From Chthoniobacterales bacterium (GTDB taxonomy: Bacteria; Verrucomicrobiota; Verrucomicrobiia; Chthoniobacterales; DASVRZ01), in assembly GCA_039930045.1 (NCBI GenBank), contig JBDSQB010000010.1, positions 82,264-146,263 on the forward strand: a stretch of DNA of 64,000 nucleotides. Direction: 5' to 3'. Below, piece by piece: positions 1 through 64,000 of the stretch (positions are counted from its first letter, which is position 1; each line of letters begins with the position of its first letter). The notes under the pieces are model-generated. The model was given only the letters and a program-made list of their open reading frames with translations. It had not been told where the DNA came from and ran no database searches. Both the position numbers and the translations under genes were made by a program.

Positions 1-1
1 G

Positions 2-3000
2 GTCTTCGGCGAAAAAGCTTATGGCATCTACGCCCAAAGCGTCGGTGGTGGCGGCGGCGATGGTGGCATGTCCATTGTCACTTCCCGCGACCTTCGAAAA
101 AATCCGCAGGCTGACATGAAAGGCTCCTCTTCCCAGCTTTCGCTCGGCGGTGCGGGCGGCGACGGCGCGGACAGCGGCAACGTCTTGATCCAGCACGATG
201 GGAACATCATTTCCCACGGCGACAACTCTTATGGCATCTTCGCCCAATCCGTTAGCGGCGGCGGCGGCAACGTGGGCCTGACGGAAAAAAATCCCGCCTG
301 GATGGCTGGTGATTTTGACATCTCCACTCTCATTGGCGGCCAGTCGGGTTCCAATGGAATCGCAGGCACGGTCACCATCAACACCAAGGGAAGCATCACC
401 ATGCTGGGCAAAAACAGTTTTGCGCAGCTCGGCCAGTCCATCAATGGCGGCGGCGGCAACGTCGATCTCTTCCTCGACTTCAGCGAGCACGCGGTGGCGC
501 TCGGCGACAACGGCGTGGCCGTTCCTCCAGGTCCGGGCACTGCTGAGGACTCGAAAGTGCTCTTGCAGTCGAAGGTCAAATTGGGCAGCGAATCTCAGCT
601 TAACAACGCTGGCAGCGCCATCCTTTCCACTCATGTTGGCGATCTGGTCACCCAGGGAAAATCCTCGGTGGGCTCCCTGATCCAGTCCATTGGCGGTGGC
701 GGCGGCAATCATACTTCCGACCTGAAGGTCGATACGAATGCCATCGTCAATCTGGCTCTCAGCCTCGGTGGCAAAGACTCCACCAACAATAGCGGTGGTG
801 CGGTCAGTCTGGATCGCGCAGGAAACATCCTCACCACCGGCTCCCGCTCACCGGGGTCCGTGGTTCAATCCATCGGCGGTGGCGGCGGCAATTTGGCCGC
901 CAGTGTCACGCGAGTTCCCGCGCCAGCTCTTCCGAAGATTACCAAATCCCGGAGCCTGACCCCTCGGATTTTGCCTCCAGTTCCACCCGGAATAACCACT
1001 GCCAACGGCACGCTCGGAGCCGACAACGGAACTTTGAGCAACGGTGGCGACATGAATGTGAGCAATGCAGGCGACGTCCAAACCATGGGCAAGAATTCCT
1101 ATGCGTTGCTGGTGCAAAGCGTCGGCGGCGGTGGCGGAAAACTGGACCTGACCGGATTTGACGCGGCCAAAATCGCTCTCGGCGGAACCAACGGATCTTC
1201 TGGAAACGGTGGTGCGATAGTCTTGAACAACACGGGAGACATCATGACCAGCGGCCCACGAGCCAACGGCATCATCGCCCAGTCCATCGGCGGCGGCGGC
1301 GGCGCTGTGTTTACAGACACAACGGCGAATCGAATCAAACTCCAATTGCGCAGCGACAACACCGGAAACGGCGGCGACGTTTTGTTGAATCAACTGGGCA
1401 ATGTCCAGGTGGACGGAACAGATTCCGTCGGCATCTTTCTCCAATCCATCGGCGGTGGCGGCGGATCCGTGGACCGCATTTTCTCCGACACAGCCGGTGG
1501 CGCGGGAAATTCCGGTGCAGTTACATTGCTCTTGAAAGGTGACGTCGCAGCTGGCGGCTTCCACGGGACTGGCATCTTTGCCCAGTCTCGTTCCATGGGA
1601 GGACAAGGCAATATTCTCATCTCATCGGCTTGGGATCATTTCATCTACGCCGGTGCCAAGGGAGTCGCGGTGCAAATCTCTGGAGGCAGTCACAATGAGT
1701 TCATCAACCGTGGATTGGTCAGCGAATTCGATGGCGTGAAAGGCTGGTCAGTGATCGGCGGATACCGCCGCGAAATGGTGGACAACTATGGAACGATGAT
1801 CGGCCAGGTCGATCTCGGAAAGAGCATCAACGGCTTCACCAACCACTCCAACGCGACCTTGATTCCCGGTCCGCTCTTCCTGCTGGGCGCTCCGACAAAC
1901 CTGCTGTTGAACGAAGGCGTCATGATCACCGGCGGGGTGAACAATGCCCAGCACACGGACGTGACGGGGAGCTTCGTGCAGACCGATCGCGGCGTGACTT
2001 TTGGAGAACTGGACTTCGCCCGGAGCGAGCTCGACCAATACTATCTCACTGGCACGGCCAAACTCGCGGGCGAGATGAATATTTCGCTGTTGAATCCGCA
2101 GTTGGTGCCTGCCGGTCATTTCCAGAAAGTGCTGTATCACGCCGTGCGCGGAGTCACGGATGACGGCATGTTCCTGACCACGGCCCCGTCGGTGGTGATC
2201 AACTACGACATTCTTTATCCGGACAAAGAAACAGCGGTCCTCGATTTCAACGTGGATTTCTCACTTGGCGGAGCTTTGGGCCGCAACCTGCGTTCAGTGG
2301 GCGACTACATCAATCGCATTCAGAACGCCGGAAGCTCGAAAGCGTTGGCCGATACCATCGTCAAGCTGCTCTACGACCCCACCATCCAGGCGTATAAAGA
2401 ATCGCTTTCGCAACTTGCTCCCGACATTTACGGCGAGCATCAGGCGGATTTGATTCGTGGTTCGGAACGCTTTAACCAACTGACGTTGGAGGGTGGAAAT
2501 TACCGGTTCGATGCTCATGGACGCCTCCTCTGGTTCAACTTGGAAAACCAAGACACCCTGCATCGTTCCTACGTCGATTACAAAGCCGTCCGCCAGACAG
2601 CGGAGCGCGCGGCAGTCGGCATCGAGCAGGAGTTTAATGATCACTGGACTGCCGGTCTGGCGTTTTCTGTCGAGAAAAATGAGGCCAGCGGCTACAACGG
2701 CCTTTGGACATCCGATGGAACCACCGAGCATTTGGGCGCGGTGCTGAAAAAGCAAATCGGGGCGACGGAATTTGCAGGCGTCGTTTCTTACAGTTGGAAT
2801 CAAACAGACACCGAACGCCAGGGCAGGGTGACGACGCACTTTACGACGGACGTGACCCGGGACATCGAGGCGTTCAACGCAATGCTTCGCGCTTCGCATG
2901 TCTTCGATCTGCGCAGCTTCTATCTCAAGCCGATAATCGACGTCGGGTATACCTACCTGATGACCAATGCAGCGACGGAAAAAAATGGTGGAGCCACCAG

Positions 3001-3349
3001 CCTGACGTTGCGGAATTATGACGAAAGCCATTACTGGACCCGGCCCGCGCTGGAGTTCGGCAATGTCTTCACCTTTGCAGATCGATCCACTCTGCGAGTC
3101 TATGGCGTCATCGACTACCAATATTATTTCCAAGGACGCGACACCTTTGTCCGCGCTGGCTTTGCTGGCGCTCCTTCGGGAGTTTCGCCGATCAACGATC
3201 CGATTGAACTCGATTCGTTCTTCGACGCCACCATCGGACTGGAATACATCACGCGGAAAAACATCGGCTTTGGAGTCGGATACAGCAAAACCTTTGGCGA
3301 CCATTACGACCGCGACTTGATCAATGTGAAGTTCAGTGTGCCATTCTAA
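2..3349 (+). CDS. Autotransporter with glycine-rich repeats and C-terminal beta-barrel (5' end outside window)
   Basis: The frame is open from base 2, so the gene starts before the window; an internal ATG at 68 is not the true start. The first ~500 residues hold about nine copies of a repeat of roughly 60-80 residues, each with a Q-S-[IV]-G-G-G-G-G core preceded by a G-I-[FI]-A/V-L-V type strand. This is the usual passenger pattern of large type V autotransporters. The last ~280 residues, rich in alternating aromatic and polar positions, look like the outer-membrane barrel and end in a terminal Phe (S-V-P-F), the expected barrel signature. The passenger would be exported through the barrel to the cell surface; its target is not apparent. 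Terminates 133 bases before tRNA-Arg. The repeats also open long antisense frames, which I do not regard as genes. Confidence 0.88.
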   Translation, partial: VFGEKAYGIYAQSVGGGGGDGGMSIVTSRDLRKNPQADMKGSSSQLSLGGAGGDGADSGNVLIQHDGNIISHGDNSYGIFAQSVSGGGGNVGLTEKNPAWMAGDFDISTLIGGQSGSNGIAGTVTINTKGSITMLGKNSFAQLGQSINGGGGNVDLFLDFSEHAVALGDNGVAVPPGPGTAEDSKVLLQSKVKLGSESQLNNAGSAILSTHVGDLVTQGKSSVGSLIQSIGGGGGNHTSDLKVDTNAIVNLALSLGGKDSTNNSGGAVSLDRAGNILTTGSRSPGSVVQSIGGGGGNLAASVTRVPAPALPKITKSRSLTPRILPPVPPGITTANGTLGADNGTLSNGGDMNVSNAGDVQTMGKNSYALLVQSVGGGGGKLDLTGFDAAKIALGGTNGSSGNGGAIVLNNTGDIMTSGPRANGIIAQSIGGGGGAVFTDTTANRIKLQLRSDNTGNGGDVLLNQLGNVQVDGTDSVGIFLQSIGGGGGSVDRIFSDTAGGAGNSGAVTLLLKGDVAAGGFHGTGIFAQSRSMGGQGNILISSAWDHFIYAGAKGVAVQISGGSHNEFINRGLVSEFDGVKGWSVIGGYRREMVDNYGTMIGQVDLGKSINGFTNHSNATLIPGPLFLLGAPTNLLLNEGVMITGGVNNAQHTDVTGSFVQTDRGVTFGELDFARSELDQYYLTGTAKLAGEMNISLLNPQLVPAGHFQKVLYHAVRGVTDDGMFLTTAPSVVINYDILYPDKETAVLDFNVDFSLGGALGRNLRSVGDYINRIQNAGSSKALADTIVKLLYDPTIQAYKESLSQLAPDIYGEHQADLIRGSERFNQLTLEGGNYRFDAHGRLLWFNLENQDTLHRSYVDYKAVRQTAERAAVGIEQEFNDHWTAGLAFSVEKNEASGYNGLWTSDGTTEHLGAVLKKQIGATEFAGVVSYSWNQTDTERQGRVTTHFTTDVTRDIEAFNAMLRASHVFDLRSFYLKPIIDVGYTYLMTNAATEKNGGATSLTLRNYDESHYWTRPALEFGNVFTFADRSTLRVYGVIDYQYYFQGRDTFVRAGFAGAPSGVSPINDPIELDSFFDATIGLEYITRKNIGFGVGYSKTFGDHYDRDLINVKFSVPF

Positions 3350-3460
3350 GAACATTCCTTGCCGTTGACCTAGAGTCACGCATAGTACCGGCCACTCTTA
3401 TATCGAACCAACCTGCGTCTTCACGACGACCGTAGAAAGCAGGTGAAACACAGTTTCAAA

Positions 3461-3473
3461 CTAGATATTCTAG
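3461..3473. repeat. Short perfect palindrome CTAGA-TAT-TCTAG upstream of tRNA-Arg
   Basis: A 13-base palindrome lies 10 bases before tRNA-Arg. It contains two CTAG tetramers, a word rare in most of this window, and a TATTCT that could be a -10 element for the tRNA. A convincing -35 box was not found. It could be an operator or simply part of the tRNA promoter; function is inference only. Confidence 0.3.
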
Positions 3474-3482
3474 AGTCAATAA

Positions 3483-3556
3483 GCACCCATAGCTCAGTTG
3501 GATAGAGCACCGGATTTCTAATCCGATGGTCGCTGGTTCGAGTCCAGCTGGGTGCA
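3483..3556 (+). tRNA. tRNA-Arg (anticodon TCT)
   Basis: The cloverleaf can be folded by hand: acceptor GCACCCA pairs with TGGGTGC, the D arm is GCTC/GAGC, the anticodon loop is TTTCTAA giving anticodon TCT, and the T arm GCTGG-TTCGAGT-CCAGC is intact. The outermost anticodon-stem pair is a C-A mismatch. The discriminator base is A and CCA is not encoded. The next start codon (nnr) is only 9 bases downstream, so the tRNA and nnr are probably on one transcript that is processed. Confidence 0.93.
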
Positions 3557-3564
3557 TTCCTCCC

Positions 3565-5031
3565 ATGACTGTCCTTTCCATCCGCCAGATGATCGAACTT
3601 GAAACGCGGGCCTTTGCCAGCGGAGTGGACGCATGGGAATTGATGCAGGAAGCCGGGCGGCAAATGGCTTGCGCGATTCGTCAGAGATTTCCGCAACCCG
3701 GCTTTTGCCGCGTATTTGCGGGAAAAGGAAACAACGCTGGCGACGCTTGGGTGGTCGCCCGATTGTTAGACGAGGCGGGCTGGAAAGTGGAGGTCGAATG
3801 TCCGTTTCCCATCGGCGAAATGTCCCCGCTGGCTCGCCGCGCGATCGAGGGTTGGACAGGACGAAAATCTTCCGCCGAAACAACACCGCCCAATCGCCGA
3901 CCGCCGTTCATCGTCGTGGATGGATTGCTCGGGATCGGTGCGCAAGGCGAAGTCCGCCCGCCGCTGCGCGAAATGATCCACGAAATCGCACGGCAACGAG
4001 CGCAGGGCGCGGTCGTCTTTTCACTCGATCTGCCCAGCGGACTGGGAACGGAAACGTGCGTCGTTGCGGATCACACACTCACCGTTGGTTTTGCCAAGGA
4101 CGTGCTGCTGGCCGACGCGGCGGCGCACTTCGTCGGACGCATTTCTGTCCTGCCGCTGGAGGAACTTTCCAGTCGAGTTACAGACGAATCTGCGGATGAA
4201 CTCGCGACCGCGGCGACCCTGCGTTCCGTGCTGCCACCGCGCTCGTTCGACATTCACAAAGGCGAATGCGGGCGCGTGATGTTAGTTGCGGGCAGCCTCG
4301 GCACGGCGGGCGCGGCAGTGCTGGCGGCCCATGGCGCGTTGCGGGCCGGAGCCGGATTGGTCTCACTGGTTTGCCCGCCAGAAATTTACCCGACCCTGGC
4401 TCCCATGCTGCCGCCCGAAGTGATGGCGCGTCCGTGGGATCAGATGGGCGAAACGAAGATGGACGTGCTCGCCATTGGACCCGGACTCGACCCCAAGTGG
4501 CGCGACGCCATCTGGCCGCTCATCGAATCCGCCCCCATTGGCCAACCGCTCGTGCTCGATGCTGGTGCGCTTACCATTTTGGCCGAAGACATTTCACGGT
4601 TGGAAAAACTGCCAGGCCCCATTCTCCTCACGCCGCATCCGGGAGAAATGGAACGCCTTTTCCCCCGGCAAAATCGCACCCGCGCTCAGTGGGCGGCGGA
4701 CTGCCTTTCCACTCACGGCAACGTCACGCTCCTGCTGAAAGGCTCCCGCACCCTCGTCGCACAACGCGACTGGCCCGCGAGTTACAATTCCACCGGGCAT
4801 CCAGGCATGGCCACCGGCGGCATGGGCGACACGCTTACCGGAGTTTGCGCCGCCCTGCTCGGGCAAAAACTTTCCACCCGCGATGCCGCGCGCGTGGGTG
4901 CCTGGGTCTGCGGACGCGCTGCCGAAATTGCCGTGGAAGAGAGCGGCCAAAGTCAGGAATCGCTCTTGCCATCCGACTTGCATTCGACTCTCGGACGCGC
5001 CTTTTCCGATCTGCGCGCGGGCGTTTACTAA
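3565..5031 (+). CDS. nnr: Bifunctional NAD(P)H-hydrate epimerase / ADP-dependent NAD(P)H-hydrate dehydratase
   Basis: A 488-residue cytosolic metabolite-repair enzyme. The N-terminal ~210 residues are the YjeF_N epimerase, with a GKGNNAGDAW motif (family form GxGNNGGDG). The C-terminal half is the ribokinase-like dehydratase, with the TPHPGE motif and a G-G-M-G-D-T-L-T-G nucleotide/catalytic loop. Together they convert damaged NADHX/NADPHX back to NAD(P)H. The frame extends upstream into tRNA-Arg; the ATG at 3565, just after the tRNA, is the only sensible start. It is the first protein gene of a same-strand run through tsaB. Confidence 0.93.
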   Translation: MTVLSIRQMIELETRAFASGVDAWELMQEAGRQMACAIRQRFPQPGFCRVFAGKGNNAGDAWVVARLLDEAGWKVEVECPFPIGEMSPLARRAIEGWTGRKSSAETTPPNRRPPFIVVDGLLGIGAQGEVRPPLREMIHEIARQRAQGAVVFSLDLPSGLGTETCVVADHTLTVGFAKDVLLADAAAHFVGRISVLPLEELSSRVTDESADELATAATLRSVLPPRSFDIHKGECGRVMLVAGSLGTAGAAVLAAHGALRAGAGLVSLVCPPEIYPTLAPMLPPEVMARPWDQMGETKMDVLAIGPGLDPKWRDAIWPLIESAPIGQPLVLDAGALTILAEDISRLEKLPGPILLTPHPGEMERLFPRQNRTRAQWAADCLSTHGNVTLLLKGSRTLVAQRDWPASYNSTGHPGMATGGMGDTLTGVCAALLGQKLSTRDAARVGAWVCGRAAEIAVEESGQSQESLLPSDLHSTLGRAFSDLRAGVY

Positions 5032-5094
5032 GGCGAGTTCAGGGAAAATCGCCGCTTGTGAACGACGGCGTACTCCGCCAAGTTGCGCCCACTT

Positions 5095-6120
5095 ATGAGC
5101 GATAAAAAATCGGGGTGTCTCGCGCTGTCATTATTTTTGGCCCTCTGCGTCAGCCTTCTCATCAACGTCGGACTTTTTTCCACCAAAGTCGGCAACTCCA
5201 TCAAGCACTCGGCCATGAAATCGGGTGTCCAGTCCGACCTGCCGAGCTTCGATGAAACCGTCGTGCAAAACGCCACCAGCGGCTCCGGCGACCGTATTGC
5301 TGTCATCGAGATTCGGGGCGTCATCAGCAGCTCGGCGCCTGGTCGCCTCACCGACTCCATGGTCGATGACGCGAAGGTCGCCTTGCGCCAGGCCACCAAT
5401 GACGAAAACGTCCGCGCCATCGTCCTGCACATCGATTCGCCGGGCGGGGAAGTCACCGCCTCCGACGTCATTTACAACGAAGTCCGCGCCGCGCGGCAGA
5501 AGAAAAAAGTCGTCGTTTACATGGGCTCCGTCGCAGCCTCTGGCGGCTACTACATTGCCTGCGGCGGCGACTATCTGATGGCCAACGAAACGACCATCAC
5601 CGGCAGCATCGGCGTCATCATGCACACGCTGAAATACAAGGATCTCTTCGGCAAAATCGGCGTCGAATCCGTTGTCTTCAAGAGCGGCCAATTCAAGGAC
5701 ATCCTCAGTGGCAGCCGCGACATGACCGAGCCCGAACGCGCCTACATTCAGGCGATGGTCATGCAGACCTACGACAAATTTGTCGGCATCGTCGCCAGCG
5801 AACGAAAAATCGACGAGGCCTATCTCCGGACTAACATCGCCGATGGACGCATCATTTCTGGCAAAGACGCCGTGGGTTCCAAGCTGATCAACGCCACCGG
5901 CTACATCGAGGACGCCTACAACAAGGCACGCGAACTCGCCAACTCGCCGAACGCCGCCATCGTGGAATACAAGGCGAAGTTCCGCTTCGGCAATCTGCTG
6001 CGGAGTTTTGGAGCCGAGTCCAAGTCGAATGCCAAGGTCGAAGTCTCGCTCGGCGAGGGAATTCTGCCGCATCTCGAGTCGGGTCGGCTCTATCTGCTGC
6101 CGTCGTTCTACGCGGAATAA
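5095..6120 (+). CDS. sppA: Signal peptide peptidase SppA, S49 family
   Basis: A 341-residue serine protease of the short (Bacillus-type) SppA form, anchored by one N-terminal transmembrane helix (about residues 9-30). It degrades cleaved signal peptides in the membrane. The Ser-Lys dyad can be assigned: Ser149 in the S-V-A-A-S-G-G-Y-Y motif and Lys201 in K-S-G-Q-F-K-D, with the ~52-residue spacing seen in the Bacillus enzyme. An in-frame TTG lies at 5083, but the ATG at 5095 gives a clean signal anchor. A CPBP protease gene follows 3 bases later. Confidence 0.92.
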   Translation: MSDKKSGCLALSLFLALCVSLLINVGLFSTKVGNSIKHSAMKSGVQSDLPSFDETVVQNATSGSGDRIAVIEIRGVISSSAPGRLTDSMVDDAKVALRQATNDENVRAIVLHIDSPGGEVTASDVIYNEVRAARQKKKVVVYMGSVAASGGYYIACGGDYLMANETTITGSIGVIMHTLKYKDLFGKIGVESVVFKSGQFKDILSGSRDMTEPERAYIQAMVMQTYDKFVGIVASERKIDEAYLRTNIADGRIISGKDAVGSKLINATGYIEDAYNKARELANSPNAAIVEYKAKFRFGNLLRSFGAESKSNAKVEVSLGEGILPHLESGRLYLLPSFYAE

Positions 6121-6123
6121 ATC

Positions 6124-6888
6124 GTGGCCCTCGCACTCGAGATCGCCCTCGCACTGGTCAGCGGCGTGTTCCTTTTCGCGCTCCTCCAGCGTGCATTTTT
6201 TCCGGCGAAACCAGCCGGACACCCCAGCTTGTTTGGCCAGATGGACATCGCGGTGGCGCTCACTCTGTCTGTGCTTTTCGGCTGGCTGGCGATCGGACTT
6301 TTCAGCGCGCCGGAAAAACCCTTCACCGAAAGTGACATCCTCGGCAGCCTCATCATGCAGGCGCTTTTTGGCAGCGCCGTTCTAGGCTATCTCGCCATTC
6401 GAAAAATCCCGCTGCGGGACTACTTCGGCCTCGACCACCGATCCGCCTGGAAGTCGATTCTCCTCGGATTCGTCCTCATGCTGGGCATCTTACCCTGCAT
6501 CGGCATTCTCGCGAACGTCCTCAACACCGAGCCGGCCAGCGAGCAGGCGGCGGTGAAATTCTTTCGCGGCAGCACTTCGCTTCAAGCCCGAGTCATGCTC
6601 GCCTTCATGGCCGTCGTCGTCGCTCCCGTCGTCGAGGAAATGGTCTTTCGCGGATTGCTTTATCGCATCTTCCAAGGGTATTTTGGAAAAATCTCCGCGA
6701 TGTTTTTTACCTCCGTTCTCTTCGCCGCCATCCACGGAAACATTCCCACGCTGCTGCCGCTCACGCTGCTGGCCTTTGGCCTCACCGCCGGGCTGGAGCT
6801 CACCGGCAGCCTGCTCGTGAACATCGCCATGCATGCGACTTTCAATGGTATCAGCCTGCTCTTTTTACTGAACGAAGGTGCCCGATGA
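6124..6888 (+). CDS. CPBP-family intramembrane glutamic endopeptidase (CAAX/Abi type)
   Basis: A 254-residue polytopic membrane protein starting at GTG, 3 bases after sppA. It carries the three family motifs: E-E-M-V-F-R (paired Glu and Arg), F-A-A-I-H (second motif His) and a late H-A-T-F-N. Family members are intramembrane proteases related to CAAX prenyl protease 2; bacterial substrates are mostly unknown. Its last bases overlap the ATG of thiL by 4 (ATGA), indicating translational coupling. Confidence 0.88.
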   Translation: MALALEIALALVSGVFLFALLQRAFFPAKPAGHPSLFGQMDIAVALTLSVLFGWLAIGLFSAPEKPFTESDILGSLIMQALFGSAVLGYLAIRKIPLRDYFGLDHRSAWKSILLGFVLMLGILPCIGILANVLNTEPASEQAAVKFFRGSTSLQARVMLAFMAVVVAPVVEEMVFRGLLYRIFQGYFGKISAMFFTSVLFAAIHGNIPTLLPLTLLAFGLTAGLELTGSLLVNIAMHATFNGISLLFLLNEGAR

Positions 6889-7775
6889 GACTGCAAGGTT
6901 ACGGCGAGGACCGACTGGTTTCCGAGTTGCTGGCAGACCTGCCACATCTCCACAAGGAAGTCTCCACCGGCCCCGGCGACGACTGCGCGGTCATTGCCCA
7001 GCGCGGGTCGAAATGGGATCAACTCCTGAAGACCGACACCATCGTCGAGGGCATTCATTTCGAGCCTGCGGCACCGCCCGCCGCCGTCGGCTGGAAAGCC
7101 ATTTGCCGCGCCATCAGCGACGTCGCAGCGATGGGGGGCGAGTCGCAATTTGCCCTCATCACATTGGGATTGAACTCCGATGTGACCGTCGCCTGGGTGA
7201 AAAAACTTTACGCTGGCATCAGCCGCGCCGCCTGCCGTTACAACGTCGAAATCGTCGGCGGCGAAACCGTCCGCACCACCGGCCCGGCCTTCATCACTGC
7301 CAGCCTCACCGGGCGCGTCGAACACGGTCGCGCCGTCCTCCGCAGCGGCGCAAAAAGCGGCGACGCCATTCTCGTCACTGGCAAACTCGGCGGCTCCCTC
7401 GCTGGCTGGCATCTCAAGTTTCAACCCCGCGTCGCCGAGGGACGCTGGCTGGGAGAGTCGGGAAAAGTCCACGCCATGATGGACCTGAGCGACGGTCTGG
7501 CCGCCGATCTGCCGCGACTCGCCCGGGCGAGCAAACTCGACTTTCGCCTCTTTGAAAAAGCCATTCCGATCCGACGCGGCTCGAATCTCGATCAGGCGCT
7601 GAACGACGGCGAAGACTACGAATTGCTCTTCACCGCGAGCGTCCGCGAACTGCCCGATTTGCTCATCGACTGGCGGACCAGTTTCCCCGCGTTGCCCCTC
7701 AGCGTCATCGGCGAAATCGTCGAGTCCACTGATGGAAATGTCCCCGCCAGCTTCGGAGGTTTTCACCACTTTTGA
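6885..7775 (+). CDS. thiL: Thiamine-monophosphate kinase ThiL
   Basis: A 296-residue cytosolic enzyme that phosphorylates thiamine monophosphate to thiamine diphosphate with ATP. It shows the ThiL/PurM-like signatures G-P-G-D-D-C-A-V near the N-terminus, V-E-G-I-H-F, S-D-V-A-A-M-G-G and D-L-S-D-G-L-A-A-D. It overlaps the CPBP gene by 4 bases, and tsaE starts within its stop codon. It makes the TPP ligand sensed by the riboswitch in front of thiC at the other end of the window. Confidence 0.95.
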   Translation: MRLQGYGEDRLVSELLADLPHLHKEVSTGPGDDCAVIAQRGSKWDQLLKTDTIVEGIHFEPAAPPAAVGWKAICRAISDVAAMGGESQFALITLGLNSDVTVAWVKKLYAGISRAACRYNVEIVGGETVRTTGPAFITASLTGRVEHGRAVLRSGAKSGDAILVTGKLGGSLAGWHLKFQPRVAEGRWLGESGKVHAMMDLSDGLAADLPRLARASKLDFRLFEKAIPIRRGSNLDQALNDGEDYELLFTASVRELPDLLIDWRTSFPALPLSVIGEIVESTDGNVPASFGGFHHF

Positions 7776-8194
7776 AAACCACCGTCCATTCCTTGGCCGA
7801 GCTGGGCGCGCTCGCGGAAAAAATTGCAGTCGAGTTAGAGCCGAATGCGATCATCCGACTCGACGGAACTTTGGGCGCGGGCAAAACCCATTTTGTGAAA
7901 GCGCTCGCCGCGGCGCTGGGTTATCCCGATGAGGTTTCGAGCCCGACTTTTCCTCTCGTTCACGAGTATCGCTGGAACGACCGATTGTTAGTCCACATCG
8001 ACTTCTATCGTCTGGAAACTGAGGACGAAATTTTTGCAGCCGGGTTGCAGGAATATCTGCCCTGCGAAGGCATCACCGTGGTGGAATGGGCGGGCAAGTT
8101 TCCCGAGGTTTTTCCGCAGCAAAGCTGGCAGATTCAGCTCACCATTCTCGATGAAAACAGCAGGGAGGTCGCCGTTGAATCGCCTCGTCATTGA
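7772..8194 (+). CDS. tsaE: tRNA threonylcarbamoyladenosine biosynthesis ATPase TsaE
   Basis: A 140-residue P-loop ATPase. Walker A is G-T-L-G-A-G-K-T, followed by the conserved S-P-T-F-P-L-V-H-E-Y segment. With TsaB and TsaD it makes the t6A37 modification of ANN-decoding tRNAs. The start is TTG overlapping the thiL stop; a GGAGG lies about 12 bases upstream. It overlaps tsaB by 20 bases, so the pair is coupled. Confidence 0.93.
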   Translation: MKTTVHSLAELGALAEKIAVELEPNAIIRLDGTLGAGKTHFVKALAAALGYPDEVSSPTFPLVHEYRWNDRLLVHIDFYRLETEDEIFAAGLQEYLPCEGITVVEWAGKFPEVFPQQSWQIQLTILDENSREVAVESPRH

Positions 8195-8765
8195 ATCCTC
8201 CACCGCGCAGGCCAGCGTCGCGCTTTTCTCCGGGAGCGAATTGTTAGTCGAGGAAGTTTTTCCCAGCGGACGCGGCCCGGTCAGCCAGTTCTTTTCGATC
8301 TTGGAGCGCACGCTGAAGTTAGTCGATCAACTCGACGAGCTAGTCGTCGGCGTTGGCCCTGGCAGTTACTCCGGCATCCGCATCGGAATCTCCGCTGCGA
8401 TAGGACTGCAACTCGCCCGTGAAATTCCAGCGATGGGCATCGTCTCGTTGTTAGGATTCGAGGGCGACAACTATCAAGTCGTGCTCGACGCGCGCGGAAG
8501 CTCGACCTTTGCGAAGGTCGCGAATGGAATGTTAGTCGCCGCTCCCGAGAACTGCACACGCGAGGAGATGTTAGAAAAAATAGATTCGAGTTGGATCACG
8601 TTCAGCCCCGACGAGATCGGTGATCTATCGCTGACGAAATCCTTCCCACTCGCCTCGATGTTAGGAAAACGCGTCCTCGCTGGCGGCGTGATTCCACTTC
8701 CATTGCAACCGCTCTACCTAAAAAAGCCGCACATCACCGCCGCAAAAACGATACCGCTTTTCTAG
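8175..8765 (+). CDS. tsaB: tRNA threonylcarbamoyladenosine biosynthesis protein TsaB
   Basis: A 196-residue actin-fold (ASKHA) protein with the TsaB motif G-V-G-P-G-S-Y-S-G-I-R; it partners TsaD and TsaE in t6A synthesis. The TTG at 8175 is chosen because AGGGAGG sits about 7 bases upstream and it gives the expected N-terminus N-R-L-V-I-E-S-S. The protein is at the short end for the family. The gene is full of the rare Leu codon TTA in a GTTAG context (six GTTAG in under 600 bases). Last gene of the plus-strand run. Confidence 0.92.
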   Translation: MNRLVIESSTAQASVALFSGSELLVEEVFPSGRGPVSQFFSILERTLKLVDQLDELVVGVGPGSYSGIRIGISAAIGLQLAREIPAMGIVSLLGFEGDNYQVVLDARGSSTFAKVANGMLVAAPENCTREEMLEKIDSSWITFSPDEIGDLSLTKSFPLASMLGKRVLAGGVIPLPLQPLYLKKPHITAAKTIPLF

Positions 8766-8778
8766 CTAAACATTCTTC

Positions 8779-8857
8779 GGGAGCGCACGCGTCTCGCGTG
8801 CATCCAGCGGGCGTCCCGCCCGGTGGCGTTTCGAGCTTCTCGGAGACGCGGGCTCCC
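8779..8857. repeat. Imperfect intergenic inverted repeat, likely bidirectional terminator
   Basis: Lies between the convergent ends of tsaB and livF. The arms GGGAGC...GCGTCTCG and CGGAGACGCG...GCTCCC are nearly complementary, and the interior holds smaller palindromes (GCGGGCGTCCCGC). There is no long T-run, so it may end transcription in both directions or be a dispersed repeat element; I cannot separate these from one copy. Confidence 0.5.
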
Positions 8858-8861
8858 AGTG

Positions 8862-9569
8862 CTACCCTCCCAGATACGCCTCGCGGACTTGGGGATTCAC
8901 CCGCAGGGCAGGGGACGCGTCTTCCAAGATGATTCGGCCTGTCTCCAGCACATATCCGTAACTGGAAACTTCCAGAGCCAGATTCGCATTCTGCTCGACC
9001 AGCAAAATCGTGATCCCGAGCGTCTGATTGATCTCGATGATCTTCTCGAAGATCGTCTTCACCAGCAACGGCGCAATGCCCAGCGACGGCTCGTCTAACA
9101 TCAGAAACTTCGGCTTGCTCATCAGCGCGCGACCGATGGCCAGCATCTGCTGCTCTCCTCCAGACAGCGTGCCTGCGGTCTGTTTTTCCCGCTCCTTCAG
9201 CCGAGGGAAAATCGCGAAAATATAATCGAGTTCCTTCGGGAAATTGGCCTTGTCGTTCCGCAGATAAGCGCCCATCCGTAGATTTTCCATCACGGTCAAA
9301 TTGGCAAAAACCATCCGGCCTTCCGGCGACTGAGCCAGCCCGCGTGCGACTAGTTTGTGAGGTGGCAGATTCGTGATGTCCTCCCCGCAGAAAACAATGG
9401 AACCCGACCGCGCGCGGACCAGCCCGGAGATCGTCCGCAGAGTCGTCGTCTTCCCCGCGCCATTCGCCCCGACCAGTGTGACAATGCTGCCAGATTCGAC
9501 TTTCAGCGATATGCCTTGCAGCGCCGAGATTGATCCGTAGCAGACTTCGAGATCTTTGATTTCTAACAT
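8862..9569 (-). CDS. livF: Branched-chain amino acid ABC transporter ATP-binding protein LivF
   Basis: A 235-residue ABC ATPase. Walker A is G-A-N-G-A-G-K-T, the ABC signature is L-S-G-G-E-Q-Q-M and Walker B is K-F-L-M-L-D-E-P. The short length and the E-G-R-M-V-F-A-N-L-T segment are typical of LivF rather than LivG. It powers uptake of Leu/Ile/Val or related amino acids with LivG, M, H and J. Last gene of the minus-strand cluster, 4 bases after livG. Confidence 0.95.
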   Translation of the reverse strand: MLEIKDLEVCYGSISALQGISLKVESGSIVTLVGANGAGKTTTLRTISGLVRARSGSIVFCGEDITNLPPHKLVARGLAQSPEGRMVFANLTVMENLRMGAYLRNDKANFPKELDYIFAIFPRLKEREKQTAGTLSGGEQQMLAIGRALMSKPKFLMLDEPSLGIAPLLVKTIFEKIIEINQTLGITILLVEQNANLALEVSSYGYVLETGRIILEDASPALRVNPQVREAYLGG

Positions 9570-9573
9570 TGGC

Positions 9574-10335
9574 TTAGGTGCCTAGATACGCGGCGATGAC
9601 TGTGGGGTTGCAGCGGATTTCCTCGGGGGTGCCTTCGGCGATTTTTTTGCCGTAGTCGAGGACGGCGATGCGCTGGCAGATGCCCATGACGACTTTCATG
9701 TCGTGCTCGACTAACAAGACGGCGAGTCCAAATTTTTCCTGGGTGAAACGGATGAGTTTCATCAGCTCGGCCTTCTCGGTGGGGTTCATGCCGGCAGCGG
9801 GTTCGTCGAGGAGGAGGAGCTTGGGTTTTGTGGCGAGAGCGCGAACGATTTCGAGGCGGCGCTGGTCGCCGTAGGCCAGGCTGCGGCAGTGGTTGTCGCG
9901 CTCTTTTTCGAGTCCAAAGATTTCAAGCAGCTCCATGACTTGGGCCTCGATGGAAGCTTCCTCATGGGTGAATTTTGGGCCGCGCAGGAGGGCTTGGGAA
10001 ATGCCATGTCGCAGATGCAGGTTGCAGGCGGTGCGCACGTTGTCATAAACCGTGAGCGAGGCGAAGAGGCGGATGTTTTGGAACGTGCGGGCGATGCCAC
10101 GGGCGGTGATGCGGTAGGGCCGCTGACCGCTGACGGGTTTGTCGGCGAAACAAATCGTGCCCGAGGTGGGACGGTAAACGCCGGTGATGAGGTTGAAAAC
10201 GGTGGTCTTGCCCGCGCCGTTGGGGCCAATCAGGCCGACGAGTTCGCCAGGGTGGATTTGGAGGGAAACGTCGGAGACGGCTTTGAGTCCGCCAAACTGG
10301 ACGGTGACTTGGTTGAGATCGAGGAGCGCGCTCAT
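9574..10335 (-). CDS. livG: Branched-chain amino acid ABC transporter ATP-binding protein LivG
   Basis: A 253-residue ABC ATPase. Walker A is G-P-N-G-A-G-K-T, and the R-T-F-Q-N-I-R-L-F segment and D-E-P-A-A-G-M-N-P after Walker B are typical of LivG. The signature region reads L-A-Y-G-D-Q-R-R-L-E, the LivG form of the ABC motif. Overlaps livM by 4 bases, as expected for a coupled operon. Confidence 0.95.
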   Translation of the reverse strand: MSALLDLNQVTVQFGGLKAVSDVSLQIHPGELVGLIGPNGAGKTTVFNLITGVYRPTSGTICFADKPVSGQRPYRITARGIARTFQNIRLFASLTVYDNVRTACNLHLRHGISQALLRGPKFTHEEASIEAQVMELLEIFGLEKERDNHCRSLAYGDQRRLEIVRALATKPKLLLLDEPAAGMNPTEKAELMKLIRFTQEKFGLAVLLVEHDMKVVMGICQRIAVLDYGKKIAEGTPEEIRCNPTVIAAYLGT

Positions 10336-11294
10336 TTTTTCCGGGCCAATCTAACTCCAAACAAGCCTTGCGGCCGCGTGAGCATGAGGATGATGAGGAG
10401 CAGTGAGTAGAGAATCATCCGGTTTTCCGCGACATGCCGGAACCAGTCGGGTAGCCACTCGTAGTGGGAGACCTTGCGGAGGAATTCTGGCAAAATAGTT
10501 AGCAAAACTGCCGCCAGACAGACGCCGACCGTGCTGCCCATGCCGCCAAGAATGACCATGACGACGATGTCCACGGACTTGATGAAGTTGAAGCCCTCGG
10601 GGTGGATGAATTGCTTGAAGTGCGCGTAAAGTCCCCCGGCGATTCCGGCGAAAAAGGCGGCGAGGACGAAGGCGAGGACCTTGTATTTAGTGGTGTTGAT
10701 GCCCATCGCTTCGGCGGCGATTTCGTCATCCTTGACCGCGAGAAAACCGCGTCCGTAGGTGGAATTCACCAGGCTGACAACGACGTAAACCGTGAGTGCG
10801 GCGAAGGCGAAGGTCCAAAAGAAATTCGTGTGCAGCACCATGCCACCGAGTCCGCGTTGTGCGCCGAGAGCCTCGCAATTCTGGATGATGCCCTTGATGA
10901 TTTCATTGAAACCCAGCGTGACGATGGCGAGGTAATCGCCGCGCAGCCGCAGCGAGGGAATGCCGACGATGAGGCCGGCGAGCGCCGCTCCAATACCGCC
11001 AAGCAAGAGGGCAATTACATAGCCAGTTGTGATAGCAATGGAACTCGAACCTAAAATATAGCCGTAGCTGAGGGTGAGCCAGGAGGAGCCATACGCGCCG
11101 ACCGCCATGAAGCCCGCGTGGCCGAGCGAAAACTGGCCGGTGTAGCCGTTTACAAGATTAAGCCCAGTGGCGAGGATGATGTTGATCCCTATGCCGACGA
11201 GGATGTCGTAGTAGTAGGGATTCATCCCGGTGGCGAAGGTCGAAATGACGCCGCACGCGATCAATGTTAGGAGCAGGACAAGCTGGCTGCGCAT
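10332..11294 (-). CDS. livM: Branched-chain amino acid ABC transporter permease LivM
   Basis: A 320-residue inner-membrane permease with about eight to nine hydrophobic segments. It has the LivM hallmarks N-L-V-N-G-Y-T-G-Q-F-S-L-G-H-A-G-F near the N-terminus and G-G-M-G-S-T-V-G in the later part. Its start overlaps the livH stop by one base. Confidence 0.94.
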   Translation of the reverse strand: MRSQLVLLLTLIACGVISTFATGMNPYYYDILVGIGINIILATGLNLVNGYTGQFSLGHAGFMAVGAYGSSWLTLSYGYILGSSSIAITTGYVIALLLGGIGAALAGLIVGIPSLRLRGDYLAIVTLGFNEIIKGIIQNCEALGAQRGLGGMVLHTNFFWTFAFAALTVYVVVSLVNSTYGRGFLAVKDDEIAAEAMGINTTKYKVLAFVLAAFFAGIAGGLYAHFKQFIHPEGFNFIKSVDIVVMVILGGMGSTVGVCLAAVLLTILPEFLRKVSHYEWLPDWFRHVAENRMILYSLLLIILMLTRPQGLFGVRLARKK

Positions 11295-12220
11295 CAGACT
11301 TTTTCCTGTTCGGAGGCTCCGAGGAGTCCGGTGGGTTTGAGCAGCAAAATGAGAATGAGCACGCCGAAGACGATGGCGTCGCGATAGGTAGGACTAATAT
11401 AGCCGACGACCATGGTCTCAATGACGCCGATGAGGATGCCGCCGAGCGCTGCGCCGGGAAGATTGCCGATGCCGCCTAACACTGCGGCGACGAAGGCCTT
11501 GAGCCCAGCGCTGATGCCCATGAGCGGGTCGATGCTGGGCTGCTGGATCGATGTTAGGATGCCCGCCGCGCCGGCCAGAGCGGAACCTAACCCAAATGTA
11601 AACGCAATGACGACGCTGTTGTTAATGCCCATGAGCGAGGCGGCGACGGGGTTGAAGGACAGCGCGCGCATGGCCATGCCCATCTTCGTATGCAGCACGA
11701 TGTGGCGCAGGCCAAAGAGCAAAATGACGGTGACTAACATCGAAATGGCGGCGCTCAGTTGGATACCCAATTCCGAGATTCGTCCCCACGTTTCTGGCAG
11801 GCTGATGTAGCGGTCGGTGAGGATTTCCGGGAACGATTTGGGGTCGGCTCCGAAGAGAAACTGGCCGCCATTTTCCAAGAACAATGAAACTCCGATGGCG
11901 GTGATGAGAACAGTGAGTTTCGGACGATTGCGCAACGGGCGATAGCAAAGCCACTCGATGCCAATGCCGATGAGCGCGCAGAGGATCATGGTGACGAGTA
12001 GCATCGAAATCAGCACGCCATAGCCCGGCTGATCGCCAAAGAGCCGAAGCATTTTTGGCCCGATATAAAATCCGGCAAAAGCTCCTAACATATAGACGTC
12101 GCCGTGGGCGAAATTGATAAACCGCAACACCCCGAAGACCATGGTGTAGCCCAGCGCGATCAGGGCGTAAATGGAGCCTTGGGCCAGTCCGTTGATGAGT
12201 TGTTGGAGAAACTCTAACAT
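11294..12220 (-). CDS. livH: Branched-chain amino acid ABC transporter permease LivH
   Basis: A 308-residue polytopic permease. It starts with the family's L-I-N-G-L-A-Q-G-S-I-Y-A-L-I-A-L-G-Y-T-M-V-F-G pattern and has the G-G-I-G-N-L-P-G-A loop near the C-terminus. Forms the membrane channel with LivM. Contains several GTTAG/CTAAC words on both strands. Confidence 0.94.
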   Translation of the reverse strand: MLEFLQQLINGLAQGSIYALIALGYTMVFGVLRFINFAHGDVYMLGAFAGFYIGPKMLRLFGDQPGYGVLISMLLVTMILCALIGIGIEWLCYRPLRNRPKLTVLITAIGVSLFLENGGQFLFGADPKSFPEILTDRYISLPETWGRISELGIQLSAAISMLVTVILLFGLRHIVLHTKMGMAMRALSFNPVAASLMGINNSVVIAFTFGLGSALAGAAGILTSIQQPSIDPLMGISAGLKAFVAAVLGGIGNLPGAALGGILIGVIETMVVGYISPTYRDAIVFGVLILILLLKPTGLLGASEQEKV

Positions 12221-12273
12221 TTTATAGCCACACTCAGTTCGTCTCCATGCATTCCCTCTGTGGCTAATTTTCC

Positions 12274-13389
12274 TTACGGAGCGACAGCTTGCTCGAACTG
12301 GAATCCGCCGTCTGCGATTTTCAAAATCACCGCTGGCTTACGGGCGTTGCGCTGCTCGTCGAGCGTGATGCTGCCCGTGATGCCGGGGTGATCCTTCGTC
12401 GCGGCGATGGCTTCGCGCAGTTTGTCGCCGTCGGTGGTGCCTGCCTTTTTGATCGCCTCAGCCAGAATCATCGCGCTGTCATAGCCGAGCGCAGCCATGT
12501 CGTCAGGCACTGCGCCGTTTTTGGCTTTGAATTTCTCCACAAAACTCTGCACGACCGGCGACTTGTCCTGGGCCGAGAAATGGCAGGAGAAAAACGAGCC
12601 GTCGAGCGAGTTGCCCGCGACTTTCAACAACGAATCGCCCACCCAGCCGTCGCCGCCGAGCAGCGGACATTTCAACCCGAGGAGCTTCGCCTGCTTGGCG
12701 ATCAGCGAGACTTCGCCGTAATAGCCGGGCAGAAAAATCGCCTCGGGCTTCAGCGATTTCATCGAGGTGAGCTGGGCTTTGAAATCCTTGTCGCCCGTGC
12801 TGTAGCTCTGTTCCTTCACAATCTCGCCGCCATTTTTTTTGAAGCCTTCGACGAAGAATTTCGCCAGACCCACGCTGTAATCCTGCTTCACATCGGTCAG
12901 CACCGCGACCCGTTTCCAGCCCTTTGACTGGGCAAACTTGGCCATCACCGTGCCTTGAAAAGGGTCGATGAAGCAGACGCGGAAAATGTAATCGCCCACC
13001 TCAGTCACCTTCGGATTCGTTGAAGCCGGGGAGATCATCGGGATCTTGTTTTGCTGGCAGATCGGAGCGGCTTCGAGCGATTTGGAGGACGCGACCTCGC
13101 CGAGCACGGCGATGACTTTATCCTGGGAAATGAATTTCTGAACAATGGTCGCAGGCTGGCCTGCGGTCGATTGATCGTCCTCAGTAATCAGCTTGATCTT
13201 TTTCCCGAGGAGGCCGCCGGTGGCATTGATTTCGTCCACGGCGAGTTGGGTTCCTTTGTGGGACGACTGGCCGAAGCTGGCGTTGCCGCCAGTGAGCGAG
13301 GCAAATTCGCCTACGACGATTTCATCGGCAGCAAAAAGAGAAGCAGCGAGTCCGGCGGTGGCGAGCATGGAAAGGAGAAGTGTTTTCAT
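12274..13389 (-). CDS. livJ: Branched-chain amino acid ABC transporter substrate-binding protein
   Basis: A 371-residue periplasmic binding protein of the Leu/Ile/Val type (peripla_BP_6). The ATG at 13389 gives a clear signal peptide (M-K-T-L-L-L-S-M-L-A-T-A-G...A-A); an upstream in-frame TTG is unlikely. The mature part starts E-I-V-V-G-E-F-A-S-L-T-G-G, and S-P-A-S-T-N-P-K-V-T lies in the ligand-binding lobe. It is the first gene of the liv cluster, so the promoter should lie in 13390-13512. The ligand cannot be read from the sequence. Confidence 0.93.
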   Translation of the reverse strand: MKTLLLSMLATAGLAASLFAADEIVVGEFASLTGGNASFGQSSHKGTQLAVDEINATGGLLGKKIKLITEDDQSTAGQPATIVQKFISQDKVIAVLGEVASSKSLEAAPICQQNKIPMISPASTNPKVTEVGDYIFRVCFIDPFQGTVMAKFAQSKGWKRVAVLTDVKQDYSVGLAKFFVEGFKKNGGEIVKEQSYSTGDKDFKAQLTSMKSLKPEAIFLPGYYGEVSLIAKQAKLLGLKCPLLGGDGWVGDSLLKVAGNSLDGSFFSCHFSAQDKSPVVQSFVEKFKAKNGAVPDDMAALGYDSAMILAEAIKKAGTTDGDKLREAIAATKDHPGITGSITLDEQRNARKPAVILKIADGGFQFEQAVAP

Positions 13390-13512
13390 GAAAGAAGAGA
13401 GTTTGGTCAAGTGGACGCGCCAGAGTAGGTAATGCGCCAGAAACTTCAATCATCAAAAACACGGCTCGCCACTCTGCAAAAGCCGAAGTTTTAATCTAAC
13501 CAACGGCGGCGA

Positions 13513-14364
13513 TCAAAAGCCGAAATGATGCGGGTCGGGGCCGAAGCGTTTGCCGCAATTCAAGGCCGAGATGGCCTCCATTTCGCTCGAACTCAACTCA
13601 AAGTCGTAGAGATCCGTATTTTCTTGGATGCGACCTGCGTTCGACGACTTCGGAATCGTGACCACGCCCTGCTGCAAATCCCAGCGTAGGACGATTTGCG
13701 AGGGCGATTTGCCGTGCGCGTCAGCGATGGCGCGGAGTTCCGGCACGTCCTTCACCGTGCCTTGCATGATCGGCGACCACGCCTCCTGCACAATGCCGTG
13801 ACGGCGATTTAGCGCCAGTAATTCGGGTTGGGTGAGATACGGATGAAACTCGACCTGGTTCACCATCGGCGGCGTGTCGATGCGAGTGAGAAACGATTCC
13901 AACTGGTCGGGCATGTAATTGCAAACGCCGATCGCCCGGGCGCGACCATCGGCGAGCAATGTCTCCATCGCGCGCCAAGCCGCCGCGTCGGCCGTCGGAA
14001 TCGGCCAGTGCAGCAGTAAAAGATCGACATAATCCGTGCCGAGGAGCCGGAGCGAATCATCGGCAGCCTTCAAAACGGCCTCGGTGCCGCCGCGAATGTC
14101 GTCGTTCCAGACCTTCGTCGTGAGAAAAATCTCACCGCGCGGGATACCGCTGTCGCGAATGCCTTCGCCCACGCCGTCCTCGTTTTCATATGCGGCTGCG
14201 GTGTCGATGTGGCGATAGCCGAGTTCGAGCGCGATGCGAACAGCCGTCTGCGCCTCGCCGTCGGGTTTCATTTTCCAGGTGCCAAAGCCGAGCATCGGCA
14301 TGGCGGCTCCGGTGGCGAGGGTGACGCTGCTCCGAATGTCGGTCGCGGGATTATCGGTGATCAT
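13513..14364 (-). CDS. Aldo/keto reductase
   Basis: A 283-residue NADPH-dependent AKR of the 2,5-diketogluconate reductase type. Visible are G-F-G-T-W, the catalytic Asp and Tyr in H-I-D-T-A-A-A-Y-E-N-E, Lys in T-T-K-V-W, His in L-L-L-H-W-P, and the coenzyme loop P-K-S-S-N-A-G-R-I-Q-E-N. The frame stays open to 14502, but that would overlap the divergent gene at 14489; the ATG at 14364 gives the normal AKR N-terminus. The substrate is unknown. Confidence 0.9.
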   Translation of the reverse strand: MITDNPATDIRSSVTLATGAAMPMLGFGTWKMKPDGEAQTAVRIALELGYRHIDTAAAYENEDGVGEGIRDSGIPRGEIFLTTKVWNDDIRGGTEAVLKAADDSLRLLGTDYVDLLLLHWPIPTADAAAWRAMETLLADGRARAIGVCNYMPDQLESFLTRIDTPPMVNQVEFHPYLTQPELLALNRRHGIVQEAWSPIMQGTVKDVPELRAIADAHGKSPSQIVLRWDLQQGVVTIPKSSNAGRIQENTDLYDFELSSSEMEAISALNCGKRFGPDPHHFGF

Positions 14365-14488
14365 TACATGGGAAACGAAGTTGCGAGCCGTGCGGTTGTT
14401 TCGGAGTGCTCTGATTCGAATCGCGGTGAAATGGGAAAGCTGATTTATTTCATGGGCTTGCGGTCGAATTGCTGCTAAAACACCCCCC

Positions 14489-14686
14489 ATGGCCACACCC
14501 AACTATTCATTTGAAAAACGTCGCAGAGATCTGGAGAAGAAAGCAAAGAAGGAGCAGAAGCGCCTGGACAAACTGGCCGCAAAAGCCGCCGGCACCAGCG
14601 GCCTGAGCGACGGTGAAACCGAACCCGCCGAGGGCGAGGAAGCCGCCGATGACGAGGAAACCGGGGAAAAGAAGACCGAGGAGTAG
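14489..14686 (+). CDS. Small highly charged hypothetical protein
   Basis: 65 residues: a basic, probably helical N-terminal half (Y-S-F-E-K-R-R-R-D-L-E-K-K-A-K-K-E) and a very acidic Glu/Asp-rich tail. Short Lys/Arg-rich proteins with an F-E-K-R-x-R-x-x-x-K-K-x-K-K start are common in bacteria, but their function is unknown to me. Divergent from the AKR gene and followed by the inverted GATGTTAG pair. Confidence 0.7.
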   Translation: MATPNYSFEKRRRDLEKKAKKEQKRLDKLAAKAAGTSGLSDGETEPAEGEEAADDEETGEKKTEE

Positions 14687-14694
14687 GGCGGTCT

Positions 14695-14716
14695 GATGTT
14701 AGAAACGGCTAACATC
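14695..14716. terminator. Inverted pair of the GATGTTAG word (8-bp stem, 6-base loop)
   Basis: GATGTTAG and its exact complement CTAACATC are separated by six bases. The pair starts 9 bases after the stop of the small charged gene and 5 bases before the DUF72 start codon. It forms a perfect 8-bp stem but has no T-run. It may terminate the upstream gene or occlude the DUF72 ribosome site. The same word is repeated elsewhere in the window (see findings). Confidence 0.5.
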
Positions 14717-14721
14717 GCGGC

Positions 14722-15429
14722 ATGAAACACTGGATAGGCACCTCGGGATTTCAATATCCGGAATGGAAGGGGACGTTCTATCCAGAGACGATGCCTGTTA
14801 GCAAGATGCTGCCGTTTTATGCGGAGCGATTTTCCACCACGGAGATCAATTATTCTTTCCGCCGCATCCCGAGTCCGAAGACGATCCAGGGCTGGTCGGA
14901 TGCAACTCCGGCTCGGTTCAAGTTCAGCCTGAAGGCGCCGCAAAAGGTGACGCACTTCGCCAAGCTGCGCGATTCTGCGGACACTCTGAACTACTTCGAG
15001 AGCATCATTGCGATGCTAGGAGAAAAGCGCGGCGTGGTCTTGTTTCAGTTGCCGCCGACGTTTCAGAAAGACGCGGTTTTGCTGGACGACTTCCTCCGAG
15101 ACGTGCCGATATCGATGCGAGTCGCCTTTGAGTTTCGTCATGCCTCGTGGTTTGACGACGCGGTTTTCCAGACGCTGCGCTCGCACAATGCCGCGCTTTG
15201 CATCGCGGAGAGCGCCGATCTTTCCACGCCGCCCGAGGTCACGGCAGACTTCGGTTATCTGCGTTTACGGCGCGAGGATTATACGACGACGGACATCCGG
15301 AAATGGGCGGAGACGATTCAAAAAACCAGCTCGCAGTGGAGTGAGGCTTTTATCTATTTCAAGCACGAGGAAAGCGGAGTCGGGCCGAAGTTTGCTCGGC
15401 AGATGATCGGGATGTTAGTCGAGTCCTAG
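14722..15429 (+). CDS. DUF72 (YecE-like) protein, copy 1
   Basis: A 235-residue TIM-barrel-like protein of the DUF72 family. It has the opening I-G-T-S-G-F-Q-Y-P-E-W-K-G-T-F-Y-P, T-E-I-N-Y-S-F-R, F-K-F-S-L-K-A-P-Q, F-Q-L-P-P and V-A-F-E-F-R-H-A-S-W. The biochemical role of the family is not established to my knowledge. Two further DUF72 genes lie in this window; this is the shortest. Confidence 0.9.
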   Translation: MKHWIGTSGFQYPEWKGTFYPETMPVSKMLPFYAERFSTTEINYSFRRIPSPKTIQGWSDATPARFKFSLKAPQKVTHFAKLRDSADTLNYFESIIAMLGEKRGVVLFQLPPTFQKDAVLLDDFLRDVPISMRVAFEFRHASWFDDAVFQTLRSHNAALCIAESADLSTPPEVTADFGYLRLRREDYTTTDIRKWAETIQKTSSQWSEAFIYFKHEESGVGPKFARQMIGMLVES

Positions 15430-15505
15430 GTTTTCACCTGATCGTGGGTCAGGCGGCGGATGGAAGCCGTCCAATGGCGGCGGCGAGTGCGTAGTTCCTT
15501 TTACC

Positions 15506-16384
15506 ATGAGCACACTCGAAGATCCGCGCGAACTCTACCCGAAACCGCCCTTTTCCAAGGCTAAACAACCCCCTCCCGGCAGCGAAGAGGCGATGGATCC
15601 ACCCGCCGATCACGGCGAATCCACCTATCGAGGCACGGGCCGATTGGAGGGCCGCAAAGCTCTCGTCACCGGGGCCGACAGCGGGATCGGACGCGCGGTG
15701 GCGATTGCCTTTGCCCGCGAGGGAGCCGACGTGGCGATTGCCTATCTGGAGGAGGACGACGACGCGCGGGAAACCGGGCGGCTGGTGCGCGAGGCCGGCC
15801 GCGAGGCGGTGCTGGTGCGAGGTGATCTGGAGTCGCCGGAGGATTGCCAGCGAATCGCCGAGGAGTCGCTCGAAGCCCTGGGCTGCATCGATATTTTGGT
15901 GAACAACGCCGCGTATCAGAGGACGTATTCCAAATTGGAGGAAATCCCCGACGACGAGTTTGAGCGGCATTTCGCGGTGAATATTTTTGGGATGTTTCGC
16001 CTCTGTAAACGCCTCCTCCCGCAGATGCCAGCGGGCGGCGTGGTCATCAACACCGCGTCGATTCAGTCCGTCGATCCGAGTGAGAATCTACTCCCTTACG
16101 CTGCGACCAAGGCTGCGATTGCGAGCTTCACGAAATCCCTCGCGTCACTCGCCATGAAGCAGGGCGTGCGGGTGAATGCGGTTGCACCCGGACCCGTCTG
16201 GACGCCGCTTATTCCCTCGACGATGCCGGCGGAAAAGGCGAGCCAGTTTGGGGCGAACACCATCTTCGAGCGGCCCGGCCAGCCTGCGGAAATGGCTCCG
16301 ATCTTTGTCTTTCTCGCGAGCAACGAGGCCAGCTACGTCTCCGGCGAAATCTACGGAGCCACGGGCGCTCAGATGCCGATCTAA
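15506..16384 (+). CDS. SDR family oxidoreductase (YghA-like)
   Basis: A 292-residue short-chain dehydrogenase with an N-terminal extension rich in Pro (Y-P-K-P-P-F...) typical of the YghA/general stress protein 39 group. The Rossmann motif is T-G-A-D-S-G-I-G-R. The catalytic Ser lies in T-A-S-I-Q-S and Y-x-x-x-K in Y-A-A-T-K. The C-terminus has the S-Y-V-S-G-E-I-Y-G-A-T-G turn. Likely NAD(P)-dependent; substrate unknown. Just upstream of ku, but with a 45-base gap, so a shared transcript is not certain. Confidence 0.92.
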   Translation: MSTLEDPRELYPKPPFSKAKQPPPGSEEAMDPPADHGESTYRGTGRLEGRKALVTGADSGIGRAVAIAFAREGADVAIAYLEEDDDARETGRLVREAGREAVLVRGDLESPEDCQRIAEESLEALGCIDILVNNAAYQRTYSKLEEIPDDEFERHFAVNIFGMFRLCKRLLPQMPAGGVVINTASIQSVDPSENLLPYAATKAAIASFTKSLASLAMKQGVRVNAVAPGPVWTPLIPSTMPAEKASQFGANTIFERPGQPAEMAPIFVFLASNEASYVSGEIYGATGAQMPI

Positions 16385-16429
16385 CTCGAAATCTACAGCC
16401 GTCGTCGGGGCTAAAAACGATTTCGGGTT

Positions 16430-17263
16430 ATGAGAGCCCTCTGGAAAGGTGCCATTAGTTTTGGCCTGGTCACCATCCCGGTGTCGCTCTATCCGGCGAC
16501 GCGCCGGGAGGAGTTGAAGTTCAAGTTGCTGCGCTCCAGCGACCTCAGCCCGGTCAGTTATAAACGGGTCGCGGAAGCCGATGGCAAAGAGGTGCCGTGG
16601 GATCAAATCGTGAAGGGCTACGAGCACGAGAAAGGGAAATTCGTCGTCATCAAGGACGAGGATTTTGCCCGCGTGGATGTCGAGGCGACGCAGACGGTGG
16701 ACATCATGAACTTCGTAAAAATCGAAGACGTGAACCCGCTGCTTTTCTACAAACCCTACTTTCTCGAAGCGGGCAAAGGCGGCGATAAAGCCTACGTGCT
16801 CCTGCGCGACGCCCTCGTCGAGTCGGGTAAGATCGCGATCGCAAAAGTGGTCATCCGCACCCGGCAACATCTCGCTGCGGTGAAGCCACAGAAAGCTGGC
16901 CTCATGCTGGAACTGATGCATTTTCCGAGCGAACTGGTCGATGTTTCTGAGTTCACCGCGCCCGCTGAGAAGAGTGTGGGGAAGGCCGAAATGCAAATGG
17001 CCCAGCAGCTCATTACCAGCATGACGACCGAGTGGGACCCGGAGGAATACACCGACGAATACCACGAGGCGGTGGAAAAAATGATCGAGGAAAAAATCGA
17101 GAAAGGCGACGCTGGCTCGCCTGCCCCGGCGAAAACGAAGCGCCCAACAAACGTGGTCGATCTGGTTTCCGTCTTGCAGCAAAGCATTCAGCAAACCAAG
17201 TCCAAGCCGGCCGCGAAAAAGCCTCCGGCAAAGGCTCCCGCGAAACGCAAGAAAGCCGCCTAA
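16430..17263 (+). CDS. ku: Non-homologous end-joining protein Ku
   Basis: A 277-residue bacterial Ku homologue: it starts R-A-L-W-K-G-A-I-S-F-G-L-V-T-I-P-V, with a beta-barrel ring region and a Lys/Ala/Pro-rich C-terminal tail (last ~30 residues) of the sort that contacts DNA and LigD. It binds double-strand ends as a homodimer and recruits LigD. ligD follows after 12 bases, and a separate polymerase gene after that, so the three form an NHEJ operon. Confidence 0.96.
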   Translation: MRALWKGAISFGLVTIPVSLYPATRREELKFKLLRSSDLSPVSYKRVAEADGKEVPWDQIVKGYEHEKGKFVVIKDEDFARVDVEATQTVDIMNFVKIEDVNPLLFYKPYFLEAGKGGDKAYVLLRDALVESGKIAIAKVVIRTRQHLAAVKPQKAGLMLELMHFPSELVDVSEFTAPAEKSVGKAEMQMAQQLITSMTTEWDPEEYTDEYHEAVEKMIEEKIEKGDAGSPAPAKTKRPTNVVDLVSVLQQSIQQTKSKPAAKKPPAKAPAKRKKAA

Positions 17264-17275
17264 CGGGACCTCGCG

Positions 17276-18874
17276 ATGTCGCTCAAGGAATACGCCAGAA
17301 AACGGAATTTCCAGAAGACGGCTGAGCCCGATGCAACTTCAGCCCCGGCGAAAAAAGGTGGGCACAGGTTCGTCATTCAAAAGCACGCGGCAAGTCGCTT
17401 GCACTACGATTTTCGATTGGAAATGGGCGGCACATTGAAGTCTTGGGCGGTGCCGAAAAGGTTGCCCTACGCGAAGGGCGAAAAGCATCTGGCCGTGCAT
17501 GTGGAGGATCATCCGATCGCCTACATCGACTTCGAGGGGACGATTCCGAAGGGGCAATATGGCGGCGGAACGGTGATGGTTTGGGACCAGGGAACGTTCG
17601 AGCCGATCATGACTGAGAACGCCGAAAAGGAACTCGCCGGGGGCAAGTTGCATTTCATTCTGAGTGGTCAAAAACTGCAGGGAGAATGGTATCTCGTTCG
17701 CCTGCGCGACGGCGACGAATGGCTCATGATCAAGGGCGGCGAGGACCTGAAACCGCTCTCGAAGAAGCTCGACGACACGTCCGTTCTCTCCGGAAAAAAC
17801 ATGGAGGAACTCTCCCATGGCGACCGGATCTGGCAGTCGAAGGAGACTTCCACCGCAAACGTGCCAGTAAAGAAAAAAGCCGCAAAAGCTGCCAAGGCCG
17901 CGCCGTTACCGAAGTTCGTCGAGCCGATGAAAGCCCGGCTCGCCGCCGCCGCGCCACATGGAGATTGGGCGTATGAAATCAAGTTCGACGGCTGGCGCGC
18001 GCTGGCATTGAAAGGCGGGAGTCAGACCCGGCTCCTCTCGCGCAACGAAAAAGACCTTGGCGCGAAGTTCCCCGAGATTATGGAATCCGTTGCCGCGCTC
18101 GATGCGCAGGACGCGATCATCGACGGCGAAATCGTGGCGCTGGACGAGCAGGGGAGGTCGTCATTTCAGTTGCTCCAGGCCTACGACATGGGCGAGGAGC
18201 GACCGCAGATTTTCTTCTACGTCTTCGATTTGCTGCAACTGAACGGACGCGATCTGCGCGGGCTTCCGCTGGCAGAACGCAAGACGCAGTTGGAAAAACT
18301 CATCACCGACGCGCCGGGTGTGATTCGTTTCTCCGCCAGTCTGGGGAGCGACGCTGCACCCTTGCTGGTACAGGCGAAAAAGCTCGGGCTCGAAGGCTTG
18401 ATCGGAAAAAAAGCCGACTCCGTTTACGAAAGCGGCCATCGCAGTGGCGCGTGGATTAAGCTCAAACTCGTGCTGGAGCAGGAATTCGTCATTGGCGGCT
18501 ACACCGAACCTGCGGGCACGCGCAAAAACTTCGGCGCGCTGCTGGTCGGGTTCCATAAGAATGGAAAACTGACTTACGCCAGCAAGGTCGGCACCGGGTT
18601 TAATGCGAAGCTCCTCCGTAGTCTGCACGCGACGTTTCAGAAAATCGCCAGCGAGGATTGCCCCTTCGTCAACCTCCCGGAAAAGCGCGCGAGCAAGTGG
18701 GGTCAGACCATTACCGCATCCGAGATGAAGCGCTGCCATTGGGTCGAACCGGTGATTGTTTGCCAGATCAAATTCTCGGAATGGACCCGCGACGAGCACC
18801 TGCGCCAGCCGGTCTTTCTCGGCCTGCGCGACGACAAAAAAGCCAGCGAAGTCATTCGCGAAAAGGCCACCTGA
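17276..18874 (+). CDS. ligD: DNA ligase D, phosphoesterase-ligase part
   Basis: A 532-residue protein. The N-terminal 3'-phosphoesterase domain (about 30-165) has H-x-A-S-R-L-H-Y-D-F-R-L-E and V-E-D-H-P. A Lys/Ala-rich linker follows. The ATP-dependent ligase domain has its nucleotidyl Lys236 in the K-F-D-G-W-R motif, I-D-G-E-I-V-A-L-D, and a C-terminal OB fold. It trims and seals breaks held by Ku. The polymerase domain found fused in Pseudomonas and mycobacterial LigD is missing here and is encoded by the next gene, 3 bases on. Confidence 0.95.
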   Translation: MSLKEYARKRNFQKTAEPDATSAPAKKGGHRFVIQKHAASRLHYDFRLEMGGTLKSWAVPKRLPYAKGEKHLAVHVEDHPIAYIDFEGTIPKGQYGGGTVMVWDQGTFEPIMTENAEKELAGGKLHFILSGQKLQGEWYLVRLRDGDEWLMIKGGEDLKPLSKKLDDTSVLSGKNMEELSHGDRIWQSKETSTANVPVKKKAAKAAKAAPLPKFVEPMKARLAAAAPHGDWAYEIKFDGWRALALKGGSQTRLLSRNEKDLGAKFPEIMESVAALDAQDAIIDGEIVALDEQGRSSFQLLQAYDMGEERPQIFFYVFDLLQLNGRDLRGLPLAERKTQLEKLITDAPGVIRFSASLGSDAAPLLVQAKKLGLEGLIGKKADSVYESGHRSGAWIKLKLVLEQEFVIGGYTEPAGTRKNFGALLVGFHKNGKLTYASKVGTGFNAKLLRSLHATFQKIASEDCPFVNLPEKRASKWGQTITASEMKRCHWVEPVIVCQIKFSEWTRDEHLRQPVFLGLRDDKKASEVIREKAT

Positions 18875-18877
18875 TTT

Positions 18878-19813
18878 ATGCCGACCAAAGCCACACTCGA
18901 CATCCACGGACGCAAGGTGGACGTGACGAATCTCGACAAAATTTTCTATCCGAAGACGGGGTTCACCAAGGGCAATATCATCGACTATTACGTGCGGATT
19001 TCCCCGGTGCTGCTGCCGCATTTGAAGAACCGGGCGATCAGCTTGAAGCGTTATCCCAACGGTGTGGAGGGATTCTTTTTCTACGAGAAAAACGCCCCGA
19101 AAGGACGCCCGCCGTGGATCAAAACCACCAAGGTCCCGAAAGACAGCGGCGGCGAGATCAACTATTGCGTGATGAACGATCTGGCCGCGCTCGTCTGGGC
19201 GGCAAACCTGGCGGACCTGGAGTTGCATACCTTTCTGCACAAGGCACCCGCGCTGCAGCGGCCGACTTCCATCGCCTTCGATCTCGACCCCGGCCCGCCA
19301 GCGGACATTCTCACATGCAGCCAGGTCGGTCTCTGGCTGAAATCCATTTTCGACGCGCTCGGCATGGCCAGTTTTCCGAAGACCTCGGGATCGAAGGGAT
19401 TGCAAGTTTACGTGCCGCTGAACACGCCTGTGACCTACGACAAAACGAAGGCCTTCGCGCTGCGGATCGCAGAAACGCTGGAGCAAAAATTCCCCGACCG
19501 CGTCGTTTCCAAGATGCTAAAAAGCCTGCGCACCGGCAAAGTGCTCGTCGATTGGAGCCAGAACGACGACAAGAAAACGACGGTGAATGTTTACTCGTTG
19601 CGGGCGAAAGATCACCCGACCGTATCGACGCCCGTGACTTGGGATGAAGTCACGCTGGCGCTGCGAAAGAAGAACCCGAATTTACTCACCTTCGAGTCCG
19701 AGCAAGTCCTGCAACGCGTCGCCGAGCAGGGCGATTTATTCGCCGAAGTCCTCACCCTCAAACAAAAACTCCCGCCCCTCACCGCCATCGCCGAGGCTGC
19801 GAAAACAATCTGA
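18878..19813 (+). CDS. LigD polymerase domain as a stand-alone protein
   Basis: A 311-residue archaeo-eukaryotic primase-type polymerase (LigD_N/PolDom). It has L-D-K-I-F-Y-P near the N-terminus, the catalytic A-F-D-L-D-P-G pair of Asp residues, and S-G-S-K-G-L-Q-V-Y-V-P. It would add nucleotides, often ribonucleotides, during end joining. It starts 3 bases after ligD and preserves the PE-LIG-POL order of fused LigD, so it looks like a split version. Confidence 0.94.
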   Translation: MPTKATLDIHGRKVDVTNLDKIFYPKTGFTKGNIIDYYVRISPVLLPHLKNRAISLKRYPNGVEGFFFYEKNAPKGRPPWIKTTKVPKDSGGEINYCVMNDLAALVWAANLADLELHTFLHKAPALQRPTSIAFDLDPGPPADILTCSQVGLWLKSIFDALGMASFPKTSGSKGLQVYVPLNTPVTYDKTKAFALRIAETLEQKFPDRVVSKMLKSLRTGKVLVDWSQNDDKKTTVNVYSLRAKDHPTVSTPVTWDEVTLALRKKNPNLLTFESEQVLQRVAEQGDLFAEVLTLKQKLPPLTAIAEAAKTI

Positions 19814-19845
19814 GTCGAGTCACGCACAGCGGCGAAACGCCCTAT

Positions 19846-19977
19846 TCCTCGTTCCCAAACTCCCGTTTGGGAATGCCTTGTCCCCGAAACTCTGTTTCGC
19901 TTGGGCGACGCATCGGACCAAGGAAACTGGAGTTTCCTGAGCAAGTGCGTTCCCAAACAGGAGTTTGGGAACGAGGA
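19846..19977. repeat. Palindromic intergenic repeat with 18-bp perfect outer arms
   Basis: The arms at 19846-19863 and 19960-19977 (TCCTCGTTCCCAAACTCC and its exact complement) enclose nested hairpins: AGGAAACT/AGTTTCCT at 19921-19938, CGAAACTCTGTTTCG near 19885, and CCCAAAC/GTTTGGG next to each arm. Repeats built from GTTCCCAAACTCC...GTTTGGGAAC are widespread between genes in many bacteria. It sits between the convergent ends of the polymerase gene and uvrB, so it may also end both transcripts. No transposase is nearby. Confidence 0.75.
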
Positions 19978-20020
19978 GGAGGCGGACATCTGTTCCCGGT
20001 GCGAGTTAGAAAGAATCAAT

Positions 20021-22231
20021 TTAGCCGCGCTTGCCGAGTTTCTTGCCAAATTTCATCCCTTTGGCCGCTGCCTTGTAGCTCACCGGTTGCCGCTTCGGCT
20101 CGATCTTGTCGATGCCGGCGCCGGCTTTGAGTTCCATGATCTGGTCGCGCAGGAGGGCGGCTTTTTCGTATTCCATGCTGGCACTGGCTTCCTGCATTTC
20201 GACTTCCAATTCCGTGAGGACTTCGCTCAGGTCGAAATCACCCGTCATTTCTCTCAGACTCGTCTCTTTTTTTCCACTCTTCAGAATGAGATGGAGCGAT
20301 TCCTGAACGGCGCGGCGGACGCTCCTCGGCGTGATGTTGTGCTCGGTGTTGTAGGCGATTTGCCGGGCGCGGCGGTATTCGGTGACTTCGATGAGCCGCT
20401 GCATCGAGCCGGTGATGGTGTCGGCAAAAAGGATCACCTCGCCGTTGATGTGACGCGCCGCGCGTCCGGCCGTCTGAATGAGCGAAGTCTGCGAACGGAG
20501 GTAGCCTTCCTTGTCCGCGTCGAGAATGCATACCAGCGAGACTTCGGGCAGGTCGAGCCCTTCGCGGAGGAGATTGATGCCGACCAGCACGTCGAATTCG
20601 CCCGCCCTCAACGCCCGCAAAATCTCCACGCGCTCGATGGTGTCGATGTCGCTGTGCAGGTAGCGGACCTTGATCCCGAGGTCGCGAAAGTAGTCCGAGA
20701 GATCTTCCGCCGTCCGCTTGGTGAGCGTTGTCACGAGCACGCGCTCCTGTTTTTCAATGCGGACGCGGCAGAGTTCCAGCGTGTCGTCGATCTGCGTCTT
20801 CAGCGGGCGGATCGTGATCTGCGGATCGAGCAATCCGGTCGGGCGAATAATCTGCTCCACGACGAGCGGCATCCCGGGCGAGTTGGTGTCGAATGTGTCC
20901 GGCGAAACGGTGCTCGCGCCTTGGGTGGATTCCACGCGCGGGGCTCCGGCGATGGCGAAGGGAACGCTCTCGTCCACGCCAATGCGGTCGCGTTTGTGCG
21001 GCACGTAATCCTTGTTTCCTACGACGCTATTCGTGATCTCGAACTCCGCTGGCGTCGCCGAAATGTAGAGAATCTGCCCAGTGCGCTCCATGAATTCCGG
21101 GAACCGCAGCGGGCGGTTGTCCATCGCGCTGGGCAGGCGAAATCCGTAATCGACCAGCACCGATTTGCGCGAGCGGTCGCCTTCATACATGCCGCCGATC
21201 TGGGGCACGGACGCATGGCTTTCGTCGATCACGCAAAGGAAATCGCGGGGAAAAAAATCCAGCAACGTCCCCGGTCGCGCACCCGGCGGACGCCCACTGA
21301 GATGCCTCGAATAATTCTCGATCCCGGAGCAAAAGCCCATTTCCTGAATCATCTCCAGGTCGTATTCCGTCCGCATTTTCAGCCGCTGCGCCTCCAGCAG
21401 CTTCCCCTGCGACTCAAACCACGCGATGCGCTCGTCCAGTTCCTCACGAATCGTCACTTGCGCCCGCCGCAGCTTGTCCGTGGGCGTGACGAATTGTTTC
21501 GCCGGGAAAATCGTCAGCTTCTTCAGCGACTCCGCGACCGTCCCCGTGAGCGGATCGAAGCGCGAGATGCGGTCGATCTCGTCGCCAAAAAACTCGATCC
21601 GAAACGCGTCCTCATCCACGTTCGCCGGATGCACCTCCACCACATCGCCGCGCACGCGAAACTTGCCCCGCGTAAACCCGATGTCGTTGCGCTCGTAGAG
21701 CATGTCCACGAGCTTCGCCAGCAGCCCCTCGCGGGAAATTTGCTGGCCCACATAGAGCTGCGAGAGCATCTGCGCGTAATCCTCCGGCGAGCCCAAGCCG
21801 TAAATGCACGACACACTGGCGATCACGATCACATCGCGCCGGGTCAGCAGCGAACTCGTCGTGGAGAGGCGCAACCGCTCGATCTCCTCGTTGATCGACG
21901 AGTCTTTTTCAATGTAAGTATCCGACCGCGGGATGTAGGCCTCGGGCTGGTAGTAATCGAAGTAGGAAACGAAATATTCCACCGCGTTGTCAGGGAAAAA
22001 CTGCTTAAACTCCGAGTAAAGCTGGGCCGCGAGCGTCTTGTTGTGCGACATCACGAGCGTGGGCCGGTCGATGTTGCGGATGATGTTCGCCGCCGTAAAC
22101 GTCTTCCCCGACCCCGTCACCCCGAGCAACGTCTGATGCCGGTTCCCCGAGGCGATGGACTGCGTCAATTTAGCAATCGCCTGCGCCTGATCGCCCTGCG
22201 GCTGGTAGTCGGAAGCCAGTTGGAAAGGCAT
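20021..22231 (-). CDS. uvrB: Excinuclease ABC subunit UvrB
   Basis: A 736-residue nucleotide excision repair helicase-like subunit. It has Walker A G-V-T-G-S-G-K-T, the beta-hairpin tyrosines in D-Y-Y-Q-P-E-A-Y, helicase motifs including C-V-I-D-E-S-H and Q-T-A-G-R-A-A-R, and a C-terminal UVR coiled coil ([13 protein letters not shown]). It is longer than the usual ~670 residues, mainly by a Lys-rich tail and small insertions. The ATG at 22231 is chosen over an upstream TTG because it yields M-P-F-Q-L-A-S-D-Y. Confidence 0.96.
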
Positions 22232-22335
22232 GGCCCGCAAAGTAAACCGAGGCGGCTGGAACGGCAAGTTGAGCGGAGTTTGAGGAATATGGAGAACAAC
22301 TTGCTTTTGATCAGCGCCCGACGTCTCATTTCACC

Positions 22336-22524
22336 ATGAGCGAAATCATTTTCGAGGTGCAGGAAGCAGAGGAAGGCGGTTTCTGGGCGAAGGCATTGGG
22401 ATATGGAATCTTCACCCAAGGAGAAGATTGGGACGAACTGCGGACAATGGTGAAAGAGGCTGTGGCGTGTCATTTTGTGAATCTGGAGGAGCAGCCGAAA
22501 ATTATCCGACTCCTACCGTACTAA
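22336..22524 (+). CDS. Small HicB-like protein, orphan
   Basis: A 62-residue protein of the short HicB-like fold: E-E-G-G-F-W-A-K-A-L-G-Y-G-I-F-T-Q-G-E-D-W-D-E-L, then V-K-E-A-V, then a basic end. HicB antitoxins normally pair with a ~60-residue HicA toxin; I found no HicA frame next to it, so this may be an orphan antitoxin. The next gene starts within 70 bases on the same strand. Confidence 0.7.
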   Translation: MSEIIFEVQEAEEGGFWAKALGYGIFTQGEDWDELRTMVKEAVACHFVNLEEQPKIIRLLPY

Positions 22525-22590
22525 TCGTTGGAATTGGTTTCAGATAAAAGAGTCGCTGACTCGGTTTGGACCCTAGGCTACAACACTTGT

Positions 22591-23271
22591 ATGCCTGGCT
22601 TCCTTGATACATCCGCCGTCTCAATTCCGGCGGAATACGCTCGCTATCTTGACCCTGATATTCTTGGCAAGATTTTGCTAAAGAACTTTGCAATGAACGT
22701 GCTCGGGATAAGAGAAAAAGACATTCGCATTCCCATCTCACGACAAGGGGATGAAGGGAACTATAAGGACCTTTGCGACGCTGGCATCCGTATAGGAGGT
22801 CGCTCCTACAGCATCGAAACAAAACTCTCACGACAAATAATGTCCGCAAAATCGCGTCGGACAGCCGATCCTGCTGCTCGTTGGAATTTTAGTAAACTAA
22901 AGCGCTCATCTGCAAGTGGAGCAGAGCGCTGCGATTACGAGATACTCTTCGCTGTGGGGATTCTAGGACCCGGCCTTGAGGATTCGCGTGAATATTGGAA
23001 ATATTTACATGCTCTTCGGAAGCGGGAATTGGCTGCGGGTCGGCCCTTCGATTATTCAACTTGGCCGCACGACGCAGCTTTTCTTACGCGTTGTGGATTT
23101 TACATCATGCCGAGGCGCGAAATCCGGAGGAACCAAATGGACATAACAATCCGAAAGATTCCACATGGGAAATCCGATGAATTCTTCGGATGGGGACATG
23201 ATTTCGCGAGGCTCCGGGGGCTTTGGGATCGTGCAACTCGTGCTGCGAACGCGTCCCTAGTAGCTGGCTAA
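22591..23271 (+). CDS. Unknown protein, possible PD-(D/E)XK-type nuclease
   Basis: 226 residues from the ATG at 22591 (a TTG at 22528 is possible). I do not recognise the family. A segment reading K-D-L-C-D-A-G-I-R-I-G-G-R-S-Y-S-I-E-T-K fits the D...E-x-K layout of PD-(D/E)XK nucleases. The rest is rich in Arg and aromatic residues. Codon use is visibly more AT-rich than the neighbours (ATA, AGA, AAT), consistent with recent transfer. No DNA methyltransferase is adjacent. The nuclease idea is inference. Confidence 0.6.
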   Translation: MPGFLDTSAVSIPAEYARYLDPDILGKILLKNFAMNVLGIREKDIRIPISRQGDEGNYKDLCDAGIRIGGRSYSIETKLSRQIMSAKSRRTADPAARWNFSKLKRSSASGAERCDYEILFAVGILGPGLEDSREYWKYLHALRKRELAAGRPFDYSTWPHDAAFLTRCGFYIMPRREIRRNQMDITIRKIPHGKSDEFFGWGHDFARLRGLWDRATRAANASLVAG

Positions 23272-23665
23272 GGACGGCCCAATGCAAACGAGAAAACGCC
23301 GTCTTCACATTTTCGTAACTTCCATAAGTTGTTGCGGATGAGGAGGATTTGCCAAACAGATCGGGTTGGAGCCGGGATTTCTTTTGGGATTGAGCAAACA
23401 GACAAGGGGAGACTGTAAACAGACTTGGATGGTGCGGGTTTGACCGGAGTTGGAGTGCAATCAGAGGAGGCTGGAGGGGATTTCCTGAGAGTTGGCGGGG
23501 CTCGGACCTTGGATGGAGGGAAAACAGAGAGGGCTGGAGGCGGTCGGACGTTGAGGAGCGATGGTTTAGCCTTGGGGAGCGATGCTCGTCGTTTTGGGTT
23601 TTATTGGCGAAGGGAGTGGGCCGGTGAGGCGGAGACGGTGCCGAAGAAACGGGGTCGCGACGCGA
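23272..23665. other. Purine-rich non-coding stretch, nothing recognised
   Basis: About 390 bases with a strong G/A excess on the plus strand and four AAACAGA words (near 23355, 23396, 23418 and 23522). A 94-residue frame from 23425 is Gly/Arg-rich and biased by the purine content; I do not think it is a gene. A strong hairpin terminator follows, so a small RNA transcribed rightward from here is possible but not shown. Confidence 0.35.
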
Positions 23666-23700
23666 AAAGAGGACGCCGGTTTTACCTCGGCGTCCTCTTT
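23666..23700. terminator. Strong bidirectional Rho-independent terminator
   Basis: A perfect 13-bp stem (AAAGAGGACGCCG with CGGCGTCCTCTTT) and 9-base loop. On the plus strand it ends in TTTGATTTTT; on the minus strand it is followed by TTTTCGCG. It is suitably placed to end the minus-strand gene at 23749 and anything coming from the left. Confidence 0.85.
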
Positions 23701-23748
23701 GATTTTTGATCCCAGTTGGATCGTTATGGTCGGTCAGGCAGTTCTAGT

Positions 23749-24123
23749 TTAGCCGCCGCCGGTGGGAGGTGTGGCGGGGGCGCTGGCGTTGGAGAGCGAG
23801 CCTCGGAATTGGCGCAAATCACGGACGAGCGGGTCGTCCTTGCCCAAGGCTCCCTCGATGGAGCTGATGGTGGAACTGGCCATATCGTAGTTATTATCCA
23901 GATCGGCGCGGCGGACTTTGATGGCGGTGGTGAGGGTGGATTCGAGCCCGGAAATAATGCCCTCGTCGGCCCTGACGGAGGTGACGCCATTTTCCAGCGA
24001 CGTGGTGCGCAGGGTGGGGTCCCATTCTTTCGCGATCAGACGCGCTTTGATTTCGGGGTTCTTTAAGGTGCCAATGACTTTGTCGATGAACGACTTTTTA
24101 TCGGCGTCGGTGAGGTTGGACAT
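23749..24123 (-). CDS. Hypothetical protein, 124 residues
   Basis: Not recognised. It is soluble-looking and mostly helical, starts M-S-N-L-T-D-A-D-K-K-S-F-I-D-K-V-I-G-T-L-K, and ends in a Pro/Thr/Gly-rich tail (T-P-P-T-G-G-G). The ATG at 24123 is supported by AAAGGAAA about 8 bases upstream. Monocistronic, with its own terminator downstream. Confidence 0.75.
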   Translation of the reverse strand: MSNLTDADKKSFIDKVIGTLKNPEIKARLIAKEWDPTLRTTSLENGVTSVRADEGIISGLESTLTTAIKVRRADLDNNYDMASSTISSIEGALGKDDPLVRDLRQFRGSLSNASAPATPPTGGG

Positions 24124-24282
24124 GATGGTTGTTTCCTTTCTTTGCGTGGTTGTTGGCCGTGGCCGATGGAATATCGACCGCTGCACCGCAGTCTTTTAGA
24201 TCGTGCAATAAAGATTGCGACTTCTTTTTAGCAGGAAGAAAAAAATCCAGCGGCTCGCGGGAAAATTGTTCTTTTTGACAGG

Positions 24283-25002
24283 CTAGTAACTGTGCCGCTC
24301 GTCTCGCTCGGCGCGTTTTTGGTCTTTCACTTCCTGGCGGTTGAGGCCGTCGATCAGGAGGGTGATTTCGCCCTTGGGCGGGTGCGCTTCGTAGTGCGCG
24401 AGCAAGTCGGATGCGACTCCGATGCGAAATTCCTCGAATTGCTTGGTGAGTTCGCGCGCGACGCAGATGCGGCGGGTGGGGGCGAGTTGCACGAGGACAG
24501 CGAGCGATTTCACCAAGCGATGAGGGGACTCGAAGAAGATGGCGGTGTTTCCCGTGGCGCAGGCTTCGCTGAGGATGCGTTCGCGCTGGCCGCTTTTGTT
24601 GGGGAGGAATCCGCTGAAACTCCACTGGTCGTTTTCAAAGCCGGACCCGGTAAGGGCGACGAGGACGGCGGACGGGCCGGGGATAACGGTGTAACTCAAC
24701 TGCGCCTCGATGCAGGCGGCGATGAGGCGGCGGCCCGGATCGGAGACGCTGGGCATGCCGGCGTCGGTGATGAGGGCGATGTTTGTCCCCTGGCGGAGGC
24801 GTTCGATGAGCTCTGGGGTGCGGCTGGCCTCGTTGTGCTCGTGGTAGCTGATCATCGGCTTGTGGAGCTCGAGCCGTTGCAAGAGCCGCAGCGAATGGCG
24901 CGTGTCCTCGGCGGCGATCAGATCGACTTCGCGCAAGGTGCGGGCGCAGCGTTCGCTGATGTCGTCGAGGTTTCCGATGGGCGTGCCGACGATGTAGAGC
25001 AT
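24283..25002 (-). CDS. rsmI: 16S rRNA 2'-O-ribose C1402 methyltransferase RsmI
   Basis: A 239-residue SAM-dependent tetrapyrrole-methylase-fold enzyme. It has the start L-Y-I-V-G-T-P-I-G-N-L-D-D-I, A-E-D-T-R-H, I-T-D-A-G-M-P-S-V-S-D-P-G and the F-F-E-S-P-H-R segment, all RsmI hallmarks. It methylates the decoding centre of 16S rRNA. It follows lptE with a 31-base gap. Confidence 0.95.
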   Translation of the reverse strand: MLYIVGTPIGNLDDISERCARTLREVDLIAAEDTRHSLRLLQRLELHKPMISYHEHNEASRTPELIERLRQGTNIALITDAGMPSVSDPGRRLIAACIEAQLSYTVIPGPSAVLVALTGSGFENDQWSFSGFLPNKSGQRERILSEACATGNTAIFFESPHRLVKSLAVLVQLAPTRRICVARELTKQFEEFRIGVASDLLAHYEAHPPKGEITLLIDGLNRQEVKDQKRAERDERHSY

Positions 25003-25033
25003 GGCGAGTCGAATGGAACTCGACTGAATTTTT

Positions 25034-25537
25034 TTACCAGCCTTCGCTGATTTTTGACGTGAGCCGAATGGCGGCGTCCTGGGCGGCGAGGACGACGGCC
25101 TGGCGCTCCTGCTGCTGGAGGTCGGCGCCGACGAAGAAGCTGGTGGTGCCGGTGACTTTCTGGGTGCTGAGCAGTTCGCCGGTGACGCGGTTGGTGAGCT
25201 TGAAGACGAGGTTCACGTTGAGCGTGAACTCGCGGGTGGCGTCCACATTTCCGCGAACGGAGCGGGCGCGCTTGCGGTTGATGGTCTCGATCTCGCCTTC
25301 CAAAATGGCGTCCGCATTGGACTCAGACTCGACTGTGTAGGTGCCGTCCTGCTGGATTTGCTGGATGACGCTGTCGGTCACAAGCGCCTCGATGCGGGGC
25401 TCGAGGGTTTTATTGCGGAAAATGGGGACGGCGACGCTATGAATCGACGCCAGATAAGCGGGTTTGGCGGGTCCGATTTGGTAGCCTGCGCAACCAGTGA
25501 GCGCGGCGGCGAGCAGAAGAAGGAGCCAGTGTTTCAT
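25034..25537 (-). CDS. lptE: LptE-family LPS-assembly lipoprotein
   Basis: A 167-residue lipoprotein with a signal sequence and lipobox L-T-G-C (Cys16), followed by G-Y-Q-I-G. The sequence S-V-A-V-P-I-F-R-N-K-T-L-E-P-R-I-E matches the LptE-type fold (often listed as DUF400/LptE). Expected role: plug of the LptD outer-membrane LPS translocon. It is 12 bases after the BamD-like gene, so the two envelope-assembly genes are co-transcribed. Confidence 0.8.
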   Translation of the reverse strand: MKHWLLLLLAAALTGCAGYQIGPAKPAYLASIHSVAVPIFRNKTLEPRIEALVTDSVIQQIQQDGTYTVESESNADAILEGEIETINRKRARSVRGNVDATREFTLNVNLVFKLTNRVTGELLSTQKVTGTTSFFVGADLQQQERQAVVLAAQDAAIRLTSKISEGW

Positions 25538-25549
25538 CGGGCTGGCGGA

Positions 25550-26734
25550 CTATTGAGTGGGCAGGGCGGGTTCCACCGGGGCGGCGACGGGGGCCACGTC
25601 ATCGGGCGAGGTGCGCATCGGAGTCTTCGGAGCGGGCGTTTCCTCGGGGAGAGCCGGGCCAACGAAATCGGGGCGCGATGTGGTGTCCACCTGAGCCTGC
25701 ATCTTTTGCTTCAGCTTGGCCTTTGAGGCGTTTTGCGCGGGAGCAGCGAAGGTGAGTTTGTCCTCGCCGACCTGAGCCTTGAGAGCGGAGAGACGCTCCT
25801 GGGAGGTCTTGGCGTTGGGCGAGTCGGGCTCGGTCTTGATCACCTCGTTGTAGTAAATGGCGGCCGCCTTGTAGTTCTTTTGCTTGTCGTAGAACTGCGC
25901 GACGTTAAACGCGCTGTCGGTTTGCTTGGCTCCGAGCGTGGCCATGTTTTGCTTGGCTTGGGCGACTTTCTCGCTGTTCGGGTAGCGATAAATGAAGTCC
26001 TCAAACGCCTCGCGCGCCTTGATTGAGGCCGACTGGTCGTATTCGCCCTCGCGGCTGGCTTTCATATAAACGTAACCGATCTGATACTGCGCATCGTCGG
26101 CCATTTCGGAATACGGATAGTCATCGATGATTTTCTGGTAAGCCTCGATGGCGCGTTTGTAATCGCCCTGACGCTCGCGAGCCTGACCAATATCAAACTG
26201 CGCCGCCGAAGCGTATTTCGCGCTGAAAGGGGCGTTGGTGATGACGGTCGTGAACATTTCCTCGGCCTTCACCATGGAGGGCAGGGTCGGAACGCCGAAC
26301 AACTCCAGGCGCTTTCCGTCCAGATAGAGCTTGGCGATGTTAAACTGACCCTCGATGGCGGCCTCGAAGTCGGTGCTCTTCGGATACTTCGTGATCATTT
26401 TCTGATACTCGGCAAAAGCACGGTTGGCGTCGCCGAGTTGTTGGGTAAGTTGGGCGACCTTGAACTGCGCATGGGCGGCAACGTCGGAGCGGGGGTAACG
26501 CTTCACCACTACGCGATAACTCGACACGGCCTTTTTGAGATTGCCCTCGGCCTCGGTGGCTTCGGCGAGTTTCATCTGCTCGGCGGCATTTTTCTTGAGC
26601 TCCACCGGTTCCTCATCGACGCCCGTCGTGGTCATGCCTTCGCCTTCGCGAAAGACGACCGGAGCAGGGCTTTTCTGCGGGAAACTGACACAGGCAATGA
26701 CGAGAATAAGGGAAAATCTAAACCAGCGGCTCAT
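25550..26734 (-). CDS. BamD/YfiO-like TPR lipoprotein
   Basis: A 394-residue protein with a lipoprotein-like signal (lipobox V-I-A-C, Cys15) and a series of tetratricopeptide repeats (for example A-E-A-T-E-A-E-G-N-L-K-K-A-V-S-S-Y and G-D-Y-K-R-A-I-E-A-Y-Q-K-I-I-D-D-Y-P). This is the outer-membrane assembly BamD/YbgF style. The C-terminal ~70 residues are Pro/Ala-rich and disordered. An upstream frame extension is rejected; the ATG at 26734 gives the signal. It is longer than classical BamD (~245), so it may be a relative rather than the strict orthologue. Confidence 0.78.
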   Translation of the reverse strand: MSRWFRFSLILVIACVSFPQKSPAPVVFREGEGMTTTGVDEEPVELKKNAAEQMKLAEATEAEGNLKKAVSSYRVVVKRYPRSDVAAHAQFKVAQLTQQLGDANRAFAEYQKMITKYPKSTDFEAAIEGQFNIAKLYLDGKRLELFGVPTLPSMVKAEEMFTTVITNAPFSAKYASAAQFDIGQARERQGDYKRAIEAYQKIIDDYPYSEMADDAQYQIGYVYMKASREGEYDQSASIKAREAFEDFIYRYPNSEKVAQAKQNMATLGAKQTDSAFNVAQFYDKQKNYKAAAIYYNEVIKTEPDSPNAKTSQERLSALKAQVGEDKLTFAAPAQNASKAKLKQKMQAQVDTTSRPDFVGPALPEETPAPKTPMRTSPDDVAPVAAPVEPALPTQ

Positions 26735-26890
26735 ATAAGAAGTCGCAGAGTATAGGGCGCGCCGCCCAGCGTCAAGCGGGCCTTGGGGTGAAATCGGGAG
26801 AGTTTTCACGAGGTGGGAATCACCCGGAAAACGCCGCTTTTTCAATTGGACCTCCCGGGCAGTTCGTGGAAACTACAGGGGCTCTCCAAC

Positions 26891-28792
26891 ATGAAAAATT
26901 TCTCGCCCGCCGTGCTCGTCTCCCTGATTGCGATCCACTCGCTGCACGGACAAACCGCGCCTGCCTTGCAGCCGCCAGCGCCGGCCATCGTTCCGGCCTG
27001 GGAAACGCGGGCGCTCGCGGGAAATTACGAGCTGAACATCCCGGCTCCGCGCGGTCAGATTTCAGATCGCAATGGAACTCCGCTCGCGCAGACCCGGCTC
27101 GGCTACAATCTCGGGCTGAAGTTTACCCCGCCGCTGACGATGAAAGATCCCGAGATCGTGGCCTACGCACGGCGGCAGGCGGCCATCGCGCAGACCTTGA
27201 TCGGTGGCGAGGTGACTTTCGACGAGACCGCGCTGATCAAGCATTATCGGAATCGAGGCGTGCTGCCGTTCGAACTCGCCCGCAACCTGCCCGAGGCCGT
27301 CAGTGACCGGCTCAAGAAACAACTCCCGACTGGCTTCGTGCTTCTGCCGAATTATTTCCGGATTTATCCCAATGGAAAACTGGCGGCACACGTCATCGGT
27401 TACGCCGGGCGTCAGGGTCACATTCAAACCGGGCCCATCGACAATGGCGAAAAACTCTGGCCCGAAGTCGAGGGCCGCGACGGACTGGAGCAGGCGTTTA
27501 ACACCCAGCTTACCGGCCAGGCGGGCATGACGAAGGTCGTCTTCGACAAAAATGGCAGCAAGGTTTCCGACAACATCGCGATGCCGCCAAACCCCGGCTA
27601 CAACGTCGTCACCAGCCTCGACGCGAATATTCAAAAACTGGCCGAGGACGCGCTCGAAAAAGGCTGCAAACGCGGCGCGATGGTCATTCTCGACCCGAAC
27701 AACGGCGACATTCTCGCGATGGCCTCGTGGCCGTCCTACAACCCCAACGACTTCATCCCGACCATCGCTCCGAAGGACTTTGATCGTTACAACAAGGACA
27801 TCAACATCCCGCTGCTGCCCCGTGCGTTTCGCTCGTCGTATCCGCCGGGCTCGACTTTCAAAGTGATCACCGGGCTCGCCGCGCTGGAGAGTGGTTCGAT
27901 TGATCCCGGCGACAACTTCGACTGCCCCGCCGCCCTTACCGTGGGCAACACGGTGATGCGCAACTGGAAGAAAAAAGATTCCGGCTCGCTCGATTTCATG
28001 CAGGCGCTCACCCAGTCTTGCAATACGTGGTTTTACCAGGTCGGCATGAAGACCGGCTCGAAAACGATCATCGACTACGCCAGCCGCCTCGGCATTGGCA
28101 AAAAAACGGGAGTTCCATTGGGATCGGAGACGAATGGCCGCCTCCCGAACGACGAGTACATGACGAAGGTTTACAAACGCAAGATGCTCAACGGCGACAC
28201 CGCAAACATGGCGATCGGGCAGGGCGATTTGCAGATTTCGCCGCTCCAGATGGCGCAGGCGATGATGGCTGTGGGCAACGGCGGCACCGTATTCCAGCCC
28301 CGGCTCGTCCTGCAAATCCAGACGCCGGACAACAAGGTCGTCAACGCCTACGGACCCCGCGCCAAAGCCAAGATCGAGATCCGGCCCGACGTGCAGAAAC
28401 TCCTCAAGGCCGCCATGATCAACGTCGTCTCCGGTGCTGCCGGCACGGCGCATCAGGCTGCTGTCCCCGGCATCGAAGTCGCGGGCAAGACCGGCACCGC
28501 GCAATGGGGGCCGACCAAGAAACAGCGCACCGCCGCGTGGTTTGCAGGCTTCGCTCCAGCCACTAATCCGAAGTATGCCTTCGCCGTTGTCTATGAAGGC
28601 GAGATCAATAATAACAACGTCCACGGCGGCACCCAGGCCGCGCCCTTGATTGGCAAAGTCCTACGCCAATTGTTTGCTGAAGAGAAAAAAGCCAGCGACG
28701 CCAAGGACAAGCAAGACAAGCAGGATAAGAAAGATCAAGCCGACGACGACGCCAAAAAACCTGCGAAAGATGAAGCGCCCGATGAGGAATAG
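26891..28792 (+). CDS. mrdA: Penicillin-binding protein 2 (transpeptidase of cell elongation)
   Basis: A 633-residue class B PBP. After an N-terminal hydrophobic segment comes the PBP dimerisation domain (A-P-R-G-Q-I-S-D-R-N-G). The transpeptidase has S-T-F-K (Ser321), S-C-N and K-T-G-T-A. It crosslinks peptidoglycan in the periplasm. The N-terminus is Ala/Pro-rich and reads like a cleavable signal (H-S-L-H-G-Q-T), unusual for PBP2, which is normally anchored. The C-terminus carries a ~35-residue Lys/Asp/Glu-rich tail. Divergent from the BamD-like gene; no rodA nearby. Confidence 0.92.
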   Translation: MKNFSPAVLVSLIAIHSLHGQTAPALQPPAPAIVPAWETRALAGNYELNIPAPRGQISDRNGTPLAQTRLGYNLGLKFTPPLTMKDPEIVAYARRQAAIAQTLIGGEVTFDETALIKHYRNRGVLPFELARNLPEAVSDRLKKQLPTGFVLLPNYFRIYPNGKLAAHVIGYAGRQGHIQTGPIDNGEKLWPEVEGRDGLEQAFNTQLTGQAGMTKVVFDKNGSKVSDNIAMPPNPGYNVVTSLDANIQKLAEDALEKGCKRGAMVILDPNNGDILAMASWPSYNPNDFIPTIAPKDFDRYNKDINIPLLPRAFRSSYPPGSTFKVITGLAALESGSIDPGDNFDCPAALTVGNTVMRNWKKKDSGSLDFMQALTQSCNTWFYQVGMKTGSKTIIDYASRLGIGKKTGVPLGSETNGRLPNDEYMTKVYKRKMLNGDTANMAIGQGDLQISPLQMAQAMMAVGNGGTVFQPRLVLQIQTPDNKVVNAYGPRAKAKIEIRPDVQKLLKAAMINVVSGAAGTAHQAAVPGIEVAGKTGTAQWGPTKKQRTAAWFAGFAPATNPKYAFAVVYEGEINNNNVHGGTQAAPLIGKVLRQLFAEEKKASDAKDKQDKQDKKDQADDDAKKPAKDEAPDEE

Positions 28793-28829
28793 CTTTCCAC
28801 CCTTACTCCACTCTGCCGAAACTAAAACC

Positions 28830-29294
28830 ATGAGCCTTATTTCCGAATTCAAAAACTTCATCGCCAAGGGCAACGCCTTCGACCTCGCGGTCGGTGTCAT
28901 CGCCGGGGCGGCCTTCGCACCCATCGTCAAATCCATGGTGGAGGACATCATTATGCCCATCATCTCCATCCCGCTCGGGGCTGTGGATTTCAAAAACCTC
29001 TACCTGCCCCTGTCCGGCAAAGGCATCGCCCTGCTGCGGGAGTCCATCCTCGCCCACACACCCGTGCTGCCCTTGGAGGAAGCAAAGAAACTCGGCTCCG
29101 TCATTTCCTACGGCAACCTGCTCAACGCCCTGGTCACCTTCTTCTTCACCATGCTCGGCGTCTTTCTCCTCGTAAAAGTCGTCAACATCCTCAAGCGCAA
29201 GGAAGAAGCCAAACCCAGCGCCGCTCCTGAGCCGAGCCGCGAAGCCATTCTCCTCACCGAGATCCGCGACGCGCTGGTGGCGAAAAAGGAATAG
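28830..29294 (+). CDS. mscL: Large-conductance mechanosensitive channel MscL
   Basis: A 154-residue channel subunit. It has the N-terminal helix F-K-N-F-I-A-K-G-N-A-F-D-L-A-V-G-V-I-A-G-A-A-F, TM1, a periplasmic loop, TM2 and a cytoplasmic C-terminal helix. It opens on membrane tension to release solutes. The ATG at 28830 is the proper start; the frame extends upstream into the mrdA tail. 37 bases after mrdA. Confidence 0.96.
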   Translation: MSLISEFKNFIAKGNAFDLAVGVIAGAAFAPIVKSMVEDIIMPIISIPLGAVDFKNLYLPLSGKGIALLRESILAHTPVLPLEEAKKLGSVISYGNLLNALVTFFFTMLGVFLLVKVVNILKRKEEAKPSAAPEPSREAILLTEIRDALVAKKE

Positions 29295-29296
29295 TC

Positions 29297-30694
29297 TTAG
29301 ATCGCCGCGAGGTTGCGGAGGAGGTGCTGGTTGAGTTCGATGCCGGCGAAGAAATTGGCCAGCGGGAAATTTTCATTCGGCGAATGCGCCCGGCAATCGG
29401 GCAACGCGAGGCCGAGCAGCAGCGTGTCCGCGCCGAGGACATCCTTGAAATTCTGCACGATTGGAATGCTGCCGCCCTCGCGAATCAACGCCACTTCGGA
29501 GCCAAATGTGTCGCGCAAAGCACCTTGCGCGGCGAGTCCGAAACGATTGTGCGGATCGACCACATACGCGCTGCCAAAGTGGCCGGGAGTGACTTTCATT
29601 TGCACGCCAGCGGGGCAGTGCTTTTCCAAATGCGCCTGGGCCAGCGCCAAAATCTTCGCGGGCGACTGATTCGGCACAAGCCTGAACGTCAGCTTCGCAA
29701 ACGCCCGCGACGGGATCACGGTCTTCGAGCCTTCGCCCTGATAGCCGCCGCCAATGCCGTTGATTTCCGCCGTCGGACGCGCCCAGACGCGTTCCACCGC
29801 AGAAAAACCGCACTCGCCGAAAAGTGCGCTCACGCCGGTGAGTGCGATGAAACTCGCGTCGTTCATTGGCAGTTTTTTCCAGGCGTCGCGCTCCCAGTCC
29901 TGTAGCGGCTCCACGTCGTCGTAAAAGCCCGAGATCGCGACCTTACCCGACTCATCGTGCAACGTGGCGAGCAGCCGCGAGAGCGCGGCGAGGGGATTCG
30001 CCACCGTGCCGCCGTAAATGCCGGAGTGCAGGTCCATTTGCGGCCCGGTAAGTTCCACTTCCATGGCGGCGATTCCGCGCAATCCGTAGGTGAACGTCGG
30101 CACGCCCGGCGCGATCATTCCCGTGTCGGAAATGGCGATCACATCGCACTGCAACTCGTCCCGGTGCTCCAGCAAAAACGGCCCGAGATGCTCGCTGCCG
30201 ACTTCTTCCTCGCCTTCGATCAGGAAGATCAAATTCACCGGCAGCGGACCCGTTTTCAGCGCCTCCTCGACTCCGAGAATGTGCGCGAGAATCTGGCCTT
30301 TGTTGTCCGTCGCGCCGCGAGCGAAAACGACTTCATCGACAATCCTCGGATCGAACGGCGGCGAGTCCCAGAGTTCCAGCGGATCGACTGGTTGCACGTC
30401 GTAATGGCCGTAAATGAGTACGGTGCGCAGGCCGGGCTGATGCTCATTTCTCCCGATGACGATGGGATGACCCGCCGTCTTGTGCAGCTCGGCGGTGAGT
30501 CCGATGGAAGTCAGCTTTTGTAAAACCCATTCCGCGCAATCGCTCACGTAATCGGCGTATGCGCGGTCCGCCGAGATGCTGGGGAAACTGAGAAATTGGA
30601 GGAGTTGCTCGACCTGCATGGATTTCATGCCGCCGAGTGTAGCGGGCTCGACGGCGGCGGCAAGATCGCCGGGCAGGGAAAAGAGATTTTGCAT
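29297..30694 (-). CDS. M20-family metallopeptidase (dipeptidase)
   Basis: A 465-residue zinc peptidase of the M20/M25/M40 group. It has Y-G-H-Y-D-V-Q-P-V-D-P-L-E-L-W (metal His and Asp), A-R-G-A-T-D-N-K-G-Q (bridging Asp), E-G-E-E-E-V-G-S (catalytic Glu pair), S-D-T in the middle and a dimerisation domain between. It probably hydrolyses di- or tripeptides in the cytosol. An alternative start at 30628 (M-K-S-M-Q-V-E-Q) fits family N-termini as well; neither start has a good ribosome site. Convergent with mscL, with only 2 bases between stops. Confidence 0.9.
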   Translation of the reverse strand: MQNLFSLPGDLAAAVEPATLGGMKSMQVEQLLQFLSFPSISADRAYADYVSDCAEWVLQKLTSIGLTAELHKTAGHPIVIGRNEHQPGLRTVLIYGHYDVQPVDPLELWDSPPFDPRIVDEVVFARGATDNKGQILAHILGVEEALKTGPLPVNLIFLIEGEEEVGSEHLGPFLLEHRDELQCDVIAISDTGMIAPGVPTFTYGLRGIAAMEVELTGPQMDLHSGIYGGTVANPLAALSRLLATLHDESGKVAISGFYDDVEPLQDWERDAWKKLPMNDASFIALTGVSALFGECGFSAVERVWARPTAEINGIGGGYQGEGSKTVIPSRAFAKLTFRLVPNQSPAKILALAQAHLEKHCPAGVQMKVTPGHFGSAYVVDPHNRFGLAAQGALRDTFGSEVALIREGGSIPIVQNFKDVLGADTLLLGLALPDCRAHSPNENFPLANFFAGIELNQHLLRNLAAI

Positions 30695-31006
30695 GACTTT
30701 TACTTACGCGAGGCAAATGGAACCCGGCTGTTTTTTGCGATGCACGCGATTTGAACTCCCGACTGGCGTTTTTCATTTGAGTCCGATCCTGTTCTTCAAA
30801 GTGCTCGCCACCAGTGTGTCTTTCGGTTTATAGCGACGGTCTGTTTCATCTCTTATCTGTGCAGCGGACACTCCGGAATCTACCTCTCGCAGCGCATCGG
30901 CGTGGCCAAGGACGGACGCCAGTTTCAGCCGGGCCACACCTCGTTGCGCGACCTCCGCTAAGATGAGCTTGCGCCCTTTTCCAAAATCCCCAAACATGGC
31001 CCGACT
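30695..31006. other. 312-base gap before fabI
   Basis: No gene is convincing here. A plus-strand frame ending at 30962 reads like protein for about 40 residues (S-G-H-S-G-I-Y-L-S-Q-R-I-G-V-A-K-D-G-R) but has no credible start and may be a remnant. The fabI promoter must lie here; I could not pick consensus boxes. Confidence 0.3.
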
Positions 31007-31783
31007 ATGAGCCAACTCCCACTTACCGGTAAGATCGGCGTCGTTTTCGGCGTCGCCAATAAACGCAGCATCGCCTGGGCCATCGCCAAAGCCTGGTCGA
31101 AGGCTGGCGCCACGCTTTACTTCAACTACCAGGGCGAGCGCCTCAAGGAAAACGTCGAGGACCTCGTCACAGAGTTTGGCCCGGAGACGTTTCTATTCCC
31201 TTGCGACGTGACCAGCGACGCCGAGATCGACACCTTTTTCGCCGAGGTAAAAAAGAAAACCGACCGCATCGATTTGCTCCTGCACGCCGTCGCCTTCGCT
31301 CCCAAAGAAGCGCTTGAGGGCAACTTCCTCGACACCACACGCGACGCCTTTTTAATCGCGCACAACATCAGCGCCTATTCGCTCGTCGGCCTCGCCCGCG
31401 CCGCTGCTCCGTTCATGACCGACGGCGGCAGCATCGTTGCGATGACCTATTACGGAGCCGAAAAAGTCGTCCCGCATTACAACGTCATGGGCGTCGCCAA
31501 GGCCAGTCTCGAAGCCTCCTGCCGTTACCTCGCCTCCGATCTCGGGGCAAAAAAAGTGCGCGTGAATTGCATCAGCGCCGGCCCCGTTCAGACGCTCGCC
31601 GCCCGTGGCATCAGCGGATTTTCCAGCATGATGAAGCACTACGAGGAGCACGCACCGCTGAAGCGCAGTTGCACTCCCGACGAGCTGGGTGCGATGGGCG
31701 TTTTCCTCGCCAGCGACGGCGCGGCTTCCATCACTGGTCAGGTCATCTACGTGGATGGCGGCTACCAGATCATGGGCATGTAA
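31007..31783 (+). CDS. fabI: Enoyl-[acyl-carrier-protein] reductase (NADH) FabI
   Basis: A 258-residue SDR-fold enzyme for the last step of fatty-acid elongation. It has the FabI-type nucleotide motif G-V-A-N-K-R-S-I-A-W-A-I, D-V-T-S, L-L-H-A-V-A-F-A, the catalytic Tyr with Lys six residues on (Y-N-V-M-G-V-A-K), and G-P-V-Q-T-L-A-A-R-G-I. It is the target of triclosan-type inhibitors in other bacteria. Confidence 0.95.
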   Translation: MSQLPLTGKIGVVFGVANKRSIAWAIAKAWSKAGATLYFNYQGERLKENVEDLVTEFGPETFLFPCDVTSDAEIDTFFAEVKKKTDRIDLLLHAVAFAPKEALEGNFLDTTRDAFLIAHNISAYSLVGLARAAAPFMTDGGSIVAMTYYGAEKVVPHYNVMGVAKASLEASCRYLASDLGAKKVRVNCISAGPVQTLAARGISGFSSMMKHYEEHAPLKRSCTPDELGAMGVFLASDGAASITGQVIYVDGGYQIMGM

Positions 31784-31866
31784 GTCGGCTGCGGGTCAAT
31801 CCCGTCCTTCCTTGGCGTGAGGCAAAAAAGCCCGCCGCCGCTGGCTTGGCCCGCGATGGAAAGGTG

Positions 31867-32784
31867 ATGGCTCTCTCCAGCGATTCTCCCCCGCTGACCC
31901 TGGAGGAGCGTCGCGCCCGGCGGGAGGCGCGCCGGGCAAAGCAGCGCGAGGCCAATGTCGGTCGCGCCGCCAGGATGCATCTGGAGCGTCTCCGACGGGA
32001 GGCGCACCCGCCGAAGCCCGCCAAGCGCCCGGCGGCTGAATTGCCAGCGGTGAACATTGGCTGCTCGGGCTGGTTTTACTGGCACTGGCGCGGCGGGTTT
32101 TATCCGGCGGAATTAGCGACGCGCGACTGGTTTTCCCATTATGCCAGCCGCTTCAAAACCGTGGAACTGAACGCGCCGTTTTACTCCTGGCCGACTAGCG
32201 CCAATGTCCAGACCTGGCTGCGGCAGGCCGGGCGGCGGCGGTTTGTTTACACGGTGAAAGCCTCGGAACTCATCACCCACGTCAAACGCTTCGACGGCAC
32301 GGGCGAACTCGTGCGCGACTTCGGTCACATCGCCGACGTGCTCGGACCGCGCATGGGCTGTTTTCTTTTCCAGCTTCCGCCGAGTTTTACCTACACCGAG
32401 GAGCGGCTGACTCAGATCGTGATGCAACTCGACCCCGCCAGGCGCAACGTCGTCGAATTTCGCCATCGCAGTTGGTGGAATGAGGCCGTCTATGAGGCGT
32501 TTCGCGCTGCTGGCATCATCTTTTGCTCCTGCAGCGGCCCTCGTCTGCCCGACGAACTCATCACCACGGCGGACGACATTTACATCCGCTTCCACGGGCT
32601 GAAACAATGGTATCGCCACGACTACACGCGAGAGGAATTGGCCGTCTGGACCGAACGTATCCGGGCCAGCGGGGCGAGACGGGTCTGGGCTTACTTCAAC
32701 AACGATCGCGACGGCTTCGCGATCCAGAATGCAATGGAACTCCGCCGTCAGCTCGGCCGGAAAACGGCTAAGATTGCGATCTAA
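31867..32784 (+). CDS. DUF72 (YecE-like) protein, copy 2, with basic N-terminal extension
   Basis: 305 residues. The first ~55 residues are an Arg/Glu-rich helix (L-E-E-R-R-A-R-R-E-A-R-R-A-K-Q-R-E) absent from copies 1 and 3. The DUF72 domain follows: I-G-C-S-G-W-F-Y-W-H-W, F-Y-P, T-V-E-L-N-A-P-F-Y, F-Q-L-P-P and V-V-E-F-R-H-R-S-W. The ATG at 31867, with GGAAAGG just upstream, is preferred over a longer frame overlapping fabI. Its role is unknown. Confidence 0.88.
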   Translation: MALSSDSPPLTLEERRARREARRAKQREANVGRAARMHLERLRREAHPPKPAKRPAAELPAVNIGCSGWFYWHWRGGFYPAELATRDWFSHYASRFKTVELNAPFYSWPTSANVQTWLRQAGRRRFVYTVKASELITHVKRFDGTGELVRDFGHIADVLGPRMGCFLFQLPPSFTYTEERLTQIVMQLDPARRNVVEFRHRSWWNEAVYEAFRAAGIIFCSCSGPRLPDELITTADDIYIRFHGLKQWYRHDYTREELAVWTERIRASGARRVWAYFNNDRDGFAIQNAMELRRQLGRKTAKIAI

Positions 32785-32855
32785 CCCGGATCGCCGCTTC
32801 GATTCGGCGTGCAGGTTTGGAGGATCAAAAAACCTTCCGGCCAAACCCTGCCGCG

Positions 32856-32883
32856 TTGACTTGCGGGCAAAGTCCTCTACCAT
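32856..32883 (+). promoter_or_regulatory. Sigma70-type promoter for the phosphatase-RpiB-GlyA fusion
   Basis: TTGACT at 32856-32861 and TACCAT at 32878-32883 with a 16-base spacer, 21 bases before the GTG start at 32905. Good -35, mediocre -10. Confidence 0.5.
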
Positions 32884-32904
32884 CTCTTTCTCTTCGATTG
32901 CCCC

Positions 32905-35082
32905 GTGAAAAACGTCCTTTTTATCTGTACCGGTAATATCTGCCGCAGCCCGATGGCTGAGGGTCTCTTCCGGCACATGGTCAAAAACCGGGGCGACATC
33001 GCCGTCGCTTCCGCTGGCGTCGCGGCGATGAATGGTCAGGAAACGAGCTTCAACGCCATTGAGGCGTTGAAGGAAAAAGGAATCAACATTTCCCACTACC
33101 GCAGCCAACCGGTGACGGATGATCTCATCGACAAGGCGACCCACATTTTCACCATGACGCAGGGCCATCTGGAGACCATCGCCATGCTCTATCCCGAGGC
33201 CGTGGAAAAGACGTTTCTCCTCACCGACTTCGACGAGATCGACCCCGGTCGCGACATCGCCGACCCCATCGGCATGGGACTCCACTCTTACCGCGCCTGC
33301 CGCGACGAAATCCGCGAAAGTCTGCCCAACATCCTGCAAATCATCGACCAATCCAACACCATGTCTGCACCCACCATTCCGTCCGCCCAAACCCGCCCGC
33401 TCACCATCAGCCTCGGAGCCGATCACGGTGGATTTGAACTCAAACAAAAAATCCAGCGTCACCTGAATCGCGCCGGGCACATTCTCCACGACAAAGGCGT
33501 CAACGGCCCGGACTCGGTCGATTACCCCGATTACGCCGACCAGGTTTGCCGCGAAGTCATCGACGGACAGGCCGAGTTTGGCATTCTTTTTTGTCGCACC
33601 GGCATCGGCATGAGCATCGCCGCCAATCGTTTCCCGCAGATTCGTGCGGCGTTGGTGAAAGACGAACACACCGCCCGCATCACGCGGCATCACAATAACT
33701 CCAACGTCCTCTGCCTCGCCGCCGACTCCATCGACGAGCGCACGGCCGGTGAAATCGTGGATGCCTGGCTCTCAACTCCCTTCGACGGCGGACGCCACCA
33801 GGAGCGACTGGAAAAACTCGATCACCTCGGCACCAGCGACAGCGGTCGTGCTCTCGCCGAGACCGACCCCGAAATCTACGCCTCCATTCAACTCGAAGAG
33901 CGCCGCCAGTCGGAAAACATCGAACTCATCGCCTCCGAAAACTTCACCAGCCGCGCCGTCATGGAAGCGCAGGGTTCCTGCCTGACCAACAAATACGCCG
34001 AGGGCTACCCCGGTCGCCGCTGGTATGGCGGTTGCGAAAACGTCGATGTCGTCGAGACCCTCGCCATCGCGCGGCTGAAGCTGCTTTTCCCCGGCGCAGA
34101 CCACGTCAACGTCCAGCCGCACAGCGGTTCGCAGGCGAATGCGGCCGTCTATTTCTCCGTCCTCGAGCCCGGCGACAAAATCCTCACGATGGACCTCTCC
34201 CACGGCGGACACCTTACCCACGGGATGAAAATGAACTTCTCGGGCCGCCTTTATCAAGTGCTCCATTACGGTGTCAGTCCGACCGATTTCCGCATCGATT
34301 ACGACGCGCTGGCCAAGCAAGCCCTCGAATATCAGCCCAAAATGATCACCGCAGGGGCCTCCGCATACCCGCGCATCATCGACTTCCAACGGATGCGCGA
34401 GATCGCGGATTCCGTCGGCGCGTATCTCTTCGTGGACATGGCGCACATCGCCGGCCTCGTCGCGGCGGGCGTGCATCCGAGTCCGGTCGGTATCGCGGAT
34501 TTCGTCACCTCCACCACGCACAAAAGCCTGCGCGGCCCTCGCGGTGGCATCATCATTTGCAAAGAAAAATACGCCAAGGCCATCGACAGCCAGGTCTTCC
34601 CCGGCGTCCAGGGCGGACCCCTCATGCACGTCATCGCGGCCAAGGCCGTCTGCTTCCACGAGGCGCTGCAACCCGGGTTTAAGTCGTATCAGAGGCAGGT
34701 CGTTTCCAACGCCAAAGCCCTCGCGGCCCGCCTGACCATGCTCGGCTACACCATCGTTTCCGGCGGCACCGACAACCACCTCATGCTCGTCGATTTGCGG
34801 CCAAAAAACATCACCGGCAAAGAAGCCCAGGAAACCCTCGACGAAGCCGGCATCACGATTAACAAGAACTCCATCCCCTTCGACACCGTCGCCATCACCA
34901 AATCCGGCGGCATCCGCATCGGCACCCCCGCCGCCACCACGCGCGGCATGAAAGAAGAGGAAATGATGGAAATCGCCGACCTCATCCATCGCGGCCTGCA
35001 AAACGTCGGCAACACCGAAGCGCTCCACGCCATTCGCGCCGAAGTCAAAAAACTCACCGCCCGCTTCCCGCTGCCACGCTGA
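32905..35082 (+). CDS. glyA: Three-domain fusion: LMW protein phosphatase / ribose-5-phosphate isomerase B / serine hydroxymethyltransferase
   Basis: One open frame of 725 residues starting at GTG. Residues 1-150 are a low-molecular-weight phosphatase: P-loop C8-T-G-N-I-C-R14-S and D120-P general acid. Residues 165-315 are RpiB: G-A-D-H-G-G, catalytic Cys230 in F-C-R-T-G-I-G, His263; the family's C-G-T-G has Arg at the first Gly. Residues ~322-725 are serine hydroxymethyltransferase with [16 protein letters not shown] and the PLP Lys540 in T-T-H-K. Gram-positives keep the corresponding genes as neighbours (ywlE, rpiB, glyA). An internal in-frame ATG at 33361 could in principle start RpiB, but it has no ribosome site, and GlyA has no usable start of its own, so the fusion looks real. 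The P-loop Ile, where the arginine phosphatase YwlE has Thr, suggests phosphotyrosine specificity. Confidence 0.9.
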
Positions 35083-35101
35083 TTTTAGGGTAGGCACTTG
35101 A

Positions 35102-35166
35102 GGACAAGAGCCCTCCAAAGCCGCCCTCGGAGCGTCCTCTCTGGCAACCCTGGGAGGTGCTCGTCC
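35102..35166. repeat. Intergenic imperfect hairpin between glyA fusion and recO
   Basis: The left arm GGACAAGAGCCCTCC and right arm GGGAGGTGCTCGTCC are largely complementary. It lies between convergent genes and probably ends both transcripts, with a further palindrome AAAAGGCCTTTT at 35233-35244 over the recO stop. Confidence 0.5.
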
Positions 35167-35242
35167 GAACGCGACTCACCCGGCGCGAGCTCAGGCGCTT
35201 CCCCCGAGGGGAAAAGTCATTTACCCAGCGGCAAAAGGCCTT

Positions 35243-35788
35243 TTATTTCAGCGCGGCCACCAGTTCGCGGCGTGACTCGGGGAGTTTGTGGAAATGGCGG
35301 AGCAACTCGCGGCTCGCATGGGACTCCGACTCGGGTGTGATCCCGCTGGCGCGGCAGATTTCCATCTCGAAAAAGGTGAGGGCTCGGCGGTCGGGCGTTT
35401 TCTCCGAGAGATAACCGAGCAGCCGCTGCATGAGGTGAAATAACTCCGGGCTGGCGTGCTCGGGCTCGGTGGCGAGTTCGATCAATTCGGAGGCGTAGGA
35501 GGCAAAGAGAAGCCGCAGGTAGTGTTCGCGGATCGCCGAATGCGGCGTAATCAATTTCGCCTCGGTGAGGGTGTGCAATTCGCTTTTCTGGCTGGCCCGC
35601 AGGCTGATCTCGCACAAATAAAACAGGTCGAGCTGCCCGGAGAACGCGCCTTTGTTTTTCCTCGCGCCCTTGGCCACGGCTTTGATTCGGCCATGATCTT
35701 CCGTGAGGAAACTCAGGATCAGGCTCGTCTCGGTGAGCTTGGTTTTGCGCAGCACGATCGCTTTGGAACTCGCATGAAAATCCAGCAC
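35243..35788 (-). CDS. recO: DNA repair protein RecO
   Basis: A 181-residue recombination mediator that loads RecA with RecF/RecR. The N-terminal OB fold is clear (A-I-V-L-R-K-T-K-L-T-E-T-S-L-I-L-S-F-L-T-E-D-H-G-R) and the helical domain follows. It is shorter than the usual ~240 residues and lacks the C-terminal zinc-binding Cys cluster; this may be a lineage variant. Confidence 0.85.
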   Translation of the reverse strand: MLDFHASSKAIVLRKTKLTETSLILSFLTEDHGRIKAVAKGARKNKGAFSGQLDLFYLCEISLRASQKSELHTLTEAKLITPHSAIREHYLRLLFASYASELIELATEPEHASPELFHLMQRLLGYLSEKTPDRRALTFFEMEICRASGITPESESHASRELLRHFHKLPESRRELVAALK

Positions 35789-35797
35789 GCCGCGAGT

Positions 35798-36529
35798 TTA
35801 CCGCGCGGGAGGTGACTTGGGAAGCATCCCGCCGACGGCTTGAATGGGCTGCAACTCGCCTCGTCTTGTGACCCAGGCGGCAAGGGCGAGGTCGGGTGGG
35901 GGATTTTTTGCCGGCGCGGGCAGGGTAAAGGTGGCGCTGTCGCCGGGCGTGGCGGTTTGCAGCGTGAGGGCGACGAAATCGTGCCGCAGGGTGCGACCGG
36001 CGTTTTCCCCGGCGCGAACTTTCGTTTCGATGCCGCCGCCGAGGGTGGCGAGATGGATTTCGTAGCTGCCGGGTGTGCTGGGAGCGAAGGTGACGGTGAC
36101 CTGACCGCCGGTTTTCTGGAGGATGAGGGTGCCGGGTTTCTCGTGGGAAGCGGCGATCTTTTCAGCGGAGCGCCATTCTTTTCCGTCGCGAACGAAGCAC
36201 GGCGTATAAATGGAACTCGTATGCCAGCTCGCGGCGAGCGCCTGCTGACGCGCGGTAAATGCCGCCTGCGCCGTGGCGTCGGCCCAGCCGAGGTTATCCC
36301 AATAGGTGACGTGAAAAGCCACGGGCACGAAGGTTTTCCAGAGGTCGCTGTCGCTGCGCATCGCACTCAGGCGCGCCTCGGCGGGCGGGCAACTGCTGCA
36401 GCCTTCGCTGGTGTAGAGTTCCACGAGGGAGACTTGTTGCGGGCCGCTCGAAAAGGTCTGGGCCACGAGCGCCAGCGGGCTGAGGACGAGGGCCAAGAGA
36501 GGGGTGAAAAGGAAGGTTTTCATTCTCAT
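35798..36529 (-). CDS. DUF1223 secreted thioredoxin-like protein
   Basis: 243 residues with a signal peptide (L-L-A-L-V-L-S-P-L-A-L-V-A-Q-T). The DUF1223 core is L-V-E-L-Y-T-S-E-G-C-S-S-C-P-P-A-E, a C-x-x-C in a thioredoxin-like setting, then F-H-V-T-Y-W-D-N-L-G-W. Exported; redox function is plausible but not established. Start at 36529 or an ATG two codons later. Its start lies 10 bases from an alternative start of the divergent sigma gene. Confidence 0.87.
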   Translation of the reverse strand: MRMKTFLFTPLLALVLSPLALVAQTFSSGPQQVSLVELYTSEGCSSCPPAEARLSAMRSDSDLWKTFVPVAFHVTYWDNLGWADATAQAAFTARQQALAASWHTSSIYTPCFVRDGKEWRSAEKIAASHEKPGTLILQKTGGQVTVTFAPSTPGSYEIHLATLGGGIETKVRAGENAGRTLRHDFVALTLQTATPGDSATFTLPAPAKNPPPDLALAAWVTRRGELQPIQAVGGMLPKSPPAR

Positions 36530-36607
36530 GGGAGTCGCATGGGAAAGGCTTTATTCCGGCCACGTCTGGGAATAAACAATACCCGGGGCACTCCCATCGT
36601 TATCTCC

Positions 36608-37159
36608 GTGGATTTCTTTCAACAACTCGTCGATGCGCACCATGCGGCGCTCTATCGTTTCGCCTACAGCCTGGCGAAAAGCGAGTCGGCGGCCTGCGAC
36701 CTCACCCAGCAGACATTTTACATCTGGGCCACGAAGGGTCACACGTTGCGCGATGCCTCGAAGGCGAAGTCGTGGCTCTTTACGACGTTGCACCGGGAGT
36801 TTCTGCGGGGGCGTCATCGGGATCAACGCTGGACCTCGCTGGAGGAATTGCCACCGGGACGTAACGATTTTGCTGCCGAGGAAATGGAGGCCTGGCGCAA
36901 GCTCGATGGCGCGGGCGTGCTGGAGGCGCTGGCCAATGTGGATGAGGTGTTTCGTGCGCCGCTGACGTTATTTTACCTGGAGAGTTTTTCCTATGCGGAG
37001 ATCGCCGAGACGCTCGGTGTGCCTGCTGGAACGGTGATGTCGCGGTTGTCGCGAGGGAAGCAGCAGTTGCGAGCGCTGCTGAGCGACGCGGAGGCCGGGG
37101 AGAAGATCGTGCCCTTTGATCCATCGCGTGAAGCCGACGAAAAAAGGAGGAATCTATGA
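36608..37159 (+). CDS. ECF-type RNA polymerase sigma factor
   Basis: 183 residues from a GTG at 36608. Region 2 spans F-F-Q-Q-L-V-D-A-H-H-A-A-L-Y-R-F-A-Y to S-W-L-F-T-T-L-H-R-E-F-L; region 4 has F-S-Y-A-E-I-A-E-T-L-G-V-P-A-G-T-V-M-S-R-L-S-R-G. An in-frame ATG at 36539 with GGGAG upstream would add 23 residues; I prefer the start that matches family N-termini, but this is open. It overlaps the next gene by 4 bases; that gene is the likely anti-sigma partner. Confidence 0.88.
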   Translation: MDFFQQLVDAHHAALYRFAYSLAKSESAACDLTQQTFYIWATKGHTLRDASKAKSWLFTTLHREFLRGRHRDQRWTSLEELPPGRNDFAAEEMEAWRKLDGAGVLEALANVDEVFRAPLTLFYLESFSYAEIAETLGVPAGTVMSRLSRGKQQLRALLSDAEAGEKIVPFDPSREADEKRRNL

Positions 37160-37872
37160 AACGCGAGGAAGCTGAATTTATTCTCACGGCCTACCGCCCC
37201 GGCGGCGAGGATGCGTCGGACGCGGGTTTCGCGGAAGCGTTGCAGATGGCGGCGAACGATCCCGAACTCGGCCAATGGCTGGCCCGCGAACAGGAAATGG
37301 ACCGGCTGGTTTGCGAAAAATTGAGTCGAGTTCCAGTGCCCTCTGGCCTGCGCGACCGCATTCTCGCCGGTGGCCGGGTGAGTCGGAAACCCGTGTGGTG
37401 TCGGCGTCGGGGCTGGATGGCGCTGGCGGCGGCGCTGCTGATTTTTGCCCTGGTCGGCGGCTGGCGGATGATGCCGGTGGACGGTCGGAATCTGCCGGAG
37501 TTTGCCATGAATTACGCGAGCCGGGGTTTCCTTTTGGAGGCGCACAATAAAGATCTAACTCAACTGGAAAACTGGCTCGCTGCCCGGCAAATGCCAACGC
37601 CGGAAGCGGTCCCGGAGCGTCTCGCTGCGCTGGAGAAGCTGGGTTGCCGCACCGTTTCCTACCACGGACGGCCTGTCTCGATCATTTGTTTCGAGAAGGA
37701 CGGTCGTGAATATCATCTCTTCGTCGCCAAGAAAATAGAGGTCGGCTCTTTTACTGCCCAAACCTCCCGCCAGACGCAGGGAAACTGGTCCGCCATTGCG
37801 TGGTCAGATGCGACGAATGACTACGTGCTCGCCAGCAAAATCGGACTGCCCGCCCTGGAGCGCCTGCTCTGA
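37156..37872 (+). CDS. Putative anti-sigma factor, single-pass membrane protein
   Basis: 238 residues, overlapping the sigma gene by ATGA and with a strong AGGAGG ribosome site. It has an acidic cytoplasmic N-terminal ~80 residues, a basic stop (C-R-R-R-G-W), one transmembrane helix (about 86-103) and a ~135-residue periplasmic part with two Cys. No zinc-binding HxxxCxxC motif is visible. Assignment as anti-sigma rests on position and topology. Confidence 0.75.
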
Positions 37873-37880
37873 AGCGGCGT

Positions 37881-37911
37881 TTGACACCTCCACCCCTTCG
37901 CCCTGTATATT
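37881..37911 (+). promoter_or_regulatory. Consensus -35 with -10 element ending about ten bases before the AKR start codon
   Basis: TTGACA at 37881-37886 is a perfect -35. TGTATA at 37904-37909 (17-base spacer) or TATATT at 37906-37911 (19) serves as -10. The ATG is at 37920, so transcription would begin at or within a few bases of it: a leaderless or nearly leaderless mRNA. Confidence 0.65.
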
Positions 37912-37919
37912 CGGGGCTT

Positions 37920-38945
37920 ATGCGTTATCGAAAATACAAAGGCACCGAATTGGAAGTCAGCGAAGTGGGGTTTGGCATGTGGACGGTTTCCACCGGCTGG
38001 TGGGGCCAATTCACCGAGGGCGAGGCGATTGCGCTGATGCATCAGGCGTTCGATTTGGGCATCACGCTCTTCGACGCCGCCGACAGCTACGGCAACGGGC
38101 TGAGTGAGGAATTGATCGCCAAGGCGTTCCCCACACGCCGCGATGAAGTCGTGATCGCGACGAAGATTGGCTACGATTTCACCCATTTCGGCGACGAGCG
38201 CCGCGGGCAGCGGGAGATTCCGCATGATTTCTCGCCCGAGGCTTTGGTGAAGGCGACGGATGCGGCTTTGAAGCGATTGAAAACCGACCGGATCGACCTC
38301 TTGCAACTGCACAACATCCGCATGGAGCAGGTCTATGATGACGCGATCTGGACCACGCTGGAGCAGCTCAAGTCCGCTGGCAAAGTGCTTGCGACGGGCA
38401 TTGCGCTCGGGCCGGCCATTGGCTGGCTTTACGAGGGGGTGAATTGCATCCGCGAGCGGGAGTTCAATTCCGTTCAGCACATTTACAACCTGCTCGAGCA
38501 GCATCCCGGCCGGGCCATGCACGACGCCGCGACCGAGGCGGGCAAGGACACGATGTTCATGATTCGCGTGCCGCATTCCTCCGGGATGCTGGAAGGAAAA
38601 TACACCGCCGACACCGTTTTCCCGCCGAACGATCATCGCAATCATCGTCCGCGAAGCTGGCTGCTGAATGGGGTTCGCAAGATCGACACGCTGCGCTTTC
38701 TGGAGAACAGCGAACGCACGTTGGGTCAGGCTGCATTGCAATGGTTGCTGGCCGACGAGCGCGTGGCCACGACGCTGCCGAACATCTACAACGCGGAGCA
38801 GGTAGTCGAGTTTGCCAAGGCGCCCGACACCGCGCGACTAACCTCGGAAGAAATGGAGCGCATCGCGGATCTCTACGCCGATAATTTCGGAGTGGAGCCG
38901 GAGGAGCCGAAGTTCAAGGGAACGATGGAACTCGCGGAGGTGTAA
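37920..38945 (+). CDS. Aldo/keto reductase (AKR, potassium-channel-beta/Tas-like)
   Basis: 341 residues: G-F-G-M-W-T-V near the N-terminus, catalytic Asp and Tyr in [14 protein letters not shown], Lys in A-T-K-I-G, and His in L-L-Q-L-H-N-I. It belongs to a different AKR branch from the gene at 13513. Its 3' end overlaps the convergent methyltransferase gene by 73 bases. Confidence 0.9.
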
Positions 38946-39649
38946 TATTGCACTAACATCGCCTGCCGCCCGTAGAGGAAGCGGCGGTGCTGGAAGTTTA
39001 TCCAGCCGGCTTCCATCGCTATCTGCGCCAGTTCCTCGTAGGAAAACGAGCGCCGCACCGAGAGCAAGGCATCGTGGACGGTCATGGGTTCGCGGAAGAC
39101 GGTGCTCGTGATGAAGCGCACGCCCAGCCAAGTGAGGAGACTCCGCTCCAAGTCGGCCACCAAGGCAAATCCAGTGGTCGCTGCTAACATCTGGCGCAGG
39201 ATGTTAGTTGCATCCACCTCGCTAAAGTGATGCAGCGCGAGAGAACAAAAGACGCCGGTGTATTCCTGATTGGCAGCGAGTCGAGTGACATCGCACTGGC
39301 GGAACTGAATTTCGGGATAGCTAACACTGAGCGACTTGGCCACAGACAGCGTCGCATCTTGAAAATCCAAAGCCTCGACTTCGATGCTAACCTCGTGCTC
39401 GCGGCACCAGTCCACGATGAGTCGGGGGATGTCGCCCGAGCCGGTGCAAAGATCGAGAAAGCGATGCGACGATCCGGGTTGGACTAACATCGCGAGATAA
39501 TGCCGGATGAGCCTATAACTTCCGAACCAGCGATTGAGCTGGCGGAGGTTTTTCAGGTCGGCGATGAGCGTGGCGTCGGCGGTCTCGGCCACGTCCATGA
39601 GTTCGATCTCACCCGGATCAAACGCGCGCTGGCGGAGGTTAGTCCGCAT
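38873..39649 (-). CDS. Class I SAM-dependent methyltransferase
   Basis: A 258-residue methyltransferase with the SAM-binding motif [12 protein letters not shown], then A-L-D-F-Q, and S-L-A-L-H-H-F. The N-terminus E-I-E-L-M-D and L-N-R-W-F-G-S-Y-R resembles methyltransferases found with type III polyketide synthases and terpenoid genes; no such partner is present, so the substrate is unknown. It overlaps pgeF by 11 bases and the convergent AKR by 73. The gene is dense in GATGTTAG words. Confidence 0.85.
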
Positions 39650-40144
39650 AACCTAACACCGCGAGAAGGCGGCCGGTTTTGCCGAGTTCGGCCCGATAGG
39701 AATAGTAGGTGGCGAGATCGGACGCGGTGCATTTTCCGCAGTCGGCGTAGTGCGCAATTCCGGCAGCGCCGGCTTGCGCGGCGATCTGCGCGGCGAAGTC
39801 GATCTCGTAGTGCGGCGGCCGAATGCACGGGGCGAGTTGGACAATGATCTGCCCTGGATTCGACCCAAACTCGACTCTCATTTTCTCGATGGCCACGGTT
39901 AGGATGCCGAGTTCCGTGCCTTTCTTTCCCGAGTGCAGCAAACCGATGGCGCGATGCTCGGGATCGGCCAGAAAGATGGCGCCGCAATCGGCGGTGTAAA
40001 TGCCGAGCGCGATGTTAGGATCGTTGGTGAGAAGTCCGTCGCAGTCAGGAATGGGAGACAGCGAGTTGGAATCGACGCGCACCACATTTTTGCCATGCAC
40101 CTGTTGCGCAGTGACGAATTTCCTATCCGCGAGTCCGATGTTAG
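38953..40144. repeat. Island of six GATGTTAG/CTAACATC words
   Basis: Exact copies start at 38953, 39184, 39200, 39484, 40011 and 40137, in both orientations; those at 39184 and 39200 form an inverted pair eight bases apart. They lie inside two overlapping genes, where they fall as ATG-TTA-G (Met-Leu) or as ACT/CCT-AAC-ATC (Thr/Pro-Asn-Ile), so the DNA word rather than a peptide is conserved. Confidence 0.7.
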
Positions 40145-40298
40145 TCAGCGCGGCGCGATGATAGTCGTCGAGCCGGGCGAGGGCGGCCTCGCGATCCACT
40201 TGCACATCCAAACCCGTCACGCGTTGCAGGAAGCCGTGGCGCAGCCAGACCTCAGCAGCGAGGGCGGGAAACGTTTCGTGCGGAGCAGCGGTCGGCAC
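39639..40298 (-). CDS. pgeF: PgeF/YfiH family (polyphenol oxidase / laccase-domain) protein
   Basis: 219 residues with the family metal/active-site set: Q-V-H-G, T-A-D-C, the His in L-L-H-S-G-K-K-G, and A-P-C-I-R-P. The usual H-A-G-W-R-G loop is replaced by H-S-G-K-K-G. YfiH/PgeF has been linked to correcting L-Ser misincorporation in peptidoglycan precursors and to purine nucleoside phosphorylase activity. It precedes and overlaps the methyltransferase gene. Confidence 0.85.
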   Translation of the reverse strand: MPTAAPHETFPALAAEVWLRHGFLQRVTGLDVQVDREAALARLDDYHRAALTNIGLADRKFVTAQQVHGKNVVRVDSNSLSPIPDCDGLLTNDPNIALGIYTADCGAIFLADPEHRAIGLLHSGKKGTELGILTVAIEKMRVEFGSNPGQIIVQLAPCIRPPHYEIDFAAQIAAQAGAAGIAHYADCGKCTASDLATYYSYRAELGKTGRLLAVLGYAD

Positions 40299-40311
40299 GG
40301 GAGTTAGGTCG

Positions 40312-42129
40312 TTATTGAGCCTGACGGCGCTTGACTAGGTTGGCGCGAATCTCGTCGTCGGTCAGCGTGGGCTTCAATTTTTTGGCACTGGAGATCCATT
40401 TTTTGCGCGCACCTTTGCTGGCCAATGGATCTGCAAACGTATCGTGGTAATGCGTCACCGAACCCGTCACGCGATCAAATTCCGCGAGCGCTGAATTGTA
40501 ATCCGCGACCGCCTGCAAAGCCGTCGTCTGCGCCTGGGTCAGCGAGACGCGCGCATCGAGCACCTCCAGCTGCGTGCCTGCTCCAGCGGAGAATCGCTCC
40601 CTCGCCAGACGCAACGCTTCCTGCGCCTGCTCGACCGCTTTTTGCTGACTTTCAATCAACTCACGGCCCTCGATCAGGCTGGAGTAGCTGGTCTGCACTT
40701 CGAGTTCCACCTGGCGAACGCTGTCCTCGTAATTGACCCGCGCCGACTCGAGTCGTGCCCGAGCCTGCTGCACGCGACCACTGGTGGCAAACCCATCGAA
40801 AATATTCCAGTTGCCCGAGAAACCGAAGAACCAGCCATCGACCTCGTCGCTCAGGCTGCCCGAGGCGTTGCGGATTTGGTAGCCCGCGTTTCCGTTGATC
40901 GTCGGCTGATAACCGGCGAGCGCGACGGTGATTTGCTCGACCTCGGAGAGAATCGACTGGCGCTGGACTTTGAGCAATGCGCGGCGTTCCATCGCGAGCC
41001 GGATCGATTCCTGAAGATCGATGACTTGCGCGTCGTAAGTGAGCAGGCCCTTGATCGGAAACGGCGTGAGATCGCCGGTGGTCGGCCACGAGACGCCGAC
41101 GAGTTTGGCGAGCTGCAACTGCGACGTGCGGTAGTTGTTGCGGGCGCGAATCAGCGCGGGTCGGGCGTTGGCGAGCTCGACTTCGGCGCGGAGAACGTTG
41201 AAGCGCGGCACGGTGCCGGCCTCGAAACGATTCTGCTGATCGCGCAACTGGCTCTGTAAAAGCGTGACGGATTCCTCCTGCACGCTGATGAGGGCGCGGT
41301 TGAGGAGCACGGTGTAAAACTGCTGGCGCACCGACGCGATGACTTGATCGACGACGTTGCGCAGCTGGTAAAAGGCGCTGTCCTCGGCGATGCGCGCCGC
41401 CCGCAAGGCTGCCGAAACCTGGCCGCCGCTGTAGATGACTTGGGTGACCTCGAAGTTGACGTTCCAGGATTTATTTTCCGTGGAAGCGCTGGCGCCGGAG
41501 GTGGAAAGGGATTTGCCGAGGGAGCTGGTCGAGGTCACGGGCAGAGCCACGCCGTCGATGAGCACGGTGCCGATGACATTCGGGTCCGATCCCGATCTGG
41601 AGGAGGAGCTTAAACTGGAACTAGAGGAACTGCTGCTCCCGCTGCTGAGTGTTTTGCTCTGGCTGTAGCCGCTGCTGACGCCGAGTTGCGGCAGGGCCTG
41701 TGCGCGCACTTCGACGACTTGTCCGAGAGTGCGCTTGATCTCGGCGATCTGGCGAAGAATGTCGGCATTGTGTTCCAGCGCGGTCTGGATGGCCTGGTCT
41801 AGTGTGATGCCATTGGCCGGGCTCGGTGGCTGCGCGGCAAAGGGCCGCTTGATGTCCAGTTTGGCAAAAGGATCGTTGGCAGGCCCGGAAGAACGATTGT
41901 TCCCTGCGAGCACCGGGTCGTTGGCGAGAAGGTCCTCATTCACCTTCGAAGTGTCGCCTGCCATGATCGATTCATCGTTGGCCGCCGCACTCGGCACGGG
42001 CGTGGGAGTTGGCGAGGCCGCCGGGGCTGGCGAGGGCGAGGTCAAAGTGGGACGTGCATCCTGCGCGGTGGCCGTCCAGACGCTGAGGGCCAGCGTCGCG
42101 CTGATAAGTTGAGTAATGGACTTATTCAT
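40312..42129 (-). CDS. TolC-family outer-membrane efflux protein
   Basis: 605 residues with a signal peptide (L-I-S-A-T-L-A-L-S-V-W-T-A-T-A-Q). A Pro/Ala/Thr-rich linker follows, then two OEP repeats with long coiled coils (for example A-I-Q-T-A-L-E-H-N-A-D-I and V-E-Q-A-Q-E-A-L-R-L-A-R-E-R-F-S-A-G). Between the early beta segments is a run of more than ten Ser residues (plus-strand 41600-41660). It forms the exit duct for a drug or secretion pump. Its start overlaps the marR stop by 8 bases; no inner-membrane pump gene is adjacent. Confidence 0.92.
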   Translation of the reverse strand: MNKSITQLISATLALSVWTATAQDARPTLTSPSPAPAASPTPTPVPSAAANDESIMAGDTSKVNEDLLANDPVLAGNNRSSGPANDPFAKLDIKRPFAAQPPSPANGITLDQAIQTALEHNADILRQIAEIKRTLGQVVEVRAQALPQLGVSSGYSQSKTLSSGSSSSSSSSLSSSSRSGSDPNVIGTVLIDGVALPVTSTSSLGKSLSTSGASASTENKSWNVNFEVTQVIYSGGQVSAALRAARIAEDSAFYQLRNVVDQVIASVRQQFYTVLLNRALISVQEESVTLLQSQLRDQQNRFEAGTVPRFNVLRAEVELANARPALIRARNNYRTSQLQLAKLVGVSWPTTGDLTPFPIKGLLTYDAQVIDLQESIRLAMERRALLKVQRQSILSEVEQITVALAGYQPTINGNAGYQIRNASGSLSDEVDGWFFGFSGNWNIFDGFATSGRVQQARARLESARVNYEDSVRQVELEVQTSYSSLIEGRELIESQQKAVEQAQEALRLARERFSAGAGTQLEVLDARVSLTQAQTTALQAVADYNSALAEFDRVTGSVTHYHDTFADPLASKGARKKWISSAKKLKPTLTDDEIRANLVKRRQAQ

Positions 42130-42586
42130 GATCCTGAGATTGGCAATATTGGAAAATTTTCTGGTAGATGTGGAGCCAGGACGACTGCTCATCGGGGGTG
42201 AGGTGTTCCATCACTTTCTGAACGTTTCGCACCATATCTTCGCGAATGCGGTGGACGAGGGACTGGCCTTTTTCGGTAATTTTGACAATGACTTTGCGGC
42301 GATCGTCGGTGCAATGGCAGCGGGTGATGTAGCCGAGATTTTCCAGCCGATCCACTAGCCCGGTCGCGGCGGCGGTGGTGTGGCCCATCTTGAGGGCGAT
42401 CTCCGACATGGTGGCGACGCCACTTTGATCGAGATGGCCGAGGAGAAAATATTGGGCGAATGAGACGTTTCCATTCGACAGCTCCTTCGAGAGATTCATC
42501 AGGAAACACCGCTGGAGGACGATGATGATGTTGGCCAATTCCTCCGCATCGCGGTGCTGCTCGGTCGGAAGGGCAAGTGGAGGCAT
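42122..42586 (-). CDS. MarR-family transcriptional regulator
   Basis: 154 residues. It is a winged-helix dimer: L-L-G-H-L-D-Q-S-G-V-A-T-M-S-E-I-A-L-K-M-G-H-T-T-A-A-A-T-G-L-V-D-R-L-E-N-L-G-Y-I as the HTH, then D-D-R-R-K-V-I-V as the wing. The ATG at 42586 is chosen because a perfect palindrome lies 4 bases upstream; a TTG at 42607 would put the palindrome inside the gene. It likely represses itself and the overlapping tolC gene until an inducer binds. Confidence 0.92.
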   Translation of the reverse strand: MPPLALPTEQHRDAEELANIIIVLQRCFLMNLSKELSNGNVSFAQYFLLGHLDQSGVATMSEIALKMGHTTAAATGLVDRLENLGYITRCHCTDDRRKVIVKITEKGQSLVHRIREDMVRNVQKVMEHLTPDEQSSWLHIYQKIFQYCQSQDHE

Positions 42587-42590
42587 TTTA

Positions 42591-42605
42591 GTTAAGGTGC
42601 TTAAC
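42591..42605. promoter_or_regulatory. Probable MarR operator palindrome
   Basis: GTTAAG-GTG-CTTAAC: a perfect 6-bp inverted repeat with 3-base centre, immediately upstream of the marR start. Size and position fit MarR-family autoregulation. Confidence 0.7.
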
Positions 42606-42654
42606 AATCAAGCAGGTTGACGGTAGCCGCGAAAAACAGGCACGCAACCGGGAA

Positions 42655-43827
42655 TTACCAAACTAACACGCTCACCATTTCGCCTCCGGCAATCTCTGTC
42701 CCCGCGCCCATCCGCAGCAGCGCGTCGCTCCGGCTCAAGCCGAAAAGCGCGTGGCTTTCCTGCAAACCTTGGGGAACGAAACGCTCGCCCTCAATGCGAC
42801 CGCGAACGTAATGCGGGCGATCCCCGGTGTTGGCCAGCGGCGAGTCGAGTTGCAGTGTTTTCACCGGCAGAAAACGCTCGCCGTCGCGGGCTCCGAGCAT
42901 TTGCAGCAAGGCCGGGCGCAGCAGCACAAGAAACGTGACAAACGACGCCAACGGATTGCCGGGCAGGCCGAAAATGAGTTTTTCGCCGGAGCGCGCAAAC
43001 GCCAGTGGCTTGCCGGGTTTCATCCGAATCCGCCACAGATCGAGCGCGACTCCGAGGGCAGCCAGCGCGGGTTTCACATGATCGTGATCGCCCACGGAAA
43101 CGCCGCCGCTGATGATGAGAACATCGCTCGTCTCCAGCGCGCGGCGGATTTCCAGTTGAGTTGCAGTCAAATCATCGGGGCTATGCCGCAGTTCGGCCTG
43201 AATCCCCAGCGATTGCAAAAGCGCGGCCAGCATGGGGCTGTTGGAGTCGTAAATCTCCCCAGATAACAATGGAACTCCCAGCGGGCGCAATTCGTCGCCG
43301 GTCGAAAGTACGGTCACTCGTGGCATCCGATGCGCCGGTGCCGTCGCCAATCCCTGACTCGCCAGAAGCGCCACCAGTTGCGGTGTGATCCGCTGGCCAG
43401 GGCTGCCGATGAGTTGACCAGCGGCGAGATCGGCTCCGGCGCGGCGGATGTTTTCCCCCGGCTCGACGGATTCGCGCAAATGCACCCGGCCATTTTCGAC
43501 CGTCACGTCCTCCTGCATCGCCACGCCGGTGCAGCCTGCCGGAATCGGCGCTCCGGTAAAAATGCGACTCGCCTCGTTTTTTTCCAGCCGCAGAGAACGA
43601 TCCTGCCCGGCGGGTTGCTCTCCACACAGGATGCGTTCGCCCGGTTCGTCCGCCACGCGGATCGCGTAGCCATCGACCACTGAATTATCGAAACGCGGAT
43701 GCGCCATCGTCGAGCGCATCGGCTGCGCCAGAAACGAGCCGAGCGCCTCGCGCAGCGGCCTTTCCACCATGGGCAGCGGACTCGCCGCCGACAAAATCCG
43801 GGCTAGGGCGTCGGCTTCTTCGACCAT
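42655..43827 (-). CDS. moeA: Molybdopterin molybdenumtransferase MoeA
   Basis: 390 residues. It inserts molybdate into molybdopterin-AMP. Motifs include D-N-S-V-V-D-G-Y-A near the N-terminus, T-G-A-P-I-P-A-G, S-T-G-D-E-L, Y-D-S-N, S-G-G-V-S-V-G-D-H-D and G-L-P-G-N-P-L-A-S. No other molybdenum cofactor genes are in the window. It overlaps the downstream end of the lipoprotein gene by 25 bases. Confidence 0.94.
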   Translation of the reverse strand: MVEEADALARILSAASPLPMVERPLREALGSFLAQPMRSTMAHPRFDNSVVDGYAIRVADEPGERILCGEQPAGQDRSLRLEKNEASRIFTGAPIPAGCTGVAMQEDVTVENGRVHLRESVEPGENIRRAGADLAAGQLIGSPGQRITPQLVALLASQGLATAPAHRMPRVTVLSTGDELRPLGVPLLSGEIYDSNSPMLAALLQSLGIQAELRHSPDDLTATQLEIRRALETSDVLIISGGVSVGDHDHVKPALAALGVALDLWRIRMKPGKPLAFARSGEKLIFGLPGNPLASFVTFLVLLRPALLQMLGARDGERFLPVKTLQLDSPLANTGDRPHYVRGRIEGERFVPQGLQESHALFGLSRSDALLRMGAGTEIAGGEMVSVLVW

Positions 43828-44147
43828 ACATCATCGCCCGGCTGGGGCGCTCCCTGCACGATATCGGCGGCGGCAAAGGGACGCCGCATCTCCGCGCCCG
43901 CCTTTAAAGTCGCCACGTCCTCGCCGCCACGTCGCACCTGCATTTCCGCCCCCGGCGTGGGAGCCGCGAAACCGCCGAAATCCACCAGCACGAAACGGCC
44001 TGCGTCATTCACCATCGAGATCGTTCCGAGGAAATTTTGCGTGGCCACGGTCTCGGCGGGCGGTTTCTTTTTCCCAAACTTCCCCAAGACGGCGCAGCCG
44101 GGCAAAACCGCCAGCAGCAACACCAATATAAAACCGCGCTTCCACAT
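43803..44147 (-). CDS. Small lipoprotein, unknown function
   Basis: 114 residues. The ATG at 44147 gives a lipoprotein signal with lipobox L-P-G-C (Cys18). The mature part is ~95 residues with F-L-G-T-I-S-M-V-N and F-V-L-V-D-F-G-G, resembling a small beta-barrel fold. Not recognised. It precedes moeA on the same strand, overlapping it. Confidence 0.75.
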   Translation of the reverse strand: MWKRGFILVLLLAVLPGCAVLGKFGKKKPPAETVATQNFLGTISMVNDAGRFVLVDFGGFAAPTPGAEMQVRRGGEDVATLKAGAEMRRPFAAADIVQGAPQPGDDVWSKKPTP

Positions 44148-44250
44148 AGATTCCGATCTTACTCGAATCTGCCGGAGCAGCCAGTCTTTCCCAAAATTCA
44201 TGGATTGACGCTCCCGGCGGTGTCTGGTTTATTGGCCGCACAACTGACAC

Positions 44251-44338
44251 GGAGAGTTGGCTGAGTGGTCGAAAGCAGCGCTTTGCTAAAGCGCCATACC
44301 TCAAAAGGGTATCGAGGGTTCAAATCCCTCACTCTCCG
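44251..44338 (+). tRNA. tRNA-Ser (anticodon GCT)
   Basis: Class II tRNA with long variable arm. Acceptor GGAGAGT pairs with ACTCTCC; anticodon stem GCGCT/AGCGC encloses TTGCTAA (anticodon GCT); variable stem TACC/GGTA; T arm GAGGG-TTCAAAT-CCCTC. Discriminator G, no encoded CCA. The FKBP gene starts 46 bases downstream. Confidence 0.95.
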
Positions 44339-44383
44339 CCAGTTGTTTTTTTATCCCCACATCCCAATCTAACTCCCAAAATC

Positions 44384-44779
44384 ATGGCAAACTCCGCACT
44401 CGAAAAAGGACAGGCTTTCCTCGCTGAAAACGGCAAAAAGGAAGGCATCACCACCACCGCTACCGGGCTTCAATACAAGGTTCACACCGAAGGCACCGGC
44501 AAAAAGCCGAAGGCCACGGACGTAGTGAAGGTTCACTACCGCGGCACGCTGCTCGACGGCACCGAGTTTGATAGTTCTTACAAGCGCAAGGAGCCGATCG
44601 AGTTTGGGTTGAATCAAGTCATCCGCGGCTGGACCGAGGGCGTACAACTCATGTCCGAAGGCTCCAAATACGAATTCTTCATTCCATCGCAACTCGCCTA
44701 CGGCTCACGCGGTGCTGGTGGCGACATCGGACCGGATGAGACCCTTATTTTCGAGGTCGAACTGCTCGCTGTTCGCTAA
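44384..44779 (+). CDS. FKBP-type peptidyl-prolyl cis-trans isomerase
   Basis: 131 residues. It has a short helical N-terminus (A-L-E-K-G-Q-A-F-L-A-E-N) and an FKBP domain with V-K-V-H-Y-R-G-T-L-L-D-G-T-E-F-D-S-S, V-I-R-G-W-T-E-G, Y-G-S-R-G and F-E-V-E-L-L. No signal peptide, so cytosolic folding helper. Probably expressed on its own or from the tRNA-Ser transcript; a strong terminator follows. Confidence 0.95.
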   Translation: MANSALEKGQAFLAENGKKEGITTTATGLQYKVHTEGTGKKPKATDVVKVHYRGTLLDGTEFDSSYKRKEPIEFGLNQVIRGWTEGVQLMSEGSKYEFFIPSQLAYGSRGAGGDIGPDETLIFEVELLAVR

Positions 44780-44803
44780 ACCGAGCAATCATTTCCGTGG
44801 TTC

Positions 44804-44841
44804 AAAAAGGCTGGCTTCCCTAACCGGAAACCAGCCTTTTT
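44804..44841. terminator. Rho-independent terminator after FKBP gene
   Basis: AAAAAGGCTGG pairs with CCAGCCTTTTT, extended inward by TTCC/GGAA, with T-runs on both strands. Confidence 0.88.
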
Positions 44842-44860
44842 CCATTCGAGTTCCAATCCA

Positions 44861-45814
44861 TTGAACACCCAGTATCTCCAGCTCCTCGGACTCGTCGCAC
44901 CGGTCTATCTCATCATCGTTACCGGATTCGCCGTGCGCCGCCTTGGGTGGTTAAATGCCGCCGCCGACGCCAGCCTCCTGCGGCTCGTCGTTAATCTGCT
45001 CATCCCGTGCCTCATCCTCGATTCCATTCTGGGGAATCCATCGCTCGCCCGTGTGGAAAATCTCATCCTCCCGCCCGTCATCGGTTTTGCCAGCATCATC
45101 ATCGGTTTTGCCGTCGCGCGCCTGGTCAGCCCATGGCTCGGCCACGACCTGCGAATGCGGCGGACATTTGCTTTTACCACGGGCATTTACAACTACTCCT
45201 ACCTTGCGCTGCCTCTGGTGGTTTCGCTCTTCAACCGGGCGACTTTGGGCGTGCTCTTCACCTTCAATCTAGGCGTCGAGATCGCCTTCTGGACCGTGGG
45301 TTTGATTGTTCTCACCGGAAGCGAAAACAAAGCCGGTCCCGGCTGGCGTCGTGTCGTCAATCCGCCCATTTTGTCCATCGTCTTTGCTGTGATTTTGAAC
45401 GCCATCGTGCGTCCAGAATGGCTGCCGCATTTCCTCACCTCGGGCATCCACACCGTCGGCGGGATCGCCATTCCACTCGCATTGTTATTAACCGGCGCGA
45501 CCATGGCGGACTGGATTCCTTCGCTCAAAACCGGCTTCCGCACGCCTCTCGTCGCCCTCGCCATCGGACTGCGACTCGGAGTGTTGCCCGTGCTGTTTCT
45601 CCTCGCCGCCCGCTGGCTGCCGATGTCATTGGAACTCCAGCGAATCATCGTCATCCAAGCTGCGATGCCGGCGGGAATGCTGCCCGTCGTCATCGCGAAG
45701 CATTACGACGGCGATCCGGGTGCGGCGCTGCAAGTCGTCATCGGCACCAGCGTGATCGGATTGCTGACAATTCCGTTCTGGATACGGGTCGGACTTCCCT
45801 TGGTGGGGCTGTAA
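44861..45814 (+). CDS. AEC-family transporter (auxin efflux carrier type)
   Basis: 317 residues with about ten transmembrane helices arranged as two related halves. Starts at TTG. It shows L-G-W-L-N, N-L-L-I-P-C-L-I-L in the first half and L-L-T-G-A-T-M-A and Q-A-A-M-P-A-G-M-L-P-V in the second, the typical AEC pattern. Likely a secondary exporter of organic acids; the substrate is not predictable. Confidence 0.88.
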   Translation: MNTQYLQLLGLVAPVYLIIVTGFAVRRLGWLNAAADASLLRLVVNLLIPCLILDSILGNPSLARVENLILPPVIGFASIIIGFAVARLVSPWLGHDLRMRRTFAFTTGIYNYSYLALPLVVSLFNRATLGVLFTFNLGVEIAFWTVGLIVLTGSENKAGPGWRRVVNPPILSIVFAVILNAIVRPEWLPHFLTSGIHTVGGIAIPLALLLTGATMADWIPSLKTGFRTPLVALAIGLRLGVLPVLFLLAARWLPMSLELQRIIVIQAAMPAGMLPVVIAKHYDGDPGAALQVVIGTSVIGLLTIPFWIRVGLPLVGL

Positions 45815-45835
45815 AAATTTCTTGCAGATAACCCC

Positions 45836-45864
45836 TTGCCAAGGGTGGGGACGCGGCCTATAAC
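45836..45864 (+). promoter_or_regulatory. Sigma70-type promoter for tRNA-Tyr
   Basis: TTGCCA at 45836-45841, 17-base spacer, TATAAC at 45859-45864. The tRNA begins 44 bases on. Confidence 0.7.
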
Positions 45865-45907
45865 AGCACTCCCCGCGCGAGTGGGGACGACGATAATGTC
45901 TAAAAAT

Positions 45908-45992
45908 GGGTAGGTTCCGGAGTGGCCAAACGGGGTGGACTGTAAATCCACTGGCATCGCCTTCACAGGTTCGAATCCTGTCCTGCCCACCA
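45908..45992 (+). tRNA. tRNA-Tyr (anticodon GTA), CCA encoded
   Basis: Acceptor GGGTAGG pairs with CCTGCCC (one T-G pair); anticodon stem TGGA/TCCA around CTGTAAA gives GTA; a long variable arm and T arm CAGG-TTCGAAT-CCTG follow. Discriminator A, then CCA in the DNA, unlike the other two tRNAs here. Confidence 0.95.
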
Positions 45993-46062
45993 TTATCGCG
46001 AAGCGGATGCAGACCAACATTCTGGCGTCCGCGGGTAAATGGAAACACGTTGAAAGGGTGGC

Positions 46063-47031
46063 ATGAGCGAGATCCGCATCGGCATATCGGGGTGGACGTA
46101 TCCGCCATGGAGAGGCGTTTTTTACCCCGAGAAATGGCGGCAAAAAGACGAGCTGGCCTATGCCTCGCGCCAGGTGAGTTCCATTGAAATCAACGGCACC
46201 TTTTACTCGCTGCAACGCCCGGAGAGCTATCGCAAATGGTTCGAGGAAACGCCCGACGACTTCGTCTTTGCCGTGAAGGGCGGACGCTTCATCACGCATA
46301 TCCGGCGGCTCAAGGACATTGAACAGGCGGTAGCCAATTTCCTCGCGTCCGGCCTGCTGCGGCTGGAGAAAAAACTCGGGCCAATCCTCTGGCAGTTGCC
46401 GCCGAGTTTGAAGTTCGATCCGGTGCGACTGGAGACGTTTTTCAAACTCCTGCCGCATACGATGAAGGACGCCGTGGCCGTGGCTAAAACCCACAATGAA
46501 ATCGTCGAGGACCACGACTGGACCGAGCTCGACCCTGAATTGGAGGAGTGCCCGGTGCGTCACGCCCTGGAAGTGCGGCATCCGTCGTTTCAGTGCGAGG
46601 AATTTATCGAACTCCTCCGCCAATATCGCGTCGCGCTGGTCGTCGCCGACACGGCCGGGAAATGGCCTTTCATGGAGGACATCACGAGCGACTTCGTCTA
46701 TGTGCGATTGCACGGCGAGGAAGAGCTTTACGCCAGCGGCTACACCGAGGAATCGCTCGCCAACTGGGCGCACAAAATCGAGTCGTGGTCGAAGGGGAAA
46801 AACCCGGAAGGCGCGAAATTGTTTTCCTCGAAAGCTCCCAAGCAAAAGCAGGGCTGCGACGTTTACGTTTACTTCGACAACGACGTAAAAGTCCGCGCGC
46901 CGCACGATGCCATGTCACTCGCGCACCGTCTCGGCTTGGGCGACGCGCCGACGCCAATGCTCCGCACGGAGCGCATTGAAGAAATGCCACGGCTGCAATG
47001 GAAACAACCCCACCAGTGGGCGCGCACATAG
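46063..47031 (+). CDS. DUF72 (YecE-like) protein, copy 3
   Basis: 322 residues, the longest of three. I-G-I-S-G-W-T-Y-P-P-W-R-G-V-F-Y-P, S-I-E-I-N-G-T-F-Y-S, F-V-F-A-V-K-G-G-R-F-I-T-H, W-Q-L-P-P, A-L-E-V-R-H-P-S-F and Y-V-R-L-H-G are present. It has an insertion around residues 140-165 (D-H-D-W-T-E-L-D-P) and an extra C-terminal ~35 residues. Downstream of tRNA-Tyr; function unknown. Confidence 0.9.
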   Translation: MSEIRIGISGWTYPPWRGVFYPEKWRQKDELAYASRQVSSIEINGTFYSLQRPESYRKWFEETPDDFVFAVKGGRFITHIRRLKDIEQAVANFLASGLLRLEKKLGPILWQLPPSLKFDPVRLETFFKLLPHTMKDAVAVAKTHNEIVEDHDWTELDPELEECPVRHALEVRHPSFQCEEFIELLRQYRVALVVADTAGKWPFMEDITSDFVYVRLHGEEELYASGYTEESLANWAHKIESWSKGKNPEGAKLFSSKAPKQKQGCDVYVYFDNDVKVRAPHDAMSLAHRLGLGDAPTPMLRTERIEEMPRLQWKQPHQWART

Positions 47032-47049
47032 CGATCTAACTCGAAAGCC

Positions 47050-47154
47050 GTGTTTGCCTTTTTCTCCAACAAACTCGGATGCCTCGGCTCCATCGTCGTG
47101 TCCCTCCTCGGCTCGTTGCTCCTCATCTTTCTGATGCGGAGCTGCCATGGCTAG
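47050..47154 (+). CDS. Very small membrane protein (34 residues)
   Basis: GTG start; begins F-A-F-F-S-N-K-L-G-C-L-G-S, then a single hydrophobic helix I-V-V-S-L-L-G-S-L-L-L-I-F-L-M and a short R-S-C-H-G end. The start-S-N-x-L-G-C-x-G-S pattern resembles tiny single-pass proteins I associate with other bacteria. It sits 18 bases after DUF72 copy 3 and overlaps the convergent gene by 4 bases. No strong ribosome site. Confidence 0.55.
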   Translation: MFAFFSNKLGCLGSIVVSLLGSLLLIFLMRSCHG

Positions 47155-47663
47155 GATGCGTCCTGACTCGCCCGTGGCGACGTGTGAAACGCGGCCTCTG
47201 TTTCTCGGCGGTCGTTGAGAAACGTATCGAGCAGCATCGCCAGCAGCCAGCCCCAGACAAGGTGCGCGACAATCATCAAACCGCTACGGCGCACGGGATG
47301 TTTTTCCGCCGGAGAAAGAATTCCCAGAGCGGGCAGGAGGCCGAAATAACTTGTCAGCCAGACCAGCATTCCAAAAATCAGACCGCGCGGAGCCGGTGCA
47401 ATGGGCACTTTTGCATTCGCATAAAGGACGCCCGCAGCGCCGCCGTAGCCGAAGTGCGCCAGCCAGGCCACAGCCGAACGGGTGGGGGGAGTTAGAGGCA
47501 TATCCGTGGTGATTTTCTCCGTGATCTCGCGCGGCGGCAGCGGGTATTTTTCCGACTGCGGCAAGCGCCGGTGCAGCGCGATCATTACTGCGCTCATCGG
47601 CCCGGTCGCACAGACGCCGCAGATCAGGCCGAGGAGCGAAGGGAGGAGTTTGGGTGCTTTCAT
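47151..47663 (-). CDS. Hypothetical inner-membrane protein (YagU/DUF1440-like)
   Basis: 170 residues with about four hydrophobic helices: L-I-C-G-V-C-A-T-G-P-M-S-A-V-M-I-A-L, H-F-G-Y-G-G-A-A-G-V-L-Y, M-L-V-W-L-T-S-Y-F-G-L-L-P-A-L-G-I and H-L-V-W-G-W-L-L-A. The layout resembles DUF1440/YagU proteins. The ATG at 47663 is preferred to a longer frame reaching ruvX. Confidence 0.75.
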   Translation of the reverse strand: MKAPKLLPSLLGLICGVCATGPMSAVMIALHRRLPQSEKYPLPPREITEKITTDMPLTPPTRSAVAWLAHFGYGGAAGVLYANAKVPIAPAPRGLIFGMLVWLTSYFGLLPALGILSPAEKHPVRRSGLMIVAHLVWGWLLAMLLDTFLNDRRETEAAFHTSPRASQDAS

Positions 47664-47734
47664 TTCACGTGATAAACGAAATTGAAATTCGACCCGGCTG
47701 TAAATCGACGCGGACGGTTTCTCCGTCCTTGGCC

Positions 47735-48160
47735 TCACTCCAGCGGCGGAGCCATCGAATCGAGGTAGCTCTGGAGAATGATCACAGCGGCGACTTGGTC
47801 GATGACTTTGCGGCTGTTTTTGACCGTGCGCCCGGCGTCGTGGAGGGAGCGCTGCGCTTGCTGTGTGGTCATGCGTTCGTCCCAGAGAATGATGGGGATT
47901 TTCAGCGCGGGCTTCAATTTGTCGGCGAACTCGCGGATTTTCTCGGCGGCGGGGCCGTAAGTTCCATTCATATTGCGCGGGAGGCCGATGACGACGCGCT
48001 CGATTTTTTTCTCGGCAATGACCTCGCAGATTCGTCTGGAAGTCGCATTGAATTTCTCCCGGCCATTGAGCGTTTCCAGCGGGTGCGCGAGCATGCCGAG
48101 TTCGTCGGAAATGGCGAGTCCGATGCGGGCGTCGCCGTGATCAATGCCGAGGATTCTCAC
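47735..48160 (-). CDS. ruvX: Putative pre-16S rRNA nuclease / Holliday junction resolvase RuvX (YqgF)
   Basis: 141 residues, RNase H-like fold: G-I-D-H-G-D-A-R-I-G (first Asp), V-V-I-G-L-P-R-N-M-N-G-T-Y-G, W-D-E-R-M-T-T and a late D-Q-V-A-A-V-I-I-L-Q. Known roles of YqgF are 5' maturation of 16S rRNA and possible resolvase activity. It overlaps manC by 4 bases. Confidence 0.93.
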   Translation of the reverse strand: MRILGIDHGDARIGLAISDELGMLAHPLETLNGREKFNATSRRICEVIAEKKIERVVIGLPRNMNGTYGPAAEKIREFADKLKPALKIPIILWDERMTTQQAQRSLHDAGRTVKNSRKVIDQVAAVIILQSYLDSMAPPLE

Positions 48161-49218
48161 TGGAGTTCGGGTGGAATCTTTTTGATGAGAGTTTTGATCA
48201 GCTCGGCCTCGTGGCGATTGGCAATGAGGATGGCGTCGGCAGTTTCCACGATGACGAGATTCGACACGCCGAGCAAGGCGATGTGTTTTTTGCCCCGGGA
48301 ATAAACGATGTTGTTCTCGGAATCGGTGACAGTCGTGGGCGTGTTCGTGCGGTTATCGTAGCCGTCCCGAGGCAGGTAATTGGCCGCAGCGAGCCAGCCG
48401 CCGACGTCGTCCCAGTCGAATGACGCCTCGACCACGAGCACGCGGGTGGCCTTTTCGAGGATGGCGTAATCGATGGAAATCTTTGGCAGCGCACTGAAAG
48501 TCGAATCGACAAACGCCGCGAGGTCGCTCGCTGCCATGAGGCCCTCGATGAATGTCGAGAGCTCCGGAGTGTTGCGCTGGAACTCCGCCAGAATCGACGG
48601 AATCGTCCAGATGAACATGCCGGCATTCCACTTGAAGTTCCCTTGTTTGAGGAAGGATTCGGCAAGGTCGGGGGCGGGTTTTTCGCGGAAGCGGACCACT
48701 TCAAAAATCGGGGCGTCGGTGCCCGCCAGATGAGCGCCTTGCTCGATGTAGCCAAAACCGGGGCATGCCCACGTCGGCGGAATCCCGATGGTGACGAGTG
48801 CGCCGGTGGAGCGGGCGGCTTCGGCGGCGGTGGCGAGGTCGTTTTGGAGGGCTTCCTCGTCGCGAATGATGTGGTCCGCCGGGAGCACGACCATGGTGGC
48901 GGCGGGATTGCGTTTGGCGACGAGTCCGACTCCGAGAGCAATGGCGGCGGCGGTGTCGCGTTTGTCGGGTTCGGCAAAGATGTTTTCCGCTGGCAGCGAA
49001 GTGATGATCCGCCGGACGGACTCCTCCTGGTCGCGATTGGTGAGAATGAGAATATTTTCCACCGGCACGAGTCCAGAGAGTCGGGAAATGGTGTCCTCGA
49101 GCAACGTTTGGTCGGAGAAAAGATTGAGCAACTGCTTCGGCGTCGCCTTGCGGCTGAGCGGCCAGAAACGCTCGCCGCTGCCGCCTGCGAGGATGAGGAC
49201 GTAAAGATCAGTTTTCAT
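48157..49218 (-). CDS. manC: Mannose-1-phosphate guanylyltransferase
   Basis: 353 residues. The nucleotidyltransferase signature is L-A-G-G-S-G-E-R-F-W-P-L-S-R-K-A-T-P-K-Q, followed by L-P-A-D-H and F-R-E-K-P. It makes GDP-mannose for polysaccharides or glycans. It lacks the C-terminal isomerase domain of the bifunctional type. The ATG at 49218 starts immediately before the motif region. Divergent from the small gene at 49285. Confidence 0.92.
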   Translation of the reverse strand: MKTDLYVLILAGGSGERFWPLSRKATPKQLLNLFSDQTLLEDTISRLSGLVPVENILILTNRDQEESVRRIITSLPAENIFAEPDKRDTAAAIALGVGLVAKRNPAATMVVLPADHIIRDEEALQNDLATAAEAARSTGALVTIGIPPTWACPGFGYIEQGAHLAGTDAPIFEVVRFREKPAPDLAESFLKQGNFKWNAGMFIWTIPSILAEFQRNTPELSTFIEGLMAASDLAAFVDSTFSALPKISIDYAILEKATRVLVVEASFDWDDVGGWLAAANYLPRDGYDNRTNTPTTVTDSENNIVYSRGKKHIALLGVSNLVIVETADAILIANRHEAELIKTLIKKIPPELQ

Positions 49219-49284
49219 GTAAAGAATCGGAAAGACTAACGGATTGTTTTTTTTCGGTCGCGAGCCTATTCTAACGCTCAAGAC

Positions 49285-49581
49285 ATGTCGAACAATCCTC
49301 CAAACTCTTTCCCCACGTCGGCTCCCATGGCCGGTTTATTCTCACTCGCGCAGACGGCCATCGGCTGCGGCATCGGCCTCTTGATTGCTGACAAACTCCG
49401 CCAGAAAAAACAGACGACGGCGATCACTCTTTTCTCGGTCGCCGTGGCGTCGGTCGTGCCGGTGATTGTGACCTATGTCGTCTCGCGGACGAACGGCCCG
49501 GAGTCGAAGCGCGGAATGCGGAAACGCCTTCGCTCCATTCGCGAGGACAGCGGCTGGAACGAGGAAACGGACATGCACTAA
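49285..49581 (+). CDS. Small hypothetical membrane protein
   Basis: 98 residues with two hydrophobic segments (about 17-35 and 46-65), a charged loop K-L-R-Q-K-K-Q between, and a polar Arg/Glu-rich tail. Not recognised. Its promoter shares a 66-base gap with the manC start. Confidence 0.7.
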   Translation: MSNNPPNSFPTSAPMAGLFSLAQTAIGCGIGLLIADKLRQKKQTTAITLFSVAVASVVPVIVTYVVSRTNGPESKRGMRKRLRSIREDSGWNEETDMH

Positions 49582-49602
49582 GCCCCGCCGGGCTGATCCG
49601 AG

Positions 49603-50661
49603 TTAGATCGGAATGAAACTCTCCAGCGGATTGTCGTTGGGATAGAGTTTGCGGTATTCGATCGCCTGCAAGCCCGCGATGGCGGCGACGCCGACGATTT
49701 CATCCACGGTCGCACCGCGCGAAAGCTCGGCGGCAGGTTTGGAAAGTCCGGTGAGGAGCTGGCCGTAAACCGCCGGTTTGGCGAGATACTGGACGAGTTT
49801 GCTGGCGATGTTGCCGCTGTTCAGGTCGGGGAAAATGAGGACGTTGGCCTTGCCCGCGACCTCGCTGCTGGGGACTTTTTTGGCGGCGAGTGCCGGGAGC
49901 AATGCCGCATCGGCCTGCAACTCGCCATCGATGGCCATGTCGAGAAATTGATCGGCGGCGATTTTACGAGCCAGCGCGGTGGCGGCGGCGATTTTCTCAG
50001 TGAGCGGCATTTTTGCGCTGCCCCGGGTCGAGAACGATAACAATGCGACTCGCGGCCTCGCACCGGTGAGCTGGCGTGAGAGGCGTCCGGTTTCCACGGC
50101 GATGGCGGCGAGCTGCTCGATGTCGGGGTTGGGCACGACGGCGCAATCTCCCATGAAGAGCACGCCGTTGTCGCCCAACTCGTGGTCACTCATCTCCATA
50201 ATGGTGCAACTCGAAATGGTCTTCACGTGCGGCAGCGGTGTGACGATCTGGATGAGCGGTCGTAGCAGGGAACTCGAGAATGCCGACGCGCCGCCGACGA
50301 GGGCATCGGCCTGGCCGTATTGCAGCATCATCGCGCCGAAGAAATTGGCATTCAGCATCAGCTCGCGGCAACTCGTCGGACCCATTTTGCGATAGCGCTC
50401 CAGCTTTTCAAATCGGGACACAAACGTCTCAAAGTCCGACGCCGTTCCGGGGTTGATCACCATGATATGGTCCAGACTCACCCCTTGCGCTTTGGCGGCG
50501 GCCGAGATCGAGTTGCGGTCGCCGAGCAGAATCGGCGTGCCGAGTTTCAGCGAGGCAAATTTCCCCGCTGCCTGCAGCACGCGCGGCTCCGTTCCCTCTG
50601 GAAAGACCACCCGCTTGGGGTGACGCGCCAATTTCTCGAAGACGGTCTGGATAAAGGTCAT
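49603..50661 (-). CDS. pta: Phosphate acetyltransferase
   Basis: 352 residues, the short Pta type: V-V-F-P-E-G-T-E-P-R-V-L near the start, G-G-A near the middle, S-F-S-T-R-G-S-A-K and G-E-L-Q-A-D-A-A-L, then K-A-N-V-L-I-F-P-D-L-N-S-G-N-I. Interconverts acetyl-CoA and acetyl phosphate. No ackA nearby. The ATG at 50661 is used. Confidence 0.94.
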   Translation of the reverse strand: MTFIQTVFEKLARHPKRVVFPEGTEPRVLQAAGKFASLKLGTPILLGDRNSISAAAKAQGVSLDHIMVINPGTASDFETFVSRFEKLERYRKMGPTSCRELMLNANFFGAMMLQYGQADALVGGASAFSSSLLRPLIQIVTPLPHVKTISSCTIMEMSDHELGDNGVLFMGDCAVVPNPDIEQLAAIAVETGRLSRQLTGARPRVALLSFSTRGSAKMPLTEKIAAATALARKIAADQFLDMAIDGELQADAALLPALAAKKVPSSEVAGKANVLIFPDLNSGNIASKLVQYLAKPAVYGQLLTGLSKPAAELSRGATVDEIVGVAAIAGLQAIEYRKLYPNDNPLESFIPI

Positions 50662-50734
50662 ACGCCGGAAGCGTGGAGCGTTTGCCGGGTAGAGACAAGC
50701 GCGATTTGGCAAAATATGCTTGGCCCTGGATTCC

Positions 50735-51538
50735 TTAGACAAACACCGGCGGCGCCTCGACTGTAACCTTCATCGAGAGCAATTGCAGCGGGCCAAACTG
50801 CGTCACCAGCGCCACATCCGCCGCGTCGCGCCCATAGGCGACCGTGATTCGATTGCCACGCGGCTCCTTCTGGGTGCCGTCGAAAACAAACCAGCGTCCG
50901 CCTACCCAAGCCTCGAACCAAGCGTGTAGATCCATCGGCTCCAAGTCCTTCAAATACCCCACGACCATGCGCGCGGGGATGTTGATCGACCGGCAAAGCG
51001 CCATTCCGAGATGCGCGAAATCGCGGCAGACGCCCGACTTGGCATTCCACGTATCCAGCGCGGAGGTGCTGGCATTGCTCGCGCCGTAGCGATACGCGAC
51101 GTTTTTCTCGATCCAGCTCCGAATCGCCTCCACCTGTTGATAACCCGGAGGCAGATTGCCGACAATCGAGAGCGCCTCCTGATGCATCAGATCGCTCTGG
51201 CAGTAGCGGCTCGGCAGCAGGTATTGCAGCACATTATCAGGCAGCTGCTCCGCTGGGACAAACTGCGCGTCGCAATCGACTTCGATCTCATTGGCCACAT
51301 CCGCCGTGCAACTGGAGCGAACGGTAAAATCCCCCGGCTGCGCCACCACGCGCTGGCAGAGATTGCCAAAGCCATCGGTGTATTCCGTCACCGGCGAATG
51401 CGGCATAATGGAATATTCCTCCCGCATGATCCACTGCCGCTTGCCGCTGTGCGGATGAAGCATGAGCACCGCCGGCACCGGCACGTGGGTATGAAAAGTG
51501 AGTTCACAAGTCGCGTTCAAAATCATGAGAAGAGTCAT
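50735..51538 (-). CDS. Transglutaminase-like cysteine protease family protein
   Basis: 267 residues. An N-terminal beta-rich domain (T-C-E-L-T-F-H-T-H-V-P-V-P) is followed by a transglutaminase core with the triad Cys in K-S-G-V-C-R-D-F-A-H-L, His in D-L-H-A-W-F-E-A-W and Asp in F-V-F-D-G-T. No signal peptide. Such proteins are often predicted peptidases; the substrate is unknown. Confidence 0.9.
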   Translation of the reverse strand: MTLLMILNATCELTFHTHVPVPAVLMLHPHSGKRQWIMREEYSIMPHSPVTEYTDGFGNLCQRVVAQPGDFTVRSSCTADVANEIEVDCDAQFVPAEQLPDNVLQYLLPSRYCQSDLMHQEALSIVGNLPPGYQQVEAIRSWIEKNVAYRYGASNASTSALDTWNAKSGVCRDFAHLGMALCRSINIPARMVVGYLKDLEPMDLHAWFEAWVGGRWFVFDGTQKEPRGNRITVAYGRDAADVALVTQFGPLQLLSMKVTVEAPPVFV

Positions 51539-51669
51539 ACTGGAATCCGGTTCATTTTTCCAGCGAACGAGTGACCAGGAGACAAATCACTCAGGCCATA
51601 GCCGGATCGCCCTTGCCACTGGGCAAAAAGCGTTCATACTCGCCAGTGGTTAATTTTCCTCCCGCATTG

Positions 51670-52290
51670 ATGAACCTCCCCAAGATTTCCCCATTTCTTC
51701 TCGGCGTTTTGCTCCTCACGAGCTGCCATGTTTTCCGCTCGTCGGAGTTGCAGGTCGCCGTCTCCCACACCCGCTCAGAAGGTTCCAACAGATTGGAAAA
51801 CGTCCACCGGCTTCTGACGCAACGCGGCATCGAGCACAAGCGGATCCTCTTCCGCTATGAAGTGTCCGAGCGGCCTATCGTTGCTCCGACCAGCACCAGC
51901 ACGTTTGCCCTCGGAGAAACGCCGATGGCTTTTCTCCCAAAACGCTCCGTCACCCGCGAGCGCAGCGGCATCCTTTACCGCGACGACGAGCATCGCGGCT
52001 ATGCCTGGTGGTATGTGGACGGCGAGACCCCTCGCCAAGTCTGGCTGCCCAACGACACCATGGAGCGCCAGATCAGCTTCGCCATGCGCCGCCGGATCGA
52101 ACTGCTCCGCGTGGAGGAGTTTGATCGCGCTGTGGACGGCATGGCCAAGGAAGCCGCCAAAGCTCGACACGTCGCAGCCGCCAATTCCGTGATCGACTGG
52201 AACGCCCGTTTCCGCCGCGCCCACGGCACCGACTTCGATGCCGCAAGCCCCGTCGATCTGGCCAAAATGCGTGCGCTCAAAGGGCTATAG
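51670..52290 (+). CDS. Lipoprotein, unknown function
   Basis: 206 residues with lipobox L-T-S-C (Cys18). The mature region has Y-R-D-D-E-H-R-G-Y-A-W-W-Y-V-D-G and a helical C-terminal half rich in Arg and Ala. No family recognised. The ATG at 51670 follows a run of spurious in-frame sequence. Confidence 0.75.
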   Translation: MNLPKISPFLLGVLLLTSCHVFRSSELQVAVSHTRSEGSNRLENVHRLLTQRGIEHKRILFRYEVSERPIVAPTSTSTFALGETPMAFLPKRSVTRERSGILYRDDEHRGYAWWYVDGETPRQVWLPNDTMERQISFAMRRRIELLRVEEFDRAVDGMAKEAAKARHVAAANSVIDWNARFRRAHGTDFDAASPVDLAKMRALKGL

Positions 52291-52378
52291 GCGAAAACTT
52301 TAGACGGGACTTGGATTCCAATCTCAGTGCGCTGATTTCCCTCCACACGAAATAGGCAGCGGGCTAGAGTGCGCTCAA

Positions 52379-53221
52379 ATGGCCTCCATCGGACAAAGAA
52401 ACGCCCTGCAAATCCGTCGCGAAGCCACGCCCGGCTTCTATCTCGATGGGGAAAACCTCGGCGAAATCCTCCTCCCGCGCCGCTACATTCCCGAAGGCAC
52501 CGGCCCCGGCGATTACGTGCTCGTCTTCATCCACCGCGACTCCGAGGACCGGCTCGTGGCCACCACCGAAATCCCCAGCGCACGGGTGGGGGAATTTGCC
52601 AGTCTGCGCGTGATCAGCGTGAATCCACAGCTCGGCGCGTTTCTCGACTGGGGTCTGACGAAGGATTTGCTGCTGCCCATCCGCGAGCAAACGAAGCGGG
52701 TGAGCGTCGGCGAAACGGTCGTCGTTTATGTCCTGCTCGACGGTCAGAGCGACCGCATTATTGCCACCACGAGGCTCGACTCCCATTTGGATCGCACTCC
52801 GCCCGCTTATGAGGAAGGGCAAAAAGTGAGTCTACTCGTCGCGGGCGAGACGCCTCTCGGCTACAAGGCCATCGTCGAAAACGCCCACTGGGGCCTGCTC
52901 TTCAAATCCGACCTCGGCACCGCTCTCAGCATCGGCCAGACGCTTGACGGCTATGTGAAAACCGTGCGGCCCGATGGAAAAATCGACCTCAGCCTCACCC
53001 AGGCCGGCTACGGCCGCGTGCGTTCGCTGACCGAGGAAATCCTCGACGCGCTTCAGAAAAACAACGGACGCCTCGCCGTGAGCGACGGCAGTTCGCCCGA
53101 GGAAATCCGCGAGCAGTTTGCCACCAGCAAAAAAGCTTTCAAGCAGGCTCTCGGTTCGCTCTACCGCAAACGCCTCATCCGCCTCACCGACAGCGGCATA
53201 GAGGTCGTGGAGCCCAGTTAG
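52379..53221 (+). CDS. CvfB-like S1-domain RNA-binding protein
   Basis: 280 residues: two or three S1-type beta-barrels (L-G-A-F-L-D-W-G-L-T-K-D-L-L-L-P and W-G-L-L-F-K-S-D) followed by a winged-helix end (A-F-K-Q-A-L-G-S-L-Y-R-K-R-L-I). This is the YitL/CvfB layout, known in Gram-positives to affect virulence and RNA metabolism. It overlaps the stop of the convergent glycosyltransferase by 4 bases. Confidence 0.88.
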   Translation: MASIGQRNALQIRREATPGFYLDGENLGEILLPRRYIPEGTGPGDYVLVFIHRDSEDRLVATTEIPSARVGEFASLRVISVNPQLGAFLDWGLTKDLLLPIREQTKRVSVGETVVVYVLLDGQSDRIIATTRLDSHLDRTPPAYEEGQKVSLLVAGETPLGYKAIVENAHWGLLFKSDLGTALSIGQTLDGYVKTVRPDGKIDLSLTQAGYGRVRSLTEEILDALQKNNGRLAVSDGSSPEEIREQFATSKKAFKQALGSLYRKRLIRLTDSGIEVVEPS

Positions 53222-54717
53222 GGCAACTCGTAAAGCCGGATTTCCGGATTGAGATGCGACACGCCGGAGCCGCCGGTTTTCTTGAGCAGATGCGCCTTTG
53301 AAAACAGCTCCTGATAAAACGTGCTCCGCCGCTGATGCTGGCCTTCCTGCGTCTTCGAGGCCTTGCGTTTCTCCGACAGATAACCGCCATAGCTAGTACG
53401 AATCACCGCCACATAGCGAGTTCCATTCGACTGAAGTTTTTCAAAGGAACCAAAGTCCGGTGCAAAAATTTTCTCGGAGATCTGCAAGTCGGGCCGCGCC
53501 TGGGTGTGGACCCAGATCGGCGGCTTGGTGAGACAGAGCCGGTTTTCCGCGAGGATGGCACTGTTAGGAGGCAGGTTTTGGGAAATCCACACGGCCATTT
53601 CCATCCGGGAGTCGGAGCGGAAGCTGCGGATGTTAGGAAATGTTAGAACGCACTGCTGCCAGAGGGCAAGTCCTGCGATGGTTAGGAGAGCCAACTGTCC
53701 CGCGAGCCGTTGTTTGCCAGAAAGAAATTGCCCAAGCCAGGCAAGGCCGACGCTGCCGCACAAAATCAGCAACGGCGAGACCGCTAGAAAGTAGCGATTG
53801 GCGGTCTTCGGTGAAAACGAGAGAAGCAAAGTATAGCCGAGCGGAAGGAGCAGGCAGACGAGATCGCTGGCGCGGCGCTCCTTTTTTCGCAGGAACCAGC
53901 CCGCGATGAAACAGACGAGTCCCAGCCAAAGCGGCCAGCCTAGATTATCGACGAAGACGCCGAGATATTTGGCATGGGGCACGTTGCGGGTGAGGCCTTT
54001 TGCGCCGCCGACTTGGGCTGCATTCAATTCATAGCCAAACGCGCCGAAAAGCGCCTGGAGATTGAGTAGAAACGGGAAATTAATTAGCGCGACGGTGGCG
54101 ATTAACCCGGCGAAGAAGAGCCCAATGCAAGTCCCGCGTTTACCGGTTTCTTTGCCTTTCCAGATGATCCACGGGAGGGCGACTAACAACATCACAATGC
54201 CGAGATATTTTCCAGAAATGGCCACGCCGACAGCGGCTCCTAACATCGCGGCGCGCCAGAGCGTCGGCTTGGTGGCAAAGACGTCGAGTGCGAGCAAAGT
54301 TAGGCTGATTCCTAGCAGCAGTGCGGGGTCTTCCTTGCAGTAGTGCGCCAATTCGTAAAGGAGCGGATGCAGCCCGATCAGCACGGCGGCGAGAACGGCT
54401 CCCAGCCACCCGGCGCGGCGGCCAGCTAGTACGCTGAGGGCGACGAGCGAGAGTGCCGTGAAAATGGCCGAGGCCCAGCGTCCGCAGACGACGGCGTTCT
54501 CAGTCGTTCTCGGTAAACCGCTGGCACGCAAGAGGAGTCCGCCGGTGTCGAGGAGGAGCAGGGGATGATGCGCATTAAACTGGCCGGTGACGATTTGCAC
54601 GCCCTTCTGTTCCTCGTCTGGATGATAGAAAATAGGGAAATCGTTGTGCCGCGAGTAGAAAAGCAGGGCTCCGATGAAGAGCGCGACGGAAAGGACAATG
54701 GCGGGCCAGCGGGACAT
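53218..54717 (-). CDS. GT39/ArnT-like membrane glycosyltransferase, copy A
   Basis: 499 residues with about ten to eleven transmembrane helices. The first loop has the acidic pair of this fold (F-Y-H-P-D-E) and A-H-Y-C-K-E-D-P, seen in GT39/PMT-like enzymes using polyprenyl-phosphate sugars. It is a relative of the next gene (same H-N-D-F-P-x-F-Y-H and Y-x-K-E-D-P segments). The gene is rich in GTTAG/CTAAC words. Sugar and acceptor unknown. Confidence 0.85.
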   Translation of the reverse strand: MSRWPAIVLSVALFIGALLFYSRHNDFPIFYHPDEEQKGVQIVTGQFNAHHPLLLLDTGGLLLRASGLPRTTENAVVCGRWASAIFTALSLVALSVLAGRRAGWLGAVLAAVLIGLHPLLYELAHYCKEDPALLLGISLTLLALDVFATKPTLWRAAMLGAAVGVAISGKYLGIVMLLVALPWIIWKGKETGKRGTCIGLFFAGLIATVALINFPFLLNLQALFGAFGYELNAAQVGGAKGLTRNVPHAKYLGVFVDNLGWPLWLGLVCFIAGWFLRKKERRASDLVCLLLPLGYTLLLSFSPKTANRYFLAVSPLLILCGSVGLAWLGQFLSGKQRLAGQLALLTIAGLALWQQCVLTFPNIRSFRSDSRMEMAVWISQNLPPNSAILAENRLCLTKPPIWVHTQARPDLQISEKIFAPDFGSFEKLQSNGTRYVAVIRTSYGGYLSEKRKASKTQEGQHQRRSTFYQELFSKAHLLKKTGGSGVSHLNPEIRLYELP

Positions 54718-54721
54718 GAAA

Positions 54722-56251
54722 CTAGGGGGCGATGCGGTAGAGAATGAGCGAGACGTTGAGGTATTTATTGTCGCCTAGTTTCGACTTCCATTCGACTGTG
54801 CCGCGCTTGGTTAGATCCTGATAAAACTGGCGGCGTGCCGGAAGTTTCTTTTGATCCTCTCGCGAGAAATTTTCGTCGTTGCCGAGACGATTCGCATCGC
54901 GGCTGGCGACGACAACATAGGTGACGCCTTTCGCCAGTAATTCGTCGAGCGTCCCAAGATCGGCGACGTAGCGCGTGATGAGCATTTTGTTAGGAAGTAG
55001 GTTTGGAAAACCAGCGAAACGCGGGTCGTCGGCGGATGGTATGGCGGCTCGCTGGTCCGAGGCAATGAGCGCGTTCGCCGGGACGTTTTGCCGAATGTAG
55101 TCGGCGAGGTTTTTGCGGTAGTCGGTGGCAAAGGCGTGGTGACGGATTTTGTATTCCTTCCCAAGCGGAATCAAGATGGCGCAGACTGCCGCTGCCCCGA
55201 GAATCCACGAAGTGAGGCGGATCGGAAATGAGCGGAGTTGCAGTGTTTTCACCCCCATTACGAGTGCAGTCGCGGCGGAGGTTAGCAGCATCAATCCAAT
55301 GGGCAGAAAATAGCGGGCCGATCCTTTCGGAGTGAGGGTGAGTGCGATTCCTAATATCACCGGGAGCAGGAGAAAAAGCAGCTCCGGCAGCGGCGTGCGC
55401 TTCCATTTGGCGAAGCCGTAAACTAACAATCCGGCGGCCAGCGCGATGGCCACGCCAGGAACCGTGTCATGCAGCAAATCTAGGTAACGGCTGGGTTTGA
55501 ACTTCTCGTTTTTCTGATGGTGTTCGTTGTAAAGCGCGCCGACCTCCTTGCTGAGCCCGGCCGTCATAATGCGTGGTTCGGAGAGGATTTGATAGTTGAT
55601 GGTTAGGAAAATGACAGCGGCGGAGAGGAGACAGAGGAAAATGGGCAAAAAATGGCGTGAGCGGCTGGCGATCATCTTTCCGACGATGGTTAGAACCGCG
55701 ACTAACAATGCGATGAAGCCGATGTATTTCCCAGCGACTGACCAGCCAGCGGCGAGTCCGAGTAATATCGCGGGAACGGCACCCGGTTTTCTCCAGTAAT
55801 GCAATGCGGCGAGAAAGGTGAAACTCAGGCCGGAAATCCAATACGGGTCTTCCTTCATGTAATGCGCGGCGTCGAAAAAGTCTGCCGACAACGCGCAAAA
55901 CGCACCCGCCAGCAAGCCGGCTCCGACTCCGCCCACGCGCCAGGCGGCGAGCGCAAAACCCGTGACGGCGAGCGCGGCAAAAAAGGCGGACATCGTTCTG
56001 CCGACGACGACCATTTCCTGTTTCTCGCGCGACACGCCGAGGACGCGGGCGACGGCGTCAGTCGAGTTCAACATCAATGCGGGATGATAAAAATTGCGCT
56101 CGCCGCTGACGAGTTGTACGGCCTTCGACGGCTCGTCGGTGTGATAGAAATACGGGAAATCGTTGTGTTGCGTGCCGGAAAAAAAGACGCTGCCGAAGAC
56201 ACCGCAGGTGAGCAGAAGCGGCCAGAAACAGGCGGGCAGGGACTTCGTCAC
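54722..56251 (-). CDS. GT39/ArnT-like membrane glycosyltransferase, copy B
   Basis: 509 residues from a GTG that overlaps the ompA-like stop by 4 bases (GTGA). It is polytopic, with H-N-D-F-P-Y-F-Y-H-T-D-E in the first outside loop and A-H-Y-M-K-E-D-P-Y, paralogous to copy A. A longer frame upstream of the GTG lies over the ompA-like gene and is rejected. The order ompA-like, copy B, copy A suggests one operon. Confidence 0.87.
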   Translation of the reverse strand: MTKSLPACFWPLLLTCGVFGSVFFSGTQHNDFPYFYHTDEPSKAVQLVSGERNFYHPALMLNSTDAVARVLGVSREKQEMVVVGRTMSAFFAALAVTGFALAAWRVGGVGAGLLAGAFCALSADFFDAAHYMKEDPYWISGLSFTFLAALHYWRKPGAVPAILLGLAAGWSVAGKYIGFIALLVAVLTIVGKMIASRSRHFLPIFLCLLSAAVIFLTINYQILSEPRIMTAGLSKEVGALYNEHHQKNEKFKPSRYLDLLHDTVPGVAIALAAGLLVYGFAKWKRTPLPELLFLLLPVILGIALTLTPKGSARYFLPIGLMLLTSAATALVMGVKTLQLRSFPIRLTSWILGAAAVCAILIPLGKEYKIRHHAFATDYRKNLADYIRQNVPANALIASDQRAAIPSADDPRFAGFPNLLPNKMLITRYVADLGTLDELLAKGVTYVVVASRDANRLGNDENFSREDQKKLPARRQFYQDLTKRGTVEWKSKLGDNKYLNVSLILYRIAP

Positions 56252-57285
56252 TTCGTGCGGATGACGATCTCGACGCGGCGGTTGAGCTGCTGCTCCTCGA
56301 CCGTGGTTGGGCGGCCATTTTTCACAACGGGCACGAGGAGTTTGCTGCTGCCGTAGCCGCGGGTCTGCACGCGGGCCGCCTCGATGTTCATGTTGACCAC
56401 GAGCCACGCTTTCACCGCCTCGGCGCGGGCCAGACTGAGCTGCTGATTGTAGGCGGAATCGCCAAAGGAATCGGTGTGCCCCTCGATGGTAAACGTGGCG
56501 CCGGGATTTTTTTGAATGAGCTGACCGAGCTTGGTCATGCTGGAGACGGCCTGCTCATTGACCGTGTAGTCGTCGTAGGCAAACAGCGTGTCGCCCTTGA
56601 AATTAAGCGGCTTCGTGTTCGATGGCAATGGACCGGTCTGCGACAAAAGCTGGTCCAGATCGGAGAAACCGGGAGTGCCAACATCGGGTCCGGCGTTTTC
56701 ACCTTTCAGCCGCGACGCGACGTCCATCGGCGTCTCTACGACTTCGGCCGAGGAATCGACCAGACCCTGGGCCGTGAGTGCGGGCTGGTTGAGCGATGCG
56801 GGCTTTTGCGAGGTGAGTTCCTTGCGGAGATTATCCATTTCGCGTTCGAGGGCGTGGGAGCTGCGCTCCTCCATTTGAGTCATGGCCGAATTGACGGCAG
56901 CCGGATCGACTTTCGGCTTCTCATTCACCAGCGGTTTCGTTGGATCGGGGGCGACCGGGGCCACGCGAATCTCGTCGAGCGCTTTCTCAAAGGCCTTCTT
57001 CGGCGACTCCAGTTTCGTCACGCTGGCGCTGGGTTTGCTGGGAATGTTTTGCTCACTGCGAGTGTCGGAGTTTTGCAGAATGCGCGGGTCGATCTCGGCG
57101 CGTTTCATGTTGAAGACGCGGGGAATGAGCCGCTCCGTTTGCACTGGCGCGAAGTGGTTCAATTTCTTGAATTGGAACGCCACCAGCAGGCAAAAATGCA
57201 GGGTCAGCGAGACGACGAGCATCGGCACAATCCATTTGCGGAAATTCCAATCCGACTGGTTGCTGGCGTAAGATCCAAAAGACAT
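56248..57285 (-). CDS. OmpA-family peptidoglycan-binding protein
   Basis: 345 residues. It has a short cytoplasmic start and one transmembrane helix (about 20-38), a long Pro/Lys/Glu-rich, partly coiled-coil linker, and a C-terminal OmpA domain (~225-345) with F-T-I-E-G-H-T-D-S-F-G, N-Q-Q-L-S-L-A-R-A-E-A-V and R-G-Y-G-S-S. It is an inner-membrane-anchored variant that grips peptidoglycan. First gene before the two glycosyltransferases. Confidence 0.9.
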   Translation of the reverse strand: MSFGSYASNQSDWNFRKWIVPMLVVSLTLHFCLLVAFQFKKLNHFAPVQTERLIPRVFNMKRAEIDPRILQNSDTRSEQNIPSKPSASVTKLESPKKAFEKALDEIRVAPVAPDPTKPLVNEKPKVDPAAVNSAMTQMEERSSHALEREMDNLRKELTSQKPASLNQPALTAQGLVDSSAEVVETPMDVASRLKGENAGPDVGTPGFSDLDQLLSQTGPLPSNTKPLNFKGDTLFAYDDYTVNEQAVSSMTKLGQLIQKNPGATFTIEGHTDSFGDSAYNQQLSLARAEAVKAWLVVNMNIEAARVQTRGYGSSKLLVPVVKNGRPTTVEEQQLNRRVEIVIRTK

Positions 57286-57379
57286 CCTGGCGGGAAGCTA
57301 GCTGGCTTTCGGCGGATGTTCAATCGTGCAAATCGACAGCGTTGTTTGTATTTCGCGGCGATTCGTTCATAGTCTGCCG

Positions 57380-58285
57380 ATGGCTGTTCAGTACAAGGAT
57401 TATTACGAGATATTAGGCGTTTCCAAGACGGCGACGGAGGATGAGTTAAAGAAGGCATTTCGCAAACTCGCCCGGAAATATCACCCCGATGTGGCCGAGG
57501 ATAAGAAGAACGCCGAGGCCAAGTTTAAGGAGATCAACGAGGCGTATGAAGTCCTCAGCGACCCGACGAAACGCCAGAAATACGACACGCTCGGCCCCAA
57601 CTGGGAGCAGCAATCGGCGGGCGGCTTTGGACGCGGTGCGGGCGGACCTGCGCCCGGTGGATTTGAGGAATACAATTTCGGCGGGACGGGCTTCAGTGAT
57701 TTCTTCGAGCAATTTTTCGGTGGTGGCGGAGGCGGATTCAGTCAACGCGGCGGCGGGTTTGCCGGTCCGCGCAAAGGCCAGGACGTGGAAACCGACATCA
57801 TGGTCACCATTGACGAGGTGCTCCAAGGCTCCACCCGCACCGTGTCCTTCCGGCGTGGACCGCAGGGAAAAGTGGAAAGTTACACCGTCAAAATCCCCGC
57901 TGGCGTGCGCGAGGGACAACGCATCCGACTCGCTGGCAAAGGCGAGGCAGGGGGAAACCAGGGAGCGGCGGGCGACTTGTATTTGAATGTCCGCATCTCG
58001 CGCCATCCCGATTACGTGATCGAGGGCGACGACCTCATTCACACCGTCTCAATCTCGCCCGCTCAGGCCGTGCTCGGAGCGGAGGCGTTCGTCCCCACGC
58101 CCGATGGCCGGGTAAAAGTGAAAATTCCCGCAGGCACGCAGCCGGGCGGCAAAATGCGCCTGCGCGGCAAGGGCCTGCCCAGTCGTGGAAACAGCGGTCG
58201 CGGCGATCTTTACGTCGTCATGGAAGTGGACATACCGACCAAACTCACCAGCGCCGAGCGCGAGCTCTGGGAGAAACTCATTTGA
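57380..58285 (+). CDS. DnaJ-class chaperone, CbpA-like (no zinc finger)
   Basis: 301 residues: J domain at 5-70 with H-P-D, a Gly/Phe-rich region with long G-G-G-G runs (75-150), then two C-terminal substrate-binding sheets ([14 protein letters not shown]). It lacks the Cys-rich zinc domain of DnaJ, so it is the CbpA type, partnering DnaK. The ATG at 57380 is used. Confidence 0.94.
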
Positions 58286-58442
58286 GTTCCATCGTTATCA
58301 GTTTCATGAAAATCCCCCTTTTCGCCACTTATTTCTCGCGCTGATCTCGGTGGTAGCTGGGGCTTCCCACCGCGACGACAAGAGGGCCGAGTGTCTGGAA
58401 AATATTGGAAGGGAGGACGTGGTTCGATATGTTCGGAGTCCG

Positions 58443-60167
58443 ATGGATTTTAAGGCCACTATTTCGCGACTCGCCCACGTCCATGGTCGTGCAAAACCGG
58501 TCTTTAATACCTGCCTCTATGGACTCGTCGCGAGCTTGGCCGCAGTCGCCTTTCAAGTCGCCATCAGTTGGGTTTACGAAATCTGCTTCCTGCGACCCTC
58601 CGCTGGCGATTTCTGGCATTTCGCGTGGTTCAGCCTGAGCGTCATCGTTGTCACCTCGCTCATCGCCGGTTGGTTGCTGGCCTCGTTTTGCCCGGAAGCG
58701 GCAGGCAGTGGCATCCCGCAGGTGAAGCTGGCCTATTGGAAGGATTTCGGACTCTCCGGGCACCACATTCCGTGGATTAAATTTATCGCGGGCGTCATCA
58801 GCATTGGCGGCGGACAGAGTCTCGGTCGCGAAGGTCCCACCGTGCAGATCGGAAGCAATCTCGCCTCCAGTCTCGCCGGGGCGCTCGGCGTGTCGAAACA
58901 AGGTCGCCGCCCGGCCAGTGTCGCCGGAGCCGCCGCCGGTCTGGCCGCCGCCTTCAATGCGCCGCTCGCCTCCGTCGCCTTCGTGCTGGAGGAGATCATC
59001 GGCGACCTCAACAGCCGCTCGCTCGGCGCGGTCCTCCTCGCCTCGGTCATTGGCGCCTTTGTCGTCCACGCCTTCATTGGGCCGCAACCCGCCTTCGAGT
59101 TGCCTCCTCTCCAAGAACCGACGTGGAGAGCTTATCTACTCATGCCTTTTGCCGCCGCCATCGCCGCACTGGTAGGGATTCTTTTTCAGAGGGCTGCGCT
59201 TTCCTTGCGTTTCCACTCGAAACGCACCGCCCTACTCCCGCGCTGGCTCCAACCACTGATCGGCGGTCTCATCACATGGGCCATCGGCATCAGCATATTC
59301 AAAACCACCGGGCACCTCGGCGTCTTCGCCCTCGGTTACGACGATCTTTCCGAGGCGCTCACCCACGGCATGGCCTGGAAACTGGCCGCGCTGCTTCTCG
59401 TGGGGAAACTGCTCGCCACCATCGCCAGCTACGGGTTCGGCGGATGCGGAGGCATCTTTACGCCCAATCTATTTTTTGGCGGCATGTGCGGCATGATCGT
59501 CGCCGGCGTAGGCTCGCATTTCCTGCATTTGAACCGCTCCGACGAATTGCTCCTCGCCATCGGCGGCATGAGCGCTTGCCTCAGTGCTGTCGTGCAGGCA
59601 CCCGTCACCGCCATCCTCATCATCTTTGAAATGACGCACCAATTCTCCGTCGTGCCCGGTCTCATGATCGCCGGTCTCGTTAGCCAAGGCATCGCGCGGA
59701 GTCTCGTCCACGGCAATTTCTACGAGCAAGTGCTGGAGCAGGAAGGCCACCAGATGGAACACGTCATCCCGCCGCGCGACTTGCGGACGTGGCACAATCT
59801 CCCCATCTCGGCGATTGCCAATTTCCGGCCCATCGTTATTAACGACACCTCCGAGGCGTCCTTACGGGAACTGCTCGAGAGCCATCCTTACAACTATTTT
59901 CCGGTGGTAGAAAACGGCGTCGTCCAAGGCATCGCGCCTCGTGACGAAATTACGGAAGCCCTCGCAGGCCAGCGAGCGCCCCGTCTTTGGCCGGCCGTTT
60001 TTGCAAACCCTAGCACCAGTATTCGCGCCAGCCAGTCGCTCCTGATCGAATCCACAACGAACACGATCGTGCTCTCGGATAGCCCCGACGCGCCCTTGCT
60101 CGCCGTAGTCACGCTGCACGACCTGCTGCGCGCGCAGGTCAGCATGAGCGGAGGCGAAGACGGATAG
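58443..60167 (+). CDS. ClC-family chloride channel/antiporter with CBS domains
   Basis: 574 residues. The ClC pore has G-S-G-I-P-Q-V-K, the gating Glu in G-R-E-G-P-T-V and G-F-G-G-C-G-G-I-F-T-P. The C-terminal ~130 residues are a CBS-type pair (P-I-S-A-I-A-N-F-R-P-I and N-Y-F-P-V-V-E-N-G-V-V-Q-G). The ATG at 58443 is the first good start; the 157 bases before it after the dnaJ-like gene hold nothing I can call. A Glu where exchangers have the inner gating Glu could not be confirmed by eye, so channel versus H+/Cl- antiporter is open. Confidence 0.92.
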   Translation: MDFKATISRLAHVHGRAKPVFNTCLYGLVASLAAVAFQVAISWVYEICFLRPSAGDFWHFAWFSLSVIVVTSLIAGWLLASFCPEAAGSGIPQVKLAYWKDFGLSGHHIPWIKFIAGVISIGGGQSLGREGPTVQIGSNLASSLAGALGVSKQGRRPASVAGAAAGLAAAFNAPLASVAFVLEEIIGDLNSRSLGAVLLASVIGAFVVHAFIGPQPAFELPPLQEPTWRAYLLMPFAAAIAALVGILFQRAALSLRFHSKRTALLPRWLQPLIGGLITWAIGISIFKTTGHLGVFALGYDDLSEALTHGMAWKLAALLLVGKLLATIASYGFGGCGGIFTPNLFFGGMCGMIVAGVGSHFLHLNRSDELLLAIGGMSACLSAVVQAPVTAILIIFEMTHQFSVVPGLMIAGLVSQGIARSLVHGNFYEQVLEQEGHQMEHVIPPRDLRTWHNLPISAIANFRPIVINDTSEASLRELLESHPYNYFPVVENGVVQGIAPRDEITEALAGQRAPRLWPAVFANPSTSIRASQSLLIESTTNTIVLSDSPDAPLLAVVTLHDLLRAQVSMSGGEDG

Positions 60168-60186
60168 CGACCTGTGTTTGTTGAAG

Positions 60187-60228
60187 CGCACGCGACTCAC
60201 GTGCAGATTGGGGCGACCTGTCCCAATC
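60187..60228. terminator. Tandem hairpins between convergent clc and prfA
   Basis: GCACG/CGTGC at 60188-60204 and GATTGGG/CCCAATC at 60206-60228. No clear T-run; probable bidirectional stop. Confidence 0.45.
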
Positions 60229-60303
60229 GCCCCCCATCAATCGGCGAAAGCCGCACTTCAAAAATGGAACACGAATCGCGTAATCTCCGCCAGATTGCCG
60301 CTT

Positions 60304-61386
60304 TTACGCTGCGACGAGGCCGGCTTCCTTTAGCCGGTCTTCCATGTCGCGGGTCTGGAGCGCCTCGATCATTTCGCCAATGTAGCCTTGGACGAAGGTG
60401 TCGAGGTTATACAGCGTGAGGCCGATGCGGTGGTCGGTGACGCGATTCTGCGGGTAATTGTAAGTGCGGATTTTTTCCTCGCGGCCGCCGGAGCCGATCT
60501 GATTTTTGCGATGCGCGGCGTATTTCGCCTCCTCCTCGTTGCGTTTGTCCTCTAGCAGGCGGGAACGCATGATCATGAGCGCCTTTTCCTTGTTTTTAAT
60601 CTGACTCCGCCCGTCCTGGCAGCGAACGATGCGGCCCGTGGGAATATACATGACCTGCACGGCGGAATCGGTCGTATTGACGCCCTGACCGCCCGGTCCG
60701 CCGGAGCGGCAGACTTCGATCCGCAAATCCTCGGGGCGCATCTCGAAATCGACCTCCTCGGCCTCGGGTAAAACGGCCACCGTCGCCGCCGACGTATGGA
60801 TACGGCCCTGCGCCTCGGTCGCGGGGACTCGCTGCACGCGATGCACGCCGCTCTCGTAACGCATGTCGCGAAAGACGCCGGTGCCAGACACCTTAAAAAT
60901 GACTTCCTTCAGCCCGCCGAGTTCACTCGAACTCGACTCTATTTCTTCGATCTTGAACCCGCGTGGCTCGGCGTAACGCGTGTACATCCGGTAAAGATCC
61001 GCCGCGAAAAGCGCCGCCTCGGAACCGCCCGTTCCAGCGCGAATCTCGATGATGGCATCGCGGTTTTCATCCTCGTCCGGCGGCAGCAGGGAAAACTGGA
61101 CAGTCTTCTCCAACACCGCGATGCGCTTCTCCAAAAGGGGAATCTCCGCAGCGGCCATTTCGGCCATTTCGGCGTCGTCCTCCTTGGCCATCTCGCTGTT
61201 TTCGACGAGTTCGCGCTGGCATTTCTGCAACTCCTCCCAGGCATCGAGCAGTTTCCGGGTCTGCGCGTGCTCGGTCATGATCGTCCGGGCGCGTTTCGGG
61301 TTTTCGAAAAGATTCGACGACGAGATTTCGGCATCGAGTTCGACGAAGCGGGCGCGGCGTTTTTCAATGAGCGGGGAAAAATCCAT
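60304..61386 (-). CDS. prfA: Peptide chain release factor 1
   Basis: 360 residues. The catalytic G-G-Q lies in G-G-P-G-G-Q-G-V-N, with P-A-T as the stop-codon recognition tripeptide in R-V-P-A-T-E-A-Q-G-R, which marks RF1 (UAA/UAG) rather than RF2 (S-P-F). The N-terminal coiled domain is complete. It follows rpmE on the same strand after a 99-base gap; the rpmE-prfA order is common. Confidence 0.96.
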   Translation of the reverse strand: MDFSPLIEKRRARFVELDAEISSSNLFENPKRARTIMTEHAQTRKLLDAWEELQKCQRELVENSEMAKEDDAEMAEMAAAEIPLLEKRIAVLEKTVQFSLLPPDEDENRDAIIEIRAGTGGSEAALFAADLYRMYTRYAEPRGFKIEEIESSSSELGGLKEVIFKVSGTGVFRDMRYESGVHRVQRVPATEAQGRIHTSAATVAVLPEAEEVDFEMRPEDLRIEVCRSGGPGGQGVNTTDSAVQVMYIPTGRIVRCQDGRSQIKNKEKALMIMRSRLLEDKRNEEEAKYAAHRKNQIGSGGREEKIRTYNYPQNRVTDHRIGLTLYNLDTFVQGYIGEMIEALQTRDMEDRLKEAGLVAA

Positions 61387-61485
61387 CGGAGTTAAAGTGG
61401 TATCAGCGGGCAGGACGGGCGTAAAAACGAGAAACGGTGATGGCGCGCGGGCGCAATCACCGTCTCAGATTGGAACGAAATGGAG

Positions 61486-61713
61486 CTAGGCTTTTTTAAC
61501 AGCGCGACCGGATTTCTCCGTGCCGTAGCGGCGGGAGAATTTCTCGATGCGGCCAGCGGTATCGACGAATTTTTGCTCGCCGGTGAAGAACGGATGGCAG
61601 GCGGCGCAGATGCCGATGCGGATGTCCTTTTTAGTGGAGCGGGTGTGGTAAACGGCACCGCAAGCGCAGGCGATGGTCGTTTCGACGTAATTGGGATGGA
61701 TGTCAGCTTTCAT
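61486..61713 (-). CDS. rpmE: 50S ribosomal protein L31 (zinc-binding form)
   Basis: 75 residues: M-K-A-D-I-H-P-N-Y, then C-A-C-G and [20 protein letters not shown]. The four-Cys set marks the zinc-containing (C+) type. Upstream of prfA. Confidence 0.97.
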
Positions 61714-61823
61714 AAATGCGAAAAATGGGACAACAGAGTAGCATCGAAAGGTGTCACTGCAAGTCGCCTGAGCGGGAATATTTTCCCTAAGTTTTGCAGA
61801 AGGAAACCGTTATCTTTGGAACA

Positions 61824-63029
61824 ATGAAAACACTCGCACTGCTGCTTATCCTGGGAATCACGACCGCGCGTGCGCAGACCTGCACGGTGCACGAGTGGGG
61901 GACGTTTACGACGGTGTCGGGCTCGGATGGCACGCTGCTCCCCGGCCTGCAACGCGAGGAGGAAGGCCTGCCGCCGTTTGTGGAGTCGCATGAGGGCATG
62001 GAAAATTGGGGGAACACCCCGAGCAATGCCGATGGGCATTTTAGCGTCGGCAAAGGCTGGCTGCGGCCACTGAAGAACGTGACCGTGAAAATGGAGACGC
62101 CGGTGATTTATTTCTACACCGATCAGGAGTTTCAGGCCCATGTCGAGGTGGATTTCCACGGCGGCTCGATCAGCCAATGGTATCCCAGTCGCAGCGGCGG
62201 CGAGACGCCTCCCGGAGAAACCGCGAACGCCGTGGCCAATGCATTTCGCATCGGAGGGGCCGGTGTGAGTCATCTCTTGGGCGACATCGATTTCGCCCAA
62301 AAATACGAGGGTTCCATCCATTGGGACATCGCAGTCACGCCTCCCGCTGAATCGGATGGAAGTCGCATCTTTCGTGGCAGCGAGACTCCCAACTGGCTCT
62401 TCCCTCGCCAGACCGATTCGGCGCTCGTCACCGCGAAGAACGGCACGGCGGACAAGTTTCTCTTCTATCGCGGCGTCGGCAATTTCGAGTTGCCCGTGGT
62501 TTTCAAAATGGAAAAAGACCGCGTCCTCACCATCCAGAATCGCGGCGAAACCGCCATTCCGCGCCTCTTCATTTACGAACTCGACGACGGCATGTCCGCC
62601 CGTTTCCAACTCCTCGACGCGCTGCCCGCTGGCCAGGCGACTTCCATTGATCTCGAAAAACTCACTGCCACCGGCCAGTGGCAAAAGCCTGTTTACAACA
62701 CCCTCGCCGAAGCCCTCCGCGACGCCGGACTTTACCGCAAGGAAGCCGACGCCATGCTGCAAACCTGGTGGCAAAGTTACTTCCAGAAGCCCGGACTGCG
62801 CGTCTTCTGGATCGTGCCCGGCGCCTTTACCGAGTCCATTCTCCCGCTGCGCATCCAGCCCGCTCCGAAAACGATCACGCGCGTGCTCGTCGGTCGCGCG
62901 GAGATTCTCACACCCGAGTTTGAGCGCAATCTGGTGAAACAAAAATCCGACCCCAATCTTTATTTCTGGAAAAACGACCGCTACCTCGACGCCTACGTCG
63001 AGCGCGTCCGCCAGCTCACCGGCAAGTGA
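61824..63029 (+). CDS. Secreted protein, unknown function
   Basis: 401 residues with a signal peptide (L-A-L-L-L-I-L-G-I-T-T-A-R-A-Q). The mature start C-T-V-H-E-W-G-T-F-T-T-V-S-G-S-D-G and W-L-F-P-R-Q-T-D are distinctive. The H-E-W-G-T-F-T element looks conserved in proteins I associate with Verrucomicrobia and Planctomycetes, but I know no function. Beta-rich, no repeats. Followed directly by the thiC leader. Confidence 0.82.
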   Translation: MKTLALLLILGITTARAQTCTVHEWGTFTTVSGSDGTLLPGLQREEEGLPPFVESHEGMENWGNTPSNADGHFSVGKGWLRPLKNVTVKMETPVIYFYTDQEFQAHVEVDFHGGSISQWYPSRSGGETPPGETANAVANAFRIGGAGVSHLLGDIDFAQKYEGSIHWDIAVTPPAESDGSRIFRGSETPNWLFPRQTDSALVTAKNGTADKFLFYRGVGNFELPVVFKMEKDRVLTIQNRGETAIPRLFIYELDDGMSARFQLLDALPAGQATSIDLEKLTATGQWQKPVYNTLAEALRDAGLYRKEADAMLQTWWQSYFQKPGLRVFWIVPGAFTESILPLRIQPAPKTITRVLVGRAEILTPEFERNLVKQKSDPNLYFWKNDRYLDAYVERVRQLTGK

Positions 63030-63072
63030 AGGCGCATTGACTCTCAGCTGGCTTCCGGTATCGTCGCACTCG

Positions 63073-63172
63073 ACAAGCAGGGGAGCCCACGAGCTGAGAG
63101 TTTCGCCGTCAGCAATGGCCGAGCGAAAGACCCTTTGAACCTGATGCGGTTAACCCCGTCGAAGGGAGCGGA
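63073..63172 (+). promoter_or_regulatory. TPP riboswitch (THI element) upstream of thiC
   Basis: Matches the THI-box core: G-GGGAGCCC, then GCTGAGAG at 63093-63100, GACCCTTTGAACCTGATGCGG, GTTAACCCCGTCGAAGGGAG. Ends about 90 bases before thiC. A terminator hairpin lies at 63207-63237, so it appears to act at transcription termination: TPP bound gives the off state. Confidence 0.95.
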
Positions 63173-63206
63173 ATTTTTTCAACGGAGTTCCATTTCAATC
63201 TCTCAG

Positions 63207-63237
63207 CCGTGACGCATCACCAGCGCACGGTTTTTTT
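63207..63237 (+). terminator. Riboswitch-controlled intrinsic terminator before thiC
   Basis: CCGTG-a-CGC, loop ATCACCA, GCG-CACGG, then seven T. The eight bases CTCTCAGC at 63200-63207 just before the stem are the exact complement of GCTGAGAG in the aptamer core and overlap the stem's first base, suggesting competing pairing. Confidence 0.8.
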
Positions 63238-63260
63238 CATTTCCACGCCATCTCACTCCT

Positions 63261-64000
63261 ATGAACAACGACGCCACCACACTTAGCGCCCCGATTCCCC
63301 ACAGCTCCGACGTTCTGCCCGCCAGCCGCAAAGTCTTTGTTTCAGGCGAGTTGCATCCCGATGTGCGCGTCCCGATGCGGGAAATTTCGCTCGCGTCCAC
63401 GAAGGACTTCAATGGCCGCGTCGTGGAAAATGAACCCGTCCGCGTTTACGACACCAGCGGCCCGTGGGGCGATCCCGACGTCGCCTGCGATTCCAGCCAT
63501 GGCCTCCCGCCACTCCGCGACAAATGGATCCGCGACCGCGGCGATGTCGAAGTCGTCGCCGGCCGCAGCGTCCTCCCCATGGACGATGGCTACCTTAGCG
63601 GCAAACACGCCGAATTCGCCAGCCAGGCCGAACGCAACCGCCTCGTCGAATTCCCCGGCCTCAAACGCGAAACCCTCCGCGCCAAGCCCGGCAAAACCGT
63701 CACCCAATACGCCTACGCCAAAGCCGGCATCATCACGCCGGAAATGGAATTCATCGCCATCCGCGAAAACCAAAAAACCATTTCGAACTTAGGATTTAAC
63801 ATTTCCGATTTCAGTCAGGACAACAACCGCACCGACCTCCAAAAACAGCACATAGGCTCCGCCCAACTCATAAATCAGAATTCAGAAATCAGAAATGATT
63901 ACACGCCGAGCGTGTTCTCCCGCTTTCCCCAACGCATCCCTGCCGAAATCACCCCCGAATTCGTCCGCTCCGAAGTCGCCGCTGGCCGGGCCATCATCCC
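63261..64000 (+). CDS. thiC: Phosphomethylpyrimidine synthase ThiC (3' end outside window)
   Basis: First 246 residues of ThiC, the radical-SAM enzyme making the thiamine pyrimidine from AIR. Recognisable: S-R-K-V-F-V-S-G-E near the start, V-Y-D-T-S-G-P-W-G-D, Y-A-K-A-G-I-I-T-P-E-M-E-F-I-A-I-R-E-N, then I-T-P-E-F-V-R-S-E-V-A-A-G-R-A-I-I-P. Between REN and ITPEFVR is a ~55-residue stretch of AT-rich, low-complexity sequence (N-Q-N-S-E-I-R-N-D) in frame. The catalytic cluster C-x-x-C-x4-C lies beyond the window. Under TPP riboswitch control. Confidence 0.96.
   Translation, partial: MNNDATTLSAPIPHSSDVLPASRKVFVSGELHPDVRVPMREISLASTKDFNGRVVENEPVRVYDTSGPWGDPDVACDSSHGLPPLRDKWIRDRGDVEVVAGRSVLPMDDGYLSGKHAEFASQAERNRLVEFPGLKRETLRAKPGKTVTQYAYAKAGIITPEMEFIAIRENQKTISNLGFNISDFSQDNNRTDLQKQHIGSAQLINQNSEIRNDYTPSVFSRFPQRIPAEITPEFVRSEVAAGRAII

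Follow-up and report, generated by a model that had tools for sequence, protein, structure and literature searches.

The window, as we call the whole stretch of DNA analysed here, comprises 64 kb of contig C10 (C10:82264-146263) of a verrucomicrobial genome of 3.52 Mb in 23 contigs, and its genes fall into tracts rich in a short DNA word, GATGTTAG, and stretches that nearly lack it. In gene calls of our own, made with a codon model, the first of these tracts (3565..5838) covers an nnr/YjeF gene and an S49 peptidase gene and is a weak one, with copies of the word at 4278(+) and 5831(-) and three of 15 synonymous chances of spelling it taken. The following tract (7798..12220) includes a partial TsaD-family match (8175-8765) and a branched-chain amino-acid ABC transporter (8862-12220), and carries the word at 8567, 8657 and 11550 on the plus strand and at 9095 and 11734 on the minus strand; here 19 of 40 chances are taken, 14.6 being expected at the average island rate. 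The nearly word-free stretch 12230..38800, with a LigD-type ligase, UvrB, PBP2 and an SHMT fusion, takes up two of its 131 chances (53.9 expected at the island rate). A small cluster (14695..15418), located upstream of and inside a DUF72 gene (14806-15429), sits within the bounds of this stretch and contains copies at 14695(+), 14709(-) and 15411(+), the first two forming the inverted pair GATGTTAG-AAACGG-CTAACATC.

Farther along, a compact tract (38837..40303) covers a methyltransferase gene (38873-39649) and a Cu-oxidase_4 (laccase-like) gene (39639-40298), with the word at 38953(-), 39184(-), 39200(+), 39484(-), 40011(+) and 40137(+) and ten of 15 chances taken. It is followed by a second nearly word-free stretch (40304..53216; two of 70 chances, 26.2 expected at the island rate) and by the last tract (53217..55765), which involves two minus-strand genes (53218-54717, PMT-like, and 54722-56251), copies at 53629(+) and 54240(-) together with TGTTAG and GTTAG variants, and 14 of 29 chances taken. 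The remainder of the window (56260..64000) is word-free, none of its 30 chances being used where the island rate predicts 12.2. A PADLOC run on eight proteins of the window gave no relevant match.

For the analysis beyond the window, 864 kb of sequence was used, about a quarter of the genome; the codon-shuffle test and the search for the unit of the word used 464 kb, made up of the window and 400 kb of contig C2. Genes were sorted into islands by the words themselves, except where stated.

The word and its core

The window holds 18 copies of GATGTTAG, nine on each strand, where dinucleotide shuffles give 0.55 +/- 0.70 and a maximum of three among 100 shuffles. An earlier note on this DNA had listed 17 of these positions, all of them exact copies, and missed only 5831(-); the gaps that it reported at 16-38 kb and 55-64 kb are confirmed. 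Genome-wide there are 356 copies (186 and 170 on the two strands), compared with 67 (36 and 31) for the reversed word. The same note had allowed that the frequency might lie near a codon-shuffled expectation, or that a few TTA-rich genes might account for it. Neither is the case: in the 464-kb sample, GATGTTAG is found 58 times against 6.2 in codon-shuffled genes (z 22.7) and TGTTAG 208 times against 44.9 (z 27.7), and the islands are a genome-wide feature. The word is over-represented relative to both composition and codon nulls.

In the same sample the 6-mer most in excess of expectation is TGTTAG (256 against 45), the top 7-mer is ATGTTAG and the top 8-mer is GATGTTAG, so the 8-mer first noticed is indeed enriched, but the real unit is the core TGTTAG plus variants. 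Its best form is [G]ATGTTAG, with weaker variants TTGTTAG, TGGTTAG, AGGTTAG and some CTAG words, and its flanks hold almost no information, save that C is preferred before the word and G disfavoured two bases after it. Words arose as substitutions at homologous positions: in alignments of the dcw genes, gaps amount to 3.6% at word codons and 3.4% elsewhere, and identity is 0.43 at word codons versus 0.49 elsewhere. A longer repeat or mobile element as the source of the copies was discarded, given the near-uninformative flanks and these alignments, which display substitutions rather than insertions.

Respelling of coding DNA

The pressure acts on DNA, since synonymous choice switches only where the word is completed. 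Copies stand on both strands and use all the reading phases in which no stop codon results (four coding phases), and the density is 4.4 per kb in coding and 4.2 per kb in intergenic DNA. An NCx codon preceding AAC-A ends in T in 82 of 100 cases in island genes and in 5 of 158 (3%) elsewhere, while the control contexts are flat, the same codons taking T before AAC-G in 2 of 38 cases and before AAG in 3 of 155. Likewise, Leu-Thr is spelled with CTA (CTA ACA/ACC/ACT, hardly ACG) in 45% of cases in islands versus 0.6% elsewhere, and xTG-Leu-G uses TTA in 39% versus 1.5%, the control xCG-Leu-G giving 0.6% in both. Since ATGTTAG was left aside when genes were sorted for this comparison, but some of the variants used overlap the contexts tested, the independent figure is the density of ATGTTAG itself in genes sorted by other words, 1.16 per kb in islands versus 0.046 per kb. 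In island genes the synonymous choices are nearly saturated. A first saturation figure, 52% of the GATGTTAG sites permitted by the protein, was inflated because the words create their own peptides, and it was replaced by the independent sorting and the synonymous contexts.

The word also reaches proteins, with [SPTA]NI 2.8, LTS 2.7 and ML[AVGDE] 1.6 times commoner in those encoded by island genes, in which TTA and CTA codons are three-fold up. Such figures are what a translational codon or peptide bias (rare TTA/CTA, Met-Leu, Asn-Ile) would produce, but the effect requires one precise DNA context, is seen on both strands as well as between genes, and disappears in the control contexts; the equal intergenic density and the clean synonymous controls refute this explanation, to which we give practically no credence. 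The earlier proposal of a selected word, distinct from peptide or uniform codon bias, is in this respect borne out by the two strands, the four coding phases, the intergenic density and the synonymous respelling.

We also considered a mutational process, either cytosine methylation followed by deamination or a CC-preferring deaminase, that would turn CCAAC into CTAAC within tracts. The one-step neighbour ATGTTGG is nearly absent from islands (1 against 28.9 expected), as such a process would have it, but C-versions such as TCCCAAC are not depleted (12 against 12.4) and two-step and transversion changes are needed. Moreover, at the third base of NCx-AAC-A, going from other genes to island genes, C falls from 0.42 to 0.09, G from 0.44 to 0.06 and A from 0.11 to 0.03; all three are replaced by T to a similar degree, and therefore no single mutation type explains the word. 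Deamination as the only cause is refuted by this replacement, and a mutational origin in general is very improbable.

Word-rich and word-free tracts

In about a sixth of the sampled DNA, genes are respelled so that they carry the word at most of the sites that their proteins permit, and the remaining DNA is at chance level. In the 864 kb, 371 of the 450 TGTTAG sites sit in 38 clusters totalling 121 kb; with codons resampled from non-island usage, island genes contain 256 sites against 11.7 expected (22-fold), and genes outside islands 42 against 52.2, that is, the codon expectation. The same islands are enriched in GGTTAG and AGTTAG and, less so, in CTAG words. The variance-to-mean ratio of TGTTAG in 5-kb bins is 5.35, and a mixture fitted to the ATGTTAG chances per gene places about 27% of genes at 50% realised and the rest at about zero. 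A hidden Markov model on synonymous chances gives tracts of about 2.5 kb separated by gaps of 5 kb, the longest inferred tracts exceeding 15 kb, and beats a model without clustering by 269 log units. Saturation is alike among islands (chi2 50 on 32 df), as expected of one word-rich state, and within them spacing is approximately exponential, with about one GTTAG word per 230 bp.

The main rival to the explanation that we favour is a DNA-binding protein marking operons. Such a protein, be it nucleoid-associated, silencing or a regulator of a gene class, would bind the word and coat particular operons, and the number of sites per operon would be under selection. Whole operons are indeed covered (the complete dcw cluster at C2:48593-67013, the rhamnose genes and the comEC neighbourhood; the identifications of uvrA, dcw and comEC rest in part on recognisable motifs), the state is shared by neighbouring co-directional genes at 0.57 versus 0.24 for opposite ones, and the strand symmetry and equal intergenic density fit as well. 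Operon-like boundaries hold somewhat more edges than expected (19 of 66 against 10.8 +/- 3.1), which fits gene-wise selection better than a recombination mosaic. On the other hand, many edges lie mid-gene, e.g., in C2:283050-284957, C2:400942-402840, uvrA and ileS, and modelled switch rates, under a prior blind to genes, are alike within genes and at boundaries (0.23, 0.22 and 0.18 per kb). Helical phasing, orientation preference and gene-start bias of the words were looked for in islands and none was seen. Functions are mixed both in islands (IleS, UvrA, RecQ, XerD, HemW, RhaD, AroB, LpxK, ComEC) and outside them (ClpB, UvrB, SHMT, PBP2), and on balance we regard a marking protein as doubtful.

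Two sharp states with mid-gene edges could also mean that the islands are foreign or mis-assembled DNA, derived from a word-rich donor, from contamination or from strain chimerism of the assembly, and word-rich genomes do exist. Among 388 genomes of the phylum one other, G533, has a comparable GATGTTAG count (420 against 115 for the control); it is a same-class genome of 48% GC, rich throughout in GCTAGA, GATAGA, GTTAGC and CAGCTGG. Word-rich with other GNTAG words, it indicates that strong word pressure is not unique to the lineage analysed here. However, the islands are embedded in housekeeping genes within contigs as long as 644 kb, and apart from the word they resemble the remaining genome in palindrome avoidance (r 0.91), in a second motif described below, in masked 4-mers and in codon usage; the nearest relative, G031, is the same for the island IleS and the non-island UvrB. 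Codon usage, palindrome avoidance and closest relatives being alike, foreign genes do not explain the islands, and we consider a foreign or mis-assembled origin unlikely. Only a very close donor is possible, and such a case merges with the explanation favoured below.

Protein matches place the genome in Verrucomicrobiota, close to Spartobacteria/Chthoniobacterales. No word excess was found in any of the approximately 147 same-order genomes searched, none of which belongs to the same family, and none of the 388 phylum genomes was found to carry GATGTTAG throughout. AGGTAG, a possible dialect of the word in a relative (L065/G161), was lost under codon control.

A possible recognition role and a second motif

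Most known cases of words reshaping coding DNA are the uptake sequences of two proteobacterial families. GATGTTAG shares several properties with the DUS of Neisseriaceae and the USS of Pasteurellaceae: it is short and asymmetric, occurs on either strand both inside genes and between them, exceeds the shuffled expectation, is made by substitution, alters peptides and occasionally forms close inverted pairs; competence machinery is also encoded in the genome analysed. Unlike them, it is confined to tracts with codon-level frequency in between, its local density is higher (about 4-5 GTTAG per kb), its synonymous sites are near saturation and the word itself is different; DUS and USS extend over whole genomes, without two sharp states, and are less dense, with a mean spacing of about 1.1-1.5 kb in Neisseria (PMC2397512). 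Because it lacks this even distribution, we do not file GATGTTAG as a DUS, although it may still act as one. The literature searched contained no uptake sequence described for Verrucomicrobiota and nothing on the GATGTTAG word, “uptake sequence” and “Verrucomicrobia” co-occurring only in a review of the detection of horizontal gene transfer.

Chi-type recombination words are short, asymmetric, enriched in native genes and not tract-limited. GATGTTAG is likewise short and asymmetric, but it is tract-limited and has no strand preference (9/9 in the window, 186/170 genome-wide). Asymmetric 6-7-mers ending in A-G resemble the methylation sites of orphan or restriction-associated DNA methyltransferases, and the word could be the target of such an enzyme, either HIP1-like or a type III/BREX-like self mark. 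Both HIP1 (GCGATCGC, of cyanobacteria) and GATGTTAG are highly iterated throughout coding DNA, and HIP1 demonstrates that methyltransferase-linked words can be strongly over-represented; HIP1 is, however, palindromic, genome-wide and linked to methyltransferases (PMC4390886), whereas GATGTTAG is asymmetric and patchy. A self mark would not explain why tracts alternate with chance-level DNA, and a search of the genome for PglZ (PF08665), the gene by which BREX was judged, returned no match. We consider a methyltransferase target quite unlikely.

The explanation that we tentatively favour, at something short of an even chance, is that of a double-strand DNA recognition word, GATGTTAG with its core TGTTAG, which selection, or else biased DNA uptake and gene conversion, has driven near saturation in some parts of the genome. 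It would work in a DUS/USS-like manner, as an uptake or self-recognition sequence used either by this lineage or by a closely related sister population. Homologous recombination between populations that are very much alike would have mixed tracts with and without the word into the present mosaic genome. Exchange with a sister population rich in the word, itself hypothetical, would account for the tract pattern, and natural transformation is perhaps the route. The genome encodes ComEC, DprA, an HHH_3 protein of the ComEA kind and type IV pilus/T2SS-type ATPases (T2SSE); competence and pilus genes of this kind are common and prove nothing specific. In Neisseria, DUS originate mainly through recombination, and how densely they occur is linked to the length of conversion tracts (PMC2397512). 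Our confidence is high for the pattern and low for the mechanism.

A further possibility, which we also hold as doubtful, is that of a two-state genome in which drive-like, word-biased recombination would impose the word near saturation, tract by tract, on discrete gene-independent segments, converted and unconverted DNA being otherwise indistinguishable; other Verrucomicrobiota, such as G533 with its genome-wide GNTAG words, may then represent conversions that, with different words, have gone to completion. A word that nearly saturates single tracts of a verrucomicrobial genome would reveal the way in which such words spread, because converted and unconverted DNA stand side by side in one genome. 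It bears directly on whether uptake sequences owe their spread to molecular drive or to selection, and its tracts would mark recombination tracts without the need for population data.

The DNA-word nature of GATGTTAG is supported, while the uptake or recognition role that the earlier note proposed is inferred; the word is tract-confined, unlike known uptake sequences. Closer to the classic pattern is a second, degenerate motif, approximately SANNSGASTTNSATTSNAATS, with 957 sites in coding sequences against 80-100 after codon shuffling; its exact form GASTTNSATTNNAATS occurs 127 times versus none for the reversed word, and 0-4 times in relatives. Judged by its distribution, this motif has a stronger claim than GATGTTAG to be a classic uptake sequence, and if it is one, GATGTTAG would need another role. 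The sites of the second motif are distributed rather evenly, and islands and other DNA contain its core words at similar frequency.

A second, genome-wide motif

Besides the word with core TGTTAG, which is concentrated in islands, the genome carries a second, degenerate motif of about 20 bp, with the consensus SANNSGA[GC]TTN[CG]ATTSNAAT[CG]. It lies on both strands, occurs 11-fold more often than in codon shuffles and is spread over the whole genome, with 115 PWM sites in the window (1–64000), for example at 4175, 8407, 11039, 25014, 32735, 42847, 43158 and 52308; it is not present in the relatives compared (0–4 copies of the exact form). In character, the motif resembles an uptake sequence. 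Its GAGTTAGA variant overlaps or adjoins stop codons at gene ends (GATC-TAA-CTCG), at 16380, 32780 and 47035 in the window and at gene ends elsewhere, and 20 of its 42 copies in 464 kb fall outside called genes.

An inverted word pair and a word-rich relative

Upstream of a DUF72 gene, the inverted pair GATGTTAG-AAACGG-CTAACATC (14695–14716) recalls paired uptake sequences serving as hairpins. In G533, a genome of the same class within Verrucomicrobiota (48% GC), the words GCTAGA, GATAGA, GTTAGC and CAGCTGG are abundant throughout (loci L171–L210), and 54% of T-Leu-GC contexts use CTA.

Palindrome avoidance

Outside the islands, in the 864-kb sample, GTAC, GTCGAC, CAGCTG and GGATCC are found at 0.13, 0.05, 0.16 and 0.25 of expectation, respectively, and this strong avoidance suggests restriction pressure; within the islands of the same sample, AGTACT is no longer avoided.

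Two open frames

An open frame of 13.2 kb (contig C10, about 72389–85612), with repeats containing GGCGGCGGCGG (repeat family D1), starts upstream of the window and reaches into it with its 3' portion, at positions 1–3349. At 32905–35082, one ORF combines serine hydroxymethyltransferase with two domains, one of a low-molecular-weight phosphatase and one of an RpiB/LacAB isomerase.

Follow-up and report, generated by a model that had tools for sequence, protein, structure and literature searches.

A tract-bound word in a Chthoniobacterales genome and high-copy words in its sister family as a putative uptake-sequence-like system

The window analysed here is a 64-kb stretch of a Chthoniobacterales genome (G000; 3.52 Mb, 23 contigs, 99.88% complete). 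The 8-mer GATGTTAG occurs in it 18 times, with 0.55 copies expected from shuffles, and is the most frequent form of a core word, GTTAG with T or G in front ([TG]GTTAG), which is over-represented in the 464 kb made up of the window and C2:1-400000. The features below include the dense tracts assigned by a two-state HMM from copies of [TG]GTTAG, with gene contents named by Pfam domains.

4278-4285, plus strand: GATGTTAG outlier beyond the HMM tracts, in a YjeF/carbohydrate kinase gene
5831-5838, minus strand: second GATGTTAG outlier beyond the HMM tracts
7801-12900, no strand: dense tract 1a, 16 copies; TsaD-domain (TsaB-like) gene and branched-chain amino acid ABC transporter genes
13201-13700, no strand: dense tract fragment, 1 copy
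14001-15500, no strand: dense tract 1b, 4 copies; contains the 14695 pair and a DUF72 gene
14695-14716, plus strand: facing inverted pair GATGTTAG-(6)-CTAACATC, between two plus-strand ORFs
15501-38700, no strand: word-free stretch, no TGTTAG in 23 kb; includes the core genes uvrB and SHMT fusion
38701-40300, no strand: dense tract 2, 12 copies; methyltransferase-like and laccase-like genes
39184-39207, plus strand: outward inverted pair CTAACATC-(8)-GATGTTAG, inside a methyltransferase-like gene (38873-39649, minus strand)
53401-55900, no strand: dense tract 3, 13 copies; PMT-like gene and a gene without Pfam match

DUF72 homology assigns G000 to Chthoniobacterales (Spartobacteria) within Verrucomicrobiota, the best matches being MAGs of this group with up to 70% identity. 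Three DUF72 genes were found in the window (14722-15429, 31867-32784 and 46063-47031), of which the first alone falls in a dense tract. A fused ORF at 32977-35082 joins low-molecular-weight phosphatase, RpiB-type isomerase and serine hydroxymethyltransferase domains.

Two close inverted pairs had been singled out in the first-pass annotation, and both are present as described: the facing pair at 14695-14716, with an 8-bp stem and a 6-base loop, lies in intergenic DNA (the small ORF upstream ends at 14686, and the hairpin ends 5 bases ahead of the DUF72 ATG at 14722), and the pair at 39184-39207 lies within coding sequence. The further proposal that such pairs act as transcription terminators was not supported, and we consider terminator function highly improbable. 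While both structures fold well and beat most shuffles (-13.4 kcal/mol and z -2.7 for the 14695 hairpin, z -3.6 for the 39184 pair), the T-run is missing 3' of the 14695 hairpin, where GCGGCATG follows instead, and a terminator scan at 14716 detected none. Facing GATGTTAG pairs with a gap of 0-20 number just 3 among the 356 copies of the whole genome, counted in the facing orientation only. A close-pair test over 864 kb (the window plus 800 kb sampled; distance of at most 24 bp, expectation from the density at 25-400 bp) gave 2 facing (0.2 expected), 1 outward (0.5) and 0 tandem (0.6) pairs for GATGTTAG, and 8 facing (4.2), 4 outward (4.9) and 7 tandem (9.5) pairs for TGTTAG, which amounts to a weak surplus in the facing orientation at very low counts. 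Among the 12 close inverted TGTTAG pairs of these 864 kb, the 4 intergenic ones are all facing, a weak sign in favour of the first-pass annotation, but the other 8 sit within genes. Nor was there an excess in a word-rich relative (G160, described below), which has 5 inverted pairs of its own word TCGTTAGG with 5.2 expected. Save for the marginal facing surplus, paired copies are essentially not in excess, and the excess of close inverted pairs joined to a T-run at gene ends that would mark rho-independent terminators was not found. Terminator use of inverted pairs is common among uptake sequences but does not define them. Close inverted pairs are mostly a by-product of local word crowding, and a system of inverted pairs was ruled out since the counts do not clearly exceed local density. 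The idea of a repeat-word system like uptake sequences, which the pairs had been taken to support, is on the other hand well supported by other evidence: the number of copies, their balance between strands, the tracts and, most of all, the words found in a sister family.

Across the whole genome, GATGTTAG has 356 copies vs 67 for its reversed control, with strand counts of 186/170 and 36/31, respectively. No orientation bias is seen for TGTTAG either, at 110/107 in C2 (400 kb) and 20/19 in the window, nor for the word of G160 (2741/2752), and neighbouring copies are randomly oriented. This strand balance indicates that the word is not a replication-oriented signal, and it excludes Chi or any replication-oriented word. 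Copies of the word share only 8-10 bp and their flanks are nearly information-free, which rules out a mobile repeat. An artefact of codon usage or base composition might be suspected because the commonest frame involves TTA codons; it is largely refuted and barely credible, since the word is found on either strand, in each of the four stop-free frames and also in intergenic DNA, TTAG but not TTAC is raised in dense tracts, and the over-represented words exceed order-3 expectations 7-9 fold. Among the 212 other genomes of the order, none has GATGTTAG more than 2-fold over its control.

Further words are over-represented in the window and C2. GAGTTCCAT occurs 67 times in 464 kb (6.3 expected) and is evenly spread, outside the tract pattern, as are GACTTCCAT, GAGTTGCA and GAGTTAGAT, which are not tract-bound; positions 11038, 20129, 25013, 28110 and 46176 are examples of this group, and the four words look like one degenerate family. 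GCTAGTAC was counted 15 times in the same 464 kb (0.23 expected). GTACTAG is nearly confined to dense tracts, with 13 copies inside and 1 outside, and may be a companion or variant of the tract word.

Of 256 TGTTAG in 464 kb, 231 fall in 89 kb of word-rich regions, a 38-fold contrast with the remainder for regions delimited by TGTTAG itself. The two-state HMM gave 3.75 vs 0.16 copies of [TG]GTTAG per kb, with dense tracts covering 17% of the first 464 kb, and was preferred by BIC (2306) over three rates (2348) and one rate (2759). With parameters fixed from the first sample, the dense fraction in four stretches of a held-out 400 kb was 0.108, 0.217, 0.265 and 0.065, and the two-state likelihood was better in all four, marginally in the last. 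Tracts reach up to 17 kb in length; their internal var/mean of 0.69-0.75 carries no evidential weight, as the bins were chosen by the model. The word thus lacks the whole-chromosome spread of an uptake sequence (17% dense in the first sample; 11%, 22%, 27% and 6.5% in the held-out stretches), and for this reason we do not file it as a member of that class. The tracts also differ from the rest of the chromosome in oligonucleotides beyond the word, and this was confirmed on held-out sequence. A classifier on 1-kb windows, with the words masked and tetramers containing TAG, CTA, TTA or TAA excluded, reached a cross-validated AUC of 0.756 (60 shifted label sets: mean 0.52, maximum 0.60) and, after training on the first sample, an AUC of 0.685 on the held-out 400 kb (300 shifted sets: mean 0.50, maximum 0.60); none of the 60 and none of the 300 shifted controls scored as high.

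As to where tracts begin and end, a strictly gene-bound model was rejected, being worse than free switching by 11 log units. True gene borders nevertheless fit the tract edges better than all 60 shifted border sets, so that gene borders matter partly. A gene-level cause of the tracts would also yield such an edge fit and agrees in part with these data; the gene-level composition test was restricted to dense or word-free genes of at least 450 bp, leaving out those with few words. The dcw cell-wall operon (ftsI, murE, murF, murD, ftsW, murG, ddl and ftsQ by Pfam domains) forms the largest tract, and other tract genes encode prolyl-tRNA synthetase, CinA, RecQ, uracil-DNA glycosylase, squalene/phytoene synthase, a TsaB-like protein and SAICAR synthetase. 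While the dcw operon is word-dense, uvrB, the SHMT fusion and others, including Ku/LigD and a second PBP, are empty of the word, and since word-free stretches thus also hold core genes, core status alone is insufficient to explain the tracts.

Words of the same kind, in far higher numbers, were found in a sister family (f8), which we take to be the GTDB family with Udaeobacter. A locus of Chthoniobacterales MGR_bin418 (L012), found via DUF72, carries TCGTTAGG 28 times in 16.7 kb vs 0.4 expected. In G160, taken as the MGR_bin418 genome (G057) since counts and size are identical, TCGTTAGG occurs 5493 times in 4.3 Mb, on both strands alike, with 174 copies (83/91) of the control. At least 1795 copies are present in 7 of 213 genomes, all of them from f8 (genera g17, g42 and g43); enrichment is weaker in other f8 genera, and every other family lies below its control. 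The consensus in 327 kb of G160 is the 9-bp TCGTTAGGC, with one 8-mer per 740 bp; most of its single-mismatch forms are not raised, and modest rises appear at the first, second and last positions. The word extends over the whole chromosome of G160, as an uptake sequence does (31% of 1-kb bins empty, var/mean 1.3), and 30% of TCGTTAGG sites are intergenic vs 16% of bases. A 13.4-kb word desert in this genome (L077, 3928-17372), which contains a restriction-type helicase gene, resembles an accessory island.

A second word, AAGATCGACA, was first seen in G018 as 39 copies of AGATCGACA in 20 kb. AGATCGACA reaches 4941 copies in G018 and 1157-1672 in six further genomes, so that the genomes with at least 1157 copies are 7 of 213, all f8; most genomes of genera g8, g29, g36 and g45 have hundreds, and genomes outside f8 at most 126, other families serving as the comparison because the reversed control contains CTAG and is unfairly low. 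G018 (loci L083, L144 and L129) carries both words in thousands, with 2254 TCGTTAGG for TCGTTAGGC beside the 4941 AGATCGACA for AAGATCGACA. Non-palindromic words in hundreds to thousands of copies, as known from uptake sequences of 9-12 bp, are hence present in G000 (356 for the 8-mer), G160 and G018. In L015 (G058, taken as G141, genus g38), TGAGTAC was counted 17 times vs 1.6 expected in 16.7 kb, and in the dcw region of L135, AAAGTAC 11 times vs 1.0 expected; these two are possibly another dialect. Chthoniobacter flavus has short direct repeats with a TAATCAG-type 7-base unit (L024, 5423-5507 and 7890-7971).

In f8, TCGTTAGG may also favour core DNA, and its sites are conserved between species. 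In the dcw region, retrieved for 19 relatives, TCGTTAGG numbers 22 (11.1 expected), 32 (15.7), 46 (25.5), 29 (15.6) and 27 (17.4) in the five g42/g43 genomes examined, or 1.55-2 times the genome mean in all five, and 21 vs 15.5 expected in G018 (1.35 fold); in six weaker f8 genomes no clear rise was seen (2/2.8, 4/3.5, 3/2.7, 6/4.2, 0/2.0 and 0/1.1 observed/expected). Between species at 70-80% identity in this region, 28 of 30 TCGTTAGG sites of G159 are kept in G160, compared with 21% of all 8-mers and 28% of other 8-mers with at least 8 copies, and 28 of 41 in the reverse direction. The corresponding figures are 14/20 from G157 to G161 and 14/24 back (background 16%), and 7/14 from G018 to G156 and 7/20 back (background 10%). 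GATCGACA is kept at 9/14 from G007 to G018 and 9/26 back (background 14%), and at 0/18 from G018 to G160. Conserved sites of the kind known for uptake sequences were thus found for TCGTTAGG in f8 only. TCGTTAGG sites that are not shared between species frequently differ by at least 3 bases, a pattern that Treangen et al. also describe for the uptake sequences of Neisseria (PMC2397512). The f8 words are best read as putative uptake sequences.

Two other functions for such words have to be weighed. They might be binding sites of a chromosome-organising or nucleoid-associated protein with the tracts as its domains, which would suit the shortness of the word, its symmetry between strands and its occurrence both within and between genes, as well as the sharp edges of the dense tracts and the conservation of sites. 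The thousands of nearly evenly spread copies in G160, lineage-specific words that differ between genera, and the compositional difference of the tracts beyond the word speak against it, and we know of no chromosome organiser with such word density; we hold this unlikely. A modification, restriction or other defence-related motif enriched in its host genome seems quite improbable: it would agree with short, specific words and with dialects by lineage, but it leaves the tract structure unaccounted for, and to our knowledge defence-related motifs are usually not enriched in host genomes.

In the dcw operon, word positions shared between G000 and the sister family are at most 2 per genome, which suggests that the words there are mostly independent placements and speaks against ancestral sites common to both. 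An origin of the tracts of G000 in f8 was likewise rejected, as its dcw proteins lie at roughly the same distance from every family tested and tetramer profiles single out no donor; none was found among the families compared or the 212 other genomes of the order. Acquisition of the tracts by any route from a dense-word lineage, with the word functionless in G000, would account for the two discrete densities, the common compositional difference on held-out sequence, the near absence of the word outside tracts and its lack of more than 2-fold enrichment elsewhere in the order. Against it stand core genes within tracts, such as the dcw operon with its equidistant proteins, and the failure to find a donor, and we judge it unlikely.

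The competence machinery that accompanies uptake sequences is present. Of 16 genomes examined, all have ComEC and DprA and 14 have PilM, G000 being among those with all three; PilM is missing in both f4 genomes, which are also without the words, and is present in the f5 and f6 genomes, where the words are absent. The three proteins are not specific to word-bearing genomes and match many controls as well. The comEC gene of G000 (C9:26363-27157) lies within a dense tract (C9:24401-29700), which may be chance given that tracts cover about a sixth of the sample.

We propose that the core [TG]GTTAG word could work like a DNA uptake sequence, that is, as a tag by which a naturally competent cell would prefer DNA of its own kind, putatively through recognition by an uptake receptor. 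Tagged DNA would be taken up and recombined more often, and the word would accumulate. The words of Chthoniobacterales would then be lineage-specific dialects, TCGTTAGGC and AAGATCGACA in one family and an ATGTTAG-type word in G000, and the tracts of G000 would stem from transformational exchange with word-bearing relatives, or would mark regions in which repeated exchange has built up the word. We read the tracts as probably representing DNA exchanged through competence with such relatives, with import as their presumed origin, because they form discrete units, have a compositional difference in common and carry genes of the ordinary chromosome. Kinship of the G000 word with those of the sister family is suggested by the GTTAG 5-bp core, the only part they share, and this common core could be due to chance, by our own estimate at about 5%. 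On balance, we give an uptake-sequence-like system with dialects, the G000 word included, an even chance of being correct. A more far-reaching version can be put forward only tentatively, with clearly less than an even chance: Chthoniobacterales, as soil Verrucomicrobiota, may have their own uptake-sequence system that is independent of the Neisseriaceae and Pasteurellaceae ones and comprises three or more dialects, two of them in G018, and G000 may be a mosaic whose dialect tracts were imported by transformation into a word-free chromosome.

If this explanation holds, self-tagging of DNA would have arisen anew in a different phylum, within a soil group that is abundant but hardly cultured; the uptake-sequence requirement has been described as unique to Neisseria and Pasteurellaceae (PMC3630211). 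It would bear on the recombination observed among soil bacteria and on how this relates to ComEC (PMC7305173). No description of uptake sequences or such words in Verrucomicrobia was found in the literature searched, which held no preprints and few subscription papers and makes this a weak negative. A word of this kind would provide a sequence-only marker for competence and for DNA-exchange partners, and the two words of G018 would be a natural test of dialect switching.

Among known genomic words, HIP1 of cyanobacteria is very frequent in all contexts and palindromic; the Chthoniobacterales words resemble it in frequency and contexts but are non-palindromic. With Chi they have in common a short, frequent word tied to recombination, but they differ in showing no strand bias over 400 kb and random orientation between neighbours, and the fixed orientation of Chi is not found. 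They resemble the USS of Pasteurellaceae in a 9-bp core at roughly one per kb on both strands (PMC1939737), where about 10% of uptake sequences are given as inverted repeats and orientation bias as absent; extended A/T-rich flanks were not seen in G160, and its close inverted pairs are not in excess. The DUS of Neisseriaceae belong to another phylum and consist of other words; clear use of inverted pairs was not seen in Chthoniobacterales, G018 has two words at once, and the word of G000 is confined to tracts. Frye et al. describe eight DUS dialects with a common CTG core and counts of about 940 to nearly 6000 (PMC3630211), and the f8 words are like these in being non-palindromic, about 9-10 bp long, strand-balanced, present in thousands of copies and divided into lineage dialects. 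They are also like the DUS (PMC2397512) in being kept at orthologous sites, perhaps in a core-genome bias, and in having unshared sites that are often too divergent for point mutation.
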